Made by a program: the position numbers and the translations under genes. Of a stretch of DNA of 64,000 nt, positions 1-64,000 are shown piece after piece. This stretch comes from Paucibacter sp. B2R-40 (lineage in GTDB: Bacteria > Pseudomonadota > Gammaproteobacteria > Burkholderiales > Burkholderiaceae_C): NCBI RefSeq assembly GCF_025717555.1, contig NZ_JAJIRP010000001.1, positions 1 to 64,000 on the forward strand, read 5' to 3'. Each line of letters starts with the position of its first letter. Within the stretch, counting starts at the first letter, position 1. The notes below the pieces were generated by a model. It searched no databases. It was not told where the DNA came from and was given only the letters and a program-made list of their open reading frames with translations.

Positions 1-440
1 CAGTGGTTAGTGTGTTGCACCGACCAGTTGAATCCGCCGTACTGACCCGCCCATCGAGACGCATGCAGGATGTTCGCCGCTGCTGCGGCATTCAGCGACC
101 GAGATCGCACTTGTGAGGGTACTTTTGCCAGGTGGAAAAAAGTTCTTGACTTAAAGTTAACTTGAACTTTCATCATGGCCGCATGTCGAAGCAAAACTTC
201 ATACCCATGCGAGAACCACCTAGATCCCATGCGCATCAATATCACGCGTCCAAAGGACTGATCGACGCCTTCCAGGCCTTGCCCCTTGGATACCCTGCGC
301 ACCAACAAGTGCAACTTGTTCATGGCATGGTTTGGCATGCGCTGCGTCGGCTCGGTGCCAAACCAAAAGACATGCAATGGCTTGACGACCACAAAGGCAA
401 CCAGTTCCGGGGCGTTGGGCTCCACGTACGTGCCCAACAT
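1..440 (-). other. Weakly coding-like frame running off the left edge, not recognised
   Basis: A minus-strand frame is open from a stop at 477-479 through an ATG at 440 to the left edge with no further stop. Between about 440 and 250 its third codon positions are GC-rich, as in real genes here. From about 240 to 130 the sequence turns AT-rich and looks intergenic, and a MerR-type operator lies inside it at 145-170. No ribosome binding site precedes the ATG and I recognise no domain. It may be a decayed gene remnant; the plus-strand frames over the same bases are no better. Nothing else is identifiable in the 541 bases before the first gene. Confidence 0.2.
145..170 (+). promoter_or_regulatory. 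MerR-family-type operator/promoter
   Basis: CTTGACTTAAAGTTAACTTG starts at 145. It contains a TTGACT -35-like box directly joined to the perfect palindrome AAGTTAACTT (154-163). This is the layout of MerR-family promoters such as the AdhR/NmlR type, where the regulator binds between -35 and -10 across a long spacer. No MerR gene and no obvious target gene lies immediately downstream; the nearest convincing plus-strand gene starts at 542. The call rests on motif shape only. Confidence 0.35.
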
Positions 441-541
441 CAAGCTGTTGAAGTCTGGCGTGACGCCGCCAAGTCCTCACGAAGAAGTGGGCTGCTCTCC
501 AACGGTGAATCGGGCGGTTTCATGAGAAGGAGTTGGCGAGT

Positions 542-964
542 ATGTTGACGTCTTTCAGCGTTCAAAGAATTGATCATCTTGTTTTGCGGGTCAGTGACCT
601 GACCCGGTCCATCTCGTTCTATGAGACGGTGTTGGGCTGTGCCATAGTCAAGCGTCGCGATGACCTTGGGTTGGTGCATCTGAGGGTCGGTACATCGATG
701 ATCGATCTGGTAAGCATCGACGGTGTACTTGGGCGCCGAGGAGGGGTCGGAGCAGGTTCGGAAGGCCGCAATCTAGACCATCTATGCCTCAGAGTTGAAC
801 CTTTTCTGGAACTTCCCTTGCTTGCTCATCTTGCTGTTTATGGGATCAAGCCACTTGGCCCAGCAGAAGAAAACTTTGGTGCCGAAGGTGATGGGCTTTC
901 ACTCTATATCCATGACCCCGACGGCAATCTAGTCGAACTCAAAGGGCCTCCAACCACGAATTGA
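542..964 (+). CDS. VOC superfamily (glyoxalase/dioxygenase-fold) protein
   Basis: A 140-residue single-domain vicinal oxygen chelate protein. The N-terminal half holds the IDHLVLRVSDL strand and a SISFYETVLGC helix. The C-terminal half ends in IHDPDGNLVEL, where the Glu is the usual metal ligand, and His of IDHL is the other typical ligand. Members include glyoxalase I, ring-cleaving dioxygenases and fosfomycin-resistance enzymes; the substrate cannot be told here. The ATG at 542 is chosen because AAGGAG at 527-532 sits 9 bases upstream; a TTG at 533 is in frame but overlaps that site's spacing. The next gene starts 1 base after this stop, so the two are probably co-transcribed. Confidence 0.85.
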   Translation: MLTSFSVQRIDHLVLRVSDLTRSISFYETVLGCAIVKRRDDLGLVHLRVGTSMIDLVSIDGVLGRRGGVGAGSEGRNLDHLCLRVEPFLELPLLAHLAVYGIKPLGPAEENFGAEGDGLSLYIHDPDGNLVELKGPPTTN

Positions 965-965
965 C

Positions 966-1517
966 ATGTTGCATATTCCGACTTTGCGCACTGAGCGCCT
1001 GTCCCTTGTCCCGCTAGACCACCGCTGCGAACCTGCCTACCAAGCCTTCTATACGGATGCCAAGGCCTCGGCCAACTACGGTGGACCCTTGAGTGCCGGA
1101 GCTGCCTGGGCACGCTTGGCCGCAGATCTAGGGACTTGGTACTTGCAAGGATTTGGTGTTTGGGCCGTTCGGCAGAAGGTTGACCAACAAATCGTTGGGG
1201 TTTGTGGCTTCTGGCAGGGCAAAGGATGGCCACGTGAATTGACCTGGTGGCTGCTCCCGCAAGCGCGCGGTCAAGGGCTTGCGAAGGAAGCCTCGCTTGC
1301 AGTGATATCGCACGCCTACGAGGTGCTCGGCTGGCCGGTTGTTGAAACGTATATGAATGATTCCAACGCGAGCGCCCGCGCCTTGGTGCTGAGCCTTGAT
1401 GGTGAATTCCAGGAGCGGCGGAGTTTCCCTGACGGACTGGAGCGCGATATTTTCCGCTTGCCGAATCCAGATCGAGTGTGTCGTGAGCGCCGTGCTGGAC
1501 TGTCAAATCAACTGTGA
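966..1517 (+). CDS. GNAT family N-acetyltransferase
   Basis: A 183-residue acetyltransferase of the RimJ/RimL-like GNAT type. It opens with LRTERLSLVPL, the typical first strand, and carries the acetyl-CoA loop ARGQGLAKEA at about residues 99-108. Then follows the NDSNASARAL segment characteristic of this branch, in which Asn and Ser/Ala contact the cofactor. The acceptor is unknown; relatives acetylate ribosomal protein N termini, antibiotics or small amines. It begins 1 base after the VOC stop, which suggests translational coupling. The extreme C terminus is basic and unlike the family, so the last 15 residues may be drifted sequence. Confidence 0.85.
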   Translation: MLHIPTLRTERLSLVPLDHRCEPAYQAFYTDAKASANYGGPLSAGAAWARLAADLGTWYLQGFGVWAVRQKVDQQIVGVCGFWQGKGWPRELTWWLLPQARGQGLAKEASLAVISHAYEVLGWPVVETYMNDSNASARALVLSLDGEFQERRSFPDGLERDIFRLPNPDRVCRERRAGLSNQL

Positions 1518-1622
1518 ACTCTATCGAGTTCAGCCTCGCGCTCCCAGCCAGTGCCTATCATTCGGACTCGCAGTGGCGGCTTCGGCAGAGGTGCCCGTGG
1601 CAGTCACTGGGCAATCCCCATT

Positions 1623-2501
1623 TCAAGTCCCAGAAACCTCTTTGGCGATTGTTGGCATTGATGACCGGTGACGCAGTTTTGTGAGCTTAGGCCAGGCGAA
1701 CGGCGCGGCGCGGTTATCCCATGACGTTGCCACTAGGCAGGTAATGAGCAGCAAGCTGTATTCCCAACCCCAACCCTCCGGGGCCCATTTCAGTTCGCCA
1801 GGGGAGACGATAAAGAAGCCCGATGGCCAATGAAACCAGACTATGCCCACGGAATAGAAGCAAATCAGCACCAGACTGATTGGAAAGACCATCAGGCGCA
1901 GTGCAATCAAGACCGTACCAATGGTTTCAAACAAGTTCACACCAATGATAATTTGCAGCCCGAACGGAAAGCCCTTTTCGGTCATGATGCCACCCAGCAC
2001 GTTACTGTGCCCGGTCAATAGACGATGGGCGCCGTGTATGAAGATGCATATGCAAAGTATGAGGCGCATTGCATCCATACCCAAGCGCGCGTACTTGGCT
2101 GGGAGGCGGCCAGCGAGCCCTTCGCACACAACTGCAAATAGAGCCCCGCAGAGCATCAAGCTCAGTTCCCAGCCGTTGTCGCTCGGGCCAATGACCCAGA
2201 AACCAATGTACCGATGAAAAAGCAGAATGCTGGCCAGGTACAAGCCGATGAACAGCGACCCAATCGGCACCACGAACAGGCGCGACGCCAGCAACAGCGA
2301 ACCGACCACTTCGAATGAACTGATCAATTGCGCCAGCAAGGAACCCATCGGGAATCCCAGCGTACTCAAGTACTGGCCCAGTACAGGACTAGCGCTCCAG
2401 AGGCGCTCAAAGCCATGGGTGAAAATCATGGCGCAAAGGACCAAGCGCAGCAGGTCAGTGCCGGCACTTTTGGGTGAATAGAATTGTTTGTCGATCTGCA
2501 T
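1623..2501 (-). CDS. DoxX-like membrane protein with two tandem DoxX units
   Basis: A 292-residue integral membrane protein. Two similar halves each show the DoxX pattern: a first helix with a Gly-His or His-Gly pair (IFTHGFERL near residue 29, FIHGAHRL in the second half), a GFP turn, a glutamate-containing helix (SSFEVVGSLLLASR; NLFETIGTVLIALR) and a final helix pair. Typical DoxX proteins have about 130-160 residues and four helices, so this is an internal duplication or fusion. DoxX family roles range from thiosulfate:quinone oxidoreductase subunit to redox stress. The ATG at 2501 has AAGGAG 6 bases upstream; an upstream in-frame start at 2576 lacks one. It lies downstream of the LysR gene on the same strand. 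Confidence 0.75.
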   Translation of the reverse strand: MQIDKQFYSPKSAGTDLLRLVLCAMIFTHGFERLWSASPVLGQYLSTLGFPMGSLLAQLISSFEVVGSLLLASRLFVVPIGSLFIGLYLASILLFHRYIGFWVIGPSDNGWELSLMLCGALFAVVCEGLAGRLPAKYARLGMDAMRLILCICIFIHGAHRLLTGHSNVLGGIMTEKGFPFGLQIIIGVNLFETIGTVLIALRLMVFPISLVLICFYSVGIVWFHWPSGFFIVSPGELKWAPEGWGWEYSLLLITCLVATSWDNRAAPFAWPKLTKLRHRSSMPTIAKEVSGT

Positions 2502-2591
2502 GGGGTGCTCCTTCAGTGCCGGCACTTTAGGGGAGTCAAGGCATGAAATCAACGCATGGTTCCGCATGGTGATCATGCGAATATGGAATGC

Positions 2592-3494
2592 CTAATCGCG
2601 TCGAAACTGGGTCACACCATGGATAGACCGGAATAGCACTGAGTGCACCAAATTCCGAAACCATTGGTGGGCCGGGTCATGCTGGCTGCGCGCATGCCAC
2701 AACAACCAGTAGCGATAGATGTGCGCGTCGATGGGCAGCGCTTTCCAAACAATCGGTGCCTGGCGCGCAAAGACTACTGCCACATGTTCGGGTATGGTGA
2801 GCAGTAGGTCATTGGTTGCCAGCAGGCGTAGTGCCGTGCTGTAAAACGGCACGCTCAAGCGTACCTGCCGCGCCAAACCGGCCTGAGCCAGGTGATGGTC
2901 GATAAAACTGATCTTGTCACCCCCACCGCCAATGTCGAGGTGGTCGGCTGCGGCATAGGCATGCAGCGACAGTGCTTGGTCTGCCAGTGGATGGCCGGCA
3001 CGCATGGCGCACACGGGGCGGTCCTCGCCCAAGGCGCGCCCGTGCAGGTTCTCCGGCAACGCGTCTGCGATGGTGGGGACGAGATCGACGCCTTCGTCGG
3101 CCAGCAGCCGGTAGTGGCCCGACTCCCACATATGAAACATCACCCGCACGCCAGGCGCCTGCCGACTGAGCAGGGCCATCACGTCGGGCAGCATATTGTC
3201 GGCAATGTAGTCGGAGCCGGAAATGGCGAACCGCCGTGTGCACTCGGCCGGGTCAAAGAGTGGCCCTTCCATCAAGGCCGCCATGTCGACCAGCATTGCC
3301 TTGAGTGGTGCGCGCAACGACACGGCGCGTTCCGTCAGAATATAGCGCTGGCCTTCACGAATGAGCAGCGGGTCGCGCAATTGATCCCGCAACTGCACCA
3401 ATTGCCGACTCACAGCAGACTGGGTCATGCCTAGCAAGCGTCCCGCTGCCGTGACGTTACGTGTTTCCAGCAGCACGTCGAGCGTACGCAGCAA
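2592..3494 (-). CDS. LysR-type transcriptional regulator
   Basis: A protein of about 300 residues with an N-terminal winged helix-turn-helix (NVTAAGRLLGMTQSAVSRQL, about residues 13-32) followed by a LysR substrate-binding domain (SGSDYIADNMLPDVMALL onward). It lies 90 bases upstream of the DoxX gene on the same strand and may control it or a divergent target. Coordinates use the TTG at 3494. Homology clearly extends a few codons further upstream (Phe-Asn-Leu-Asn before Leu-Leu-Arg-Thr-Leu). No in-frame ATG exists before the stop at 3555-3557; GTG at 3548 is the alternative. I see no ribosome binding site for any of these starts, so the true start is uncertain and the original start codon may have been lost. 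Confidence 0.8.
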   Translation of the reverse strand: MLRTLDVLLETRNVTAAGRLLGMTQSAVSRQLVQLRDQLRDPLLIREGQRYILTERAVSLRAPLKAMLVDMAALMEGPLFDPAECTRRFAISGSDYIADNMLPDVMALLSRQAPGVRVMFHMWESGHYRLLADEGVDLVPTIADALPENLHGRALGEDRPVCAMRAGHPLADQALSLHAYAAADHLDIGGGGDKISFIDHHLAQAGLARQVRLSVPFYSTALRLLATNDLLLTIPEHVAVVFARQAPIVWKALPIDAHIYRYWLLWHARSQHDPAHQWFRNLVHSVLFRSIHGVTQFRRD

Positions 3495-3618
3495 GTTCAG
3501 ATTGAAGGACTGAAGCGAAATAGATTCTCTCTACGCAGTACAGGCCACTGGAGGTTAGCATTTTTGCCAACAAATACCTAGCTCAGAACCGCTGGTTGTG
3601 AGGCCGACCGGGAGAGAT

Positions 3619-3639
3619 CCACTTTCGAAGCGAAAGTGG
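3619..3639. repeat. Perfect 9-bp hairpin in an otherwise featureless intergenic region
   Basis: CCACTTTCG, a 3-base loop AAG, and CGAAAGTGG form a perfect inverted repeat. There is no T-run on either side, so it is not a normal intrinsic terminator. The surrounding 3495-3771 region between the LysR gene and the NmrA-like gene holds no gene I can support. Such palindromes are often worn remnants of dispersed repeats. Confidence 0.5.
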
Positions 3640-3771
3640 CTGCTTCGGGCACTCAGTTGCCAGGCAGTCAGTGCTCTCGAAATGTCCCGGCCTGCGCACG
3701 GCCGAGACCACGAACAAGCCCTGCATAGCTGACGTTCGGTTCGCAGACCGTTTTAGCCAACAGCGACTTGA

Positions 3772-4605
3772 TCAAGCCCAAGCAGTTTTGTAGTCCCGCG
3801 CGTACTGCGCCACGCTTCGGGGCGCGTGGCCGGTGATGGTGTGCACCGCGTCAGTCGTGCGCTCGGAGTATCCGGCTTTGAAGTAACCCAGGATGACGAG
3901 CATGAAGTCGGCGTAGTCGGCTGGCAAGCCGGCTCCCAGCAGGCCTTCGCGCATGGCCTCGGGCGATATGTCGGTGTAGCCGATGCGCTTGCCGCTGGCC
4001 TGGGTCAGCAGGGCGGCCACTTGGTGGTGGTCCAGGGCCTCGGGGCCGGTGAGGTCGAAATCCTGCCCGTTGAAGCGGTCGCTGACCAGTAGCTCCGCGG
4101 CCACGGCGGCGATGTCGCGAGCATCGATGAAACTGCCCTTGGCCTCGCCAGTGGGCAGCAGGATCTGGCCCTGGTTCAGGATGCCGTGCAGCCAAAAAGT
4201 GTTGAAGTTCTGCATGAACCAGTTCGGGCGGATGACGTTGAAGGCCAAGCCCGAGGCTTCGAGGTGGCGCTCGGCCAAACGCAGGGGCGCGGCCTCGTCG
4301 GCGTTGGCGCCCATGGCGCTCATCAGCACCACCTTTTGCACGCCCTCGGCACGGGCGGCGTCCACCAGCGGGTTCAGCAGCAAGTCTTGGCGGGTGTGGC
4401 CAGGGGGCGCCAGGAAGAAGGCTTGGTCAACGCCGGCGAAGGCAGCGTCGCGACCCTCGCCGGTGAGCAGGTTCAGGTGGACTTGATCGGGCGCGGTGGG
4501 TGTGCGACTGGTGGCTTTGCGCACGGTGTGGCCGGCTTGGGTGAGCAGGCTGGACAGTTCGGAGCCGACGGTGCCGCTGGCGCCAATGACGAGGATGGTG
4601 GACAT
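3772..4605 (-). CDS. NmrA-like NAD(P)-binding oxidoreductase
   Basis: A 277-residue Rossmann-fold protein of the atypical short-chain dehydrogenase (NmrA/HSCARG-like) group. The nucleotide-binding motif GASGTVGSEL lies at residues 8-17, followed by a VDQAFFLAPP strand and the VVLMSAMGAN segment where classical enzymes keep the catalytic Ser/Tyr. No YxxxK pair is evident, as is usual for NmrA-like quinone reductase or redox-sensing relatives. It is a soluble cytoplasmic protein. GGAG lies 8 bases before the ATG. The gene is divergent from the AraC/cupin regulator at 4714, a pairing typical of a regulator next to its target. Confidence 0.85.
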   Translation of the reverse strand: MSTILVIGASGTVGSELSSLLTQAGHTVRKATSRTPTAPDQVHLNLLTGEGRDAAFAGVDQAFFLAPPGHTRQDLLLNPLVDAARAEGVQKVVLMSAMGANADEAAPLRLAERHLEASGLAFNVIRPNWFMQNFNTFWLHGILNQGQILLPTGEAKGSFIDARDIAAVAAELLVSDRFNGQDFDLTGPEALDHHQVAALLTQASGKRIGYTDISPEAMREGLLGAGLPADYADFMLVILGYFKAGYSERTTDAVHTITGHAPRSVAQYARDYKTAWA

Positions 4606-4713
4606 GAGAGAACTCCAGAAAACGTTGCGATGGCGCTATTGTTCTGCACTTGAAATGTACTTGAAATGGCTTTTAGTCCACAATTCATGTCTTGCAGTTC
4701 TTCTTTTCGAATC

Positions 4714-5655
4714 ATGAATACAAGCTCGTTGGACCTTTTGAGTGACTTGCTACAGCAAGCTGGCATGCGCCGCCGTTTGCTGGGCCAGCGCGCCGTGCCC
4801 CTTGGCATGGCCTTGCGCTTCCCTTGCGAGAAGAGCATTGGGCTGCACGTGGTGACGCATGGGCTGGTGCACGTGAACGCACCCGGCTTGTCATCGCCCT
4901 TGGCCTTGCGGGCGGGCGACATTGCTGTGATGGCGCGGGGCTGCGAGCACTTTTTGAGCGTGGCCCCGGCCCTGGATGGACTGCGGGTCGAAACCATCGG
5001 AGCGCCCTCTGACGAAGTTCCCGAGGTCGGTGCTGCGGTGGTTATCGGCGGCGCCTACCAGCTATGGAACCAACCATTGCACCCCTTCTTTCGGGAGATG
5101 CCGGCTTGGTTTGTGGTGCGGGCCGACGAGGTGCCCAAGCTTGGGCCCTTAGCGCTGACGGTGGGCCTGCTGATTGACGAACTGCGCCAGCACAGCATGG
5201 GCACCGAGACGGTGCTGAACGGCCTTCTGGATGTTGTGTTCACCTACCTGCTGCGCGAAATGCTGGCCCGCCACGCTGATGCTTCGGCCGGCTGGGCTCA
5301 TGCGGTGCGCGACCCCCAAGTGCACCGTGCTCTGGTGCTGATGCAAGGCGACACTGCGCGCGCATGGACGCTAGAAGCCTTGGCGGCGGAGGCTGGGCTG
5401 TCGCGCACCGGCCTAGCCGAGCGCTTCCGCGAAGCCATGGGAGAAACGCCCTTGGCCCATTTGCGCACGCTGCGCTTGCAGGCAGCCATGCGCTTGCTCG
5501 GGCAAACCGAGCAGACCTTGGAACAAGTGGCCCAGGCGGTGGGCTACCAAGACGCCTTCAGCTTCTCGAAGGCTTTCAAGCGCGAAGTGGGACTGTCGCC
5601 GCGCGAATTCCGGCGACGCGATGAAGCCGACCGGGCGCTAGCTTATCGGTTCTAG
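4714..5655 (+). CDS. AraC-family regulator with N-terminal cupin
   Basis: A 313-residue regulator. Residues about 1-190 form a cupin-type sensor domain (DLLSDLLQQAGMRRRLLG at the start, then a beta-rich GLHVVTHGLVHVNAP). The C-terminal 100 residues hold two helix-turn-helix units (WTLEALAAEAGLSRTGLAERF; EQVAQAVGYQDAFSFSKAF) ending in the family signature FKREVGLSPREFRR. The ATG at 4714 fits the usual short N terminus of this group; an in-frame ATG at 4666 would add 16 unlikely residues. It is divergently transcribed from the NmrA-like oxidoreductase and is probably its regulator. Confidence 0.85.
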   Translation: MNTSSLDLLSDLLQQAGMRRRLLGQRAVPLGMALRFPCEKSIGLHVVTHGLVHVNAPGLSSPLALRAGDIAVMARGCEHFLSVAPALDGLRVETIGAPSDEVPEVGAAVVIGGAYQLWNQPLHPFFREMPAWFVVRADEVPKLGPLALTVGLLIDELRQHSMGTETVLNGLLDVVFTYLLREMLARHADASAGWAHAVRDPQVHRALVLMQGDTARAWTLEALAAEAGLSRTGLAERFREAMGETPLAHLRTLRLQAAMRLLGQTEQTLEQVAQAVGYQDAFSFSKAFKREVGLSPREFRRRDEADRALAYRF

Positions 5656-6352
5656 GCGGCGCTGCCTTCAGTTGGGGGGCGGCACCCTTGAGGCTGGCGG
5701 CATTGACCATCGCGACGCTTCTCAAACCACTGGTCGCTGTAGTTTTATCTACCGTCCAGCTAGGCCAGCACTTGAGCGTATTCCAGTGGTTCGGTGGCCA
5801 GCGGCTCTTGCTCAGCATCTGGGTACTACGTAGACGGGCCGCACCATAGACGCCATCACATCAGCCACGATATCCAAAATCACCAAAACGGTCGGCGATT
5901 CGAACGTCAGCTATGCGGCGTTAGTTCGAGCTGCAGGCTTAGCGCAGGTCCGGGCATTTCGAGGGCACTGACCGCGCGGCCACTCAGTGCCCGTTGCCGC
6001 CGCCTGTCTGCAGGGCTGAGTGAATAAAAATATGCTCTTTGCCCGGCTGCGCGAGAACCTCAACCATCGTATCTATCCCTTCTATCCCCTCCATCCAGGC
6101 TCAAATTGCTCGTTTCCTGGAGCCAATTTTTAGCCAGGATGGCGGGGGTGAAAGGGATGAACGCAAGAACGGGCGAGTGGACCAGGCCTTGCGCAATCCC
6201 TGCCCAGAGCCAATATCGAGAGGCAATTTCGGGCACAAGCTCGCCTTTCAAGTTGGCCGAGGTACCGCGCCGAGCACAGATGCCGGCCAGTCACACACCG
6301 TCACAGTCTGCACACGCAAGCGCCATAGACTTGTCCGCTGAGGCTTTTGACA
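5656..6352. other. About 700 bases without a recognisable gene
   Basis: Several short frames exist but none has a ribosome binding site, consistent codon bias or a recognisable motif. The stretch may hold decayed coding sequence, since short runs look coding on the minus strand around 5760-5820, but no family could be named. A GAGG at 6340-6343 serves the next gene. Confidence 0.5.
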
Positions 6353-7087
6353 ATGCTGTTCATCGAAACAACAGCTTTGATCGAGACCTTCACCATGCAC
6401 GCATTGGCCAACACTCCCAGCCCTTTTCAGCACAAGTTCAATTGCCGCTTGGGCAGGCGGCTCAAGCGCGACCAAGCGCCGCAGGTCGCGCCCCAAGGCA
6501 CCGCCAGCCGCAGCCCAAATCAGGACCTGACCGCAGTCGCCCTGGTGCTGGTACTGGGCACCGTTTTGTTGTCCGCTTTGCCCGCGGAAGTGCGCGCGCA
6601 GACCCAGCCGCAGGCCAGCGAACGCAGCACCCTGGTGCGTGTGATCTCGTCCACGCCCAATCTGGAACGCATCACCGAAACCCGCCAGCAATGCGGCTAC
6701 GAGACCCAGCAAGTACCGAGCCCGGCAGTAAGCCAGCAGGCCGGCCTGGGCGGCACTGGCGGAGCGCTGCTCGGCGCTTTGGCCGGAGGCTTGCTGGCGG
6801 CCCAAGTGGGCAAGGGCAATGGCAAGCACGCGGCGATTGCCGCCGGCAGCGCCACCGGCGCCTTGGTCGGCAAGAGCTTGGCCGAACAGTCAAGCCCAGC
6901 GCCAAGCTACGCAACCTACAGCCAGCAGCAAGTGCAGGTCTGCCGGCCGGTCAGCGTGCAGCGCGAGCAAGTGCGCGACTACACCGTGCGCTACGAACAC
7001 CAAGGCCAGGAGTACCAGGTCCAGCTGCCACAGCAGCCCGGCCAGTGGTTGAGGTTGAACATCAGCCACAGCGTGCAAGCGGTGTGA
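6353..7087 (+). CDS. Glycine-zipper 2TM-type envelope protein
   Basis: A 244-residue protein with a hydrophobic export or anchor segment (LTAVALVLVLGTVLLSAL, about residues 61-78) ending near AEVRAQ. A conserved-Cys region (RQQCGYETQQ) follows, then a glycine zipper of about 45 residues (GGTGGALLGALAGGLLAAQV, then GSATGALVGKSL). The last part, VCRPVSVQREQVRDYTVRYE onward, is a beta-rich tail seen in proteins of the outer-membrane SlyB/RickA-like group. The role is presumably in envelope integrity; the molecular function is unknown. The ATG at 6353 has GAGG 9 bases upstream. The roughly 60-residue N terminus before the hydrophobic segment is unusually long, and a later non-ATG start cannot be excluded. 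Confidence 0.75.
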   Translation: MLFIETTALIETFTMHALANTPSPFQHKFNCRLGRRLKRDQAPQVAPQGTASRSPNQDLTAVALVLVLGTVLLSALPAEVRAQTQPQASERSTLVRVISSTPNLERITETRQQCGYETQQVPSPAVSQQAGLGGTGGALLGALAGGLLAAQVGKGNGKHAAIAAGSATGALVGKSLAEQSSPAPSYATYSQQQVQVCRPVSVQREQVRDYTVRYEHQGQEYQVQLPQQPGQWLRLNISHSVQAV

Positions 7088-7247
7088 GTCGCCATTGACC
7101 CAGGGCCAGGCTATTGACGATCTCGCTGGCAGTGGCTGTGGTGGGCTTGCGACTGCTGCGCCCTCAATCCACCCCGGGGGATGACGCCCAGCCCTTGCAC
7201 CGGTCAACACAATAGGGCTCATCTGAACAGCGGTTTGCCTACAAACT

Positions 7248-9047
7248 ATGCTTCTCTTGCACCCCCCCATCAGCCCTTGGGTCCAGCGCGGCCCCGACGG
7301 TTGCCGCATCAGCCTGCTGAGCGAACGCGTGGATCTGGACACCGTCTTCCTGCGCAGCACACCCGATAACGAAGAATATCTGCTGACCATGCACTATGCG
7401 GGGCGGCATGCCGAGCTGCACCGCTGGGAAGCATTTCTGCCTTGGGATGGCGGCAATGCCTTGACGCTCTATGCCTTCAAGGTGCTGGCCGACGGCACGC
7501 AGTATTGGCTAGCAGCCGACGGCGCGCACGAACACTTGCCACCCGAGGACAGGCACTTTCGGCTGCATCCCACGCAGATGCCGCCAAGCTGGGTGCGCGA
7601 GCAGGTTTTCTATCAGATCTTCCCCGACCGCTTCCACCGGGGCCTGCCGCCGGTCGATCGCCAGGGCCAGGTCTTGCCCGGCCAAGACGGCCGCCTCGTG
7701 CAGCAGCCGCAATGGAGCGAGCCGGTTGACCATGACAACGCGGCGAACAGCTTTTACGGCGGCGATCTGCCCGGCATCACCGCCAAGCTTGATTATCTGC
7801 AGGGGGAATTGGGCATCACGGCGCTGTACCTGAACCCGATCTTTGCCTCCGGCAGCAATCACAAGTACGACACCGATGACTACGAGCAGGTGGACCAGCA
7901 TTTCGGCGGCAACGCAGCGCTGGAAGACCTGAGCGGCGCGGTCCACAGCCGAGGCATGCGCCTGGTGCTGGACGGCGTGATCAACCACACCGGCGTCAAC
8001 CACGCCTGGTTCAAACAAGCACAGGCTTCGCCAGACTCGCCCTACCGCAGCTTCTATCTTTTCAACCAAGACGGTCATCACTTTGGCTGGAAGGGCTATA
8101 CCTCGCTGCCGGTGCTGGACTTTTCCTCACCCGCCTTGCGCGAACAGATCTACGCCGGCCCCGATGCGGTGCTGCGCCGCTGGCTCAAAGCGCCCTACAA
8201 CATCGACGGCTGGCGGCTCGACGTGATCCATATGCTGGGCGAAGGCTCGGGTGCGCGCAATAACGCCCATCATCTGCGCGAAATCCGCAGCGCCATCAAG
8301 CAAGAGATGCCCGAAGCCTATGTGATGGGCGAGCATTTCTCCGAGGCGACACGCTGGCTGCAGGGCGACCAGGAAGACGGCGCGATGAACTATTACGGTT
8401 TCGCCAACCCGGTGCGGGCCTGGTTGGCCGGGCAGGACGTGGCCTATCAAGCGATCAAGCTGAGCAGCGCAGCCTTTGATGCCTGGATGCGCCGCGCCCA
8501 GGCCTGCATTCCCTTTGATAACCAATTAGCCCAGCTGAATCTGCTGGACAGCCACGACACCACCCGCTTCTTCACCCTGCTGGGCGAAGACAGCGCCCGC
8601 ATGAAGCTGGCGGCAACGCTGCTGTTCACCCGACCCGGTGCGCCGTGCATCTACTACGGCGACGAAATCGGCCTGGCCGGCGGCCCGGACCCGGATTGCC
8701 GCCGCCCCTTCATCTGGGAGCGCGAACGCTGGAATTTGCCGCTATTCGAGCATTACCAAGCCCTGGCCAAGCTGCGCCAGCAACGTGGCGAATGGCGCCA
8801 TGGCGCGGTGCAAACGCTGGGCTTTGGCGCCGATTGGATCGTCTACGCCCGCTACACCGACTGGGAGGCCAGCATCATCGCAGTCAACCGCGGCGCGTAT
8901 CCGACCTTGGTGAAGCTGCCGGTGTGGCAGTTGCCGGTACCGGTCGAGACCTGGCAGTCGCATGGGGGCCAGAGCTTTAGCCTGAGCGAGGGCCAAATGG
9001 CGATCGAGTTGCCTCCGGTGGGCAGCGTGCTGCTGCTGAGCTGCTAA
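7248..9047 (+). CDS. malZ: Maltodextrin glucosidase (MalZ-type, GH13)
   Basis: A 599-residue GH13 enzyme close in length and layout to E. coli MalZ (about 604). It has an N-terminal beta domain, then WVREQVFYQIFPDRF opening the TIM barrel. All four GH13 regions are present: DGVINH (about 241-246), GWRLDV with nucleophile Asp325, MGEHF with acid/base Glu362, and LLDSHD with transition-state Asp437. There is no signal peptide, so it acts in the cytoplasm. By family knowledge it releases glucose from the reducing end of short maltodextrins. It is convergent with the exported pullulanase gene 47 bases away, consistent with outside debranching followed by inside trimming of starch or glycogen fragments. 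Confidence 0.93.
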   Translation: MLLLHPPISPWVQRGPDGCRISLLSERVDLDTVFLRSTPDNEEYLLTMHYAGRHAELHRWEAFLPWDGGNALTLYAFKVLADGTQYWLAADGAHEHLPPEDRHFRLHPTQMPPSWVREQVFYQIFPDRFHRGLPPVDRQGQVLPGQDGRLVQQPQWSEPVDHDNAANSFYGGDLPGITAKLDYLQGELGITALYLNPIFASGSNHKYDTDDYEQVDQHFGGNAALEDLSGAVHSRGMRLVLDGVINHTGVNHAWFKQAQASPDSPYRSFYLFNQDGHHFGWKGYTSLPVLDFSSPALREQIYAGPDAVLRRWLKAPYNIDGWRLDVIHMLGEGSGARNNAHHLREIRSAIKQEMPEAYVMGEHFSEATRWLQGDQEDGAMNYYGFANPVRAWLAGQDVAYQAIKLSSAAFDAWMRRAQACIPFDNQLAQLNLLDSHDTTRFFTLLGEDSARMKLAATLLFTRPGAPCIYYGDEIGLAGGPDPDCRRPFIWERERWNLPLFEHYQALAKLRQQRGEWRHGAVQTLGFGADWIVYARYTDWEASIIAVNRGAYPTLVKLPVWQLPVPVETWQSHGGQSFSLSEGQMAIELPPVGSVLLLSC

Positions 9048-9062
9048 AGAGCGAGCATCAAT

Positions 9063-9080
9063 GGCTGCCCAGGTGCAGCC
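9063..9080. terminator. Possible shared hairpin between convergent genes
   Basis: GGCTGC and GCAGCC form a 6-bp stem with a 6-base loop in the 47-base gap between the convergent glucosidase and pullulanase genes. There is no T-tract, so it is only a weak candidate for bidirectional termination. Confidence 0.3.
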
Positions 9081-9094
9081 CAAGCCACGCTTCA

Positions 9095-11863
9095 TTACTG
9101 CCGCACAAACACCACCGCGCTGCGCCCAGGCAGCGTGAAGCGGCCGGTGCCGGCATCAAAGCGCGCCTCGGCCGCAATCCGCCGGTCGGCCGCTGCGGCG
9201 TCCAGGTGCACCGGGTGCAAGGCAAACTGTTTGGCCACTTCAGAGGGCAAGTCGATGTGCTGTGCGGACGGATCCACATTGATGAAGTAGAGCACTTGCT
9301 CAAACCCCGCGCCCGGCCAGCCGCGCCCATCCAGGCTCGCCGCGACCACGCGCGGGTTTTGGCTCGGGCCGGTGTTCAGGAACTTCAGGCGCTGCTGGAT
9401 CGCCTCGGCCGTGGGCAAGCGGAACAGGCTGGAGCTGGCGCGGATCTTGAGCAGATCACGAAAGGCGTCGCGCGTCCAGGCAATGTCCGCCGGGCTGGGC
9501 TTGATGCTTGCATCCGCCAACAGCGGCGCCAGCAAGGGGTATTGCTCGCCGTTATCAAGCTTGGGCGGCAGGCCGGCCCCGAAGCCATTGTCACGGTAGC
9601 TCCAGTCCAGGCGATTGAACCAGTCACCCGAGTCATAACTGTTTTTGTCCAGTGACTTGGAGCGCAAGATATCAACACCGGCATGGAAGTAGGCCACGCC
9701 CTGGCTGAAGGCGGTCAGCGCCAGCCCCAAAACCTGCACCCTGGCACGCTCAGCCGACGAAGTCTCGCGCGGCAGCTTGAGCACATTGATGTCGAACAGG
9801 GTTTGGTTGTCGTGGTTGTCGACGTAATTGACCACTTCGCCGGGCTGGGCGACATAGCCGGCCGGCTGATCGCCGTAGGCAATGTCGGCCAGCTTGTCCT
9901 TTTTGCCCTGCCAGGTCAGCAACTCATAGTCACGCAAGGAGCCGGCCAGGCCGACACGAATCAAGTCGGCCGCCTGCATAAGATCGGCCGGTGGGCGCTG
10001 TGGGGCTGAAGCATTGGGCGCATAGACGAGGCCGTTGAGCCAACCCTGGTTCTGCAGTACCGCCTGCCCGCTGTCTCCAGCGCTGCCGCCGCGCGCGGCG
10101 TCGCGCCCACGGTCACTGAAGGTGGCAATGCCCGAGCCGTTCAAAGACAGCTGCGAGGCCTGCACAAAGCGGGCGCCATGGGCCACTTCGCCGAAGTTCC
10201 AGCCCTCGCCTATCAGTTGCACAGGCCGCCCGGCCGCCTGGTTAACCCGCTCCTGCAAGGCCTCCATCACCGCGCGCGGCTGATGCGCCATCAAGTCGAA
10301 ACGGAAGGAATCTATTTTGTATTCACGCGCCCACAGCGCCACCGAGTCGATCATCAACTTGGCCATCATCCGGTGCTCTGTGGCGGTGTTGTCGCAGCAG
10401 GTTGAACGCTCCACCTCGCCAAGCGCATTCAGGCGCTGGTAATAGCCGGGCACGATGCGGTCCAGCACCGATTTTTCATGCTGGCCGGCGGCGGCCGTGT
10501 GGTTGTAGACCACATCCATGCCGACGCGCAGGTCGGCTTTGTGCAGCGCCTGCACCATCTCCCGGAACTCGATGATGCGGCGCTCGGCCTTAGCCGCATC
10601 GCTCGAATAGCTGCCCTCGGGCGCGCTGTAGTGAAAGGGGTCATAGCCCCAGTTGAAACAATCCTCGGCCGCGACGGCCATCACGGCCGCCTGCTGAAGC
10701 GGGCTATCGAGCGCCGCCTGCGGGATCTTGGGCTTCAAGCAGCCGGCTTCCGGGATGGAGGCAATGTCGAACACCGGCAGCAAATGCACATCGGTCAAGC
10801 CAGCTTTCGCCAGCGCCTGCAGATGGCGCATGCCGGCCGAGCTGCTTTGGGTGAAGGCGCTGTACTTGCCGCGCTTGGCCGCCGGCACGGTGGCGTCCGA
10901 GATCGAGAAGTCACGCACATGCAACTCGTAGATGACCATATCGGTCGCGGTCTTGACGCGCGATGGGCGCGCGACGCGCGGTACGGCATCCCAACCCGGT
11001 GGCTTGAGCGCGGCGCGCTGCAAGTCGGCCACATAGCTGCGCTTGGAGTCGGTCGTCAGGCTGAGCGAATAGGGGTCGGTGACGCGGTTGCGCACCACGC
11101 CCAGGCCGGGCACAAATACATCGACCAGAAAGTTATAGTACTGCCCGCTCAAATCGCCTGTTAGCTTGGTCTGCCACACACCGGTTTGCGCGTCCCATTT
11201 CAGCGCGTCCAAGGCGAGGGCCTTGCTGCTGCCACTGGGGTAGCGGCATAGCGAGACTTTTTGCGCGGTCGGCGCCCAGAGCGTGAAGCTGGTTTGTCGG
11301 GCCACGCTCACACCCAAGGTTTCGACCCGCTCGGCGGCCGCATACAAGTCATCCAAGGCGCCGGGCGCCTGCAAACGCGTATGCGCTTGCACCAGACCGG
11401 CTTCGTCTTCCAGCACCAGCCAGACTTGCGCCCGGTGCAGTTGCGGCAGCCGAGGCAGATCGGCCTCAGCCACCTGCCAGCGCGGACCGGGGGCAATGAA
11501 TTTGAAGCGCTGGGCCAGGTCGGCAGGCAGTTCTGCGCGACTGGGTTCAAGCAGCAACGAGGCATCCGCGCCGCCCAGCGCTTGATTTGGGCCAATCTGC
11601 AAGGCGGCCTGCGCCGAGTAATAGAGCTTGACGCGAGCGCCGACGGCCATTTTTTCTGCTGCGCCCGGCCATTGAATCAGGCCTCGGTTCAACCAATAGG
11701 CCCGCGCGGCCAGCGGTGCAGCGTCGCGTTGTGGGTGCAAAAGATGGGCAAAGCCGGGCTCGTCGCAAGCCTCCAAGGCCTTTGCCGGCAATGGGGCCAA
11801 GCCAAATACCAGGCTCAAGCCACACCAAGCCAAGCGATTCGTCACCATTTTTTGAATGCTCAT
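9095..11863 (-). CDS. pulA: Exported pullulanase-type debranching enzyme (GH13)
   Basis: A 922-residue enzyme with a Sec-type signal peptide (about residues 1-29, ending PLPAKA). An N-terminal carbohydrate-binding or accessory region is followed by a CBM48-like domain (TSFTLWAPTAQKVSLCRY) and the catalytic barrel. Pullulanase type I markers are FNWGYDPFHY (YNWGYDP-type motif), region I VVYNHT, region II SFRFDLMAH with the nucleophile Asp, region III IGEGWNFG with the acid Glu, and region IV NYVDNHDN. It hydrolyses alpha-1,6 branches of starch, pullulan or glycogen outside the cytoplasm. No lipobox is seen. Its upstream region carries two related inverted repeats that may be LacI-family operators. 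Confidence 0.92.
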   Translation of the reverse strand: MSIQKMVTNRLAWCGLSLVFGLAPLPAKALEACDEPGFAHLLHPQRDAAPLAARAYWLNRGLIQWPGAAEKMAVGARVKLYYSAQAALQIGPNQALGGADASLLLEPSRAELPADLAQRFKFIAPGPRWQVAEADLPRLPQLHRAQVWLVLEDEAGLVQAHTRLQAPGALDDLYAAAERVETLGVSVARQTSFTLWAPTAQKVSLCRYPSGSSKALALDALKWDAQTGVWQTKLTGDLSGQYYNFLVDVFVPGLGVVRNRVTDPYSLSLTTDSKRSYVADLQRAALKPPGWDAVPRVARPSRVKTATDMVIYELHVRDFSISDATVPAAKRGKYSAFTQSSSAGMRHLQALAKAGLTDVHLLPVFDIASIPEAGCLKPKIPQAALDSPLQQAAVMAVAAEDCFNWGYDPFHYSAPEGSYSSDAAKAERRIIEFREMVQALHKADLRVGMDVVYNHTAAAGQHEKSVLDRIVPGYYQRLNALGEVERSTCCDNTATEHRMMAKLMIDSVALWAREYKIDSFRFDLMAHQPRAVMEALQERVNQAAGRPVQLIGEGWNFGEVAHGARFVQASQLSLNGSGIATFSDRGRDAARGGSAGDSGQAVLQNQGWLNGLVYAPNASAPQRPPADLMQAADLIRVGLAGSLRDYELLTWQGKKDKLADIAYGDQPAGYVAQPGEVVNYVDNHDNQTLFDINVLKLPRETSSAERARVQVLGLALTAFSQGVAYFHAGVDILRSKSLDKNSYDSGDWFNRLDWSYRDNGFGAGLPPKLDNGEQYPLLAPLLADASIKPSPADIAWTRDAFRDLLKIRASSSLFRLPTAEAIQQRLKFLNTGPSQNPRVVAASLDGRGWPGAGFEQVLYFINVDPSAQHIDLPSEVAKQFALHPVHLDAAAADRRIAAEARFDAGTGRFTLPGRSAVVFVRQ

Positions 11864-11908
11864 TTTCTGCCCGTCGTACGAGGTGGCCGGAATGGCTCAC
11901 AGAAAATG

Positions 11909-11985
11909 GTAACAAAACTACATCAAAATATTCACAGGAAATCTAATTTATTGCTTAACGACATCGAATAAGTAGCTTGACTACA
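11909..11985 (-). promoter_or_regulatory. Two TGTAGT-N5-TAC operators upstream of pullulanase
   Basis: Read on the minus strand, TGTAGTTTTGTTAC (11909-11922) and TGTAGTCAAGCTAC (11972-11985) share TGTAGT-N5-TAC. The second contains the perfect dyad GTAG-N5-CTAC. They lie about 45 and 110 bases before the pullulanase start, in an AT-rich promoter-like stretch. LacI-family maltose regulators of other proteobacteria use similar TGTAG...CTACA dyads, so a maltose or starch repressor site is plausible. No such regulator gene lies in the window. Confidence 0.45.
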
Positions 11986-12016
11986 TGATTTCAGCAAAAA
12001 ATGAACCTGACCCCAT

Positions 12017-12406
12017 TTAGAGAACCGGCGGCTCCCAGAGCTCGACGCGGTTGCCTTCGGGATCCATCACCCAGCCGAATTTACCGAACTCGGAAGACTC
12101 GGTCTTGGGGTCTACAGCACAGCCTTCGGCGCGCAGCTGCGGCAACAAGGCGTCCAAATCGGCGACGCGGTAATTGACCATGAAGCCGGCCTGGCTGGGC
12201 GCGAAGTAGTCGGGCTCAGCCGCGGCGTCAAACACGCTCCAGACCGTCGAGCCATTCGGCTCGGGGCGCTCGGGCGTCTGCCATTGGAAGCTAGTACCAC
12301 CCCAGGCCTGCACGTCGATACCGAGATGATCGCGGTACCAAGCGCGCAGGGCGACCGGATCACGCGCTTTGATGAAGATTCCACCGATTCCCGTGACTCG
12401 TTTCAT
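12017..12406 (-). CDS. VOC superfamily (glyoxalase-like) protein
   Basis: A 129-residue single-domain protein. It starts with the usual GIGGIFIKARDPVALRAWYRD and ends with the strand MDPEGNRVELWEPP, whose Glu corresponds to the metal ligand. The HLGIDVQAWGGTSFQW segment is typical of small bleomycin-resistance/glyoxalase-like proteins of unknown substrate. Same-strand neighbours are the pullulanase 153 bases downstream and the ABC transporter ATPase 61 bases upstream, whose stop is at 12468. It may be transcribed as a distal part of the transporter operon, but no functional link is evident. Confidence 0.85.
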   Translation of the reverse strand: MKRVTGIGGIFIKARDPVALRAWYRDHLGIDVQAWGGTSFQWQTPERPEPNGSTVWSVFDAAAEPDYFAPSQAGFMVNYRVADLDALLPQLRAEGCAVDPKTESSEFGKFGWVMDPEGNRVELWEPPVL

Positions 12407-12467
12407 CGCATGCTCCGAACCTTAGCAAAAGACCAGCCGCCTATCAAAGCGCCCGCAAACGGCCGGA

Positions 12468-14174
12468 TCAGGCCGCTGCCACCGCCGCTGCATGCAGATG
12501 CGCCGCGCCTTGATACCCTCTTGGCACCGCGCCCAACAACTTGCGCGTGTATTCCTGCTGAGGATGGGCCAGCAGCGCCTGCGTCTCGCTTTGCTCGACC
12601 ACATCGCCGTTCTGCATCACCAGCACTTCATCAGAGATGAACTTCACCACCGCCAGGTCGTGGCTGATGAAGACATAGCTGAGGCCGAATTCGTCCTGTA
12701 GATCCTTCAGCAGATTCAGCACCTGGGCCTGCACCGACACATCCAGCGCCGACACCGCTTCGTCCAGCACCAGCACCTCGGGGTTCAGCGTCAGGCAGCG
12801 TGCAATCGCGATACGCTGCCGCTGACCGCCGGAGAACTCGTGCGGGTACTTGTTCAGCACCGTGTCGTCCAGGCCGACCTTCTTCAGCAGGGCGCTGGCA
12901 CGCGCCAAGCGCTCGTCATGGTCCTTGCCGATCTTGTGAATCTCCATCGGCTCGACCAGGGTCTGGCCAATCGTGAAGCGCGGGTTCAGCGAGGCATAGG
13001 GGTTCTGGAACACCACCTGGATGCGGCGGCGCATCTTTTGCCAGTCGACGCCGTTCATCTTCAACAGGTCTTTGCCCTCGAACAGGACCTCGCCGCCGGT
13101 CGGCTCATGCAGGCGCAAGAGCGTCAGGCCCATGGTCGTCTTGCCTGAACCGGACTCGCCCACCACACCCAAGGTGTAGCCCTTGCGCAGCTTGAAGTTG
13201 ACCTCCTTGACGGCCTTGAACTCCTTCTTGCTGAACAGCCCGCTCTTGAAGAAGAAGCTCTTCTTCAGGCCGCGCGCTTCCAGAATCACCGGTGCGTTCG
13301 GGTCCTTGGCCTTGCCCAGGCCGGCGTTGACCGTCAGGCCGGCAATATGGTCGTCGATCACCATCAGGCGCGCCGGGTTCTCGGTCAGCGAGGGGCGGCA
13401 GGCCAGCAGTGCCTTGGTATAGCTGTCTTGCGGGTTGCTGAAGATCTCGGCCACCGGGGCCTTCTCGCGGATCTGGCCATGGCGCATCACCACCACCTGG
13501 TCGGAGATCTCGCCCACCACGCCCAGATCATGCGAGATGAACAGAAGAGCCATCTTGTGCGTCTCTTTGAGCTTGGCCATCAGCTCCATCACCTGGCGCT
13601 GAATCGTCACGTCCAGCGCCGTGGTCGGCTCGTCGGCGATCAGCAGCTTCGGGCTGCAGGCCAGCGCCACCGCAATCATCACGCGCTGCTGCTGGCCGCC
13701 CGACATCTCATGCGGATAGTTGCCCAGGCGGCGCTTGGGCTCGGGGATGCCGACCTCGTTGAGCAGCTCTTCGGCCCGCACCAGCGCTTGGCGTTTGCTC
13801 ATGCCCATATGCTTGATCAGCGGCTCCATGATCTGCGCGGCCACGGTGAACACCGGGTTCAGCGAGGTCATCGGGTCCTGGAACACGCAGGCAATGTCGC
13901 GGCCACGGATGGCCTGCAACTCGCGCAGCGTGCACTGGCGCAAGTCCTGACCCTGGAACAGGATCTTGCCTTCGCGCTCGGCGTTGTCCGGCAGCAGGTT
14001 GAGGATGGACATGGCCGTCACCGACTTGCCCGAGCCCGACTCGCCCACCAGCGCGACGGTCGAGTTCTCGGGGATGTCAAAGCTGATGCCCTTGACGGCC
14101 TGGGTGCGTTGCATTTCGCCGTTGACACGGCCCATGCGGAAAGAGACTTTTAAGTCTTGAATGGAGAGCAACAT
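12468..14174 (-). CDS. Fused double ATP-binding protein of an oligopeptide-type ABC transporter
   Basis: A 568-residue protein with two complete ABC ATPase domains, the arrangement of YejF and GsiA rather than separate DppD and DppF. Domain 1 has Walker A GESGSGKS (about 44-51), signature MSGGQQQRV and Walker B LLIADEP. Domain 2 has Walker A GESGSGKT (about 339-346), signature FSGGQRQRI and Walker B VLVLDEA. It energises import through the two permeases encoded just upstream. The ATG at 14174 lies 2 bases after the permease stop (14177), giving tight coupling. It is one half of the transporter that faces the seven binding-protein genes. Confidence 0.93.
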
Positions 14175-14176
14175 GC

Positions 14177-15229
14177 TTATTCCAGGCCTCTGAGTTTCGG
14201 GTCCAGCGCATCGCGCAAGGCATCGGTGAACAGCGCAAACGCGGTCACGAAGATGGCCATCAAGCCGGTCACGGCCGCCAACTGCCACCAGTAGCCGAGG
14301 ATCAGCTCGCTCTGCGACTCGCTCAGCATCGTGCCCCAGGAGACCTGGTCCACGCCGACGCCCAGGCCCAGATAGGACAGGATCACTTCGCTCTTGATGA
14401 AGCCCACCACATGCAGGGACAGCTGCACCAGCGCCACATGCGAGACGTTAGGCAAGATGTGTTTGAACATGCGCGAGTAACGCGAAGCGCCGATCGCTTC
14501 AGCGGCGCGCACATATTCGCGCACCGAATGCTTCATGAACTCGGCGCGGATCAAGCGGTAAATACCGGGCCAGCCGGCCAGACCCAGAATCATCACCACC
14601 GACATCACGCCGCGCCCGAAGATCACCGCAAACGCGAAGATCAGCAAGATGCTCGGGATGGCGGTGAAGACGTTGTAGAGCCACTCCAGGAAGTCGCCCA
14701 CGCGGCCGCCAAAGAAGCCCGACAGCGCACCCAGCACGACGCCAATGATGGTGGCCACCACGGCCGCCAACACGCCGACCAGAATCGACACCTCGGCACC
14801 CTTGATCGCCTTGGACATCACATCGCGGCCCAGCCGGTCGCCGCCCATCGGCAGCGTCTCGGCCTTGACCGTCACCTCGGTCTTGTAGGCCTTGGCGCGC
14901 TCTTCCCATTCCTTGTACTTCGGAGCGAGCGGATCGATATCGCTGAGGTCCACATTCGGGCCCTTGGGCGTTTGAATAGCGCTGGTCGCCTCGGCCGGGG
15001 CCGGGCCCATAAAGGTCGGCGGCGCATTCGGCACGCCGACTTCTTTTTGCCAGTTCTTGGCGATCAGCCCGGTGCTGGAGGCCACCACCATCAAGAGGAA
15101 GAAGCCGACGATGACCATGGACACCATGCCCACCTTGTCGGTGCGCAGCCGGCGCCAGGAAGCCGCCCAGACGCCTTCTGATTTGCCGGCCTTGGCCGGC
15201 GTTGCAGGAGTAGACAAGACCGCGCTCAT
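14177..15229 (-). CDS. Oligopeptide-type ABC transporter permease (DppC/YejE type)
   Basis: A 350-residue inner-membrane permease. After a cytoplasmic N terminus and one helix (MVSMVIVGFFLLMVVAS) there is a periplasmic insertion of about 100 residues, typical of the YejE/OppC branch. GGDRLGRDVMSKAIKGAEVS then leads into the five-helix core, and the ATPase-coupling EAA-like loop is EYVRAAEAIGASRYSRMFKHILPN. The gene is second in the operon, 43 bases after the other permease and 2 bases before the ATPase. The large periplasmic loop could matter for docking different binding proteins (inference). Confidence 0.92.
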   Translation of the reverse strand: MSAVLSTPATPAKAGKSEGVWAASWRRLRTDKVGMVSMVIVGFFLLMVVASSTGLIAKNWQKEVGVPNAPPTFMGPAPAEATSAIQTPKGPNVDLSDIDPLAPKYKEWEERAKAYKTEVTVKAETLPMGGDRLGRDVMSKAIKGAEVSILVGVLAAVVATIIGVVLGALSGFFGGRVGDFLEWLYNVFTAIPSILLIFAFAVIFGRGVMSVVMILGLAGWPGIYRLIRAEFMKHSVREYVRAAEAIGASRYSRMFKHILPNVSHVALVQLSLHVVGFIKSEVILSYLGLGVGVDQVSWGTMLSESQSELILGYWWQLAAVTGLMAIFVTAFALFTDALRDALDPKLRGLE

Positions 15230-15272
15230 TTCGCATCTCCGAAGCGGAATGCAACTGAAAAATTCTGGAGTT

Positions 15273-16211
15273 TCATTTCAGCACCACCCGCGGATCGACC
15301 AGTTTGTACAAGAGGTCGGTAATCAAATTCACCACCATGGTCAGGAAGGCGATGTAGATCGCAAAGGCCTGAATGACCGGGTAGTCACTGCGGTTCACCG
15401 CCAACAAGATCTCGCGGCCCAGGCCTGGGATGGAGAAGAAAACTTCCAACAAGAAACTGCCGACAAACACGCCCGGCAAAGCCACCGAGATATTCGTCAT
15501 GATCGGGATCATCGCGTTGCGCAAGACATGCTTGAGCAGGATGGTCGATTCGGTCATGCCCTTGGCGCGCGCGGTGCGCACATAGTCATGGCCAATCTCA
15601 TCGAGGAAGAAGGTGCGATACAAGCGCGTGTAAGGCGCTATCGCCACCGCCACGGCCACCATCACCGGCAGCGGGGCGTAGGTGGTCAGATTGGTCCAGA
15701 CGCTGTCGGTCCAGCCCTGCACCGGGAACCAGCCGAGGCGAAAAGCGAACACATATTGGCCGACGATCACATAAACCAGCAGCGAGATCGACACCGCCAC
15801 CGTGCTCAGAATCATCACTGTGCGGTCGGTCAGGCTGCCGCGCACCGAAGCCACGGCCAGCGCAAACGGGATCGCCAACACGATCTCGAAAAACAGAATC
15901 GGCAGCATCACGGTCAGCGTGGCCGGCAGGCGGCTGCTGAAGAGGCTGGCGACCGACTCATTGGTGGCCCAGCTCTTGCCCCAGTCAAAGGTCACGATCT
16001 GCTTGATGAAGATCCACAGCTGCTCCAGCACCGGCTTGTTCAGGCCCAGCTGCTCGCGGATTGCGTCGATCTGTTCGGCACTGGCGTTCAGGCCGCCGAG
16101 GATCTCGGCGGGATCACCGCCGAAGAACTTGAAAAGAAAAAACACCAGCAGCACGACACCGAGCAAGGTCGGGATCATTTGCCACAAGCGTCTGAATAGG
16201 TAGGCCAGCAT
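15273..16211 (-). CDS. Oligopeptide-type ABC transporter permease (DppB/YejB type)
   Basis: A 312-residue inner-membrane permease. It starts MLAYLFRRLWQMIPTLLGVV, the classic DppB/OppB first helix, and has the family's extracytoplasmic loop with GLNKPVLEQLWIF. The EAA-type coupling loop DYVRTARAKGMTESTILLKH precedes a conserved C terminus ending LYKLVDPRVVLK. It is the first gene of the transporter operon and diverges from the first of seven substrate-binding protein genes across a 306-base control region. Peptides, nickel complexes and other small ligands are known for this family. Confidence 0.92.
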   Translation of the reverse strand: MLAYLFRRLWQMIPTLLGVVLLVFFLFKFFGGDPAEILGGLNASAEQIDAIREQLGLNKPVLEQLWIFIKQIVTFDWGKSWATNESVASLFSSRLPATLTVMLPILFFEIVLAIPFALAVASVRGSLTDRTVMILSTVAVSISLLVYVIVGQYVFAFRLGWFPVQGWTDSVWTNLTTYAPLPVMVAVAVAIAPYTRLYRTFFLDEIGHDYVRTARAKGMTESTILLKHVLRNAMIPIMTNISVALPGVFVGSFLLEVFFSIPGLGREILLAVNRSDYPVIQAFAIYIAFLTMVVNLITDLLYKLVDPRVVLK

Positions 16212-16517
16212 CGCTGTTGGTTCTCCAAGAAATAAGACGTCGCAGATTCGACAAAATGCTCCCCCGCAGGCTGATGGCCCCAGGGTTTGCGAAAAGAAAA
16301 ACTGGCGCGAGTCTAGTCGACTTGGACGTGGCCGCTTACCGGGTTTTGCCCTCGCTCACCCTCAAGTTGCGGGGTCAGTTCGAGTAAATCTGAGGCAAGT
16401 TTCGAGAATTCAGGGGGGTTCAACCCCAACTTGCCCCAGGCGATGCCGTTTGCGCATAAGCGCAGACCGGTGCCAGGCACTAGACTGCGCGGCTCCCCAA
16501 GTCAGTGACGACAAGAA
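16212..16517. promoter_or_regulatory. Divergent control region with nested inverted repeats
   Basis: This 306-base gap separates the divergent permease and first binding-protein genes, so it must carry both promoters. I cannot place the promoters reliably. It holds an outer 8-bp perfect inverted repeat, GGCAAGTT (16394-16401) with AACTTGCC (16428-16435). This encloses an inner dyad, GGGGTT-C-AACCCC (16415-16427). The structure could be a regulator site or a leader-RNA stem in the binding-protein transcript. Confidence 0.45.
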
Positions 16518-18362
16518 ATGATGCGATCCACCCTGATGCGAGCCGCCGGCCTGGCCGCGCTGCTGGCTCTGAACTGCCTGCCCTCGCTGGCCCAAGAGGC
16601 GCCACCAGCCAAGGATGCCCAGCAGCCGCAGCCGAAAGTTCTTCGCTATGCCTTGCGCGCCGCCGAGACCGGATTCGACCCGGCGCAAATTTCCGACAGT
16701 TACTCGAAAGCAGTCGCGGCCGGCATTTTTGATGCGCCGCTGGAGTTCGAGTACCACGCCCGCCCGGCCAAGCTACGACCCAGCACCCTGGTCGCCATGC
16801 CCGAGGTCTCGGCCGACTTCAAGACCATGACCTTCGAGTTGAAGCCCGGCATCTTCTTCAACGACGACCCGGCCTTCGGCGGCAAAAAGCGCGAGCTGAT
16901 CGCCGCCGATTACGTCTATTCGATCAAGCGGCACTACGACCCACAGTGGAAGAGCTCCAATCTCTATCTGCTCGAGAACGTCAAGATTTTGGGCCTGTCG
17001 GAGTTGCGCAAGGAACTGATGGCAGCCAAGAAGCCGTTTGACTACGACCGCCCGGTCGAAGGCCTCAAAGTGCTCGACCGTTACCGCTTCCAGGTCAAGC
17101 TGGGCATCGGCGACCCCCGCTTCATCTACCAGTTTGCCGATGCCGGCTTCCTCGGGGCCGTGGCGCGTGAGGTGGTCGAGATGTACGGCAGCAAGATCAT
17201 GGAGCACCCGGTGGGCACCAATGCCTGGCGCCTGGGTGAATGGCGGCGCAGCTCGCAAATCGTGCTGGAAAAAAACCCCAATTACCGCGAAGTGCTTTAC
17301 GCCGAGAGCGCGCCCACCGACAACCCGGCCCTGGCCGCCCAAGTCGCCAAGTTGCAAGGCCGGCGCCTGCCCATGGTGGACCGGGTCGTGATCGCCATCA
17401 TCGAGGAGCCGCAGCCGCGCTGGCTGTCCTTCCTGAATGGCGAGAAGGACGTGATCGAGGAAGTGCCGGCCGACTTCGCCACCATCGCCATGCCCAACAA
17501 CAAGCTGGCACCCAATCTGGCCAAGCGCGGCATACAGATGACGCGCTACCCGCGCGCCGATGTGGCCTTCACCTATTTCAATATGGAAGACCCGGTCATC
17601 GGCGGCTACACGCCAGAGAAAATCGCGCTGCGCCGCGCGATCTCGCTGGGCTCGGACGTCGACAAGCAGATCCGACTGGCGCGCCGCGGCCAGGCCCTGC
17701 CATCGCAGGGCCCCATCTCGCCGGGCACTTTCGGCTTCGACGCCAATTTCAAGTCTGAGATGGGCGAATACAACCTGGCCAAAGCCAAGGCCCTGCTGGA
17801 CCTGTACGGCTATGTCGACAAAGACGGCGACGGCTGGCGCGATCAACCGGACGGTTCGGCCCTGAAGCTGGAATACGCGACCCAGCCCGACAGCACCAAC
17901 CGCCAGCTCAATGAGCAATGGCAGCAGACCATGAATGGGCTGAAGATCCGCATCAAGTTCAAAACCGCCAAATGGCCGGAGAACCTCAAGTCGGCCAATG
18001 CCGGCAAGCTGCAGATGTGGGGCGTGTCCTGGGTTGCCACCGCGCCCGATGGCGACACCTTTTTGGCGCTCGGCGACGGCGGCGCCAAGGGCAAGGCAAA
18101 CAAGGCTCGCTTCGATCTGCCCGCCTTCAACGCGCTCTATCAAAAGCAAAAAGCGCTACCCGATGGCCCCGAGCGAGAAGCCGTGATGGCCGAGGCCGCC
18201 AAGCTGATGGTGGCCTATATGCCCTACAAGATGGAGGTGCACCGCGTCTTCACCGACATGGCCCATCCCTGGGTGCTCGGCTACAACCGCAATGTTTTTG
18301 TGCGTGACTTCTGGAAATACCTGGACATTGACACCGAGGCCTTGAAGCGCGGCGGCTCATGA
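16518..18362 (+). CDS. Family 5 ABC substrate-binding protein, array member 1
   Basis: A 614-residue exported SBP_bac_5 protein. The Sec signal peptide spans about residues 1-25 (cleavage near SLA-QE) with no lipobox, so it is a soluble periplasmic protein. The mature part starts with the array hallmark KVLRYALRAAETGFDPAQ and continues with DDPAF-GGKKREL, HPVGT, WRRSSQIVLEKNPNYR, the Asp-rich loop VDKDGDGWRD and AKWPENLK. Length matches YejA/HbpA-type proteins (about 600). It is most like member 2: both share PNNKLAPNLAK, GPISPG and a VRDFWKY C-terminal end. It is separated by 160 bases from member 2, so unlike the others it may have its own transcript end. The ligand is unknown; peptide-like compounds are most likely by family. 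Confidence 0.92.
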   Translation: MMRSTLMRAAGLAALLALNCLPSLAQEAPPAKDAQQPQPKVLRYALRAAETGFDPAQISDSYSKAVAAGIFDAPLEFEYHARPAKLRPSTLVAMPEVSADFKTMTFELKPGIFFNDDPAFGGKKRELIAADYVYSIKRHYDPQWKSSNLYLLENVKILGLSELRKELMAAKKPFDYDRPVEGLKVLDRYRFQVKLGIGDPRFIYQFADAGFLGAVAREVVEMYGSKIMEHPVGTNAWRLGEWRRSSQIVLEKNPNYREVLYAESAPTDNPALAAQVAKLQGRRLPMVDRVVIAIIEEPQPRWLSFLNGEKDVIEEVPADFATIAMPNNKLAPNLAKRGIQMTRYPRADVAFTYFNMEDPVIGGYTPEKIALRRAISLGSDVDKQIRLARRGQALPSQGPISPGTFGFDANFKSEMGEYNLAKAKALLDLYGYVDKDGDGWRDQPDGSALKLEYATQPDSTNRQLNEQWQQTMNGLKIRIKFKTAKWPENLKSANAGKLQMWGVSWVATAPDGDTFLALGDGGAKGKANKARFDLPAFNALYQKQKALPDGPEREAVMAEAAKLMVAYMPYKMEVHRVFTDMAHPWVLGYNRNVFVRDFWKYLDIDTEALKRGGS

Positions 18363-18394
18363 CTTGGGGTTCTACTGCATGGCGGGCAAGCTCG

Positions 18395-18418
18395 TCAGGC
18401 CGTAGACTGCAGGCCTGA
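18395..18418. repeat. Perfect 7-bp inverted repeat between array members 1 and 2
   Basis: TCAGGCC (18395-18401) pairs with GGCCTGA (18412-18418) across a 10-base loop, 33 bases after the stop of member 1. There is no T-tract. Intercistronic stems at this position in other binding-protein operons stabilise or process the upstream mRNA, so it may set the expression of member 1 relative to the rest (inference). Confidence 0.45.
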
Positions 18419-18522
18419 GCCGGCTGACCGACAAGAGGACGCTGACGGTTCTTTGGCAACCATTGCGCGCCGGGCCCACAAGGTCGCCGGCGCGTTTGTT
18501 TGATAAAGCAAGGAGTTTCATC

Positions 18523-20337
18523 GTGGCGCGACCCTGGGCGGCAATCCTGCTGTGCGTGGCATTTCCCTGGCTGGCGGCCAGCCACGCGCTGGCCGAGCCT
18601 GAGTCCGAGCCCAAGGCGCAGCCCAAAGTGCTTCGCTATGCCTTCCGCATCGCCGAAACCGGCTTCGACCCCGCGCAAATCTCCGACCTTTATTCGCGCA
18701 TCATTGCCGGCGGCATTTTTGATGCGCCCTTGCAGTTCGAATACCTGGCCCGCCCGGTGCGCCTGCAAGCGGCCACGGCCGAAGCGCTGCCCGAAATCTC
18801 GGCCGACTTCAAAACGCTGACATTCCGCATCAAGCCCGGCATTTACTTCAATGACGACCCGGCTTTCGAGGGTAAAAAGCGCGAGCTGACGGCGGGCGAC
18901 TACGTCTATTCGCTCAAGCGCCATTTCGACCCGCGCTGGAAAAGCCCCAATCTCTATCTGTTCGAAATTGCACGCATCCCCGGCTTGAACGAGTTACGCC
19001 GCGAGGCCCTCCAGCACAAGACGCCATTCGATTACAAGCGCCCCGTTGCCGGCTTGACGCTGATCGACCGCTACACCTTCCAGGTCCACACCGAGGCCGG
19101 CGACCCGCGCTTCGTCAACCATTTTGCCGACCCTTCCACCATGGGCGCGGTCGCGCATGAGGTGGTGGAGCGCTATAGCGACAAGATCATGGACCACCCG
19201 GTCGGCACCGGCGCCTGGGCGCTGAGCGAGTGGCGGCGCAGCTCCCGCATGGTGCTGGAGAAGAACCCCAATTACCGCGATGTGCGCTATGACGAACAGC
19301 CGCCCACCGACAACGCGCGACTGCTGGCGCAAGCCGCGCAGCTGAAGGGCCGCAAGCTGCCGATGATTGACCGGGTCGAAATCGCCATCATCGAAGAGAA
19401 CCAGCCGCGCTGGCTGTCCTTTTTACAGCGCGAGTCCGATATGGTCGAGGAAGTGCCGGCGGAGTACGCGCCCATCGCCTTTCCCAACAACAAATTGGCG
19501 CCCAATCTGGCCAAGATGGGTCTGCAAATGGTGCGTTATGCGCGCGCCGATGTGGCGATTTCCTACTTCAATATGGAAGACCCGACGGTCGGCGGCAACA
19601 CGCCGGCCAAGATTGCGCTGCGTCGCGCAATTGCACTGGCCATCGACGTTGACAAGGAAATTCGCCTGCCCAGGCGCGGCCAGGCGATTGCCGCGCAAGG
19701 GCCGATCAGCCCGGGCGTGTTCGGCTTCGACCCCTCCCTCAAGACCAGCATGAGCGAGCATGACATCGCCCGCGCCAAGGCCCTGCTCGATCTGTACGGT
19801 TATGTCGATGCCGACGGTGACGGCTGGCGCGATCAACCCGACGGCAGCCCTTTGACGATCGAATACGCGACCGAGCAAGACGGCGAGAAGCGCGGCTTGG
19901 CCGAGCTGTGGCAAAAAGCCATGGATGCGATCAATGTGCGCATCAAGTTTCGCCACGCCAAATGGCCGGAAAACCTGAAGGCCGCCACCGCCGGCAAGCT
20001 GATGATGTGGGGCGTAGGCTGGAGCGCCGCCTCGCCCGACGGCGACACTTTTTTGGCGCTGGGCTATGGACCCAACAAGGGCCAGGCCAACAAGGCCCGC
20101 TTCGATTTGCCGGCCTTCAACGCCTTGTACGAAGAGCAAAAGAAACTGCCCAACGGCCCCGAGCGCTTGAGGCTGATGACCGAAGCGCAAAAGCTGATGG
20201 TCGCCTATATGCCCATCAAGCTGCATGTGCACCGCGTCTATACCGACATCTTGCAGCCCTGGGTGATCGGCTATGACCGCAACGCCTTTGTGCGCGATTT
20301 CTGGAAATACATTGACATCGACAAGAGCGTGCCCTGA
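18523..20337 (+). CDS. Family 5 ABC substrate-binding protein, array member 2
   Basis: A 604-residue exported protein, closest to member 1. The GTG start at 18523 is chosen because AAGGAG lies 7 bases upstream and the signal peptide then begins directly (ARPWAAILLCVAFPWLAASH); an upstream TTG at 18463 would add 20 non-signal residues. Hallmarks are KVLRYAFRIAETGFDPAQ, DDPAFEGKKREL, HPVGTGAW, WRRSSRMVLEKNPNYR, the VDADGDGWRD loop, AKWPENLK and a terminal VRDFWKYIDID. There is no lipobox. Its stop is 1 base before the start of member 3, so it begins a tightly packed run of six genes. Confidence 0.92.
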   Translation: MARPWAAILLCVAFPWLAASHALAEPESEPKAQPKVLRYAFRIAETGFDPAQISDLYSRIIAGGIFDAPLQFEYLARPVRLQAATAEALPEISADFKTLTFRIKPGIYFNDDPAFEGKKRELTAGDYVYSLKRHFDPRWKSPNLYLFEIARIPGLNELRREALQHKTPFDYKRPVAGLTLIDRYTFQVHTEAGDPRFVNHFADPSTMGAVAHEVVERYSDKIMDHPVGTGAWALSEWRRSSRMVLEKNPNYRDVRYDEQPPTDNARLLAQAAQLKGRKLPMIDRVEIAIIEENQPRWLSFLQRESDMVEEVPAEYAPIAFPNNKLAPNLAKMGLQMVRYARADVAISYFNMEDPTVGGNTPAKIALRRAIALAIDVDKEIRLPRRGQAIAAQGPISPGVFGFDPSLKTSMSEHDIARAKALLDLYGYVDADGDGWRDQPDGSPLTIEYATEQDGEKRGLAELWQKAMDAINVRIKFRHAKWPENLKAATAGKLMMWGVGWSAASPDGDTFLALGYGPNKGQANKARFDLPAFNALYEEQKKLPNGPERLRLMTEAQKLMVAYMPIKLHVHRVYTDILQPWVIGYDRNAFVRDFWKYIDIDKSVP

Positions 20338-20338
20338 G

Positions 20339-22186
20339 ATGAACTGCCCCACCACCCTGTTCAAGCGCAGCTTGATGCGCTGCGCCCTGGCGCTGCTTGG
20401 CTTGGCCCCGCTGCAAGCTGGCGCCGCGCCGCAGCCGCCGGCGGTGCAGGCCGCGCCATCCAATCAGTCCGCGCATGTCTTGCGTTATGCCTTTCCGATC
20501 GCCGAGACCGGCTTTGACCCCGCACAAATTGCCGACGAATACTCCAGCATCATCGCGTCCAATATCTTCGAGGCGCCGCTGACCTACGACTATCTGGCGC
20601 GCCCAATCCAGCTCAAAGGGCTGACCGCCGAAGGGCCGCTGGAGGCTAACGCCGACTTCACCGTGTTCACGCTGAAAATCAAGCCCGGCATCTACTTTGC
20701 TGACGACCCGGCCTTCAAGGGCAAGCCCCGCGAGTTGACGGCGGCTGATTACGTCTACGCCATCAAGCGCAACTTTGATCCACGCTGGAAGAGCCCCAAC
20801 TTTGCCGCCCTGCAGGGCGAGAAGATGCTGGGCCTGGACCAGCTGCGCGAAGCCGCCACCAAGGGCGGCAAGCCTTTTGACTACGACCGCCCGGTGGAGG
20901 GCTTGCAAGCACTCGATCGCTACACGCTGCGCATCAAGCTGGAACAGCCCAATCCACGCTTTGCCCACAATCTGGCCCACCTCTCGGCGGCAGCCGTGGC
21001 GCGCGAGGTGGTCGAGCTTTACGGCGACCAGATCATGGCCCATCCGGTCGGCACCGGCCCCTTCAAACTGAGCGACTGGCGCCGTAGCTCGCGCATGGTG
21101 CTGGCCAAGAACCCGCAGTTCCGGGAGAGCTATTACGACGAGCACCCCAACGCCGACGACGCCGCCGGCCAAGCCATCGCCCAACAAATGAAGGGCCGCC
21201 GCCTGCCGCTGCTGGACCGGGTCGAGGTGTCCATCGTCAGCGAGTCGCAGCCGCTGTGGCTGGCCTTTCTGGGCGATGAGTTCGATCTGATCGCCGTGCC
21301 CTACGCCTATGTGGGCCTGGCGGCGCCGGGCGGCAAGCTTGCCCCCCATCTGGCCAAGCGCGGCATGAATCTGCACAAAATGCCCTTGTCCGACCTGGTC
21401 TTCACCTACTTCAATATGGCCGACGCTATGGTGGGGGGCTACACGCCAGAGCGCGTGGCGCTGCGCCGCGCCATTGCCCTGGCCTATGACAACGAGGAGG
21501 AGATCCGCCAGCTGCGCAAGCGCCTGGCCGTCCCCGCGCAAGGCATTGTGGTGCCCAATACCTTCGGCTACCAGGCCGACTTCAAGACCGAGATGAGCGA
21601 GCACAGTCCGGCCAAGGCGCGCGCCTTGCTGGATTTGTACGGCTATGTCGACAAGGACGGCGACGGCTGGCGCGACCAACCCGATGGCAAACCGCTGGTG
21701 CTTGAGTTCCATACCCAGCCCGACCATGACTCCCGTCAATACAACGAGTTATGGAAAAAGCATATGGATGCGATCGGCGTGCGCATCGAGTTCAAGGCCG
21801 CCAACTGGCCGGAGCAATTGAAGATGGCGCGCGCCGGCAAGCTGATGATGTGGATGTTGAGCCAGACGGCGACCAAGCCGGACGCCCAGGATCTGCTGGC
21901 CATGGGCTATGGGCCGTCGATCGGCGAAGACAATCTGGTGCGCTTCGAGTTACCTGAGTACGACCGCTTGTTCGAGCAAATCAAGGCCTTACCCGATGGC
22001 CCCGAGCGGCAGGCTTTGATCCAGCGGGCGCTGCGTCTGCTGACCGTCTATATGCCGATGAAGGCCCATGTCCACCGCATCAGCCTGCGCCTGACCCAGC
22101 CTTGGGTACAGGGCTATCAACCCCATCCTTTCCTGCTCGGCTTCTGGCGTTTTGTCGACAGCACACCGCCGGCCAAACAACCATGA
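20339..22186 (+). CDS. Family 5 ABC substrate-binding protein, array member 3
   Basis: A 615-residue exported protein starting MNCPTTLFKRSLMRCALALL. The signal peptide is probably cleaved after AGA near residue 29. Hallmarks are VLRYAFPIAETGFDPAQ, DDPAFKGKPREL, HPVGTGPF, WRRSSRMVLAKNPQFR and VDKDGDGWRD. It differs from members 1 and 2 in the central ALAYDNEEEIRQLRKRLAVP segment and in AANWPEQLK instead of AKWPENLK. In the former it resembles member 7. The start overlaps nothing but is 1 base after the previous stop, and its own stop overlaps the next ATG by 4 bases. Different ligand-contact regions on a common frame suggest a different ligand (inference). Confidence 0.92.
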   Translation: MNCPTTLFKRSLMRCALALLGLAPLQAGAAPQPPAVQAAPSNQSAHVLRYAFPIAETGFDPAQIADEYSSIIASNIFEAPLTYDYLARPIQLKGLTAEGPLEANADFTVFTLKIKPGIYFADDPAFKGKPRELTAADYVYAIKRNFDPRWKSPNFAALQGEKMLGLDQLREAATKGGKPFDYDRPVEGLQALDRYTLRIKLEQPNPRFAHNLAHLSAAAVAREVVELYGDQIMAHPVGTGPFKLSDWRRSSRMVLAKNPQFRESYYDEHPNADDAAGQAIAQQMKGRRLPLLDRVEVSIVSESQPLWLAFLGDEFDLIAVPYAYVGLAAPGGKLAPHLAKRGMNLHKMPLSDLVFTYFNMADAMVGGYTPERVALRRAIALAYDNEEEIRQLRKRLAVPAQGIVVPNTFGYQADFKTEMSEHSPAKARALLDLYGYVDKDGDGWRDQPDGKPLVLEFHTQPDHDSRQYNELWKKHMDAIGVRIEFKAANWPEQLKMARAGKLMMWMLSQTATKPDAQDLLAMGYGPSIGEDNLVRFELPEYDRLFEQIKALPDGPERQALIQRALRLLTVYMPMKAHVHRISLRLTQPWVQGYQPHPFLLGFWRFVDSTPPAKQP

Positions 22187-24030
22187 ACAAACTTCAACTA
22201 TTGCGGCGCCGAGGGCTCACGGCGCTGATTTCGCTGCTCGGCCTGAGCGCAGGCCTGTGCTTCGCCAACCCGGCCCAACCTAGCGCAAGCACAAGCGACA
22301 GCGGGCCCAAAGTGCTGCGCTATGCCTTCCGGGTGTCCGAGACCGGCTTTGACCCTGCCAAGGTCACCGACATCTATTCGCGCATCGTCACCTCGCATAT
22401 CTTCGAAGGCCTCTACACCTATGACCATCTGGCCCGGCCAGCCAAGCTCAAGCCCTTGACGGCGGCCGCCTTGCCCGAGGTCAGCGCCGACTTCAAGACC
22501 TGGACGATTCGCATCCAGCCCGGCATCTACTTTGCGGACGACCCGGCCTTCAAGGGTAAAAAGCGCGAGCTGACCGCCGCCGACTATGTCTATTCCTTCA
22601 AGCGTTTTGCCGACCCTTTTACCAACAGCCCGACCTGGGACGGCCTGGAAGAGAACCATCTCTTGGGCTTGAACGAATACCGCGCACAAGTACAAAAGAG
22701 CAAGCAGCCCTTTGATTACGACAAACCTATCGAAGGCTTGCGCGCGCTTGATCGCTACACCCTTCAAATCAAGCTGGGCAAATCCCGGCCGCGCTTTGAC
22801 CAGAACTTGGCCGACGGGAGCCTGCTTGGCGCGGTGGCGCGCGAGGTGATCGAAGCCTACCCGGAGCACAGCAGCGAGCATCCGGTCGGCACCGGACCCT
22901 TCCAGCTGGCCTCTTGGCGGCGCAGCTCGCAGATCAATCTGGACAAAAATCCCGGCTACCGGGAGCGCTACTACGATGCCGAACCGAACGCCGACGACGC
23001 CGAGGGTCAGGCTTTGCTAGCGCGCTTCAAGGGCCGACGCATCCCGATGATCGACCGGGTGGAGGTCGCCATCATTGAAGAAAATCAGCCGCGCTGGCTG
23101 TCCTTTTTAGACGGACAGTTCGATCTGCTGGACCGCACGCCCGAGGACTTCATCAACCAAGCGATGCCGGGTGGCAATTTGGCGCCGAATCTGGTCAAGA
23201 AAGGCATACAGAGTTTTCGCGTCGTGACGCCGGACGTGTTGTTCACCGTTTTCAATCTGGAAGACCCGGTCGTCGGCGGCTATAGCCCAGAGCGCGTGGC
23301 GCTGCGCCGGGCCATCTCGCTGGGCACCGACTCAGAGCGCGAAATTCGCATCGTGCGGCGCGGCCAAGCGATCAGCGCGCAGTCCATCATGCTGCCGCAC
23401 ACGACAGGGTATGACGCCAGCTTCAAGAGCGAGAGCGGCGAGTACGACCCGGCCAAGGCCAAGGCCTTGCTGGACCTGTATGGCTTTATTGACCGCGACG
23501 GCGACGGCTTTCGCGAGCAGCCCGACGGCAGCCCGCTGGTGCTGGAAAGCCTGACCACGCCCGAGCAGTTCCAGCGCCAGATTGACCAGATCTGGCAAAA
23601 ATCACAGGCCGCCATCGGCATCAAGGTGCAGTTCAAGACCGCCAAATGGCCGGAGAACCTCAAGGCCATGCGCGCCGGCAAGTTCCAGATCTGGTCGCTG
23701 GCCAGTTCGGCCGCCGCGCCGGACGGGCAAGATGCGCTGGGCTTTTTCTTCAGCGAGCGCATTGGCGGGCAAAATTACGCGCGCATCAATTTGAAGTCGC
23801 TCGATGAGCTGTACAACCAAACCAACGCCTTGCCCGACGGGCCCGAACGACTGGCCCTGTTCACCGAGTTGAAGCGCCTGGGCGCAGCTTATGCGCCCTA
23901 CCGCCCACGCGGCCACCGCATCATCACCGACCTGGCGCACGCGCAGCTGCTCGGTTATCGGCGGCCACAGTTTTGGTTGAATTTTTGGGAATATGTGGAC
24001 GTCGATGAGCGTCTGCGCCGGGTCAAATAA
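22183..24030 (+). CDS. Family 5 ABC substrate-binding protein, array member 4
   Basis: A 615-residue exported protein. The start MNKLQLLRRRGLTALISLLG overlaps the previous stop (ATGA). The signal peptide contains an Arg-Arg-Arg stretch but also a strong Sec-like core; cleavage is likely near CFA-NPA. It groups with members 5 and 6: FKRFADP, AMPGGNLAPNLVKKGIQ, MLPHTTGYD and a C-terminal RRPQFWLNFWEYVDVDE. The Asp-rich loop reads IDRDGDGFRE. AKWPENLK and WRRSSQINLDKNPGYR are kept. No lipobox. Eleven bases separate it from member 5. Confidence 0.92.
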   Translation: MNKLQLLRRRGLTALISLLGLSAGLCFANPAQPSASTSDSGPKVLRYAFRVSETGFDPAKVTDIYSRIVTSHIFEGLYTYDHLARPAKLKPLTAAALPEVSADFKTWTIRIQPGIYFADDPAFKGKKRELTAADYVYSFKRFADPFTNSPTWDGLEENHLLGLNEYRAQVQKSKQPFDYDKPIEGLRALDRYTLQIKLGKSRPRFDQNLADGSLLGAVAREVIEAYPEHSSEHPVGTGPFQLASWRRSSQINLDKNPGYRERYYDAEPNADDAEGQALLARFKGRRIPMIDRVEVAIIEENQPRWLSFLDGQFDLLDRTPEDFINQAMPGGNLAPNLVKKGIQSFRVVTPDVLFTVFNLEDPVVGGYSPERVALRRAISLGTDSEREIRIVRRGQAISAQSIMLPHTTGYDASFKSESGEYDPAKAKALLDLYGFIDRDGDGFREQPDGSPLVLESLTTPEQFQRQIDQIWQKSQAAIGIKVQFKTAKWPENLKAMRAGKFQIWSLASSAAAPDGQDALGFFFSERIGGQNYARINLKSLDELYNQTNALPDGPERLALFTELKRLGAAYAPYRPRGHRIITDLAHAQLLGYRRPQFWLNFWEYVDVDERLRRVK

Positions 24031-24041
24031 CGAGCAAGCAC

Positions 24042-25862
24042 GTGAATTTAAGAACTTTTTTGTTGAGCGCAACATTTGCATCACTGGCTGCGATCTTGAT
24101 ACCGGCGCGGGCCGAGACCGATGTAACGCCACCGCCCGCCAAGGTTTTGCGTTATGCCTTCCAGATTGCCGAGACCAGCTTTGATCCCTCTCAGCTCAGC
24201 GATATTTATTCGCGCATCGTCACCGCCGGCATATTTGAAGCGCTCTATCGCTACGACCATCTGGCACGGCCGGTGCAAATCAAGCCTTTGGTGGCAGCTG
24301 CCATGCCGGAGATGTCGGAAGACTTCCGCAGCTTCACCATCAAGATCCAGCCCGGCATCTACTTCGCCGCCGACGCCGCCTTCAAGGGTAAAAAGCGCGA
24401 GCTGACCGCGCAGGACTTTGTCTACAGCTTCAAACGTTTTGCGGACCCGGCCTTGAAGAGCCCGGGCTGGAGTTCGCTGGAAGAGGCCGATCTGGTCGGG
24501 ATGGCGGCCCTGCGCAAACAGGCCCTCGACGGTAAGAAGTCCTTCGATTACGACAAGGACATCGAAGGCCTGCGGGCACTGGATCGCTACACCCTCCAAT
24601 TCAAAACGGTCAAACCACGCCCTCGCTTGATCGAGACCATCCTGACAGGCAGCGACCTTTATGGCGCGCTGGCCCGCGAGGTGGTCGAGCACTACGGCGA
24701 CAAGATCGGCGAGCACCCGGTCGGCACCGGGCCGTTCAAACTGGGCGAATGGCGGCGCAGCTCACGCATCGTGCTGGAGAGAAACCCCGACTACCGCGAG
24801 CGCTTCTACGACGCCGAGGCCGCGCCGGGCGATGCCGAAGGCTTGGCGATGCAAGAGCAATTCAAGGGCCGGCGCATTCCGATGCTGGACCGGGTAGAGA
24901 TCGCCATCATCGAAGAGGTGCAGCCGCGCTGGCTGTCCTTCTTGAATGGCGAACAAGACTTTCTGGAACGCGTGCCGGCCGAGTTCATCAGCCAAGCCAT
25001 GCCCAAGGGCAAGGTCGCGCCGAATTTGGCCAAGAAGGGCGTGCAGGGCTTTCGCATTGTGGGGCCAGATGTGGGCCTGACGACCTTCAATATGGATGAC
25101 CCGATCGTGGGCGGCATGGCGCCGGAAAAGATTGCGCTACGCCGCGCCATCAGCTTGGCGATTGATGTGCCGCGCGAGATCAATCTGGTGCGGCGCGGCC
25201 AGGCGGTGCAAGCACAGTCGCCGATGGTGCCGCACACGACCGGCTACTCCGTCGACTACAAATCCGAAACCGGCGACTATGACCCGGCCCGGGCCAAGGC
25301 CTTGCTCGATCTGTACGGCTATGTGGACGCCGACGGCGATGGCTGGCGGGACTTGCCCGATGGCAAACCGTTGCTGCTGATTCGCAACACCCAGCCCGAC
25401 AATGCCTCACGCCAGCTCGACGAGCTGTGGCAGAAGAACCTCAGCGCCATCGGCATCAAAACCCAGTTCAAGACGGCCAAATGGCCCGAGAACCTCAAAA
25501 GCGCGCGCGGTGGAAAATTCATGATTTGGGGCGTGGCGTCCTCCGCCTCCCAGCCCGATGGGCAGAGCGCTTTGCAGCGCCTGTATGGGCCGGCCTCGGG
25601 CGGGCAGAACTTGGCGCGCTTCAAGCTGGCCGAGTTCGACAAGCTCTACGATCAAATGGCCGCCATGCCCGACGGCCCCGAGCGCGAGGCGCTGCTGTTG
25701 CAGGCCAAGCGCATGGCCACCGCCTATATGCCCTACAAGCAACACACCCACCGCATCTTGACCGATATGGCGCAAGCCTCGGTGCAGGGCTACCGCAGGC
25801 CCTTGTTCTGGCAGGACTGGTGGCAGTATGTGGACATTGACGAAAGTAGAAAGCCGAAGTGA
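24042..25862 (+). CDS. Family 5 ABC substrate-binding protein, array member 5
   Basis: A 606-residue exported protein with a GTG start; the first residues (NLRTFLLSATFASLAAIL) are a Sec signal peptide ending near ARA-ET. It belongs to the member 4/5/6 subgroup: FKRFADP, AMPKGKVAPNLAKKGVQ, MVPHTTGY and RRPLFWQDWWQYVDIDE. The Asp-rich loop reads VDADGDGWRD, and HPVGTGPF, WRRSSRIVLERNPDYR and AKWPENLK are conserved. Its stop overlaps the GTG of member 6 by 4 bases. No lipobox and no internal damage are seen, so all domains appear functional. Confidence 0.92.
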   Translation: MNLRTFLLSATFASLAAILIPARAETDVTPPPAKVLRYAFQIAETSFDPSQLSDIYSRIVTAGIFEALYRYDHLARPVQIKPLVAAAMPEMSEDFRSFTIKIQPGIYFAADAAFKGKKRELTAQDFVYSFKRFADPALKSPGWSSLEEADLVGMAALRKQALDGKKSFDYDKDIEGLRALDRYTLQFKTVKPRPRLIETILTGSDLYGALAREVVEHYGDKIGEHPVGTGPFKLGEWRRSSRIVLERNPDYRERFYDAEAAPGDAEGLAMQEQFKGRRIPMLDRVEIAIIEEVQPRWLSFLNGEQDFLERVPAEFISQAMPKGKVAPNLAKKGVQGFRIVGPDVGLTTFNMDDPIVGGMAPEKIALRRAISLAIDVPREINLVRRGQAVQAQSPMVPHTTGYSVDYKSETGDYDPARAKALLDLYGYVDADGDGWRDLPDGKPLLLIRNTQPDNASRQLDELWQKNLSAIGIKTQFKTAKWPENLKSARGGKFMIWGVASSASQPDGQSALQRLYGPASGGQNLARFKLAEFDKLYDQMAAMPDGPEREALLLQAKRMATAYMPYKQHTHRILTDMAQASVQGYRRPLFWQDWWQYVDIDESRKPK

Positions 25863-27685
25863 AGATTGAACGAAGTTTGATGCGCGCTGCGCTACTTGTA
25901 TTGCTGAGCCTGCAGGCAGCGCTGGCCCCGGCTGCCGAAACCCTGGCAGCAAGCCCAGCGCCCAAGGTCCTGAAATACGCCTTCTTGATCGCCGAGACCG
26001 GCTTCGACCCGGCGCAGACCAGCGACACCTATTCGCAGACCGTCACCTCGCATATCTTCGAGGCACTCTATGCCTATGACTATCTGGCCGACCCGGCCAA
26101 GGTGCGGCCGCTGACGGCGGCCGCGATGCCGGAGGTCTCGCCCGACTTCAAGACCTGGACGGTCAGCATCAAGCCGGGCATCTTCTTCACGGATGACCCC
26201 GCCTTCAAAGGCAAGCCACGCGAGCTGGTGGCGGCCGACTATGTCTACACCTTCAAGCGCTTTGCCGACCCGGCGACCAAGAGTCCGACCTGGAACGCCA
26301 TCGAAGAGATGGGGTTTGTGGGCTTGAAGGAGCTGCGCGAACAAGCGCTCAAGTCGAAAAAACCGTTTGATTACGAATACGAGATCGAGGGGCTGCGCGC
26401 GCTCGACCGCTACACGATTCAGTTCAAACTCAAGCATGGCCGGCCGCGCTTCGCCTACGGCCTGGCGCAAAGTGCGCGCTCCGGCGCGGTGGCACGCGAA
26501 GTGGTCGAAGCCTATGGCTCAGACATCAGCGCACACCCGGTCGGCACCGGCCCTTTTGTACTGAAGGATTGGCGACGCAGCTCGCGCATCGTGCTGGAAA
26601 AGAACCCCGCTTACCGGGAGCGTTATTACGAGGCCGAGCCGGCCGCAGACGATGCCGAGGGTCAGGCCTTGCTGGCGCGCTTCAAGGGCCGGCGTATCCC
26701 GATGATTGACCGGGTCGAGATCGCCATCATCGAGGAGTCGCAGCCGCGCTGGCTGAGCTTTGTCGGCGGCGAGCATGACTTTCTTGACCGCGTGCCGCCC
26801 GACTTCGTCAATATCGCTCTGCCCAAGGGCAAGGTCGCTCCCAATCTGGCCAAGCAGGGAATCCAGCTGTTCCGGGTGATGGGCGCCGAGAGCGCTTTTA
26901 CCTTCTTCAATATGGAAGACAAGACGCTCGGCGGCTACAGCGCCGACAAGGTCGCGCTGCGCCGCGCGATCTCGCTGGCCATCGACATCAAGCGCGAAAT
27001 AAATGGCGTGCGGCGCGGCCAGGCGGTGCCGGCGCAGTCGATGATAGTGCCGCATACCTCGGGCTTCGATACAAGCTTCAAGAGCACGAACAGCGACTTC
27101 GATGTGCCGCGCGCGCTGGCCTTGCTCGATCTGTATGGCTATGTCGACAAAGACGGCGACGGCTGGCGTGATATGCCGGACGGCTCGCCCTTGGTGATCG
27201 AGGTGGCGACCCAGCCGGACGCGCTGTCCCGTCAATATGACGAGTTATGGAAGCGCAACTTCAACAATGTGCAGATACGCAGCAACTTCTTCCATGGCAA
27301 ATGGCCGGAGCAATTGAAGCAGGCGCGCGCCGGCAAGCTGATGCTGTGGACGCTGGCCGACACCGCCAACTCGCCCGACGGCATCGACCAGATGCTGCGC
27401 TTTTACAGCCCGGCGATTGGCGCACGCAATTACGCCCGCTTCAGGTCGGCCGAGTTCGACGCAATCTACGACAAACTGCAAGTCTTGCCCGACGGACCCG
27501 AGCGCGAGGCGCTGTTCCTGCAGGCCAAGCGCATCCAGGCCGCAATCGTGCCGGAGAAGACCAATGTGCACCGCATCGTCAACGACATGGCCCAGCCTTG
27601 GTTGATCGGCTACCGGCGGCCGCTGTTTCGCTACGAGTTCTGGCATTTTGTCGACATTGACGAGAACCTGAGGAAGCCACGGTGA
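25859..27685 (+). CDS. Family 5 ABC substrate-binding protein, array member 6
   Basis: A 608-residue exported protein with a GTG start overlapping the previous stop (GTGA). The Sec signal is KIERSLMRAALLVLLSLQAA. Hallmarks are KVLKYAFLIAETGFDPAQ, DDPAFKGKPREL, FKRFADP, HPVGTGPF, WRRSSRIVLEKNPAYR and VDKDGDGWRD. AKWPENLK is replaced by GKWPEQLK, and the C terminus is RRPLFRYEFWHFVDIDE. It groups with members 4 and 5. The stop overlaps the start of member 7 by 4 bases, so translation is likely coupled. Confidence 0.92.
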   Translation: MKIERSLMRAALLVLLSLQAALAPAAETLAASPAPKVLKYAFLIAETGFDPAQTSDTYSQTVTSHIFEALYAYDYLADPAKVRPLTAAAMPEVSPDFKTWTVSIKPGIFFTDDPAFKGKPRELVAADYVYTFKRFADPATKSPTWNAIEEMGFVGLKELREQALKSKKPFDYEYEIEGLRALDRYTIQFKLKHGRPRFAYGLAQSARSGAVAREVVEAYGSDISAHPVGTGPFVLKDWRRSSRIVLEKNPAYRERYYEAEPAADDAEGQALLARFKGRRIPMIDRVEIAIIEESQPRWLSFVGGEHDFLDRVPPDFVNIALPKGKVAPNLAKQGIQLFRVMGAESAFTFFNMEDKTLGGYSADKVALRRAISLAIDIKREINGVRRGQAVPAQSMIVPHTSGFDTSFKSTNSDFDVPRALALLDLYGYVDKDGDGWRDMPDGSPLVIEVATQPDALSRQYDELWKRNFNNVQIRSNFFHGKWPEQLKQARAGKLMLWTLADTANSPDGIDQMLRFYSPAIGARNYARFRSAEFDAIYDKLQVLPDGPEREALFLQAKRIQAAIVPEKTNVHRIVNDMAQPWLIGYRRPLFRYEFWHFVDIDENLRKPR

Positions 27686-29499
27686 GAGCCGCTCGGCGTC
27701 GCAGTTTTCTGACCCAGAGCGCCGCGCTGGCGAGCACGTACTGGCTGCATTCACCAGTGGCTGCCGCAGACAGCGGCAAGAAGGAGAAGAAGAAAGTCCT
27801 GCGCACCGCCTTCAACTCGGCCGAGGTCGGGTTCGATTTGCCGCAGGTATCGGACCAGACTTCGGTCACGGTAGCCTCGCATATCTTTGAGCCCCCGCTG
27901 ACCTATGACTATCTGGCCCGCCCGGCGGTCTTGAAGCCGCTGACGGCGGCCAGCCTGCCCGAGGTGTCGGACGACCACAAGCATTTCATCTTCACGATCC
28001 GGCCCGGCATCTTCTTCAGCGATGACCCCGCCTTCAAAGGCAAGCAGCGCGAGCTGGTGGCCGAGGACTATGTCTTCAGCATCAAACGCTTTTACGATCC
28101 GCGCATCAAGACCGAACATCTCTACCAGTTCGAAACGGCCAAGGTCCTGGGCCTGTCGGAGCTGCGCAATGAGGCACTGAAGAGCAAAAAGGCCTTCAAC
28201 TACGACAAGCCGGTGGCGGGCTTGCGCGCGCTCGACCGCTATCGCTTCGAGGTCCGGCTGGGCGCGCCCGACCCCCGATTTGCGCATTTGTTTGCCAACA
28301 GCAGCTACACCTCGGCGGTCGCCCGCGAGGTGCTTGAGGCCTATGGCGACGAAATTGCGGCGCACCCGGTCGGCACCGGGCCGTTTCGGCTGAAGAGCTG
28401 GCGGCGCAGCTCGCTGATCGTGCTGGAGCGCAACCCGCACTTTCGCGAGCAGCTTTTTGAAAGCGTCGGCCCGCCGGCCGGGCATGCGCAGGCCGAAGAC
28501 GTAGGACGTTACCTAGCTGGTAAGAAGCTGCCGCTGTTGGATGAGGTTCACATCAGCATCATCACCGAAAGCCAACCGCGCTGGCTGGCCTTTGCAGGTG
28601 GTGACCTTGATCTGGTGGAGATGCCCGTCACCGTAGCGCACTTGGCCGTGCCCAAGGGTCAACTGGCGCCAAATCTGAAGAAACTGGGCGTGCAGGCCTT
28701 CGAGTCGCATGGCGCCGACATTTCCTTCAGCTACTTCAATCTGGAGGATCCTCAGATTGGCGGCTACACGCCCGAGCGCGTGGCGCTGCGCCGTGCCATC
28801 GTGCTGGCCTATGACAACGCCGAGGAAACTCGGCTGGTTTTGCACGGTCAGGCCTTGCCTGCCCAATCGATGCTGCCCTCACTGATCTATGGCCATCAGC
28901 CCGAGCTGCGCAGCGAAGCCGGCATCAGCGACCCGCTGCGTGCGCAGGCGCTGCTGGACCTGTATGGCTATGACAAACGCGACGCCGAAGGCTACCGTTT
29001 GCACCCCGACGGCAGCCCCCTGACCTTGCGCCGCGCCGGCCGGGAGGGCGCGGCCGATCGGGCTTCGCATGAGCTCTGGAAGAAGCGCATGGACGCGGTT
29101 GGCTTGCGCATGCAATTCGAGACCGCCACCTTCGGCGAGCTGATCAAAAAGTCCTTGGCCGGTCAGCTGATGATCTGGGGCTATGTGTGGGACCTGAGTG
29201 CGCCGGATGGCGACTTTTTGCTCGGGATGGGCTATGGGCCGAATGCCGGCCAGTCCAACGATGCGCGCTTTCAGTTGTCCGCCTACGATCGCCTGTACGA
29301 GCGCCAGCGCCTGTTGCCCGATGGGCCTGAGCGGCTCGCTGTAATGCACCAGGCCACGCGGCTGATGCTGGCCTATCTGCCTTATCACCCGCACAACTAT
29401 CCCATCCGCGTCGATATGTGCAGCGCCCAGGTGCGCGGCTATCTGCGGCATCCGTTCACGCGGGATCGTTGGCGTTTCGTCGATATTATCGAGACATAA
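27682..29499 (+). CDS. Family 5 ABC substrate-binding protein, array member 7 (divergent, Tat-like signal)
   Basis: A 605-residue exported protein with a GTG start overlapping the previous stop. Its N terminus RAARRRSFLTQSAALASTYW has a twin-arginine motif (RRSFL) before a modest hydrophobic stretch, unlike the clear Sec signals of the others, so export through Tat is plausible. It keeps DDPAFKGKQREL, HPVGTGPF, WRRSSLIVLERNPHFR and LPDGPERLAV. The Asp-rich loop is degenerate (DKRDAEGYR), and the AKWPENLK motif is lost (ATFGELIK). The ALRRAIVLAYDNAEE segment links it to member 3. It is the last and most divergent of the array; it may bind a cofactor-like or folded ligand (inference). Confidence 0.9.
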   Translation: MRAARRRSFLTQSAALASTYWLHSPVAAADSGKKEKKKVLRTAFNSAEVGFDLPQVSDQTSVTVASHIFEPPLTYDYLARPAVLKPLTAASLPEVSDDHKHFIFTIRPGIFFSDDPAFKGKQRELVAEDYVFSIKRFYDPRIKTEHLYQFETAKVLGLSELRNEALKSKKAFNYDKPVAGLRALDRYRFEVRLGAPDPRFAHLFANSSYTSAVAREVLEAYGDEIAAHPVGTGPFRLKSWRRSSLIVLERNPHFREQLFESVGPPAGHAQAEDVGRYLAGKKLPLLDEVHISIITESQPRWLAFAGGDLDLVEMPVTVAHLAVPKGQLAPNLKKLGVQAFESHGADISFSYFNLEDPQIGGYTPERVALRRAIVLAYDNAEETRLVLHGQALPAQSMLPSLIYGHQPELRSEAGISDPLRAQALLDLYGYDKRDAEGYRLHPDGSPLTLRRAGREGAADRASHELWKKRMDAVGLRMQFETATFGELIKKSLAGQLMIWGYVWDLSAPDGDFLLGMGYGPNAGQSNDARFQLSAYDRLYERQRLLPDGPERLAVMHQATRLMLAYLPYHPHNYPIRVDMCSAQVRGYLRHPFTRDRWRFVDIIET

Positions 29500-29516
29500 C
29501 TTTTAAAGCATACGTC

Positions 29517-30053
29517 ATGAATGTCGCCACCAAGCCCCGCCGAATCAGCCTGCGCCCTGTCACCGAGGCCGATCTTCCGCTGCTGTGCCAGCGCGCTGCG
29601 GCCATGGAGCTGCGCGGCGAATTCGAGTCAAGCCGTATGGGCAGTCCTCGGTCAATTCAGAAACGTTTTGCCGAGGACGGCTATTCCAGCGATGACTCAG
29701 AAAAACTGCTGGTTTGCGCCGAAGGCGGTGAGGTGATCGGGGACGTGTCGCATTTCGTCGCGCATCGCTACGCCACGGCGCGTGAGCTGGGTTGGGCCAT
29801 TCACGACCCCGCGCTGCGCGGTCAGGGCTACGGCAGCGCAGCCGCCAAGGCGCTGGTCGACTATCTGTTTGATAACTTCGCCATCAACCGGCTATGTTGC
29901 GGGCTCGTGCCTGGCAATCTGGCGTCGCGCCGGGTCGCCGAGAAAGCGGGCCTGCGTTTCGAGGGCTGCCTGCGAGGCGTGGTCTTTGTACGCGGCGAAT
30001 ATCTGGACAGCGAAGTGTTCGGCTTGGTGCGGGCGGACTGGCAGCGCGACTAA
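29517..30053 (+). CDS. GNAT acetyltransferase (RimJ/RimL-like)
   Basis: A 178-residue acetyltransferase starting MNVATKPRRISLRPVTEADL. It shows GWAIHDPALRGQGYGSAAAK, the acetyl-CoA binding loop R-G-Q-G-Y-G, then NRLCCGLVPGNLASRRVAEKAGLRFEG split over the conserved Asn/Ser-Arg segment. It is cytoplasmic. It starts 17 bases after the stop of the last binding-protein gene and on the same strand, so it may be the final gene of that operon. A role in modifying the imported compound is conceivable but unproven. It is convergent with the phosphatase gene 3 bases away. Confidence 0.85.
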   Translation: MNVATKPRRISLRPVTEADLPLLCQRAAAMELRGEFESSRMGSPRSIQKRFAEDGYSSDDSEKLLVCAEGGEVIGDVSHFVAHRYATARELGWAIHDPALRGQGYGSAAAKALVDYLFDNFAINRLCCGLVPGNLASRRVAEKAGLRFEGCLRGVVFVRGEYLDSEVFGLVRADWQRD

Positions 30054-30056
30054 TCG

Positions 30057-30614
30057 CTATTGGCAGGGCGCTGCGGCCCCGGCGGGAGCTTCATCTGGCA
30101 GGCCATACCGCAGGCGCAACAAGTGTGGCGCCAGCTCGGCCTGCGGCGTCAGCACCCACAAATGGCTGAAGCTGCTTTCGCAAAAGTCCGGCAGGCGCGG
30201 CGCACCCAAGGCGGCGGCAATCGCCGGCACGGTATTGCTGTGGCCCACCACCAAGACCACGCCCCGCTGCGAGCGTATGGCCGCAGCCACCGCCGCGACA
30301 TGGCTGGCCGTATCGCCGCCGCGCGCAGCGATCACTTGCGGCGAGAGCTTGAGCTGCTGGGCCAGAGCGGCGGCAGTTTCGGCGCTGCGCCTGAACTCAG
30401 TGGTGATGATGGCCGTCACCCCGGCATCGCGCAGCGCCTCGACCAAGGCTTGCGCGCGCAACTGGCCGGCGGCAGTGAGGGCCGGGTCGCCGGGCGGCTC
30501 TGCAGCTCGCTCGGCATGGCGGATCAGCAGCACTTGGGTGGGCTGGCCCCAAGCCGGTGGGGCCAGCAGAGCCAACAGGCAAAGGACGGTCAGCAGGGTA
30601 TATCTCAACATCAT
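30057..30614 (-). CDS. Periplasmic histidine phosphatase family protein
   Basis: A 185-residue protein with a signal peptide (LRYTLLTVLCLLALLAPPA, cleavage near WG-QP). It carries the phosphohistidine motif LIRHAE at about residues 30-35. The second catalytic His is in VVGHSNTVPA, and TTEFRRSAETA matches the conserved R of the branch. These are phosphoglycerate-mutase-like phosphatases, including SixA-like and periplasmic phosphatases. The substrate is unknown. It diverges from the wax synthase gene across 86 bases. Confidence 0.85.
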   Translation of the reverse strand: MMLRYTLLTVLCLLALLAPPAWGQPTQVLLIRHAERAAEPPGDPALTAAGQLRAQALVEALRDAGVTAIITTEFRRSAETAAALAQQLKLSPQVIAARGGDTASHVAAVAAAIRSQRGVVLVVGHSNTVPAIAAALGAPRLPDFCESSFSHLWVLTPQAELAPHLLRLRYGLPDEAPAGAAAPCQ

Positions 30615-30700
30615 CGAGGCGCTCCAGAGCTAGCACGCGAGTATGCTTTCAATCCTGCGGCCTGAAGCTCGCCCCCTGTCTGCCTGCAAGGACAAAACCG

Positions 30701-32284
30701 ATGAAACAACTCGCCGGCCTCGACGCCGCCTTCTTGCATCTGGAAACCGCCGAAATGCCCATGCATGTCGGCGCATTGCATGTGCTGGAGCTACCGTCTG
30801 ATTACGACGGCGACTACCTGCTCGACCTGCGCGCACACATGGCCAGCCGTTTGCCGCTGGCGCCGGTCTTGCGCCGGCGCTTGGAAAGCATGCCGCTGAA
30901 TCTGGCCAACCCGACTTGGGTGGACTGCGAGCCGGATCTGGAAGCCCACATCGTCGGCTACGAGATGCCGCCCGGCAGCGGCCTGGCCGCACTGGAGAGC
31001 CAAGTCGGTCTGCTGCATCCGCAGCTGCTGGACCGTCGCCTGCCGCTGTGGAAGTTCCATGTCTTCCTCGGCCTTGAGCGCGGACCGGAAGGGCAGCAGC
31101 AAGTGGGCCTGTACTCGCAGCTGCATCACGCAGCGGTGGATGGGCAAGCGGCGGTCGCGCTGGCTGCGGTGATTCTGGATCTGAGTGCGCACCCGCAGGA
31201 CCGTAAGCTGCCCGCAGCGCGCACGCGGCGGGTACAACTCGGCGCGGCCGGTATGTTGCGCGGGGCGATTGCCCATCAGTGGCAACAGACCGTCAAGTTG
31301 GCCAAGGCCTTGCCGGGTGCGGCCGGCACGCTCAGCCTGATGGCGGCGCGCACGGCGCTCGATGCGGCCGGCAGCAGCTTGTACAACTGGCTCAGCACCG
31401 AGCCCGACAAGGCGGCTGGCGAGCGGGTCAGCAATCTGGGCCTGGCACCGCGCACGCGCCTGAACACCAGCTTGTCGACCGAGCGCAGCTTTTCCACCGT
31501 CAGCCTGCCGCTGGTGGCGCTGACCCGAACGCGCCGTCTGCACGGTGCCAGCCTCAATGACGCGGTGCTGTTCATCTGTGGCGGCGCCTTGCGGCGGCTG
31601 TTTGCCAAGCAGGGGCCGCTGCCGCGCAAGTCCTTGGTGGCGGCGGTGCCGGTGTCGATGCGGGCCGGCGGTGACGTGACCGCCAATACACAGGCAACCA
31701 TGAGCCTGGTCAGCCTGGGCACCCATCTGGCCGACCCGGCCAAGCGCCTCGCCCATGTGCTGGCCGCCTCGGCCGCGATGAAGAGCGAGCTGGATCAGGT
31801 CAAGGACTTGATGCCCAGCGACTACCCCTCGCTGGGCGTGCCCTGGTTGATGCAGGCCGGCGCGCTGCTCTATGGGCGCTTGCGAGCCGCCGACAAGCTG
31901 CCGGTGCTGGCCAATCTGGTGATCTCCAATGTGCCCGGGCCGACCGTGCCGCTCTACCTGGCCGGCGCGCGCATGTTGACCAACTACCCGACTTCCATTG
32001 TCGTGCACGGCATGGCGCTGAACATCACCGTGCAGAGCTATGACGCCAGCCTGGACTTCGGCCTGATGGCCTGCGGCCAGGCGCTGCCCGAGACCGCCGC
32101 ACTGGCCGCCTATATCGAGACCGCTTTCATGGAGTTTTTAGCGCTGCCGGCGGCGGAAGAGCTGGCAGAGAAAGCCACCAAGCGCATTGCCAGGCCAAAG
32201 GGCGCAACAAAAACTTCGGCAAAGTCGGCAGCGACATCGACGGTAAAGACTGCCGCTCGCAAGCGCACCGCGGCCAAGCGTTAA
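30701..32284 (+). CDS. Wax ester synthase / diacylglycerol acyltransferase (WS/DGAT)
   Basis: A 527-residue acyltransferase. The N terminus MKQLAGLDAAFLHLET is characteristic. The catalytic motif HHAAVDG (HHxxxDG) is at residues 142-148, and the C-terminal half has LANLVISNVPGPTVPLYLAG, the conserved ND/NVPGP region of the family. It forms wax esters from fatty alcohols or triacylglycerol from diacylglycerol with acyl-CoA, giving storage lipid. The last 40 residues are Lys/Ala-rich and probably a disordered tail. AAGGA precedes the ATG at 30701 by 8 bases. Two alpha/beta hydrolases follow on the same strand, which suggests a lipid storage and turnover unit. Confidence 0.93.
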   Translation: MKQLAGLDAAFLHLETAEMPMHVGALHVLELPSDYDGDYLLDLRAHMASRLPLAPVLRRRLESMPLNLANPTWVDCEPDLEAHIVGYEMPPGSGLAALESQVGLLHPQLLDRRLPLWKFHVFLGLERGPEGQQQVGLYSQLHHAAVDGQAAVALAAVILDLSAHPQDRKLPAARTRRVQLGAAGMLRGAIAHQWQQTVKLAKALPGAAGTLSLMAARTALDAAGSSLYNWLSTEPDKAAGERVSNLGLAPRTRLNTSLSTERSFSTVSLPLVALTRTRRLHGASLNDAVLFICGGALRRLFAKQGPLPRKSLVAAVPVSMRAGGDVTANTQATMSLVSLGTHLADPAKRLAHVLAASAAMKSELDQVKDLMPSDYPSLGVPWLMQAGALLYGRLRAADKLPVLANLVISNVPGPTVPLYLAGARMLTNYPTSIVVHGMALNITVQSYDASLDFGLMACGQALPETAALAAYIETAFMEFLALPAAEELAEKATKRIARPKGATKTSAKSAATSTVKTAARKRTAAKR

Positions 32285-32325
32285 TATTGCCCAGCGCCAT
32301 CTTTTTTGCTGTCCACAGCGTTCGC

Positions 32326-33165
32326 ATGCGATCTACTTCCCGCCCCGCGTCTAAAACAAAAGCTGCGCTGCAGCCGGCCGTCAATGCCGAGGCGCCCACG
32401 TTCACGCCGCCGGATTTCCCGGCGCCGAATGCCTTTTTGATGATGTTGGAAGGCCGCGCCCCTTGGGAATATGCGGCGCTGCTGGCGGCCACGCCCTGGC
32501 TGCGCAAGCTGCCGCGCGGCGACGGCCACCCGGTCATCGTCTTCCCCGGCCTGGGCGCCAATGACGCGACAACGCAGCCGCTGCGGCGCTTTCTCGACGG
32601 CCTGGGCTACGAGACCCATCCCTGGCACCAGGGTTTCAACTTCGGCCCGCGCCAAGGCGTGCTGGAGCAATGCAGCGCCGATGTGAAGGCCTTGTTCAAA
32701 CGCCATGCGCGGCCGGTCAGCCTGGTGGGCTGGAGCCTAGGCGGCATCTATGCCCGCGAGCTGGCCAAGGAGTTGCCCGATCACACGCGCTGCGTCGTCA
32801 CGCTGGGCACGCCCTTCGCCGGCCACCCCAGAGCCACCAATGCCTGGCGCTTTTTCGAGCTGATGAATGGCCGCCATGTCGGCGACCCTGCCATGCTTGA
32901 GCAAATCCGCAAGACACCGCCGGTGCCGACCACCTCGATCTACTCGCGCACCGACGGCATCGTCTCCTGGCGCTGCAGCGTCATCGAGCCCGACCCTTCG
33001 ATTGGTCATAGCGAGAACATCGAGGTGCACGCCAGCCATCTGGGTTTGGGGCTGAACCCGCTGGCGCTTTTTGCGCTGGCCGACCGGCTGGCGCAGGATC
33101 CGCAGGATTGGGCGGCATTTGACCCACAGGGCGCCAAGCGCTGGTTCTTCCGCACGCCGTTTTAA
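32326..33165 (+). CDS. Alpha/beta hydrolase (lipase/esterase-like)
   Basis: A 279-residue alpha/beta hydrolase of the group with a PGLGANDATT oxyanion-strand turn, nucleophile elbow GWSLGG (Ser about residue 139) and VTLGTPFAGH. A late Asp (YSRTDGIVSW) and His (VHASHLGLG) complete a plausible triad. It resembles triacylglycerol lipase/PGAP1-like hydrolases. There is no signal peptide. It begins 41 bases after the wax synthase stop and ends 16 bases before the next hydrolase, which suggests a shared operon and a role in hydrolysing storage lipid (inference). The start at 32326 is favoured over a TTG at 32287. Confidence 0.85.
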   Translation: MRSTSRPASKTKAALQPAVNAEAPTFTPPDFPAPNAFLMMLEGRAPWEYAALLAATPWLRKLPRGDGHPVIVFPGLGANDATTQPLRRFLDGLGYETHPWHQGFNFGPRQGVLEQCSADVKALFKRHARPVSLVGWSLGGIYARELAKELPDHTRCVVTLGTPFAGHPRATNAWRFFELMNGRHVGDPAMLEQIRKTPPVPTTSIYSRTDGIVSWRCSVIEPDPSIGHSENIEVHASHLGLGLNPLALFALADRLAQDPQDWAAFDPQGAKRWFFRTPF

Positions 33166-33181
33166 TTAGGCCCGCGTTCCA

Positions 33182-34069
33182 ATGCAAATTTCCGCCCATG
33201 GCCTGAGTCTTGAAATTGACGACCAGGGGCCAACCAAGGCTCCGCCCTTGCTGATGATCATGGGTCTGGGCATGCAGTTGATTGCCTGGCCTGAGGGGCT
33301 GGTGCAGGCTTTGCTGGCGGCGGGATTCAGGGTCATACGCTTTGACAACCGCGACGCGGGTCTGAGTCAACACCTCGATCACCTGGGCGTGCCCAATATC
33401 GCCATCGCCTCGGTACAGCATCTTTTGCATCTGCCGGTACGCAGCCCTTATACCTTGGCCGATATGGCGCGCGATGCGCTGGGCGTGTTGGACGCCTTGG
33501 GCTTGCAAAGCGCCCATGTTTGCGGCGCGTCTATGGGCGGCATGATTGCCCAGCAGCTGGCGCTGCTGGCGCCCGAGCGTGTCCAGAGCCTGACTTTGAT
33601 CATGACGAATAGCGGCAGCCGCATGCTGCCCGGCCCGTCCATGCGGGTGCGCAGCGCCTTGCTCAGCCGGCCCAGCGACCCGCATGACTTCGCAGCCTTG
33701 GCCGAGCGCACGTACAAGCTTTTTCGCCTGATCGGTAGCCCTGCCTACCCGGCACCCGAAGCCGAGTTGCGCCAGCGCATCATGGCCTCGCTGCGCCGCA
33801 GCAATCGACCTCAAGGCGTGCTGCGCCAGCTCGCGGCCATTGCCGCTGACACCCACCGGGCCGGCCAACTCGGCCGCATCAAGGTGCCGACCTTGATTCA
33901 ACATGGCGACAAAGATCCCCTGATCCCGGTCGCCGCCGCGCATGATCTGGCGCGCCGAATAAGCGGCGCGCAGCTGGACGTCATTCCTGGCATGGGGCAT
34001 GACTTGCCGGAGCAGTTATGGCCGCGGTTTGTTGGCGGCATTCAGCGCGTGGCGGGAAGGGCCGGCTGA
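33182..34069 (+). CDS. Alpha/beta hydrolase
   Basis: A 295-residue single-domain alpha/beta hydrolase. Motifs are LLMIMGLGMQ (oxyanion region), RFDNRDAGLS, nucleophile elbow GASMGG (Ser about residue 119), acid HGDKDPLIP and catalytic His in GMGHDLP. This pattern is common to Burkholderiales hydrolases of the proline iminopeptidase/TesA-like esterase style; the substrate is unknown. It follows the lipase-like hydrolase by 16 bases and is the last gene of the probable lipid unit. It is convergent with the PglL-type ligase gene. Confidence 0.88.
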   Translation: MQISAHGLSLEIDDQGPTKAPPLLMIMGLGMQLIAWPEGLVQALLAAGFRVIRFDNRDAGLSQHLDHLGVPNIAIASVQHLLHLPVRSPYTLADMARDALGVLDALGLQSAHVCGASMGGMIAQQLALLAPERVQSLTLIMTNSGSRMLPGPSMRVRSALLSRPSDPHDFAALAERTYKLFRLIGSPAYPAPEAELRQRIMASLRRSNRPQGVLRQLAAIAADTHRAGQLGRIKVPTLIQHGDKDPLIPVAAAHDLARRISGAQLDVIPGMGHDLPEQLWPRFVGGIQRVAGRAG

Positions 34070-34090
34070 GCCATAAAGCCCCCTCAGTGA

Positions 34091-35854
34091 TTACTTGTGT
34101 GATTCGTTCGCCGGCCAACGCAGCGTGCGGAAATCCCTGTAACTGAGCTCATCCACAGCAGGTCCACATTGAAAAGCCTGCGCAGCGCTCAACTCGTCCT
34201 TGCAAGGCGCCAATAGTTTCTTGGCTTGCTCATCATTGAACTCCGCCAATCTCGCCGCTAAATATCTGGCCCGCTTGTCATCGCCTATCTCGTGCAATGA
34301 TTTAATCCAAGCCACCAATAAGCGCGTGTCAATGACGCCGTGGGACGCATATTCTGCGGCGAGTTCAGCGTCCTTGCCCGTGCGCAGTCGCCTGGCTCCG
34401 CCATAGTTTGCCCAGTTAGAAAAAAATACCGAGCTATTGCCAATCGCCAAACGTTCTTGCAACGGTGCTGCCTCGCCATGCGCGGGCGGTTGAAAGACCT
34501 GGACAACCTTGGAAAAATCATAGGCAATAAAGACTCCGCCGAAAATCATCAACAGCCCAACAATCCCTTGACCCAGCGCGTTTACCCCTGGCTTGCGCAC
34601 AATAGCGGCTGCCGGTGCCAGACAAAATCCCAGCATGAATACCGTTGGAAAGAGGAAGAATGCATACCAAAGCGGATACTCAAGCAAACTCGGCACTATC
34701 ATCAAGGCCGCCATCAAAAAAGCGTACCTCTTGTATGTCAGGCAGCCTCTTCGCGGAATATTTGAATCCGCCTTTGATAAACGAAATGCGCGCACAAAGG
34801 CCCAAGAAATCAGGCCCGTTAACATGATCGCGACAGGGATTCCGAGTTCCACCGACCATTGCAAAATGATATTGTGCAAATTGTCAAAATGGTGTTTTGT
34901 GCGTACGGCAGTGGGCGTCAACGTCCAAACGAAATTGAACTCTCCCCAGCCCACGCCCCAGTACATATGCTCGCGCATCAGCTGCCATGCATCTCGAAGC
35001 AGTACCATGCGCGGCGGCGAACTGGCGCCATCAGCCAGCCGCGTCTGGGCGCCAAGGTCGATGCCTTTTTGACCCGCCAAGGCTAGAGCCAACAACCAGG
35101 CTGCGGCGAAAAGCAGCGGCGTCAGGCGCAGCATATTGCGGCCCTTGCGCCCGGTGCCGGGGTCGAAAAAGGCCCAGGCAGTCAACAGTATGAGCCCCAA
35201 TAGGCCGGTCCGCGACGCGCTCAACACCAATGCAAATGACAGGGTAAAGAGCATCGGCACCGCCCAACGGCGGCGCAGGACTTCGGCTTCCACCGTGGCC
35301 GCAATCGCCGCCATAGACCACAGCAGCAAATAGGCCAGGTGGTTCGGTTGCCGGGTATTTCCGGTCGCTCGCCCTCGCAGGTGTGATTCGACCATCAAGG
35401 TGCCGTCGGTCAACTCCGACGCATAGACCTGCAGAATACCGACCACCGCATTGAACATACCGGCCAGAATCAGGCTGCGGCAAATGACGTTGAACAGGGA
35501 TGCTGCTTGCGGGCTTGCACCACCTGCTGCCCCCAAATACAAAACGCACAAGGCGCCCGCAATGAAACCTAGCGTCGCGTAGGTATAGTCAAGCGGTATT
35601 TTTAATATCGCCGCAGACACCAGAACGGCAAAGCCAAATACTGCAAAAAATATCAATAATGGCTTCAGATTGCGCGCCATGGCGCCCAGCGTGCAGCTGG
35701 GCAGTAGCAACACCGCGAGGCCCCAGGCTATCCAGGATAAAGATTGGCCACAGGCGGTTGGCGAAGGAAATATGCCGAAGACGCAGATGAACGGCAATGC
35801 GAGCGCCAGCGTCAGTATATTTCCACGCCATTTTCCGATAGCTTGGTGAATCAT
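34091..35854 (-). CDS. PglL-type O-oligosaccharyltransferase / Wzy-family ligase
   Basis: A 587-residue polytopic membrane protein with about 11-13 predicted helices. The PglL/PilO signature R-GRATGNTRQPNHLAY is near residues 160-175. A periplasmic loop bears WGVGWGEFNFVW and HHFDNLHNIILQWSVELG, with the conserved His of Wzy_C/ligase proteins. The soluble C-terminal tail of about 130 residues fits Wzy_C_2. Such enzymes transfer lipid-linked glycans to Ser/Thr of pilins or other proteins. It lies directly downstream of the pilin gene, beyond its terminator, which supports pilin glycosylation (inference). It could instead be an O-antigen ligase, but no LPS genes are near. Confidence 0.85.
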   Translation of the reverse strand: MIHQAIGKWRGNILTLALALPFICVFGIFPSPTACGQSLSWIAWGLAVLLLPSCTLGAMARNLKPLLIFFAVFGFAVLVSAAILKIPLDYTYATLGFIAGALCVLYLGAAGGASPQAASLFNVICRSLILAGMFNAVVGILQVYASELTDGTLMVESHLRGRATGNTRQPNHLAYLLLWSMAAIAATVEAEVLRRRWAVPMLFTLSFALVLSASRTGLLGLILLTAWAFFDPGTGRKGRNMLRLTPLLFAAAWLLALALAGQKGIDLGAQTRLADGASSPPRMVLLRDAWQLMREHMYWGVGWGEFNFVWTLTPTAVRTKHHFDNLHNIILQWSVELGIPVAIMLTGLISWAFVRAFRLSKADSNIPRRGCLTYKRYAFLMAALMIVPSLLEYPLWYAFFLFPTVFMLGFCLAPAAAIVRKPGVNALGQGIVGLLMIFGGVFIAYDFSKVVQVFQPPAHGEAAPLQERLAIGNSSVFFSNWANYGGARRLRTGKDAELAAEYASHGVIDTRLLVAWIKSLHEIGDDKRARYLAARLAEFNDEQAKKLLAPCKDELSAAQAFQCGPAVDELSYRDFRTLRWPANESHK

Positions 35855-35916
35855 CGTGAAGACCTACAATCTTGTGTCGCCGCTTGCCAAGCCGAAGGCT
35901 ATTGTTTCAGCAATTA

Positions 35917-35940
35917 AAAAGGGCGCCAAGGCGCCCTTTT
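35917..35940 (-). terminator. Intrinsic terminator of the pilin gene
   Basis: Read on the minus strand, an 11-bp stem AAAAGGGCGCC/GGCGCCCTTTT with a 2-base loop is followed by a T-rich run. It lies 21 bases after the pilin stop. It separates the pilin transcript from the ligase gene, which would need read-through or its own promoter. Confidence 0.85.
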
Positions 35941-35961
35941 CATTACTTATTGCGAACTCAA

Positions 35962-36375
35962 TTATTGCTTGCAATACTTTGCGCCTAAGCAGGTACCCGA
36001 TTGAACCCACTTCATCACACCGTTATCAACAGTCGGGGTCAAAACGCTGGTGTAGCTGCCGGTGTTGGCATCGCCGGTGATGGTGATCACACCGTCAACA
36101 ACGCCAATCGAAGTAATATTGAGCGGCATCGTAGCTGGAGCCGAAGGCACATCGTTAGTACCGATATCGCAAGCGGTAATGGCGTTGCCATTGTTCAGAC
36201 ATTCAGCCACACCCAGCTTATAGCCTTCGCTGATGGAGAGCGCTGAAGCGAATTTGGCCTTCTTTGTATAGTCAGAATATGCCGGCAAAGCCACGGCAGC
36301 CAAAATACCAATAATCGCCACGACGATCATCAGTTCGATCAGGGTGAAACCTTGTTGGACGCGCTTCATGTTCAT
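35962..36375 (-). CDS. pilA: Type IV major pilin
   Basis: A 137-residue type IVa prepilin. A short leader MNMKRVQQG is followed by the prepilin peptidase site G^F and the pilin N-terminal helix [20 protein letters not shown] with Glu5. The globular domain has four cysteines: AEC...TAC in the first third and GTC...KYC at the C terminus, the latter forming the usual small disulfide loop. AGGAG lies 7 bases before the ATG; an alternative ATG two codons in is equivalent. The gene has its own sigma-54 promoter and terminator. The adjacent PglL-type ligase suggests an O-glycosylated pilin. Confidence 0.95.
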
Positions 36376-36428
36376 GATGAGACTCCTGGAGAGGGGGTGT
36401 TAAAGAGGGGTAGAGGCACCCCCCTGAA

Positions 36429-36444
36429 TGCAGGGGTCGTGCCA
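36429..36444 (-). promoter_or_regulatory. Sigma-54 promoter of pilA
   Basis: On the minus strand TGGCACGACCCCTGCA matches the sigma-54 consensus TGGCACG-N4-TTGCA with one mismatch and exact GG/GC spacing. It lies 53 bases before the pilin start, as expected for PilR-activated pilin genes. Confidence 0.85.
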
Positions 36445-36464
36445 GGTATTTTTACCCGACTTTG

Positions 36465-36480
36465 TGTGCGCTTTCTCACA
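36465..36480. promoter_or_regulatory. CRP/Vfr-like site upstream of pilA
   Basis: TGTGCGCTTTCTCACA matches TGTGA-N6-TCACA at 9 of 10 positions. It is 20 bases upstream of the sigma-54 element. Chance alone would give a few such matches in 64 kb. Confidence 0.4.
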
Positions 36481-36667
36481 CTTGAATCGTCGCGCCAGTC
36501 AGGGACTGACAAAAAGTGTCACTTGCATGAGCGCAATTCGGTTTGCAGCTTGGAGATGTGACCATTTTTGTCAGATCAGGGGTTCAGCGCCTTGCATGTG
36601 CCGCGATCCAGTTCACCCCGTTTCCACAGCAATTTGGCTCGCGCGGTGCTTGCAGCATTCCGGGATC

Positions 36668-36696
36668 CAAAAAGAAAGAGCACCCTGAGGGTGCTC
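36668..36696 (-). terminator. Intrinsic terminator after the phosphodiesterase-like gene
   Basis: On the minus strand an 8-bp stem GAGCACCC/GGGTGCTC with a 3-base loop is followed by TTTCTTTTT. It begins 56 bases after the stop of the metallo-hydrolase gene and insulates it from pilA. Confidence 0.85.
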
Positions 36697-36752
36697 ATTG
36701 CTCGCGGACCGGCCCTTGCCGCCCACACTGCGATCTCTCGCTTGTGGCGGCG

Positions 36753-37541
36753 TCAGAAAACCATTTCATCTCCTGCCTTCAGCGCGCTGATGCGGTGCGG
36801 CGTGGCCAGCGCCGCAACGGCGCCCATCACCGCTTCGCCTTCACCCGGCTTGATATGCGTGACGTGGACCTCGACGCTGCCGCCCAACTGCGCCAACTCC
36901 AAACTCAGCGCCGACGGGCAGAGGTGGCGGCTGACATGAGCAAGGCGCTGTTCGTCATCCCCAAAAGCGGTCTCTATCACCAGATGGGCCAGCGGCATGT
37001 CGGCGAGGCGTTGCCAAAGCAAAGGGTTGGGGCCGGTGTCGCCGGTGAAAACCCAATTGCCCTGAGCGCCGCTGACCGCAAAGCCAACCGCCGGCACCGT
37101 GTGCGCGGCGGTGATGACCTCAATCTCGCGTGTTTGTTCATCAAGCCCTCGCAGCACCAGGCGCTGGCCGAGCTCAAAGGGGTGTAGGCTCAACACCGGA
37201 TGCTCGGCGCTGGGCAGGCGGGTGAAGTCAGGCCAGATGACACCGTTGAAAACATGCCGGCGCAAGGCATCCAGCGTCTCGGGCAAGGCATGGATCTGGA
37301 TCGGTGGCCGCCCGGCGGCCTCACGAATGCGCAGCACCGCATCGGCCATCAACGGAATCGCCAACACATGGTCCAAATGCGAGTGGCTGACCAGGATATG
37401 GTCAATTCGCGCCATCGCCTCTAGCGGCAAATCACCGACCCCGGTGCCGGCGTCGATCAAGATGCAGTCATCCAGCAAAAAGGCGGTGGTCTTGTAGCCG
37501 GACGCAATGGCACCGGAGCAGCCAAGGACGCGTATTTTCAT
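36753..37541 (-). CDS. Metallo-beta-lactamase-fold hydrolase, class II cAMP phosphodiesterase-like
   Basis: A 262-residue metallo-hydrolase. The metal motif HSHLDH (HxHxDH) is at about residues 52-57, with a preceding DAGTGVGDL strand. Later ligands are AAHTVPAVGF, FTGDTGPN and VTHIKPGE. Length and sequence style match class II 3',5'-cyclic nucleotide phosphodiesterases, so cAMP hydrolysis is the best guess; other MBL hydrolases remain possible. It is cytoplasmic. The gene lies between pilA and the SNF2-type helicase gene, and both flanking intergenic regions hold a near-consensus CRP-like site, which would fit a cAMP feedback loop (inference). Confidence 0.8.
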   Translation of the reverse strand: MKIRVLGCSGAIASGYKTTAFLLDDCILIDAGTGVGDLPLEAMARIDHILVSHSHLDHVLAIPLMADAVLRIREAAGRPPIQIHALPETLDALRRHVFNGVIWPDFTRLPSAEHPVLSLHPFELGQRLVLRGLDEQTREIEVITAAHTVPAVGFAVSGAQGNWVFTGDTGPNPLLWQRLADMPLAHLVIETAFGDDEQRLAHVSRHLCPSALSLELAQLGGSVEVHVTHIKPGEGEAVMGAVAALATPHRISALKAGDEMVF

Positions 37542-37704
37542 GAGGTGGATCGAAAATTAATTTTTGCGCCGCTGCAGGTGAAGAACATTGCCAGAGAAAG
37601 GCGCGGCGCCTGACTGCAATGTACGGTGCCCAGCGGCTAAAGCAAGTGAGCATTACCGGCTTTGTGTGAGCATTTGATGCTAAGTCGGGATCAATGGCTG
37701 ACCG

Positions 37705-37720
37705 CGTGACTTGCATCACA
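37705..37720. promoter_or_regulatory. CRP-like site between the phosphodiesterase and SNF2 genes
   Basis: CGTGACTTGCATCACA matches TGTGA-N6-TCACA at 9 of 10 positions. It lies in the 256-base divergent region, 78 bases before the helicase start and 164 bases before the phosphodiesterase-like start. The rest of the region shows no other clear signal. Confidence 0.4.
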
Positions 37721-37797
37721 TTGCAGAGCCGCTGCCGGCCGCAGGGCGCGCAGGCTGCACTTGTAGGCATACTCCGCGCTTCAACCCGCACTGCCCC

Positions 37798-40700
37798 ATG
37801 GCCAAAAAAACTCCTCCTCTCGACCTCGACTCGCAACTCGCCAGTCTCGCAGCGCTCAGCAAGCTGAGCGCGCTTGGTGGTCTGTCGTCTCAGAACAAGG
37901 ACGAGTTGCTGGCCAAAGCGCGCCAAGTCAAGGCCGACATGATGAGCAGCAAGCCCGCCCCAAACGGCGGCGCCAAGACGGCGGCGCCTCCGCCCTTGCA
38001 TGCCGACGATGAGCAGCAGGTGTTTGACGCGCTGCTGCTCAGCGGCGGCACACGCGGTGCGCAGGGTGTGCAGCAATGGCTGCAGGCCAGCGGCGCCGTC
38101 GACCGGGCGCGCGGCCTGCCGTTTGAACTGAGCCAAACGACGCAGTGTCTGCAGTCCCTGCTGCGCCGTGGTTTGGTCGAGCAACTGCCGGGCCATGGCT
38201 TTGTGCTGGATCCGCGTGAACACAGCGACCGCCTGCAGATCCTGCTGCTGCGCGAAGAATCACCGCAATTGCCGAGCTATTGGCGCCGACTGGCCTGGGT
38301 CTTGGGCGGCGGCTATGGTGATGTGCGACGCGAAATCGGCTGGATCAGCTTTCGCTCGCGCGCCGAGATGCTGGCGATGTTGCGCCTGTATATCTTTTCC
38401 GGCGTCAGCCGGGCCGACTTTGAGAAAAGCCTCAAGGGCCCGCTGATGGAGTTGCATGGCGACCCCATGCTCTTGCTGGACGCGCTGACCCAGCCCTGGA
38501 TGCCACTGATGCTGGACCGCATGGCGGCCGACCTGCGCGCCGGCTTGCTGGGCCAGGCGATGAGCTTGCTGGCCACGACCGACCCGCGCGCCCAGCTGAT
38601 GTCACGTTGGCTGGAAGGCCGCTTCAAGGCCGAGCCGCTGTCGGTGGCGCCGGGCTTGCGCGCGCAACTGGCCGAGGCACGCGTGCAGGCGCTTGATTTC
38701 GCGGGCATGCGCGATTTGCTGCAAGGCTTGAGTGGCCCCAGCATGGCGATGTTTGATGGCGCCGAGCTGGCCGCGCGCGGTGAGTGGGCGCCGGCGGTTA
38801 TAGCCTTTGAAGCGGCCATCAAAGATATTCGCAAGGCCACCGGCGCGCGCCGCGACGCGCTGGACCCCGACATGGCGCGCATCTATGTGATGTGCCTGCT
38901 GGCGCAGGATGATCCCAAAGCCTGGACCGCTGCGCGCAAATTCTGCATCGGCGAATCGGGCTCACGCAGCCCCTCGGCCTATGAAGGCTGGGGCCGCTGG
39001 GCCCATGTGATCGGCACCCGTCTGGGCGAAGACAGCCTGGACGAGAACTGCCTCGCCTATTTGCCGGCGCTGGAATCGCGCGAGCACAGTCTGGGGCCTG
39101 CGGCCGAGCGCGTGCTGCTGGCGGCCTGGGCCGGCAAGCCGGCGCCGGGCTGGGAAGCCCCAGCCTTGCAGGCACTGCTGCAGCGCCTGCAGAGCAACGG
39201 CCAGCTCTGGCTGGCCAGCTGGCTGGCGGCCGCCGCCGAGCGCTTGGAGATGGGGCCAATAGCGCTTAATTTGCAGGGTCAAAAAGCGCCGGCGAGCTTT
39301 TTGACTGCGCCGCGTGAGGCCTGGCGCGACGCGCTCGCCGCCATCACCTCGCTGGGTGACGAGAAGGCCATCACCAAGCCGGCCGGCAGCACGACCGAGC
39401 TGGCCTGGCAGCTCACGCTGGATGCGCAGGGCCGGGTACAGGATGTGGAGCCGCTGGAGCGCAGCGTGAGCGCTCGCGGAGTTGCCAAGCTCAAGCCCAT
39501 CACCTTGACCAAGCTGAAGAAGAGCGGCGCTGCAGACGCGCGCGACAACGCGGTGCTGCGCCATATCGAACGCAGCCCGTATGGCGGTATCAACAGCTTT
39601 CAGATCGATGGCCCGCAGGCGGCGGTGGCGCTGATTGGCCACCCGGCGCTGATGTTTGCCGACGCGCCTGGCCAATGGGTCGAACTGGTCGAGGCGCAGC
39701 CCGAGCTGGAGGTGCTCAAGCGCCCGCGCAAGGACGCGTCGGGCCAAGACACCGGCGAAGAGCAGTTCGAGTTCCGCATTCACCCGGCGCTGGTCGGCGT
39801 CGAGCCGCCGCGCTTGTTCGGTTATTTCGGCAGCAACCATGAAGCTGAAAGTGCCCGGCGCGACTCGCTGCGCATTTTGCGCGACGGCCCGCAGCGCGCG
39901 CGGCTGATCCGCATCAGCAACGCGCAGCGGCGCGTCGCCGAGCTGGTGGCGCAGGGCTGGGCAGTGCCGATCAGCGCAACGGCCGAGTTAGGCGCGGCGC
40001 TGCAAGTGCTGAGCGGCCTGTTCCAGCTGCACAGCGATGCCGAGGCCGGCCAGATGGTGGCCGGCGACAGCCGCTTGCACGCGCGCCTGTTCCCGCTCGG
40101 CGACGGCCTGCAGCTGCAATTGGTGGCGCAACCCTTCGGCGGCTTCGGGCCCGCCGTCACGCCGGGCCAGGGGCGCGCGCGCCTGATGTGCATGCATGAG
40201 GGCGTCAGCCTGGCCACCGAGCGCGATCTGGCCGCCGAGCATGCGGCGCGCCTGACGGTGCTCGACGCCCTGCCTTTTCTCGACCCCGAACTGGGGCCGG
40301 AGTCACCCTGGATGCTGGCCGATGCGGAAGAAGCGCTGCGCGCGGTCGAGGTCTTGCCCGGCCTGCCCGGCATTGCCGCACTCGATTGGCCCAAGGGCAA
40401 ACCGCTGCGCGTGACGCCGGTGGCCAGCCAGAGCCTGACGGTGCAGGTCAGCAGCGGGCGCGACTGGCTGGGGTTGAACGGCGAAGCACAGCTGGATGAA
40501 GGCCGCGTGATCGGCTTGCAGGAGCTGCTGACGTTGGCACGCGCCTCGCGCAGCCGTTTTGTGCGCCTGGGCGAGGGCGAGTATCTGGCGCTGAGCGAAC
40601 AGCTGCGCCAACAGCTGCGCGACCTCGATGCGCTCGGCCAGCTCAAGAAAGACCAGCTGCAGCTGCCCCATGCGGTGGCCAGCTGGCTGGACGAGACCTT

Positions 40701-42177
40701 GGTCGATATGGAGGTGGACGGCGACAAGTCTTGGCATGTGCGCATGGACGCGCTGGCCGGCGCGGCGGCCTTGCAGCCCGCATTACCGCCGGGCCTGCGA
40801 GCCGAGTTGCGCAGCTATCAGATGGAGGGTTTCGCCTGGATGACGCGGCTGGCGCGAGCCGGCCTGGGCGCTTGCCTGGCCGACGATATGGGCCTGGGCA
40901 AGACGGTGCAGACCTTGGCCCTGTTGATAGACCGCGCCGAGCTGGGTCCGGCCCTGGTGCTGGCACCGACCTCGGTCTGCGGCAACTGGCTGGAAGAAGC
41001 TGCCACTTTCGCGCCCGGCCTGGGCGCCACGGTCTACGGCGAGGATGCTGACCGTGCCGGCCTGATCGCGGCGGCCGGCCCCGGCGACGTACTGGTAGTC
41101 AGTTATGCCCTGGCACAGATCGATGGCGATTTGTTCGCCAACAAGCAATGGGCCACGCTGGTGATGGACGAGGCGCAGGCGCTCAAGAACGCCGCCACCA
41201 AGCGCGCCAAATCGGTGGCCGAGTTCAAGGCCGATTTCCGCCTGGCGCTGTCGGGCACGCCGGTCGAGAACCGGCTGGCCGATCTGTGGTCCATCATGAA
41301 TCTGATCAACCCGGGCCTGCTGGGCAGCGCGGCGCAGTTCAGCGAGCGCTTCGCCACGCCGATCGAGAAGCACCAGGACGCGCCAGCCCGCCAGCGCCTG
41401 CGCCGCCTGGTCTCGCCGTTTTTGCTGCGCCGGACCAAAACGCAGGTCTTGCAAGACCTGCCGGCCCGCACCGAGATCGTTCATCTGGTGCAGCCCAGCA
41501 GCGAAGAGAAGAGCTTTCTGGAAGCGTTGCGCCGCTCGGCGCAAGACGCGGTGGCCAGCGCCGCCAAGAATGGTCAAGCCGCGCCTATGCAGGTGCTGGC
41601 CGAGCTGATGCGGTTGCGCCGCGCCGCTTGTGATCCGCGTCTGGTGGCGCCGGAGCTGGGGCTGGTGGGTTCGAAGTTAGGCGAGTTCGAGCGCATCGTG
41701 CGCGAGTTGGTCGATGGTTCGCACAAGGCCTTGGTGTTCAGCCAGTTCACCGACTTCTTGAAGATCCTGGCCGAGCGGCTCGACAGCATGGGGGTCAAGT
41801 ACCAATACCTGGACGGCAGCACGCCGGCAGCCGAGCGCACGAAGCGCGTGGCGGCCTTTCAGCGCGGCGAGGGCGAGGTCTTTTTGATCAGCCTGAAGGC
41901 CGGCGGCTTTGGCCTCAACCTGACCATGGCCGACTATGTCTTGATCGTCGACCCCTGGTGGAACCCGGCCGCCGAAGACCAGGCCACAGGAAGAGCCCAC
42001 CGCATGGGCCAAAAGCGCCCGGTGACGGTCTACCGGTTGGTGACGGCCGGCTCGGTCGAGGAGCGCATCATCGACCTGCACCGCGACAAACGCGGCTTGG
42101 CCGATGGCATTCTGGAGGGGCAGGAAGAAGCCACGGTGCTGGACGCGCAGGCGCTTGCCGCGCTGTTGCGGGGCTAA
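37798..42177 (+). CDS. SNF2-family DEAD/DEAH-type helicase
   Basis: A 1459-residue protein. The C-terminal third is a complete SNF2 ATPase: Walker A DDMGLGKTVQT near residue 1029, Walker B MDEAQ (DEAQ box) at 1123-1127, SGTPVENRL (motif III) and RRTKTQVLQDLP. The second RecA lobe has SQFTDFL, LDGSTPAAER, SLKAGGFGLNL and DQATGRAHRMGQ. It is a DNA translocase of the bacterial SNF2 group. The first roughly 1000 residues are alpha-rich with no domain I can name, much longer than RapA-like relatives. The ATG at 37798 starts with a Lys/Pro-rich MAKKTPPLDLD. It is a single gene with no defence-system partner beside it. Confidence 0.9.
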   Translation: MAKKTPPLDLDSQLASLAALSKLSALGGLSSQNKDELLAKARQVKADMMSSKPAPNGGAKTAAPPPLHADDEQQVFDALLLSGGTRGAQGVQQWLQASGAVDRARGLPFELSQTTQCLQSLLRRGLVEQLPGHGFVLDPREHSDRLQILLLREESPQLPSYWRRLAWVLGGGYGDVRREIGWISFRSRAEMLAMLRLYIFSGVSRADFEKSLKGPLMELHGDPMLLLDALTQPWMPLMLDRMAADLRAGLLGQAMSLLATTDPRAQLMSRWLEGRFKAEPLSVAPGLRAQLAEARVQALDFAGMRDLLQGLSGPSMAMFDGAELAARGEWAPAVIAFEAAIKDIRKATGARRDALDPDMARIYVMCLLAQDDPKAWTAARKFCIGESGSRSPSAYEGWGRWAHVIGTRLGEDSLDENCLAYLPALESREHSLGPAAERVLLAAWAGKPAPGWEAPALQALLQRLQSNGQLWLASWLAAAAERLEMGPIALNLQGQKAPASFLTAPREAWRDALAAITSLGDEKAITKPAGSTTELAWQLTLDAQGRVQDVEPLERSVSARGVAKLKPITLTKLKKSGAADARDNAVLRHIERSPYGGINSFQIDGPQAAVALIGHPALMFADAPGQWVELVEAQPELEVLKRPRKDASGQDTGEEQFEFRIHPALVGVEPPRLFGYFGSNHEAESARRDSLRILRDGPQRARLIRISNAQRRVAELVAQGWAVPISATAELGAALQVLSGLFQLHSDAEAGQMVAGDSRLHARLFPLGDGLQLQLVAQPFGGFGPAVTPGQGRARLMCMHEGVSLATERDLAAEHAARLTVLDALPFLDPELGPESPWMLADAEEALRAVEVLPGLPGIAALDWPKGKPLRVTPVASQSLTVQVSSGRDWLGLNGEAQLDEGRVIGLQELLTLARASRSRFVRLGEGEYLALSEQLRQQLRDLDALGQLKKDQLQLPHAVASWLDETLVDMEVDGDKSWHVRMDALAGAAALQPALPPGLRAELRSYQMEGFAWMTRLARAGLGACLADDMGLGKTVQTLALLIDRAELGPALVLAPTSVCGNWLEEAATFAPGLGATVYGEDADRAGLIAAAGPGDVLVVSYALAQIDGDLFANKQWATLVMDEAQALKNAATKRAKSVAEFKADFRLALSGTPVENRLADLWSIMNLINPGLLGSAAQFSERFATPIEKHQDAPARQRLRRLVSPFLLRRTKTQVLQDLPARTEIVHLVQPSSEEKSFLEALRRSAQDAVASAAKNGQAAPMQVLAELMRLRRAACDPRLVAPELGLVGSKLGEFERIVRELVDGSHKALVFSQFTDFLKILAERLDSMGVKYQYLDGSTPAAERTKRVAAFQRGEGEVFLISLKAGGFGLNLTMADYVLIVDPWWNPAAEDQATGRAHRMGQKRPVTVYRLVTAGSVEERIIDLHRDKRGLADGILEGQEEATVLDAQALAALLRG

Positions 42178-42186
42178 GATCTGGCC

Positions 42187-42942
42187 ATGACTCCCCAGAC
42201 TTTAGGCACCAAGCGCAAATGCGGTCTGGCGCTAGCTTGCCTTGGTCTGCTGCCGGCGCTCGCCATCGCCGACCCTGGCTACTACGTCGTCACGCCCTAC
42301 AGCCAGCCCGGCCAGCTGAGCCTCGACGCACGCTATTGGACGGTCAAGCCCCCCGACGAGGAGGCAGTGCTGTGGCCCGAGATCGGGCTGCGCTACGGGC
42401 TCAACAGCCGCTGGACCAGCGAGCTATTGCTCAGCTATATCGGCACCTCGGGTGGCGACAAGAAACTCAGCTCGACCAATTGGCAGAACAGCTTTTTGCT
42501 GACCCAGGGCCAGCAGGCTTTTGACCTGGCCCTGCATGCGCAGCTGATTCGCAACCACAACCCGGGGGGCAAAAACAGCACGGCATTGGAATTTGGGCCG
42601 ACCTTGCAGACCGAGTGGGGGCTGACGCAGCTGAACTTCAATGTCTTCCTCGATCATGATTGGGGCAAATCCAAAGGCACGCAAATGAAGTACCAATGGC
42701 AGGCCCTGCGGCGCTTGCAAGCCGGTCTTCGGCTTGGGGTGCAGGGCTTCGGGGAGTTGGGCAACTGGGCCGATTGGACGGCGGCGGATCGCCAGTCCCA
42801 CCGTGCCGGGCCGACCCTGCGCTGGGCGCTGCCGCTGGGCAACGCGGATCAAGGTTTGGAGCTGCAAATGGCCTATCTTTGGGGCAAGGTCTATGGCAGC
42901 CAGGCCGAGATGTTCAGCGCTCAGCTGCTTTACAAGTTCTGA
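42187..42942 (+). CDS. Exported outer-membrane beta-barrel-like protein
   Basis: A 251-residue protein with a signal peptide (GLALACLGLLPALAIA, cleavage before DPGYY). Alternating hydrophobic strands are separated by polar turns, and the C terminus ends SAQLLYKF; a terminal Phe is typical of proteins assembled by the BAM complex. Blocks such as LSLDARYWTVKPP and EFGPTLQTEWGLTQLNFNVF resemble barrel proteins of unknown transport function. It starts 9 bases after the helicase stop, so may be co-transcribed, but a functional link is not obvious. No specific family was recognised. Confidence 0.65.
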   Translation: MTPQTLGTKRKCGLALACLGLLPALAIADPGYYVVTPYSQPGQLSLDARYWTVKPPDEEAVLWPEIGLRYGLNSRWTSELLLSYIGTSGGDKKLSSTNWQNSFLLTQGQQAFDLALHAQLIRNHNPGGKNSTALEFGPTLQTEWGLTQLNFNVFLDHDWGKSKGTQMKYQWQALRRLQAGLRLGVQGFGELGNWADWTAADRQSHRAGPTLRWALPLGNADQGLELQMAYLWGKVYGSQAEMFSAQLLYKF

Positions 42943-42997
42943 GGCAAGGGCTGAACCATCTTCTAGAATCGCCGGGCCTCGTCGCAAGATGAGGCAG

Positions 42998-43155
42998 CGT
43001 TCTCAGGGCGGGGTGTAATTCCCCACCGGCGGTATGTGGGCTTAGGTCCATGAGCCCGCGAGCGCCCGCAACGAGGTGTCAATACTTCTGCGCGGGGTCA
43101 GCAGATCTGGTGCGATGCCAGAGCCGACGGTCACAGTCCGGATGAAAGAGATCGC
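42998..43155 (+). ncRNA. FMN riboswitch (RFN element)
   Basis: The RFN hallmarks are present in order: TTCTCAGGGCGGGGTGTAAT at the 5' side, CCCCACCGGCGGTA, a variable middle stem, GCCGACGGTCACAGTCCGGA and a closing GATGAAAGAGAT segment. It lies in the 325 bases between the beta-barrel gene and the lumazine synthase gene, ending about 113 bases before its start. It senses flavin mononucleotide and represses riboflavin genes. The AGCCG-CGCGC stretch just downstream (around 43170-43215) can form GC-rich stems that may act as the expression platform. Confidence 0.95.
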
Positions 43156-43267
43156 GATGATCACAGCGACCGCGCGCCGGCTTTCTAAAGGAAGAAGGCG
43201 CGCAGCCGCTGCGTTCGCCTTCGCGCGCTTGCCCTGATTTATGTGTCAACACCTTCAGAGGTCCACC

Positions 43268-43795
43268 ATGAATCAGCGATTCAATAGCAATATCAGCAAT
43301 CCCGGCGGCCATCTGGGCCGTTTTGCGGCCCATGCGCCGTCCACCCGCATCGCCATCATTTCGGCGGGCTGGCATGCCGACATCGTCGGCCAGTCCCGCG
43401 AGGCCTGTCTGGCCGAGTTGCAGGCCCATGGCCTGCCGCCCGACCGGATCGATTGCTTCGAGGTGCCCGGCGCCTTCGAAATCCCACTGCATGCGCAGAC
43501 GCTGGCCGCCAGCGGACGCTTCGATGCGATCCTGGCTTGCGGCCTGGTTGTCGACGGCGGCATCTACCGTCATGACTTTGTCGCCACGGCGGTCATTGAC
43601 GGCCTGATGCGTGTGCAGCTGGACAGCGGCGTGCCGGTGTTCTCGGCCGTGCTGACGCCCCACCACTTTCATGAGCATGATGAGCACAGGCGTTACTTCA
43701 GCGAGCATTTCGTCAAGAAAGGCCGAGAGCTGGCGCAGGCCTGCATGCAAACCTTGGGCGCCCGATTGGCGCTGAAGGACTTGCTGGCCGCCTGA
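43268..43795 (+). CDS. ribH: 6,7-dimethyl-8-ribityllumazine synthase, type II
   Basis: A 175-residue enzyme of the RibH2 (Brucella/Mesorhizobium type) branch. Motifs are IAIISAGWHADIV, the substrate loop EVPGAFEIPLH, and GLVVDGGIYRHDFVATAV containing the catalytic His. The long TPHHFHEHDEHRRYFSEHF tail segment is diagnostic of type II. It condenses 5-amino-6-ribitylaminouracil with dihydroxybutanone phosphate in riboflavin synthesis. It is controlled alone by the FMN riboswitch upstream; no other rib gene is adjacent, so the main riboflavin operon is presumably elsewhere. GAGG precedes the ATG at 43268. Confidence 0.93.
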   Translation: MNQRFNSNISNPGGHLGRFAAHAPSTRIAIISAGWHADIVGQSREACLAELQAHGLPPDRIDCFEVPGAFEIPLHAQTLAASGRFDAILACGLVVDGGIYRHDFVATAVIDGLMRVQLDSGVPVFSAVLTPHHFHEHDEHRRYFSEHFVKKGRELAQACMQTLGARLALKDLLAA

Positions 43796-43802
43796 GCGCC
43801 AA

Positions 43803-44738
43803 CTACACCCCGGCGGTCAGCCGCAGCTTGCTCTCGAAATGGCGCGGCTGCCCGCTCAGCGGGTCCATGAAGCGCAGCTCTTTGGCCAGCAACTGCAAGG
43901 GTCGGCTGAAGTCGGCGGCGGCCTCATCTTTGGCGTAGGGCAAGAGCTCGGGGTAGATGCTGTCGCCCACAATCGGCAGGCCCAGTGCGTTCATGTGCAC
44001 GCGCAGCTGATGGCGCTGGCCGGTGCTGGGGTGCAGGGCATAACGCGCCAAATTGGCGTTGCCGCTCAAGCGCTCCAGCAACTCGACTCTTGTCTCGGCA
44101 TTGACCTCACCGGCCACCTCGATCGACTGCATAAAGGCCGCCGCGCTCTCCTGCATGCGGCTGCGGCGAGTCAGGGGCAGCTGCAATTCAGGGCGAAATG
44201 GAGCGATTGCCTGGTAGACCTTGGTGACCAGCCGGTCACGAAACAGGTTCTGATACGCGCCGCGGTCCTGCGGCTGCACGGTGAACATCACCAGACCGGC
44301 AGTCTCGCGGTCGATGCGATGGGCCGGGCTCAGATGCTGCAGGCCGGTGCGCTGCTTGAGCCGGGTCAGCAAGGTCTCGCGCACATAGCGCCCTCCCGGC
44401 GTCACCGGCAGGAAATGCGGCTTGTCGGCCACCAAGAGCCTGTCGTCTTGAAAAACAATCCGCTCGGTGAAGGGGATAGCGCTTTCAGCGGCCAGCTCGC
44501 GGTAGTAAAAAATCCGCCCGCCGCCTTGAAAGCGGGCCTCAGGCAGCAAGACCTGCCCTTGCTCGCCGAAGACGCTGGCGTTTTGCATCCGCGCCAGCCA
44601 AACCTGCCGCGTCACCGCCGGCATGCGCTGGTCCAAAAAGTCCAGCATCAGGCCCCAAGGTCCGGTTTGCGGCAGAGCCACGGCGCTGGCGCCGACGCCG
44701 TCGCGCAGCGGCAACTCGGGGCTGCGCGCACGGGTCAT
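43803..44738 (-). CDS. RluA-family pseudouridine synthase
   Basis: A 311-residue cytoplasmic enzyme. The catalytic signature is AHRIDRETAG (HRxDxxTxG, nucleophile Asp), followed by LVMFTVQPQDRGAYQNLF and the C-terminal KVYQAI and GQRHQLRVHMNALG motifs. RluA-type enzymes isomerise uridine in rRNA or tRNA; the exact target is unknown, and the N terminus is short with no S4 domain. It is the last gene of a three-gene operon: its start overlaps the stop of the binding-protein gene by 4 bases. It is convergent with the lumazine synthase gene. Confidence 0.9.
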   Translation of the reverse strand: MTRARSPELPLRDGVGASAVALPQTGPWGLMLDFLDQRMPAVTRQVWLARMQNASVFGEQGQVLLPEARFQGGGRIFYYRELAAESAIPFTERIVFQDDRLLVADKPHFLPVTPGGRYVRETLLTRLKQRTGLQHLSPAHRIDRETAGLVMFTVQPQDRGAYQNLFRDRLVTKVYQAIAPFRPELQLPLTRRSRMQESAAAFMQSIEVAGEVNAETRVELLERLSGNANLARYALHPSTGQRHQLRVHMNALGLPIVGDSIYPELLPYAKDEAAADFSRPLQLLAKELRFMDPLSGQPRHFESKLRLTAGV

Positions 44739-45661
44739 TCGATCTGCGCGCCGCCCTTGGCGCGCTCGTCCATATAGCGCTTCAGGCGCAAGCGCTCCAG
44801 CGCGTCCATATGCTCGCCGCGCCAGACACGAATCCAGTCGTCGCGGCGTGGATCTTGCGCGAGTTTTCGCACGGCGAGGTCTATCGCCTCGATCATCTTG
44901 CGGCCCTGCGGGTTGCGGCTGCAGGCAAAGGTGGCCGCTGCGGCGCTGCGGCTCTCGGCCACCGGCAATTTGACGAGTTCAGGCCCTGCGCTGCTGCTGC
45001 GCAGATATTCATCGACGGTGGCCGGGTATTCCAAGGTGTAGTCCATGCGGCCGGCCCGCAGCATTGCCAGCAAATGCATGCTGCGGCCGGCCACCACGGT
45101 TTTCGGCGCGAACTCACCGCGCTCCTTCAGCAAGGGATCGATCTTGACGCCAAAGGAGCGGTCCCGAGGCAGCAGGCCGATCAAGTCACTGTGCTGCAAG
45201 ACCTCGGCCAAGGCCGGCACCGGGCCGAAGGGCTCGAACTTGGGCAAATCTTCGCGCCGCACAATCAGGTGGACTTGGCGCGTCAACAGCGGTGGATGCA
45301 CCTGGGTGAAGTAGAGCCAGTCCAGGCGCTCCGGCGTCACCACATGCAAGGGCGAACACAGCGCTTGGCCTTGCCGAACCATCGCCTCGAAGCGCGGAAA
45401 GCCGGCGTCAAGAAACTCATGCCGGTATTGCGGCATCTGCTTGATCAGCAGGCGCAAGAAGCCATCGATCTCGCCGTTGGCCAGGTCCTCGGGCTGCCGC
45501 GGCGCTTTGCCGCCGGGGTAGCTGAAATAGGGCGGCACATCGCGCACCAACCAGGTCAAGACCTCGGGCACAGGCTGAGCGCGTGCAGTAACAGCTGGCA
45601 GAGCACCCGCAAAAGCCAGGGCCAGCGAGGCCGCTGCTCGCCACCACGAAGCCAATTTCAT
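44735..45661 (-). CDS. Periplasmic solute-binding-like protein (family 3 type)
   Basis: A 308-residue exported protein with a signal peptide (ASLALAFAGALPAVTARA, cleavage before QPVPE). The body resembles a small SBP_bac_3-type conserved protein with VRDVPPYFSYPGG near the start and MDYTLEYPATVDEYL in the second lobe. The family is widespread in betaproteobacteria without a known ligand (I recall it as the TIGR02285 group). No permease or ATPase is adjacent, so it may act as a sensor or orphan binding protein. It overlaps the MurA-like gene by 1 base and the RluA-like gene by 4 bases. Confidence 0.75.
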   Translation of the reverse strand: MKLASWWRAAASLALAFAGALPAVTARAQPVPEVLTWLVRDVPPYFSYPGGKAPRQPEDLANGEIDGFLRLLIKQMPQYRHEFLDAGFPRFEAMVRQGQALCSPLHVVTPERLDWLYFTQVHPPLLTRQVHLIVRREDLPKFEPFGPVPALAEVLQHSDLIGLLPRDRSFGVKIDPLLKERGEFAPKTVVAGRSMHLLAMLRAGRMDYTLEYPATVDEYLRSSSAGPELVKLPVAESRSAAAATFACSRNPQGRKMIEAIDLAVRKLAQDPRRDDWIRVWRGEHMDALERLRLKRYMDERAKGGAQIE

Positions 45662-46962
45662 CAGTCGCCTTCAACCCACTCGATACGAGCACCCAGCGTG
45701 CAGATGTTTTCGACAAAGCGCGGATGCGCGCGCCGGATCGGCGTCGCGTTGCGGATCACCGAGCGGCCGGGAATGCTGGCCGCCACCATCAGCAGCGCGA
45801 TCGCCACGCGGATGATGTAAGGGCTCTCGACCTCGGCCGCGTGCAGCGGCTTGCCACCGAAGGTGACCATGCGGTGCGGGTCGGACAGGAAGGCATGGCC
45901 GCCGAACTTGCTCAGCTCCGAGGTCCAGCCCATCGCGCCGTCATAGATCTTGTTCCAGAACATCACACTGCCTTCGGCGCGCACGCCCAGTGCGACAAAA
46001 ATCGGCAGCAGGTCGACCGGCAAATACGGCCAGGGCGCCGCCTCGACCTTTTGCAAGATGTTGCGGGTGAAGGGCTCCTTGACCTTGAGCGGGCCATGCG
46101 TGACCGAGCGTGACCAGCCGTTCTCATGCACGATCTCGACGCCAAACTTGGCAAAGGTTCGGTCGATCAGCGGGAACTGCTCGGGCACGGAGTTACGCAC
46201 TTCCACCTGGCCGCCGGTGATGGCGCCCAGCGCCAAAAAGGTAACGATCTCGTGGAAGTCTTCGGCAAAGGTGAATTCGCCGCCACCCAGGCGCTCAACG
46301 CCGTGAATCGTCAGCTTGGAAGTGCCCTGACCTTCAATCTTGGCTCCGAGCATCTGCAAAAAGGCGCAGAACTCCTGCACATGCGGCTCCGAAGCCGCAT
46401 TCATCAGCGTCGAGCGGCCGTTCGCCAGCGCCGCGCAGAGCACAAAGTTCTCGGTCGTGGTGACCGAGGCGTAATCGGTCCAGTGGTCATTCGCCTGCAG
46501 TTGGCCGGCGACATGCAGCACCAGGCCGTCGCTGTGCCGCTCGACCGCCGCGCCGAAACGCTGGAACACCTCCACATGCGGGTCGATTTCGCGCACGCCC
46601 AGCGTGCAGCCGGTCACATCGTCCTCGATGCGGGCGGCGCCGAAACGCGCCATCAGCCCCGGCACCAGCATGATGCTGGAGCGCATTTCCTCGGGCAGCC
46701 TGTCCTTGGCGGCGTCGAAGTGGGTGTTGCGGTGGTGTACATCCAGCACACCGGTCGCGTAATCGATTTCGACCGAGCTGCCCAGGCTGCGGAAGACCTC
46801 AAGGATCTTCTTCACGTCGGTGATCTCGGTGACGCCACGCAGGCGCACCGGCTCGGCCGTCAGCAAGGTGGCGCACAAAATCGGCAAGACCGCGTTCTTA
46901 TTGGCAGAGGGGATGATGCGGCCCGCCAAAGGCGTACCACCGTGAATAATCAGATTCGACAT
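45661..46962 (-). CDS. MurA-like enolpyruvyl transferase (atypical paralogue)
   Basis: A 433-residue EPSP-synthase-fold protein aligned along its whole length with UDP-GlcNAc enolpyruvyl transferase. The substrate loop ANKNAVLPIL keeps the Lys-Asn pair. A cysteine at residue 119 (TGCTLGVREIDPH) is in the position of E. coli Cys115. The Arg in SPYIIRVAIALL corresponds to the MurA cofactor-loop arginine. The segment lacks the canonical GGCAIGxRPVD and NASDLRA patterns, so it is a divergent paralogue rather than the housekeeping murA. It could act in cell-wall synthesis or on another UDP-sugar. It heads the operon with the binding protein and RluA-like genes. ATG 46962 is chosen because it aligns with the MurA N terminus; 47007 adds 15 unlikely residues. 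Confidence 0.85.
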   Translation of the reverse strand: MSNLIIHGGTPLAGRIIPSANKNAVLPILCATLLTAEPVRLRGVTEITDVKKILEVFRSLGSSVEIDYATGVLDVHHRNTHFDAAKDRLPEEMRSSIMLVPGLMARFGAARIEDDVTGCTLGVREIDPHVEVFQRFGAAVERHSDGLVLHVAGQLQANDHWTDYASVTTTENFVLCAALANGRSTLMNAASEPHVQEFCAFLQMLGAKIEGQGTSKLTIHGVERLGGGEFTFAEDFHEIVTFLALGAITGGQVEVRNSVPEQFPLIDRTFAKFGVEIVHENGWSRSVTHGPLKVKEPFTRNILQKVEAAPWPYLPVDLLPIFVALGVRAEGSVMFWNKIYDGAMGWTSELSKFGGHAFLSDPHRMVTFGGKPLHAAEVESPYIIRVAIALLMVAASIPGRSVIRNATPIRRAHPRFVENICTLGARIEWVEGD

Positions 46963-47124
46963 GGGCTGGAGCGCAAAGAGACAGGAACGCGCGGTCGGAA
47001 GGGACAAGACAGCGATTATCGACGCTGGCGCGGACGAAGCGCTGCGCTAGGGGAAATGCGCTGCATCAGACCGGTTTGAACTGCTACGCTGCAGGTTTCA
47101 TCGCCGCACCAAGCTCCGCTGACC

Positions 47125-48216
47125 ATGATTGCGCTTCGCTGCCTGCTGATCTCCGTGGCTTTGGCCTGCTGCCAAGCCGTCGGCGCTGCAGAAGCCATCC
47201 CGGCCCCAAGCGAGCCTCAGGATCTATCGGGCTTGGCCGCAGCGGCCAGCAAAGAAGGCCGTTTGCGCAGCGCCGGCATGCCGGACACCTGGGCCAATTG
47301 GCGCAGCACTTGGGCCGACCTGAAGCGCCTCTACGGCATCAAACATGAGGACGAGAACATGAACAGCGCCGTCATCATCAGCCGGATGGCGGCCGAAGGC
47401 GCGCAGGCCAGCCCGGACATCGGCGATGTGGGCTTCGAATATGGGGCGATCGCCCGCGGGCGCGGCATCAGCCGGCCGCACAAGCCGGCGCAGTGGGCTC
47501 AAATTCCCGCCTGGGCCAAAGACCAAGACGGCTATTGGGCGCTGGCCTATACCGGCACCATCGCCTTCCTGGTCAACACAAGACGCACCGGCGGGCGCAT
47601 CCCGCACAGCTGGCAAGAGCTGTTCGAGGGCCGCTACAGCGTCGGCATCGGCGAGGTCGGCTCTTCGGCTCAGTCCAGCGCCAGCGTGTTGGCGGCGGCG
47701 ATCGCGCTGGGCGGCGACGAAAGCAATCTGCAGCCGGCCCTGCAACAGTTTGCCAAGCTGGCTCAACAAGGCCGCTTGGTGCTCAGGAATCCCGGCCCCG
47801 CCCGCCCTGAGCAGGCCGGAGTTGATGTGTTTCTGATGTGGGATTTTCTGGCCCTGTCCCAGCGCGACAAGCTGCCCAAACCCTCAGATTACGCGGTGCT
47901 GATCCCTGCCGACGGCTCGGTCACCAGCGGCTACACCACCGTGCTCAATCGGCATGCACCCCACCCCCATGCGGCCGAATTGGCGCGTGAGTACATCTTC
48001 AGCGACGCCGGTCAACTCAATCTGGCCCAGGGCTTCGCCAGACCGATCCGCATCGAGCATCTGCAATTGCCCGATTCCTTGCGGCAGCGTCTGCTCGACA
48101 GCGCCCAGTACAAAAACGCCCGCGTGATCAAGCCCTTTGTCTGGGCCTGGGAGGTCAAGAAGCTGCCCGCGCTATGGCAACGCGAGGTGCTGGCGCGGTC
48201 AACTGCTGCGCCTTGA
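47125..48216 (+). CDS. Periplasmic solute-binding protein (family 1 type)
   Basis: A 363-residue exported protein. The signal peptide is about residues 1-22 (IALRCLLISVALACCQAVGA). The type II binding fold shows ANWRSTWADL, SPDIGDVGFEYGAI, WALAYTGTIAFLVNT and SWQELFEGRYSVGIGEV, followed by YTTVLNRHAPHPHAAELARE. It resembles the iron, thiamine or spermidine/putrescine-binding proteins of the Sbp1/AfuA-like group. No permease or ATPase lies beside it. Divergent from the MurA-like gene; convergent with the aspartyl protease gene 5 bases away. Confidence 0.8.
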   Translation: MIALRCLLISVALACCQAVGAAEAIPAPSEPQDLSGLAAAASKEGRLRSAGMPDTWANWRSTWADLKRLYGIKHEDENMNSAVIISRMAAEGAQASPDIGDVGFEYGAIARGRGISRPHKPAQWAQIPAWAKDQDGYWALAYTGTIAFLVNTRRTGGRIPHSWQELFEGRYSVGIGEVGSSAQSSASVLAAAIALGGDESNLQPALQQFAKLAQQGRLVLRNPGPARPEQAGVDVFLMWDFLALSQRDKLPKPSDYAVLIPADGSVTSGYTTVLNRHAPHPHAAELAREYIFSDAGQLNLAQGFARPIRIEHLQLPDSLRQRLLDSAQYKNARVIKPFVWAWEVKKLPALWQREVLARSTAAP

Positions 48217-48221
48217 GCCGG

Positions 48222-49289
48222 CTACTCGGCACTTGGGTTCTTGCTCGCCTTGGCAAAGAGATGGCCGCCCAGGTAGCTGAAGTAGAGCCTGTTTTGACTG
48301 TTGGCGAAGAGCAGGCGATGCGCCTTCAGAAAGTCGGTCCCCAAAATGACTTTCGGGCCTTTGCTGATGAATTCGGCCGTCGCCATCGTGTTGTTGTCGA
48401 TTTGATGGTTCTGGTTCAAGTCGGCAACCCAGATCTTTGGCCGCTGAACCGTTTCTCCCCCGATGGAAAAACTGTCAAAACTGCCCAGTCTGGCCGTGAC
48501 CGCCCGCGCGCCGATACCGGCAAGAGAAATCTGCTCGCTGCCGGCAAGGCTTTCTGCGCTCACGCCCACGGCCTTGGCGGCTGCGCCGTCGACGATGGTG
48601 ATCGAAGCCCCGGTATCCAGCAAAGCCAGTAATGTTTTGCCGTTCAGGCTGACCGTCACCATCGGCCGCGCATCGTTGGGATTGCCGGACTCCAGGGGCA
48701 CAAAATCGGCCTCCTTGTCCCAATAGGCGAGAAAGGCATCGGCGCAGTCGACCGGGTGAAAGAAGCGCAAGCTACTCTCGGCCAACACAAGCTCGAGATC
48801 CCGCTGAAATAAGAAGTCAGCGCCTATTATTCCGCCGTAATTCTCGATCGAACCGGCATGATCAAGCACCGCCATGCGCATCTGTTTGCCGCGTATCGAA
48901 CCAATCGCGAATTCATCCACCAGCGCGGTGTAGAACTGGGCCACACCGCCCACGCCGGCGCCTGCGGCAGATGAGTGACGCATTGGCAAGCCGATTCGCT
49001 CGGCAAAGGAAGTTGCGATACTGGTTTTGAAGCCCCCTGTGTCAACCAGAAACTTGGCTGCCTTGCCGTTCACGCTGGCTTCAACATAAGGGCCACCCGG
49101 CAGTGATTGCAGCGGCAGCTGACTCAATTTGACATAGCTACAGCGCTTAGGCGCAGTTTCGGCGCAAAGTGCCGCGCTCAAAAGCATGGCCGTCAATCCA
49201 ACAACCAAACGCCGCCAAGCGCGGACGGCACCGATCGGCCTGGGCCGGCAAGGGATGCTGGAATTTGCTGCGTGTAAATATGTCGTCAT
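48222..49289 (-). CDS. Exported protein with two retropepsin-like aspartyl protease domains
   Basis: A 355-residue protein. A hydrophobic segment at about 28-43 is a signal or anchor (ending LCAETA). Two aspartyl motifs follow, FLVDTGG with Asp83 and ALLDTGA with Asp225, each in a separate retropepsin-like half (GGIIGADFLF; KVILGTDFLK). Eukaryotic pepsins use two such motifs in one active site, and retroviral enzymes dimerise one; here both may form one pepsin-like pseudodimer. The first DTG is followed by Gly instead of the usual Ala/Ser, so activity is uncertain. It diverges from modA. Confidence 0.8.
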   Translation of the reverse strand: MTTYLHAANSSIPCRPRPIGAVRAWRRLVVGLTAMLLSAALCAETAPKRCSYVKLSQLPLQSLPGGPYVEASVNGKAAKFLVDTGGFKTSIATSFAERIGLPMRHSSAAGAGVGGVAQFYTALVDEFAIGSIRGKQMRMAVLDHAGSIENYGGIIGADFLFQRDLELVLAESSLRFFHPVDCADAFLAYWDKEADFVPLESGNPNDARPMVTVSLNGKTLLALLDTGASITIVDGAAAKAVGVSAESLAGSEQISLAGIGARAVTARLGSFDSFSIGGETVQRPKIWVADLNQNHQIDNNTMATAEFISKGPKVILGTDFLKAHRLLFANSQNRLYFSYLGGHLFAKASKNPSAE

Positions 49290-49396
49290 GCTGGCAGGAA
49301 TTGGAGTCGATCAAAGGCGCGACGAAGTCTAGCCGAGCGAGCACGGCGCCGGCATTGGCTTACCATTTCCCCCAAATGCGACAAGGACGCCGAGAT

Positions 49397-50179
49397 ATGA
49401 AGAAGAAATGGTGGGTCAGCGGCTTGCTTTGGCTTGCAACGGCGGTCGGCGCCCAAGAACCGCCCAATATCGCCGCCGCCTCCGACCTCAAGTTCGCGCT
49501 CGACGAGGCGGCCGAGGCCTTCAAGCTGCAGAGCGGCCAAAGCCTGCGCCTGAGCTACGGCTCATCGGGCAATTTCTACACTCAGATCGTGCAAGGCGCG
49601 CCGTTTCAGCTGTTCTTGTCGGCCGACGAAGACCTTGTGTTCAAACTGGCCGAGCAAGGTCTCAGCCCCGACCGGGGGCAACTCTACGGCACCGGCCGGC
49701 TGGTCTTGTTTGTGCCGACCGGATCGCCGCTGAAGCCGGATGCCAGCTTGAATGACCTGCGTTCGGCGCTGAGCGACGGCCGGTTGCGCAAATTCGCCAT
49801 CGCCAACCCTGAACATGCGCCCTATGGTCGGGCCGCCAAGCAGGCGCTGCAAAGCGTTGGCTTGTGGCCCGCCATGGCGCCCAAACTGGTGCTGGGTGAG
49901 AACGTCTCGCAAGCGGCGCAGTTCGCCGTGTCGGGTTCGACCGAGGGCGGCATCTTTGCCTACTCGCTGGCCTTGTCGCCCAACTTCGCCCGCGCCGGCA
50001 GCTATGTGCTGCTGCCCGCGGCCCTGCATCAGCCGCTGCGCCAGCGCATGGTGCTGACGCAGCGGGCCGGGCCGGTGGCCCGCGAGTTCTATGGCTTTTT
50101 GCAGACGCCGCCAGCGCGGGCAATTCTGCAGCGCCACGGCTTCGAGCTGCCACCACTGCCGACGGCCCAGGAGCGCTGA
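49397..50179 (+). CDS. modA: Molybdate-binding protein ModA
   Basis: A 260-residue periplasmic binding protein. Signal peptide KKKWWVSGLLWLATAVGAQ; mature part starts EPPNIAAASDLKFALDE, the ModA first loop with the oxyanion-binding Ser. LSYGSSGNFYTQI and FAIANPEHAPYGRAA supply the other conserved Ser/Tyr contacts. It captures molybdate (or tungstate) for the ModBC importer. It is the first gene of modABC; the ModB start GTG follows its stop immediately. I see no clear ModE palindrome in the 107-base upstream gap. An upstream reading frame of 76 extra residues is rejected because it lacks signal features. Confidence 0.93.
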   Translation: MKKKWWVSGLLWLATAVGAQEPPNIAAASDLKFALDEAAEAFKLQSGQSLRLSYGSSGNFYTQIVQGAPFQLFLSADEDLVFKLAEQGLSPDRGQLYGTGRLVLFVPTGSPLKPDASLNDLRSALSDGRLRKFAIANPEHAPYGRAAKQALQSVGLWPAMAPKLVLGENVSQAAQFAVSGSTEGGIFAYSLALSPNFARAGSYVLLPAALHQPLRQRMVLTQRAGPVAREFYGFLQTPPARAILQRHGFELPPLPTAQER

Positions 50180-50932
50180 GTGGATTGGACCGCATTGCGC
50201 TTGTCGGCCTTGCTGGCGCTGGCCACGGCGCTGATTCTTTTGCCACTGGGCGTCTTCGCGGGCCGCTGGTTGGCGCGCAGCCAGCATCCGCTGAGGGCGC
50301 TGGCGGAAGCTGCTTTGGCGCTGCCGCTGGTCCTGCCGCCGACGGTGCTGGGCTTTTATTTGCTGATCTGGCTGGGCGGCGGCTCGGCGCTGGGCGCTTG
50401 GTACCAGGGCCTGAGCGGGCGCACGCTGGCCTTTTCCTTTGAGGGTCTGCTGCTGGCCAGCCTGCTGTTCAACATCCCGTTCGCGGTGATGCCGATGCAG
50501 CGCGCTTTCGAAGCGATCCCGGCCGAGCTGTTCGATGCCGCCCGCACTTGCGGGCTCTCAAATTGGCGCACCCTGACGCTGATCGAGCTGCCGCTGGCCT
50601 GGCGCGGCATCTTGAGTGGCCTGATCATGACGGCAGCGCACACGCTGGGCGAGTTTGGCGTGGTGCTGATGGTGGGCGGCAATATTGCCGGCCAGACGCG
50701 CACGATCTCGATCGCCATCTATGACCGCGTGCAGGCCTTTGATATGCAGGCGGCGGGCGCGATGTCGGCGACGCTGCTGGCGGTGTCGCTGTTGACGCTG
50801 TTGGCCAGCGGCTGGCTGAGTCGGCAGCGTATGAGCGCCCCCAAGGCCGCTGCCTGGCAGCGTCCGCCCCCCCAAGGGGGAGCAAAGAAACTCGGGGCGG
50901 CGCGTCGATTTTTTAGCCGCCGGAAGGGCTGA
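50180..50932 (+). CDS. modB: Molybdate ABC transporter permease ModB
   Basis: A 250-residue inner-membrane permease starting with GTG directly after the modA stop. Five to six helices include ALPLVLPPTVLGFYLLIWLGG. The EAA coupling loop is ELFDAARTCGLSNWRTLTLIE, and VVLMVGGNIAGQTRTISIAIYD is the typical ModB/CysT C-terminal segment. The last 25 residues are Pro/Lys/Arg-rich and encoded by a C-run/G-run repeat (50861-50880), so the original stop was probably a little earlier. Partner of ModA and ModC in high-affinity molybdate uptake. Confidence 0.93.
   Translation: MDWTALRLSALLALATALILLPLGVFAGRWLARSQHPLRALAEAALALPLVLPPTVLGFYLLIWLGGGSALGAWYQGLSGRTLAFSFEGLLLASLLFNIPFAVMPMQRAFEAIPAELFDAARTCGLSNWRTLTLIELPLAWRGILSGLIMTAAHTLGEFGVVLMVGGNIAGQTRTISIAIYDRVQAFDMQAAGAMSATLLAVSLLTLLASGWLSRQRMSAPKAAAWQRPPPQGGAKKLGAARRFFSRRKG
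50861..50880. repeat. GC-rich palindromic repeat inside the 3' end of modB
   Basis: CGTCCG followed by seven C, AA and five G forms a hairpin typical of dispersed REP-like elements in Burkholderiales. A close relative lies at 52115-52132 (CGTCCG, six C, GA, four G) after modC. Here it is translated and supplies the odd ModB tail. Confidence 0.6.
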
Positions 50933-50936
50933 AGCG

Positions 50937-52058
50937 ATGCTGCAAGCGAGTCTGCATCAAGCCGGGGCGATCCCGCTGGATCTCAATTTGCACTGCGCGA
51001 ATGGCGAGTTACTTGCGCTGGTCGGGCCCTCGGGCAGCGGCAAGACCAGTGTGCTGCGTGCGCTGGCCGGCCTCCTGCCCGTCAACAGCGGGCGCATCAG
51101 CCTGGGCGAGCAACTATGGTTCGACAGCGAGCGCGGCATTGATGTACCGGCCGAGCGGCGCGGCGTGGGCATGGTGTTTCAACATTACGCCTTGTTCCCG
51201 CATCTGAGCGCGCTGGACAATGTCAGCCTGGCCATCCCTGGCGGCAGCGGCGCTGGCGCCAGGAAGGAGCGACGCGAGCATGCGCTGCAACTGCTCGCCG
51301 ATATGCAGCTCGACGGCCTGGCCGAGCGCCGGCCCGAGCAACTGTCCGGTGGCCAGCGCCAGCGCGTGGCCTTGGCGCGAGCACTGGCCCGCAAGCCCCA
51401 GTTGCTGCTGCTGGACGAGGCATTTTCCGCCGTCGATCAGCCCACCCGTTACGCCTTGTGGGAGGAGCTGGTCAAGCTGCGTGAGCGGCTGACCCTGCCC
51501 ATCATCATGGTCACACATGATTTGCGCGAAGCCCGCCTCTTGGCCGACCGCCTGTGCATCCTGGAGGCCGGCACCGCTTTGCAGGACGGCCCGCCCGAGC
51601 AAGTGCTGGCTCGGCCGCGCAATGCTCGCGTGGCGGCACTCGTGGGCTTGCGCGACATTCACAGCGGCCTGTTTCGCAAACAAAGTAGCGGCGGAGCAGT
51701 TTTGAAATGGGGGGAAGGCAAGAGCGACGGCGAAGGGGTGCCGCAGCTGCAAATCATCGACAAGGGCCGCATCGAAGACGGCACGCCGGTGCGTTGGGTC
51801 ATCAGCGGGGAGTTCATCCAATGTCACACGGCGGCTCCGGCCACCCCGGTCGTCAATCTGGTCGCGGCCGAGCTGATCGAGTTGCGCAGCCTGGGCGAAA
51901 CCTCGACGCTGAAGCTGGCCGTGCAGGGCTCGGCCAAGGCTCATGTGCACCTCGACATCGGCACGCGCCAACTCAGGCAGTCGGGCTGGCGGGTGGGTCA
52001 GGTCTTGCTGCTGGAGCTGGACCCGGCCGGTATTCATGTGATGCCGGTGCGGAGCTGA
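50937..52058 (+). CDS. modC: Molybdate ABC transporter ATPase ModC
   Basis: A 373-residue ATPase. Walker A GPSGSGKT lies near residue 33, the ABC signature LSGGQRQRVALARAL near 140, and Walker B LLLLDEAFSAVD follows, then the switch His in VTHDLREA. The C-terminal third, about residues 290-373, is the ModC/TOBE oxyanion-sensing domain (NLVAAELIELRSLGETSTLKL). It energises molybdate import by ModB. It starts 5 bases after modB and ends the operon. Confidence 0.93.
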   Translation: MLQASLHQAGAIPLDLNLHCANGELLALVGPSGSGKTSVLRALAGLLPVNSGRISLGEQLWFDSERGIDVPAERRGVGMVFQHYALFPHLSALDNVSLAIPGGSGAGARKERREHALQLLADMQLDGLAERRPEQLSGGQRQRVALARALARKPQLLLLDEAFSAVDQPTRYALWEELVKLRERLTLPIIMVTHDLREARLLADRLCILEAGTALQDGPPEQVLARPRNARVAALVGLRDIHSGLFRKQSSGGAVLKWGEGKSDGEGVPQLQIIDKGRIEDGTPVRWVISGEFIQCHTAAPATPVVNLVAAELIELRSLGETSTLKLAVQGSAKAHVHLDIGTRQLRQSGWRVGQVLLLELDPAGIHVMPVRS

Positions 52059-52114
52059 GGCACGGGAGCAGGGTCGAGTTCATGGAACAGCGCGCCCAGG
52101 CCTAAGAACTTCGT

Positions 52115-52132
52115 CGTCCGCCCCCCGAGGGG
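52115..52132. repeat. Second copy of the GC-rich palindromic repeat
   Basis: CGTCCG plus six C, GA and four G, related to the copy at 50861. It lies between modC and the glycine-rich protein gene. Confidence 0.5.
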
Positions 52133-52149
52133 CTCAGCCAGGCCAGCAT

Positions 52150-52521
52150 TCAGCCTGGCGCCGCCTTGTTGGCGGCGGCGACCTTGGCGACGGGGTCGGC
52201 ATGCTCGACTGCCGTACTCCCGGCGGCGGCGCCACCCAACGCGCCAGCCACCAGGCCCAGCGTTGCGCCGACCACCACGCCGACCGGCCCGGCCACGGTG
52301 ACGCCAACAGCGGCCCCGGTGGCGGCACCGGCAATCGCGGCACCGCCTACCCAGGCCGAGTTGGCCTCTCGTTCAGCATCCTCGCCCTTCAGCGGCAGTT
52401 GGGCCGACAGACTGGTGTCTTGCGACGGGATGCCCTCGCCCGGACGGGCTTGAGCGATCAGGTCTTCATCGACGGCGGCTGGCGCTGCCGGGCTCGAGTG
52501 CGGATTTTCGGACGGGTTCAT
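52150..52521 (-). CDS. Small glycine-zipper protein
   Basis: A 123-residue protein. The first 50 residues are polar and Pro/Ser/Glu-rich (MNPSENPHSSPAAP). The central 55 residues form a glycine-alanine zipper (GGAAIAGAATGAAVGVTVAG and further GxxxG steps), with a short acidic/Ala tail. Such segments insert into membranes as helical pairs; relatives are stress-related or entericidin/bacteriocin-like, but no specific function is known. AAGGA lies 5 bases before the ATG. Same strand and 66 bases downstream of OsmC. Confidence 0.65.
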   Translation of the reverse strand: MNPSENPHSSPAAPAAVDEDLIAQARPGEGIPSQDTSLSAQLPLKGEDAEREANSAWVGGAAIAGAATGAAVGVTVAGPVGVVVGATLGLVAGALGGAAAGSTAVEHADPVAKVAAANKAAPG

Positions 52522-52587
52522 GAGTTTTCCTTGCTTGGTGAAGATGGCTTGTTCAGAGGAGCGGAATACGCCAGGGCTGTCGAAGGT

Positions 52588-53031
52588 CTATGACGCGGCT
52601 TCGAGAGTCGCCTGCAAGCTGATCTCGGGCACGCTGCCCAAGGCCTTGGACAGCGGGCAGTCACGCTTGGCGGCGGCCGCAATTTCCTGGAACCGGGCCT
52701 CATCCAGGCCGGGCACGGCGGCCTTCAAGGTCAAGGCGATGCGGTCGATCACGAAGCCTTCGCCCTGGGCCGACAAGCGCACATGCGCCCGGGTGTCGAC
52801 CGTGGCGGTGGCAAAACCGGCCTTCTCGCAGGCGAAGGAAAACGCCATCGTGAAGCAAGCGGCATGCGCCGCCCCCAGCAACTCCTCGGGGTTGCTGCCG
52901 CGTCTATCGTCGCCGAAGCGGCTGGCGAAGCCGTAGGGGAAGTCCTGCAGGGCGCCGGACTCGGTGCTGACCTGGCCCAAGCCTGCGTTGCCGGCGCCGG
53001 TCCAAAGAACGCTGGCGGATTTTTCGCTCAT
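52588..53031 (-). CDS. OsmC-family peroxiredoxin-like protein
   Basis: A 147-residue OsmC/Ohr family protein. The first catalytic cysteine lies in AHAACFTMAFS and the second in KRDCPLSKALG, at the two positions conserved in OsmC. SNPEELLGAAHA is the family signature. By family knowledge it reduces organic hydroperoxides in the cytoplasm. AAGGAG lies 8 bases before the ATG. Tail-to-head with the glycine-zipper gene downstream; upstream is a 223-base gap to the LuxR-type gene with no other feature. Confidence 0.9.
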   Translation of the reverse strand: MSEKSASVLWTGAGNAGLGQVSTESGALQDFPYGFASRFGDDRRGSNPEELLGAAHAACFTMAFSFACEKAGFATATVDTRAHVRLSAQGEGFVIDRIALTLKAAVPGLDEARFQEIAAAAKRDCPLSKALGSVPEISLQATLEAAS

Positions 53032-53254
53032 GAGGGTGTCTCCTTGATGGGTCGGCCAAGCCGATGTGCTTGAGCCTAGATCCGCTTCAAGGAGTTGGGC
53101 GAGGGACAGGGTGCCGCTTGCGCGTAGGACAAAGGCGCTGCGCGTGCTGCTGCGCGGCGCAGCTTCGGCAGGGCGGCGCCCTTTGCTGGGCCCGGCAGGC
53201 GCAGCAGGAGGGCTGCGCGGCCTGGATGGCTTTGGCCGGCGGCTGGTGCCAGGC

Positions 53255-54961
53255 CTAGGTCCGCCCCAGCATGCCCAGGGTCCGCGCCCTGGTCACCGCA
53301 TGCTTGCGCGAGGCCGCCTCAAGCTTGGTGTAGAGCGCCTTCAAATGCCATTTGACGGTCTCGCTGCTGACCAATAAGGCGTTGGCGATTTCTTTGTTGG
53401 AATAGTTGCGAGCCAGCAGGGCCAAGATCTCGCGCTCCTTCGGGGTCAGCAGCTTCTCGGAGGCCACCGGCGTCACGGGGTCTTGCAACTCCGCCTCCTC
53501 GCCGTCATCGCCCTCCAGGTCTTGCTGCAAACGCAGGCGCAAGACGGCCAGCGGGTGGGCCAGGGTCAGCGTGGCTTCGCGAGCCTTGGCGGCCAAGGCC
53601 TTGCGGGCGTAGTCGTAGGCGCGCGCAATATTGCCCGCCGCTTCCCAGTCATCGGCCAAGGCGATGTACAGCACGGCCGGCGCTTGCCAGCTGTCTATCA
53701 TGGCGCCACTCTGCAGCGTTGCCTCGGCATAGTGAATGGCCGCATTGGGGGCGCTCATGCCGGGCGGCGGCAGCATTTTGGGGTAGCGCCGGTGCACCTC
53801 GGCCAAGGCATCGTTGACGGCCACCCGGATTGCGGGCAGACATAGTTTTTCGATCAAAGCCTCGGATTCGGCCAGCGCGGCCAAAGCCGCATCGGGCTGC
53901 CCGGCGGCCGACAGAATACGCGCCTGAAAGATCAAGTTCAGAGCGATGCTGCCGCCGGCTCCCCCGCGCCTATAGATGCTCATCGCCTCGGCAATGGGGC
54001 CCACCGCCTCGGCTGCCTGGCCCGCAGCCAATAGCGTCTGCGCCAACTCGCCGCTGGCATTGGCCGCGTTGTGGCCAGCCGGCGCCGCGCCCAGCGCCAG
54101 CTGGGCCTCCATCAGCACCGCTCGACTCTCGCCCAACTGGCCCAGTTCGCGCAGCAAACGCCCCACCCCGGTTTTGCTGGCACCGACCAGAATCGGCCAG
54201 GCGCATCGATTCGCCAGCATCAGCGCGTTGGAAAACCGGCTCGAGGCCTCATCAAAGTCGCCCAGACCCTGCACGGTCGAGGCCGAGTTGATGGTGCAAA
54301 TGATGGTCAGGCGCAACTGCCCGCTGGCGCGCGCCAAGTCGCTGGCTTGCAAGAACAGTTCGGCCGCCTCGGCCGGCACGCGCCGACTCTGCGCCAGGGC
54401 CTGTGCGGCCGTCCACCAGGCCAGCGCCGCCGTATCGGCCGGCCGATCTAGCGCCAAAGAACTGCTCGCTTGGGTGAATGCAAGCTCGTAGCCCTGCCAA
54501 GCTTTGGCGATGGCCTGGCGCTGGGCATCACCGCTCTGGGAGAAAAGCGCAATGCTGGCTTGCAGCGCATGCTGCTCGCGTTGATGTTGCACCTGCACCT
54601 TGGCCAGCAAGGCCTCGGCCAATTGAGCGTCGCCCAGCGCCGCATAGTCAAGGCCGCCCTGAGCCCGGGTGCCGCCAGCGAGCAGGCTTTTGGCACGCGA
54701 CAAATGAGCTTCGGCCGCGTCGAGCCGACAAAACAGCGTGGCGACTTCACAAGCGGTCAGGGCGGCACGGGCCTGCAAATCGAGCGCCATGGGTGGGGCC
54801 AAACCATCGGCTTCGGCCAATAGCACCAGCGCTCGAGCACTGTCGCGCTGGCGCAAATGCCAGGCGAGTTCGACCAGGCGCGCGCCGCGCTCTTGCGCCG
54901 ACGCCTGTTGCAGGCCGTCCTCAAGCGGCTGCAGTTGCGCGTCATCTAGATAGAACCTCAT
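53255..54961 (-). CDS. LuxR-type regulator with helical-repeat body
   Basis: A 568-residue regulator. Residues about 1-490 form an alpha-helical TPR-like repeat region (Ala/Leu-rich, with paired helices such as QPDAALAALAESEALIEKL). The C terminus is a LuxR helix-turn-helix (LTPKEREILALLARNYSNKEIANALLVSSETVKWHLKAL, shown in two parts; residues about 505-545). Unlike MalT it has no N-terminal Walker A ATPase. It diverges from the secreted-protein operon at 55296 and may control it. The input signal is unknown. Confidence 0.85.
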   Translation of the reverse strand: MRFYLDDAQLQPLEDGLQQASAQERGARLVELAWHLRQRDSARALVLLAEADGLAPPMALDLQARAALTACEVATLFCRLDAAEAHLSRAKSLLAGGTRAQGGLDYAALGDAQLAEALLAKVQVQHQREQHALQASIALFSQSGDAQRQAIAKAWQGYELAFTQASSSLALDRPADTAALAWWTAAQALAQSRRVPAEAAELFLQASDLARASGQLRLTIICTINSASTVQGLGDFDEASSRFSNALMLANRCAWPILVGASKTGVGRLLRELGQLGESRAVLMEAQLALGAAPAGHNAANASGELAQTLLAAGQAAEAVGPIAEAMSIYRRGGAGGSIALNLIFQARILSAAGQPDAALAALAESEALIEKLCLPAIRVAVNDALAEVHRRYPKMLPPPGMSAPNAAIHYAEATLQSGAMIDSWQAPAVLYIALADDWEAAGNIARAYDYARKALAAKAREATLTLAHPLAVLRLRLQQDLEGDDGEEAELQDPVTPVASEKLLTPKEREILALLARNYSNKEIANALLVSSETVKWHLKALYTKLEAASRKHAVTRARTLGMLGRT

Positions 54962-55082
54962 GACAGCAGTGTAAAAGCAGGCCGAGCCGTCGGCGCCGGC
55001 CCGCCTCGGGAGCTCGGCCTAATCTTGGCCTCACGCTGGCTTAACTTGCCCCTAATCACCCACCTCTATGGTGCCAGGCAGG

Positions 55083-55129
55083 TCAGCCGTCAGCCTCCGG
55101 TCAGCCCCTTATCAGCCCCCTCATCAGCC
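55083..55129. repeat. Five TCAGCC direct repeats, four helically phased
   Basis: TCAGCC occurs at 55083, 55090, 55101, 55112 and 55124. The last four are spaced 11, 11 and 12 bases, one helical turn apart. They lie in the 334-base region between the divergent LuxR-type gene and the secreted-protein operon. This region holds no gene; a binding array for the regulator is plausible. Confidence 0.6.
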
Positions 55130-55295
55130 CCTAAAGCGCCACGGGTTTACCCATTCAAGGTATTCCCGCGCCACCCTTCGCGGGGGGGAGGCGTTGGGGC
55201 TGTTCATCGCTACGCTGGCAATCATCAGAACTTTCTGAATCGCTGGGCCCTCCCTATGCCAGCCCATCACCCCGACTTTCAAGGAGTCAGATTCG

Positions 55296-55961
55296 ATGCA
55301 ACTCAATTCCATTTCGCCCGTCAGTGGCCGCCGGCTGACAGCTGCTTTGCGGCCCCGGCACAGTTTGTTGGCCGCGCTGCTGGCCTGCGCACCCGCTGTG
55401 CATGCGACTCAGCTGCCGCCGCAAAACCTCAGCCAGATGATTGACAAGGCCGAGCTGATCGTCAGCGGCGAAGTGACCTCGGTCAAGGACGGCATCCAGG
55501 ACGGCGTGCCCTACACCGAAGTCACGCTCAAGGTCGCCGGCAGCGTCAAAAGGGACCTCGCCCCCAAGAGCAGCTACACCTTTCGCCAATTCGGCCTGCT
55601 GAAGGCCCGCAAGATGGCCGACGGCCGCTACCTGCTGCCGGCCAAGATCGAGGGCATGCCGACCTGGGCGGTGGGCGAACGCGTGATGACTTTCATGAAC
55701 AAACCCGCCTCGGTGACGGGCTTGAGCACTCCCGTCGGCCTGGCCCAGGGCAAGTTCAGCATCAACGGCAACAAGGCCAGCAATAGCTTCAACAACTCCG
55801 GCCTGTTCGACGGCGTGCAGGTGATCACCCGCGGCCTGCTGCGTGCGCCCGAGACCGCCATGTTGAGCAAGCCTTCGGGCGCTGTCGACATCAATGTGCT
55901 GCAAGGGCTGGTCAGCCGTGCGGTGAAGAACAACTGGATTGCCACCGGAGCAATGCGCTGA
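55296..55961 (+). CDS. Exported protein of unknown function, first gene of matrixin operon
   Basis: A 221-residue exported protein with a signal peptide (LLAALLACAPAVHA, cleavage before TQLPP). The mature part is beta-rich: ADKAELIVSGEVTSVKDGI-like opening, VPYTEVTLKVAGSVKRDL, SSYTFRQFGLL and a GLFDGVQVITRGLL end. Proteins with this style are often encoded directly before matrixin-like proteases, but no molecular function is known. AAGGAG lies 9 bases before the ATG. Its stop overlaps the start of the metalloprotease by 1 base, so the two are likely translated together and may interact, for example as partner or inhibitor (inference). Confidence 0.75.
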   Translation: MQLNSISPVSGRRLTAALRPRHSLLAALLACAPAVHATQLPPQNLSQMIDKAELIVSGEVTSVKDGIQDGVPYTEVTLKVAGSVKRDLAPKSSYTFRQFGLLKARKMADGRYLLPAKIEGMPTWAVGERVMTFMNKPASVTGLSTPVGLAQGKFSINGNKASNSFNNSGLFDGVQVITRGLLRAPETAMLSKPSGAVDINVLQGLVSRAVKNNWIATGAMR

Positions 55962-58549
55962 TGAATACGAACTTCAAACTCACCACCCTCGGCGCCTGCC
56001 TCGCCTTGGCCGCTGCCAGCGCCAACGCCGCCGGCCCGCTCTACCTGAACAACAACCCGGCCAATCTGCAGCCGCTGCGCTGGGACACGTCCCAAGGCGC
56101 GATCAAGGTCTATACCGACATCGGCGCCTTCAGCCGCAAGAACGACGACAGCATTTTTCTGAGCGAAGCGCAGGCCAACAACATCACCGCCTTTGCGCTG
56201 AAGCAATGGAGTTCGGTCGCCACCTCGACCTGGCGTGCAGAGACCGACCCGGCCAAGTTCACGCCGTTCAGTGCCGTGCCCAGCATCGGCGTTGACGTGA
56301 AGGACGGCGCCACCGCCAACTTGGTCTATGGCAAGTACAACGAAGGTGGCTTCTATGTGATCTATGACGTGGACGGCAAGGTGCTGGAAGAGTACTTCGG
56401 CGTGCCCAAGGATCAGGTCTTGGGCATTGCGATGCCCGAGATCGCCGAAGACCGTGACGGCGACGGCTTCCCCGAGACCATCGTCAAGGCCACCGCCGTG
56501 ATGAACGGCTATATGGTCAGCCATGAAACGCCACCACCCGGCCAGCGCAGCCAGCCGCCGGCCGACGTCAACGGCACGCGTTATGCCGGCATCTTCACGC
56601 ATGAATTCGGCCACGCGATCAATCTGTCGCATTCGCAGACCAATGGCCAGCTCGCCTATCTGAGCCAGACCGGCTATAGCCGCGACCTCTACCCCGGCGT
56701 GGCCGGCTGCGTGGCACCGGTGCACCATTGGCTGTATGGCCCCAACACCAGCCATATCGACCCGAAGAACATCGAGACCATGTTCCCCTTCATCGACCCG
56801 ACCAATGTGGCCAAAGGCCGCTCGGCCGGCTACGAGATGAGCACGGTGGACCGCCCGGATGACATTGCCGGCATCTCCAACCTCTACCCGAGCGCCGACT
56901 ATCTGGCCAAGACCGGCTCGATCTCCGGCACGCTGACGCTCAAAGACGGCCATACCGGCTTCAGTGGCGTCAACATCATCGCGCGCAATGTCAAAGACCC
57001 GCTCGGTGATGCGGTCTCGGTGATGACGGGCGACCAGACCCAAGGCCTGCTCGGGCCCGATGGGCGCTTTCGCATCAACAACCTGAAAGCGGGCGAAAGC
57101 TATCTGCTCTACACCGAGGAAATCACCCGCGGCGGCTACCCGACACAGCCAGCCATGCTGATCTCGCAGGCCGAGTATTGGAACCAAGCCGAGTCGAATG
57201 ACCCGATCAACGACGCTCCTTGCCTGGCCAACGCGATCAAGGTCGAGGCCGGCGTCAGCAAGACTGCCGACTTCATCTTCAACGGCCACACCGATGGCGT
57301 GCAGTACAGCTTCCTGACCTCGGGCTATATCTCCAGCCTGTCGGCCGACGGCCAGCGCGGCGGCGGACAAGTGGGCGGCTACCTGCCCTTCTTCTGGGAT
57401 GCCAAAACCGGCCTGAGCTTGCTGCCGCAAGAGCTGAACCTGAATTCATCGGGCAATAGCGCCATCACGCATGACGGCAGCCAGATGATGGTGGAGGCTA
57501 ACTTCGACGGGCAATGGCAAGCAGACCCCTGGGGCGGCGAGCCCTATCTGATCAAGCAGATGGCACTCTACAACCTGAACACGCAGGCATTGACCCCGCT
57601 GGGCGCCTTGAGCGACAGCTGCGGCGTCGGCGGCCAGGGCGGTTACGCCAGCAGTTACGGCTGGGGCCTGAACAGCGACGGCAGCGCGGCCGTGGCAGGC
57701 AGCACCAAGACCTTGCCGGACGGCAGCTGCGACCAATTCGACTGGGACAGCAATACGGGTCTGGATGTCCACCCCTATTTGTGGACGGCCGACAAGGGTG
57801 GCCGCGCACTCAGTCTGCGCGGGATCAATGCGCCATTTTTACCCTGGCTACGGGCCTCGGCGGTGGCCGGCAATGGTGCGGTGGTGGTCGGGCAGGGCAA
57901 TTACACCAATGCCTTCGCCTGGGTCAATGAAGGCGATCCGATTGACCTGACTGCCTTGACGGGCGCCACAGCGGCCGAAGTCATCAATGCCGACGGCAGC
58001 CGCGTGCCGCTCGCTACCGACCGCGGCGTGCTGCTATGGAATGCGCTGCTAGGGACCGGCCCCGAGGCCTTCCGCAACATCAGCGGCCCCAAGTACTGCA
58101 CCGACTTTCCTTTTAGCAGCTGGGACGGCATCGATCACTGCAAGGTCGAGGGTGCGGCCTGGGTGGAAGCCAACTTTGGCTTGCCGGGGCACAACCTCAA
58201 CGGCATCAGCGACGATGGCCGGGTGCTGATCTCGCGGGTCGGCAGCTTCTTCACCAGCTTCGCCGGCTTTATGTGGGTTGAGGATGCGGGCTGGATCGGC
58301 TTGAACGAGTTCTTCCGCAAGCAAGGCGTGGTCGAGGCGGAGAAATACGGCATGGACAACCCCGGCGCCATCAGCAGCCAAGGCAACACCCTGGTCGGCG
58401 GACTGACCGGCGTCGGCGCCACCTGGTATGTGGACCTGAAGCAGGCCTTTGTCTGCGCCGGCGGCGTGACGACGGCGACCGCCTTCCCTGTCGAGTTTGC
58501 GGCCAAGGTCAAGGCCGGCGCCTCGATGGGTCGCTGCGAAATCAAATGA
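55961..58549 (+). CDS. Secreted matrixin-like zinc metalloprotease
   Basis: An 862-residue exported protein. Signal peptide about residues 1-24 (ending SANAA). The metzincin zinc motif HEFGHAINLSH (HExxHxxxxxH) is at 214-224; a Met-turn-like TMFPFID follows, and DRPDDIAGISNLYP is the matrixin C-terminal signature. Then comes a carboxypeptidase-regulatory-like beta domain (about 325-405, SISGTLTLKDGHTGF). The last 400 residues carry HAF-type repeats such as GYLPFFWDAKTG and AFAWVNEGD. No autotransporter barrel or PEP-CTERM tail is seen, so the release route is unclear. It sits between the small exported protein and the PEP-CTERM gene. Confidence 0.85.
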   Translation: MNTNFKLTTLGACLALAAASANAAGPLYLNNNPANLQPLRWDTSQGAIKVYTDIGAFSRKNDDSIFLSEAQANNITAFALKQWSSVATSTWRAETDPAKFTPFSAVPSIGVDVKDGATANLVYGKYNEGGFYVIYDVDGKVLEEYFGVPKDQVLGIAMPEIAEDRDGDGFPETIVKATAVMNGYMVSHETPPPGQRSQPPADVNGTRYAGIFTHEFGHAINLSHSQTNGQLAYLSQTGYSRDLYPGVAGCVAPVHHWLYGPNTSHIDPKNIETMFPFIDPTNVAKGRSAGYEMSTVDRPDDIAGISNLYPSADYLAKTGSISGTLTLKDGHTGFSGVNIIARNVKDPLGDAVSVMTGDQTQGLLGPDGRFRINNLKAGESYLLYTEEITRGGYPTQPAMLISQAEYWNQAESNDPINDAPCLANAIKVEAGVSKTADFIFNGHTDGVQYSFLTSGYISSLSADGQRGGGQVGGYLPFFWDAKTGLSLLPQELNLNSSGNSAITHDGSQMMVEANFDGQWQADPWGGEPYLIKQMALYNLNTQALTPLGALSDSCGVGGQGGYASSYGWGLNSDGSAAVAGSTKTLPDGSCDQFDWDSNTGLDVHPYLWTADKGGRALSLRGINAPFLPWLRASAVAGNGAVVVGQGNYTNAFAWVNEGDPIDLTALTGATAAEVINADGSRVPLATDRGVLLWNALLGTGPEAFRNISGPKYCTDFPFSSWDGIDHCKVEGAAWVEANFGLPGHNLNGISDDGRVLISRVGSFFTSFAGFMWVEDAGWIGLNEFFRKQGVVEAEKYGMDNPGAISSQGNTLVGGLTGVGATWYVDLKQAFVCAGGVTTATAFPVEFAAKVKAGASMGRCEIK

Positions 58550-58590
58550 GCAGTGCTACGAACTCAAGCTTCATCTTCAAGGACATGACA

Positions 58591-59265
58591 ATGCGCAGCA
58601 ATAACTACTTCACGCTACGGGCACTGGCCGTCGCGGCCATCCTCGCGGGCAGCGGCCAGGCCAAGGCCGATCTGACCTTCTTCAACAACCAAGCGGCCTA
58701 TATGGCCGCCATCAGCGCGCCCGGGGTCGACAACTTTGAAGACTTGCCCTGGGCGGTAATCGGCCAATCCGTCAATCGGCAGGCCGGCGAGCATTACTAC
58801 TCTGCATGGGCGGTTGAAGAGTCGGGCAACTACACCGATCTCTACACCTCCGGCAGCAGCGCTGATCAATGGTTGTCGACCGACCGGGCGGCCGACTATC
58901 TGACCTTCGGCTACTTCTCAGAGAAGGTCAACGGTGCCGGTGGCTTCTTCTTCGGCAGCGATGAGATGGGCAACTTCAAGGCCGGCCAAACCATTCGCAT
59001 CAACGCGATTGATGCCGACGGCGTCGAGCAAATCAAGATTGTGGAGAACGCCACGCCGGGCAGCTTCTATGGCTTTGTGTCGAGCAGCCATCTGGAGTAT
59101 TTTCAGGTCAGCGCCGTGCAGCCTAACGGCGATTACACCTGGGTGGCAGGCAACGACCTGGCCCTGGGCACCATCGCCGCCGCCGTGCCCGAGCCGGCCA
59201 GCTACGCGCTGCTGCTGGCGGGGCTGGGCCTGCTGGGCGCGGTCGCCCAGCGCAAGCGCGCCTGA
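58591..59265 (+). CDS. PEP-CTERM sorting domain protein
   Basis: A 224-residue exported protein. Signal peptide RSNNYFTLRALAVAAILAG up to KADL. The middle is a beta-rich domain (FEDLPWAVIGQSVN, GAGGFFFGSDEMG). The C terminus VPEPASYALLLAGLGLLGAV plus Arg-Lys-Arg is a textbook PEP-CTERM tag, processed by exosortase in the exopolysaccharide matrix. AAGGA lies 7 bases before ATG 58591; an ATG at 58546 overlaps the protease stop but lacks a site. No exosortase is in the window, so it must be elsewhere. Convergent with the TonB receptor with no gap. Confidence 0.9.
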   Translation: MRSNNYFTLRALAVAAILAGSGQAKADLTFFNNQAAYMAAISAPGVDNFEDLPWAVIGQSVNRQAGEHYYSAWAVEESGNYTDLYTSGSSADQWLSTDRAADYLTFGYFSEKVNGAGGFFFGSDEMGNFKAGQTIRINAIDADGVEQIKIVENATPGSFYGFVSSSHLEYFQVSAVQPNGDYTWVAGNDLALGTIAAAVPEPASYALLLAGLGLLGAVAQRKRA

Positions 59266-61389
59266 TCAGAAGCCCATCGTCAAACCCAGCCGCAGGCTGC
59301 GCGGCTCGACCGGGTGAAAGTGGATGTCGGGCACCCCAGCAGCCGGCTCGCCTTTCAGGCGCGAGGCGTAGTAGTAATCGATATCGCTGGCCTTGCTGGC
59401 GAATAGATTAAAGACGTCCAAGTTCAAGCTGGTGTTGGCGTTGATGCGGTAGCCGATGCGCATCTGCGCCAAGGTGGTGGCCTTGGAGCGCTGGCTGTTG
59501 TCTTCGGTCAGCGCACGCGGGCCGAAGTAGCGCAGCTGGAATTGGCCCGACCAGGGGCCCAGGTTGCTCAGCGTGGCACCGGCCGAGAGCACGCGGTTGA
59601 TGGCGCCGGGCACATGGTCACCGGCAGGATCGAACTCGGTGTAACGCGCCCGGGACAGGGCCACATCGGCGTCCAGCAGCAGCCACGAGGCCGCCTGGTA
59701 GTGATTGTTCCATTCGATGCCGCTGCGCCGGCTGGCGCGGCTGGCCTCGGTCTCGCCGGCGTCGCCAACAAATACCAGCTCCGACGCCAAGCTCAGCTGC
59801 CACAGCGCCAGCGAGCTTTGCAGGCCCGGAATGATTTCGCTGCGCAGGCCCAGCTCGCTGCCCTTGGCCCTGACCAGCGGCTGTACCGCGTCGACCGGCA
59901 AATTCTCCTTGGCGGAGACACGGGCGGTCGCGCCGCGTGCGTCATTGCTATGAAAACCCTGGCCGTAGTTGACGAAGGCCTCGGTCTTTTGCCAGGGTCC
60001 GAAGATCAGCGACAGCTTGGGGCTGCTCAGATGAGCTCGATCACTGCCGCTATTCGCGGCAATCGAGCTGCTGACATTGAGCGCCAACTGATCAAAGCGC
60101 AAGCCGGCGACGCTGCGCAGCCAAGGCAGCCATTGGGTCGAGTTCTCGGCCAACAGGCCGACCGAGGTCTGGCGCACCTGGCTTTGCTGGATCGTGCCGA
60201 CGCGTTCGCGCGCCACCGACTCATACAGACCGACCGGGTTAAGGCGGTCGTGGCGGACCTGCAGGCCCACGGTGTTGCTGGTCTCCAGCCCTCCGACTTT
60301 CAAGTCCCAGCTGCGGCTGCCGGCCAGGCCGTAGACCTGGCGCCGCTCGGCCTGCTCGAATTGATCGCCATGTTTGAGGCCGGGGTCCAAGTCGACCGGG
60401 TGCTCAAGAAAATAGGTGAAGTTGGAAAACAAATCCAGCCGGGACTTGATCGCATAGGCATTGAACTTGAAGCCGCCGTCTTCGCCCTTGCGTTCGGTGG
60501 CGAAGGACAGGCTCTGGCGCGCAGTATGCCCGCCGTCGCTGGGGTCAACTGCGCCGAAGCGCCCGACCAAGCCGGCCTGTACCGCACGCAGCGGGATCTG
60601 GTCGGTGGAGTTCCAGTCCGCCTCATAGGCCATAGCGGTGATGCTGCTGCGCTGTTCGGCCGGGCCAAAGCTGTAGCGCAGCACGCCGTTCTTGCGGCGC
60701 AGGTTTTCCGGATTCTCCCAGGGGCCATTGTTGTGCGAGGCCTCCAGCGCAAACAGCAGATCGCCGCCACTCAGTTCGACCGAGTTAGCCAGCAAGGCGC
60801 GCCGGTAGCCGTTCTGACCCAGCGTCAACTCGGCCAGGCCGGCGTCCATCCGCTCGGCCAACTCGAAGCGGGCCGCACCTGCCGAGGAAAAGTCGCCCAC
60901 GTCGGCAAAGTAGGGACCCTTCTTGTAACTGATGCGATTGACGACCTCCGGGATCAACCAGTTCAGATCGCTATAGCCATGGCCATGGGCATGGGTCGGC
61001 ATATTGACCGGCATGCCGTCGACGAAGGTGGCGAAGTCGGTGCCGTGGTCAAGGTTGAAACCCCGCAGGAAATACTGGTTAGCTTTGCCGCCGCCGCTGT
61101 GCTGGGTCACGATCACGCCGGGCACAAATTCCAGCAGTTCGGCCGGCCTTAAGGTTGGGCGGCTCGCGATCAAGCGGGCGCTGACCGCGCCTTGGGAAGC
61201 TGCGTCCGAGCTGCCGACGCCATTGAGATAGTTGCCTATCACCAGCACCGGCGCCAGGGTCTGGGTTTCTTTGTTGGCTTCTATATTGGCATCACTGCCG
61301 GCATCGCCCCCTGCTGCCGCTTGCTGGCAAGCAAGCGCCAGCACGGTCAGCTGTAGAGATAAAAGAGCGATCTTCGGTCGGGATTTCAT
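59266..61389 (-). CDS. TonB-dependent outer-membrane receptor
   Basis: A 707-residue receptor. After the signal peptide (IALLSLQLTVLALACQQAAA) the plug holds a weak TonB box, PAELLEFVPGVIVTQHSGGG and FLRGFNLDHGTDFATFVDGM. A histidine cluster THAHGHGY (His 133, 135, 137) is in the plug. Twenty-two or so strands follow, ending LRLGLTMGF with the terminal Phe. The ligand is unknown. A His-rich plug and neighbours of the DUF4331 type suggest metal uptake, perhaps nickel or cobalt (inference from memory of similar clusters). Divergent from the DUF4331 gene. Confidence 0.9.
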   Translation of the reverse strand: MKSRPKIALLSLQLTVLALACQQAAAGGDAGSDANIEANKETQTLAPVLVIGNYLNGVGSSDAASQGAVSARLIASRPTLRPAELLEFVPGVIVTQHSGGGKANQYFLRGFNLDHGTDFATFVDGMPVNMPTHAHGHGYSDLNWLIPEVVNRISYKKGPYFADVGDFSSAGAARFELAERMDAGLAELTLGQNGYRRALLANSVELSGGDLLFALEASHNNGPWENPENLRRKNGVLRYSFGPAEQRSSITAMAYEADWNSTDQIPLRAVQAGLVGRFGAVDPSDGGHTARQSLSFATERKGEDGGFKFNAYAIKSRLDLFSNFTYFLEHPVDLDPGLKHGDQFEQAERRQVYGLAGSRSWDLKVGGLETSNTVGLQVRHDRLNPVGLYESVARERVGTIQQSQVRQTSVGLLAENSTQWLPWLRSVAGLRFDQLALNVSSSIAANSGSDRAHLSSPKLSLIFGPWQKTEAFVNYGQGFHSNDARGATARVSAKENLPVDAVQPLVRAKGSELGLRSEIIPGLQSSLALWQLSLASELVFVGDAGETEASRASRRSGIEWNNHYQAASWLLLDADVALSRARYTEFDPAGDHVPGAINRVLSAGATLSNLGPWSGQFQLRYFGPRALTEDNSQRSKATTLAQMRIGYRINANTSLNLDVFNLFASKASDIDYYYASRLKGEPAAGVPDIHFHPVEPRSLRLGLTMGF

Positions 61390-61456
61390 GGCGGAATTCT
61401 TGAATTGAGAGAAATGGCTTTACTGATGTGTCCGCCTTGATACGTGGCGATCCGGT

Positions 61457-61482
61457 CCGCGGATGCACGCAGCCGCGGATGC
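61457..61482. repeat. Two CCGCGGATGC direct repeats between divergent genes
   Basis: CCGCGGATGC occurs at 61457-61466 and 61473-61482, 16 bases apart. An AT-rich stretch (AATATTTATTA) follows and could be a promoter core. They may be operators for the receptor or the DUF4331 operon. The rest of the 212-base gap shows only the AAAGGAG site at 61588. Confidence 0.4.
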
Positions 61483-61601
61483 TAAGCAATATTTATTACA
61501 AGTCTTTTGCATCCAGGTCGGAGGCGCTGCCGTATTCAAGGCCACGACGACACAAATCCCTGTGCCGCCCCATCCCGACATTGCCCCAAAGGAGTCTTCA
61601 C

Positions 61602-63155
61602 ATGTTGCATTCAGCATCGCCCATCAAAGCCAACACCCTGGCCCTCGCAGTCTCATTGGCGCTGGCCAGCTTGACCGCCGCGCCCGCCTTCGCGTCCAGC
61701 CACCGCGAAGCACCTTTCATCACCACCGTGCCCAAGGTCGACGGCTCCGACTTCTATATGTTCCGCAGCTACGAGGCCGATCGCAGCGACTATGTGACGC
61801 TGCTGGCCAATTACCTGCCGCTGCAAGACGGCTACGGCGGCCCGAACTACTTCGCCCTCGACCAGAACGCGCTGTATGAAATCCATATCGACAACAACGG
61901 CGACGCCAAAGAAGACCTGACGTTTCAATTCCGCTTCAAGAACACGCTGTCGAACAGCGGCGCCGGCCAGGCCCTCAACGTCGGCGGCAAGATGATGAAC
62001 ATCCCGCTGGTGCAGTTCGGCGGCGTCAGCAACGTCAAGGACGGCAATCTGCAATTGGCCGAAACCTATAGCGTCAGCGTGGTGCGCGGCGACCGCCGCA
62101 GCGGCACAGCGCAGGCGGTCACCAACGCAAGCGGCGGCAGCGCCACTTTTGACAAGCCGGTTGACAATATCGGCAAGAAAACGATCGCCGACTATGCGGC
62201 CTACGCGGCCAAGCACATCTACACGGTCAATATTCCCGGCTGCAATATGCCGGCCAAGCTCTTCGTCGGTCAGCGCAAGGACGCGTTTGCGGTCAATCTG
62301 GGCACCATCTTTGACTTGGTCAACGCACCGGTTGGCGTCATCACCGACCCCAGCCTGATCGGCGCAGCACCCAACACCATCGACGACAAAAACGTCACCA
62401 CCCTGGGCCTGGAAGTACACAAGAGCTGCCTGACCAATGGCGACGACGTGATCGGCGGCTGGACCACCGCCAGCATGCGCCAAGCCCGTTTGCTCAACGG
62501 CAAACCCGGTTCGGGCCATCAGGCCAGCGAAAAGGCCGGCGGCGCCTGGGTGCAAGTCTCGCGTCTGGGCATGCCCTTGGTCAATGAGGTCGTCATCGGC
62601 CTGAAGGACAAGGACAAGTTCAACGCGTCCAAGCCGAGCGGCGACGCTCAGTTTGCAGATTATGTGACCAACCCGACCCTGCCGGCTTTGCTGGAAATCG
62701 CACTGACCCTGCCCAACACGGCACCGACCAACTTCCCGCGCACCGATCTGGTCACGACCTTCCTGACCGGCATCAAGGGCGTCAACCAGCCCAAGAATGT
62801 GGTCGGCTCCGAGATGCTGCGCCTCAACACCGCCATCCCGCCGGTCGCGTTTGCGCAGCAAAACCGTCTCGGCATCGTCGGCAACATCCTCGCCGGTGGC
62901 AATGACAACGCCGGCTACCCGAACGGCCGTCGCCCCAAGGACGATGTGGTCGACATCTCGCTGGTGGCCGTGATGGGCGGCCTGTGCATGGCCAATGGCG
63001 ATACCGACAAGCTCGGCTTCGGCGCCGCCTGCAAGCCTTCCGCTGTGCCGCTGGGCGCCACGTCCTTCAAGCTGCATGACGCCGTCGATCAGGCTGCAGT
63101 GCCCTTGCTGAGCGGCTTCCCCTACCTCAACACGCCAGTTCCAGGCACCAAGTAA
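61602..63155 (+). CDS. DUF4331 family exported protein
   Basis: A 517-residue exported protein. Signal peptide about residues 1-32 (ALAVSLALASLTAAPAFA). The mature start SSHREAPFITTVPKVDGSDFYMFRSYE is the DUF4331 hallmark, with later VNEVVIGLKDKDKFNAS and ALLEIALT. The function is unknown; relatives occur near TonB receptors and metal transport genes. AAAGGAG lies 7 bases before the ATG. First of at least three genes in one direction, with a lipoprotein and an exported helical-repeat-like protein behind it. Confidence 0.9.
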   Translation: MLHSASPIKANTLALAVSLALASLTAAPAFASSHREAPFITTVPKVDGSDFYMFRSYEADRSDYVTLLANYLPLQDGYGGPNYFALDQNALYEIHIDNNGDAKEDLTFQFRFKNTLSNSGAGQALNVGGKMMNIPLVQFGGVSNVKDGNLQLAETYSVSVVRGDRRSGTAQAVTNASGGSATFDKPVDNIGKKTIADYAAYAAKHIYTVNIPGCNMPAKLFVGQRKDAFAVNLGTIFDLVNAPVGVITDPSLIGAAPNTIDDKNVTTLGLEVHKSCLTNGDDVIGGWTTASMRQARLLNGKPGSGHQASEKAGGAWVQVSRLGMPLVNEVVIGLKDKDKFNASKPSGDAQFADYVTNPTLPALLEIALTLPNTAPTNFPRTDLVTTFLTGIKGVNQPKNVVGSEMLRLNTAIPPVAFAQQNRLGIVGNILAGGNDNAGYPNGRRPKDDVVDISLVAVMGGLCMANGDTDKLGFGAACKPSAVPLGATSFKLHDAVDQAAVPLLSGFPYLNTPVPGTK

Positions 63156-63173
63156 ACAGCGAGGCCAGACATC

Positions 63174-63440
63174 ATGAACAAGCAACTCTTGCTGTGCAGC
63201 GTACTGCTGGCTGTCCTGGGCCTGACGGCCTGCGGCAGCGATGGCGGCGACGAAGCCCCGCCGCCGGTGATTCAGCCGCCGGTCGAAGTGACGGAAGTCC
63301 CAAGCTCGGCCGGGGCCTCGGCCGACGCCTATCGCAGCTACGCCGCCGGCCTGACAGCGACCGAAACCGCCGAGCCCCTGGGCTTGGACAAGGTCGCCGA
63401 GGCGCCAGTCTCAGACACCACCGAGCCGGCTGACATCTAA
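63174..63440 (+). CDS. Small lipoprotein
   Basis: An 88-residue protein with a lipoprotein signal: NKQLLLCSVLLAVLGLTAC, lipobox LTAC with Cys20. The mature part is acidic and Pro-rich, without a recognised fold. It lies 18 bases after the DUF4331 stop and 63 bases before the next gene, so probably belongs to the same operon and sits in the outer membrane or periplasm. Confidence 0.75.
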   Translation: MNKQLLLCSVLLAVLGLTACGSDGGDEAPPPVIQPPVEVTEVPSSAGASADAYRSYAAGLTATETAEPLGLDKVAEAPVSDTTEPADI

Positions 63441-63503
63441 GCCAAGCACCAGCCGGGGCCGCCTTTGTGCATCAGCGCATCGGTGGCCCATCAAGGACAT
63501 CCC

Positions 63504-64000
63504 GTGAAATCTGCTTTTATGGCCGGCCTGTTGGCGGCGCTGCTGGTGCAATCCGCCGGCGCTGCGCCCTACACCCCGACCGATGATCAAACCATCGTGC
63601 AAGCGCTGCCGAATCGGCTCGATGCCACGGCCCGCGCCCAGCGCAAGGCATTGGCCAGCCGCCCGCAGCAGCTGAGCTTGGCGCTGGCCACCGCGCAAGC
63701 GGCCATTGGTCGCGCCCGCAGCCACGGCGACCCACGCGAGCTGGGTTTGGCCGAAGCCGCGCTGGCCCCTTGGTGGGGGCTGGAGCAAGCGCCGCCGCAA
63801 GTGCGTTTGCTGCGCGCCAGCGTGCGGCAAAGCCAGCATGATTTCGCCACTTCTTTGCAAGACCTCGACAGATTGGTCGCCCAGCCCAGCCGCCTGCCGC
63901 TGCAAGTGCAGGCGCAAGCCGGCTTGATCCGCGCCTCGGTCTTGCAAGTGACCGGCCAGTTGGCCTTGGCGCGGCAGGCTTGCGAGAGCTTGACCGACGC
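63504..64000 (+). CDS. Exported helical-repeat-like protein, truncated by window edge
   Basis: A GTG-started frame open to the right edge (about 165 residues seen). The signal peptide is KSAFMAGLLAALLVQSAGA. The mature part is Ala/Leu/Gln-rich with amphipathic helices (LRASVRQSQHDFATSLQDLD; QVQAQAGLIRASVLQVTGQL), consistent with TPR-like repeats. AAGGA lies 6 bases before the GTG. Part of the DUF4331 operon; I recall similar clusters ending in a HupE/UreJ-type metal transporter, which would lie outside the window. Confidence 0.7.
   Translation, partial: MKSAFMAGLLAALLVQSAGAAPYTPTDDQTIVQALPNRLDATARAQRKALASRPQQLSLALATAQAAIGRARSHGDPRELGLAEAALAPWWGLEQAPPQVRLLRASVRQSQHDFATSLQDLDRLVAQPSRLPLQVQAQAGLIRASVLQVTGQLALARQACESLTD

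Follow-up and report, generated by a model that had tools for sequence, protein, structure and literature searches.

A single ABC transporter and seven intact receptor genes lie divergently in the DNA analyzed here (the window; 64,000 nucleotides [nts] from Paucibacter sp. B2R-40, a relative of Roseateles). We think it fairly probable that they encode a one-translocator, seven-receptor importer that arose from an oligopeptide importer and was retooled for ligands not gripped by a free N terminus. With several intact paralogous receptors and one cognate transporter in the genome, the system fits the pattern of a multireceptor importer. Importers of this kind are already known; the set here consists of peptide-receptor derivatives that lack the aspartate (Asp) that binds the peptide amino terminus. 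What is new, judging from the sequences compared, is an array clade with neither this Asp nor an adjacent peptidase, alongside related systems with the Asp and often an M3 peptidase. These systems form a natural series on the same translocator: at one end is a single receptor with the Asp, often accompanied by a peptidase, and at the other are seven receptors that lack it. Both the disappearance of a textbook ligand anchor and the subsequent splitting of the ligand range can be located on the tree and put to the test. Should the ligands prove to be unusual peptides, the system would also show how environmental bacteria scavenge such peptides.

Layout of the locus

The transporter genes are all on the minus strand. 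They encode a fused double ATPase of 568 amino acids (aa) with two ABC_tran domains and an oligo_HPY tail (12468 to 14174; Pfam ABC_tran, 225.6 bits in two stretches), an OppC-type permease of 350 aa (14177 to 15229; BPD_transp_1 and OppC_N), and an OppB-type permease of 312 aa (15273 to 16211; BPD_transp_1 and BPD_transp_1_N). The ATPase start was read at complement 14174; the listed open reading frame of 606 aa begins earlier. The Pfam domains thus bear out the original prediction of a permease pair and a fused double ATPase divergent from the receptors, and two BPD_transp_1 permeases plus ABC_tran ATPases with an oligo_HPY tail place the transporter among the peptide/opine/nickel importers. 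In the window the transporter is flanked by two glycosidase-like genes, named by reading of the sequence. A predicted divergent promoter region (16212 to 16517) has a ACTAGACT-(C)GCGC element on each strand, and both copies are conserved in five of six aligned species, as judged by eye.

The receptors, S1 to S7, are on the plus strand and were assigned by Pfam SBP_bac_5 and by their positions on the tree to orthogroups A to G, respectively: S1 (16518 to 18362), S2 (18496 to 20337, with the start uncertain between 18496 and 18523), S3 (20339 to 22186), S4 (22183 to 24030), S5 (24042 to 25862), S6 (25859 to 27685), and S7 (27682 to 29499). S1 is the first gene past the transporter in all 15 genus arrays that have both on one contig, the window included. 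The successive junctions are 133, 1, −4, 11, −4, and −4 bases, with 4-base overlaps at three of the six, so S2 to S7 look like one transcription unit. All seven receptors are probably expressed from one operon. The export signal of S7 is of the twin-arginine (Tat) type, RRRSFL.

All seven receptors pass the SBP_bac_5 cutoff (184 to 218 bits versus 32.4; E values of 7e-54 to 4e-64). Pairwise identities among them are 46 to 67%, with S7 the most divergent (46 to 48%). Pfam scores and the alignment agree with the claim that seven intact, mutually alignable family 5 receptors, none of them broken, face one transporter. The predicted lengths of 604 to 615 residues become 605 to 615 aa with the likeliest starts. 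Two elements of the proposed common frame, HPVGT and WRRSS, are present in all seven, but the other three vary: LRYA reads LKYA in S6 and LRTA in S7, DPAF reads DAAF in S5, and PDGPER reads PNGPER in S2. The family E values, together with conservation in relatives, exclude chance as the source of the array.

Numbers of transporters and receptors per genome

We counted transporters and receptors in 59 genomes (the source genome and 58 relatives), scoring up to 22 receptor candidates per genome. The OppB-type permease (E ≤ 1e-80) was present in 25 genomes, always as exactly one copy, and receptors (E ≤ 1e-100) in 26, with one to seven copies of at least 430 aa each. The transporter was found in 25 of the 26 receptor-bearing genomes, and the sole exception is 76% complete. 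The source genome has 12 SBP_bac_5 matches versus 3 OppB-like permeases (E ≤ 1e-8), so a dedicated transporter of this class for each of the seven receptors is impossible. Dedicated transporters elsewhere in relatives, which would have spoken against a shared channel, were not seen, as each positive genome had one OppB-type permease. The organization of many receptors and one channel is therefore well supported by the genomic comparison. The predicted combinatorial importer stands to that extent; the notion that such importers are undescribed does not.

We also compared 80 permease loci in named genomes. At least one receptor or receptor part, in every case divergent from the transporter, was present in 72 of them, and loci with two to five receptors occurred in Roseateles, Paucibacter, Pelomonas, Methylibium, Rhizobacter, Rubrivivax, and Ideonella. 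The transporter had no adjoining receptor in six loci with full flanks, mostly from Sphaerotilus and Leptothrix, and four genomes (G004, G009, G024, and G056) had one receptor copy away from the array. A wider scan of 250 genomes of the family, with five candidates scored per genome, gave presence in 91; its copy numbers are lower bounds, and presence alone was used. Seven receptor pieces of <430 aa (at contig ends or in overlapping fetches) were excluded from the counts, and one weak 98-bit open reading frame in locus L139 was left out. The search for viral copies of the permease gave one weak partial match (38% over 66 residues).

Age of the receptors and selection on them

On the tree, orthogroups A to G are each monophyletic (support, 0.97 to 1.0) and span 5 to 17 genomes each; thus, receptor copies group by orthogroup and not by species. 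Every window copy therefore has a supported orthogroup in common with other Roseateles-type genomes. The orthogroups also hold a nearly constant order along the arrays. One of them, C (S3), was not found in the five nearest congeners but was found in seven others. The longest identical stretch between any two window paralogues is 32 nt; since, in addition, orthologues cluster across species, we rejected recent amplification.

Values of dN/dS for the window copies versus their orthologues, obtained by simple pairwise counts at dS of 0.15 to 1.15, were 0.08 to 0.18 for orthogroups A, B, D, E, F, and G and 0.21 to 0.34 for C. That every copy is well under 1 upholds the earlier suggestion that selection keeps each one. 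Because the divergence is old and all seven orthologues are under purifying selection, we favor division of the ligand spectrum over dosage. It has to be weighed against dosage or neutral birth and death, in which surplus copies are tolerated and turn over with no division of labor. The variation in copy number among relatives, one receptor remnant in the source genome, and one probable allele exchange fit such turnover, but the age of the paralogues, the low dN/dS, the near-constant gene order, and the group-specific residues that surround the lost Asp position make it quite improbable. A strict filter for group-specific residues (within-group value of 0.9 and at least four states) retained just 11 positions and gave no clear map. 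The mature part of S4 was probably swapped recently with the lineage of genome G003.

Loss of the N-terminus-binding aspartate

In DppA, R383 and D436 are reported to bind the ends of the dipeptide (PMC12136057), and the Gly-Asp-Asn motif is described as retained in all of DppA1 to DppA5 (PMC12728205). The receptor column that aligns with the Asp of DppA Gly-Asp-Asn in solved structures reads Thr, Ala, Thr, Ala, Ser, Asn, and Ser in S1 to S7, so that none of the seven is acidic, and the R383 equivalents are six Thr and one Gly. The OppA-type Asp for the peptide amino terminus is likewise in none of the seven, the column being aligned to DppA with OppA itself outside the alignment. All 49 receptors outside the array clade have the D436-equivalent Asp, whereas 97 of 106 in the clade (family f1) are nonacidic. 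Arg383 equivalents are also missing outside the clade (1 Arg in 48), and thus the Asp alone separates the two. Parsimony required 5 changes of Asp state on the tree, versus a mean of 45.5 and a minimum of 37 in 200 shuffles. The tree thus shows the Asp lost on essentially one branch, leading to the array clade; the joining node has a support of 0.855. The loss is not absolute, as the position is Asp in six f1 copies and Glu in three. S7 has an Asp two residues upstream of the lost position, kept in 8 of 10 members of its group, that might replace the lost one.

Because the Asp is lost, the most likely ligands are peptides or compounds resembling them, bound with no grip on a free N terminus. 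The original suggestion of peptide ligands is thus upheld in part: the ancestral system resembles a peptide importer, but all seven receptors are without the conserved N-terminal anchor. The set goes back to a single oligopeptide receptor with the Asp, as still seen in relatives within the order that have one to three receptors; on the tree, one duplicate lost the Asp and gave rise to the arrays, including that of the window. In the resulting importer of the peptide/opine/nickel class, seven interchangeable periplasmic receptors would each take their own ligand range and then dock on the common translocator of OppB, OppC, and the fused ATPase. Candidate ligands would be longer peptides held mid-chain (as reported for Lactococcus lactis OppA), N-blocked or cyclic peptides, and other small ligands. 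More tentatively, a single Asp loss may have been followed by growth to as many as seven specialized receptors, one of them Tat exported, that feed ligands without a free N terminus to one channel. For this Burkholderiales retooling, our equally tentative candidates are N-blocked, cyclic, or nonribosomal peptides or peptide-like metabolites.

Comparison with known systems

Multireceptor importers of this kind have been described before: Pseudomonas aeruginosa DppA1 to DppA5 and Borrelia OppA1 to OppA5 are studied precedents. In P. aeruginosa, paralogous cluster C receptors likewise adjoin one transporter: dppA1 to dppA4 lie next to dppBCDF and dppA5 is elsewhere; distinct ligand profiles were reported for DppA1 to DppA4, and DppA5 bound nothing (PMC12728205, PMC4206461). 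As described there, the system differs in its separate ATPases (DppD and DppF), in keeping the Asp, and in having four adjacent receptors versus the seven of the window. Membership of the window system in DppABCDF was rejected, since the receptors score 50 to 82 bits against the DppA equivalog cutoff of 1005, the R383 and D436 equivalents are absent, and the ATPase is fused.

This precedent suggests that the array might be a plain broad-range importer of nutrient peptides in which the loss of the Asp merely shifts the binding register. The measured Dpp profiles, the M3 peptidase in related operons, and the use of a hydrophobic pocket in place of the Asp by L. lactis OppA, as reported in PMC5736914, are in line with this idea. 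However, the reported retention of Gly-Asp-Asn in the DppA proteins contrasts with the loss of both equivalents in all seven window receptors, and the array loci examined yielded no peptidase. We regard it as rather unlikely, though the most serious competitor to retooling for ligands without a free N terminus.

In Borrelia burgdorferi, five paralogous OppA receptors similarly share one ATPase pair (PMC5736914). By that account, the receptors are independently regulated, there are two permease pairs, the genes are spread over chromosome and plasmids, and OppA4 retains the Asp, whereas the window has one gene run with one permease pair. The Yej systems (Escherichia coli YejABEF and alphaproteobacterial YejA1A2BEF and YejBEF-YepA) share a receptor of ∼600 aa and a fused double ATPase but have one or two receptors according to published abstracts. 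The YejA-bound peptide is reported to contact Asp476 (PMC10924461; YejA is outside the alignment used here). All three transporter proteins miss the NCBIfam cutoffs (YejB, 135.5/445; YejE, 103.6/439; YejF, 545/834 bits), on which grounds Yej membership was rejected, and no window receptor matched the YejA model. Other Burkholderiales operons (e.g., L033, L125, L132, and L134) have orthologous permeases and fused ATPase and a homologous receptor; they differ in having mostly one receptor (range, one to three), the Asp, mostly codirectional genes, and, in about a third, an M3 peptidase. In the literature searched, in which subscription papers are thinly covered, we found no seven-receptor system of this class.

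The ATPase and the receptor fold bear on whether the ligands are peptides at all, as an importer of the same ABC class could instead carry opines, glycans, or metal chelates, perhaps tied to the adjacent alpha-glucan genes. The best NCBIfam models for the ATPase, GsiA and YejF, score under their cutoffs; it is above those of NikD and NikE (nickel) and CntD and CntF (staphylopine) but also of a dipeptide subfamily model. In a Foldseek comparison of a predicted model of S5 (mean pLDDT, 95.2) with the PDB, the top eleven matches are receptors for peptides, dipeptides, murein peptides, or glutathione; because nickel, opine, and sialic acid receptors appear lower in the list, the fold is no proof of a peptide ligand. 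Against a nonpeptide importer, which we consider improbable, related operons encode a peptidase, and the glycosidase genes occur beside L001, L005, and L041 only, representing two genomes (G001 and G003). This linkage is uninformative, and we rejected alpha-glucan use through the flanking genes on that basis.

Neighboring genes

Among loci fetched from outside the genus, 12 of 40 and 3 of 5 (about a third) carried the M3 peptidase gene. None was found by tblastn (E ≤ 1e-15) in the stretches examined of the 80 permease loci or of the fetched family arrays.

In two congeners, a gene for a CHASE4-GGDEF diguanylate cyclase lies between the first and second receptors. Together with the statement that P. 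aeruginosa Dpp doubles as a chemosensor (PMC12728205), this raises the idea that the array has a sensory role on a par with uptake, with some receptors bypassing the transporter to signal to membrane sensors. We give this little credence: receptors and transporter occur together in all but one of the 26 receptor-bearing genomes, and among the loci compared, only L005 and L008 have a full-length relative of the cyclase, six others matching the GGDEF domain alone. An apparent count of eight receptor copies in G003 and G005 was rejected, the gap in the array being the CHASE4-GGDEF gene.

Gene content and layout

The transporter and receptor locus spans positions 12468-29499. On the minus strand lie genes for a fused double ATPase (12468-14174), an OppC-type permease (14177-15229), and an OppB-type permease (15273-16211). 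Divergent from them, on the plus strand, are seven intact SBP_bac_5 genes (16518-29499), here S1 to S7 in array order, which confirms the arrangement in the original prediction. With the likeliest starts the receptors are 605 to 615 residues long, and they are 46 to 67% identical in pairs. The gaps between successive receptor genes are 133, 1, -4, 11, -4, and -4 bases; these short or overlapping junctions suggest a single transcript, at least from S2 onward. By eye, we also noted a ACTAGACT-(C)GCGC element at both divergent promoters, on opposite strands, within 16212-16517, with both copies kept in 5 of 6 species aligned; possibly it is read by a common regulator or sigma factor.

Export signals were judged by eye. 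Those of S1 to S6 are Sec-like, that of S4 containing RRRGL with no consensus Tat match. Unlike its six neighbors in the window, S7 has a twin-arginine signal, RRRSFL (27682-27800), as do 9 of the 10 members of its orthogroup, the other having Lys-Arg. Tat-like signals also occur in some copies from other orthogroups in other species.

One transporter per genome

Among this genome and 58 relatives, an OppB-type permease (E≤1e-80) was found in 25 of 59, always as a single copy, and receptors were found in 26, the permease-less exception being a 76%-complete genome. The genome under study has 12 SBP_bac_5 genes versus three OppB-like permeases (E≤1e-8). Given these numbers and one cognate permease per genome, dedicated transporters of the same class for the seven receptors are excluded. 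The prediction that several receptors serve one transporter is thus supported, and the simplest inference is that all seven share it, presumably by docking on it. Four other SBP_bac_5 genes of this genome, two in tandem, are on contigs C47, C23, and C45 (loci L038 and L039), where our search of the genome found no OppB-like permease.

The nearest named records in a permease-alignment scan were Roseateles and Paucibacter, near which the organism is presumably placed. At least one receptor or receptor part was present in 72 of the 80 permease loci kept, always divergent from the transporter and, within the stretches examined, numbering one to five per locus, once with an extra part. Of the eight loci with no receptor, two stop at a contig edge and six have full flanks (L063, L067, L078, L086, L089, and L106); elsewhere in the genomes of these six, one receptor was found in four cases and two in a fifth, and the sixth gave none. 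Receptors of this type occurred in 17 of 17 congeners searched and, at one or more per genome, in 91 of 250 genomes sampled from the family. The maximum confirmed number was seven, within a single array in this genome, G003, and G005; G024 has six plus one elsewhere, and G001 has six copies and, at the ends of contigs, two pieces. At L101:6198-9770 (minus strand), a single open frame of some 1190 codons apparently spans two receptor domains and is either a fusion or a missed stop.

Age, selection, and exchange

The orthologues are old and conserved. A phylogeny of 107 receptors placed the window copies in seven groups (support, 0.97 to 1.0), each across 5 to 17 genomes; the S3 group was not found in the five nearest congeners and was present in seven others. 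Gene order within the arrays hardly varies. The exceptions are G004, G007, G009, and G015, where a relative of the S5 group precedes the S4 group rather than following it, the wider clade joining that copy to the S5 group having a support of only 0.411. Pairwise dN/dS (Nei-Gojobori) between window copies and orthologues was 0.08 to 0.18 in six groups and 0.21 to 0.34 in that of S3, in line with the expectation that selection keeps every copy.

S4 (22183-24030) is 94 to 99% identical to its G003 orthologue in the mature part and 73% in the signal region; for the other five pairs, identity past the signal region was 77 to 98% per 50-codon block. From these values, S4 looks like a receptor recently exchanged between species. 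Far from the array, contig C50 (44648-45040, minus strand; in L037) carries a receptor C-terminal remnant of about 131 residues with an internal stop.

Loss of the amine anchor

A structure model of S5 (95 sequences; pLDDT, 95.2) had as its eleven best solved relatives receptors for peptides, dipeptides, murein peptides, and glutathione; nickel, opine, and sialic-acid receptors ranked lower. In DppA, R383 and D436 form salt bridges to the dipeptide ends (PMC12136057), and an Asp docking the peptide amino group is described as characteristic of Gram-negative oligopeptide-binding proteins (PMC5736914). By profile alignment the S5 equivalents are T450 and S503. The Arg position is Thr in S1 to S6 and Gly in S7; the Asp position is Thr, Ala, Thr, Ala, Ser, Asn, and Ser in S1 to S7. 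S7 has an Asp two residues upstream of the lost position, retained in 8 of 10 of its group. Because the Arg is also missing from related single-receptor systems (present in just 1 of 48 receptors), the Asp is the informative residue.

Among 299 genomes of the order, 64 were permease positive, and we fetched 40 further neighborhoods, 38 of them outside the family. One receptor was present in 27 (in one case with a weak 98-bit ORF), two in three, three in five, and none in five. The layout was divergent in four (L128, L139, L140, and L146) and codirectional in the other receptor-bearing loci, and the usual receptor motif was W-x-A-D-Y-P-D-G. A combined tree of 155 receptors showed the Asp in 49 of 49 outside the array clade; within that clade 97 of 106 were nonacidic, 6 had Asp, and 3 had Glu. 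Related sequences do not count as independent events, which gives weight to parsimony: the Asp states required 5 changes, versus a mean of 45.5 and a minimum of 37 in 200 shuffles. The amine anchor was lost on essentially one branch.

A receptor of family f23, where it is one of three, is sister to the array clade (support, 0.855) and has lost the Asp as well; the two receptors beside it retain the Asp, so f23 shows the intermediate state. The f10 pair, which is single-receptor and divergent and lacks the Asp, clusters with the receptors of the genome's own family (support, 0.987). An M3 peptidase (two assigned with Pfam and the others by similarity) is in or adjoins the operon in 12 of the 40 loci and in 3 of 5 other loci from outside the genus; two inspected by eye have an N-terminal signal peptide. 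Within the stretches examined, the 80 permease loci and the family arrays gave no M3 match (tblastn, E≤1e-15). Together with the Asp distribution, the M3 loci indicate that the ancestor was probably an importer of peptides that came with an exported peptidase of its own, and that the arrays probably arose from an anchor-less receptor.

Proposed mechanism and known systems

We propose that the seven receptors would be made from one transcript and would all dock on the shared transporter, each bringing separate ligands, and that these would be peptide-like and held without gripping the N terminus. Alternatively, the receptors may take ordinary peptides. Lactococcal (L. lactis) OppA is reported to anchor a side chain in mid-peptide (PMC5736914), so loss of the Asp need not abolish peptide binding, and with this precedent the ordinary-peptide alternative keeps weight beside peptide-like ligands.

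Multi-receptor importers have been described before: P. aeruginosa DppA1-A5 (PMC12728205, PMC4206461) and Borrelia OppA1-A5 (PMC5736914) are established precedents. From its gene content, the system in this window would operate like both; what sets it apart is that seven receptor genes form a single run, that the double ATPase is fused, and that the Asp has been lost. In the part of the literature covered, we found no seven-receptor system of this class. Cut-off and residue tests rejected a Dpp or Yej identity.

In two congeners, a gene for a CHASE4-GGDEF diguanylate cyclase lies between the first and second receptors (L005:2896-4458, minus strand; L008:8049-9608, plus strand) and is possibly a ligand-sensing partner. 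L067, L078, L086, and L089, which have no adjacent receptor, each have a GGDEF match (36 to 41%, domain only) in the same place, 6.6 to 7.2 kb, about 3 kb before the permease.
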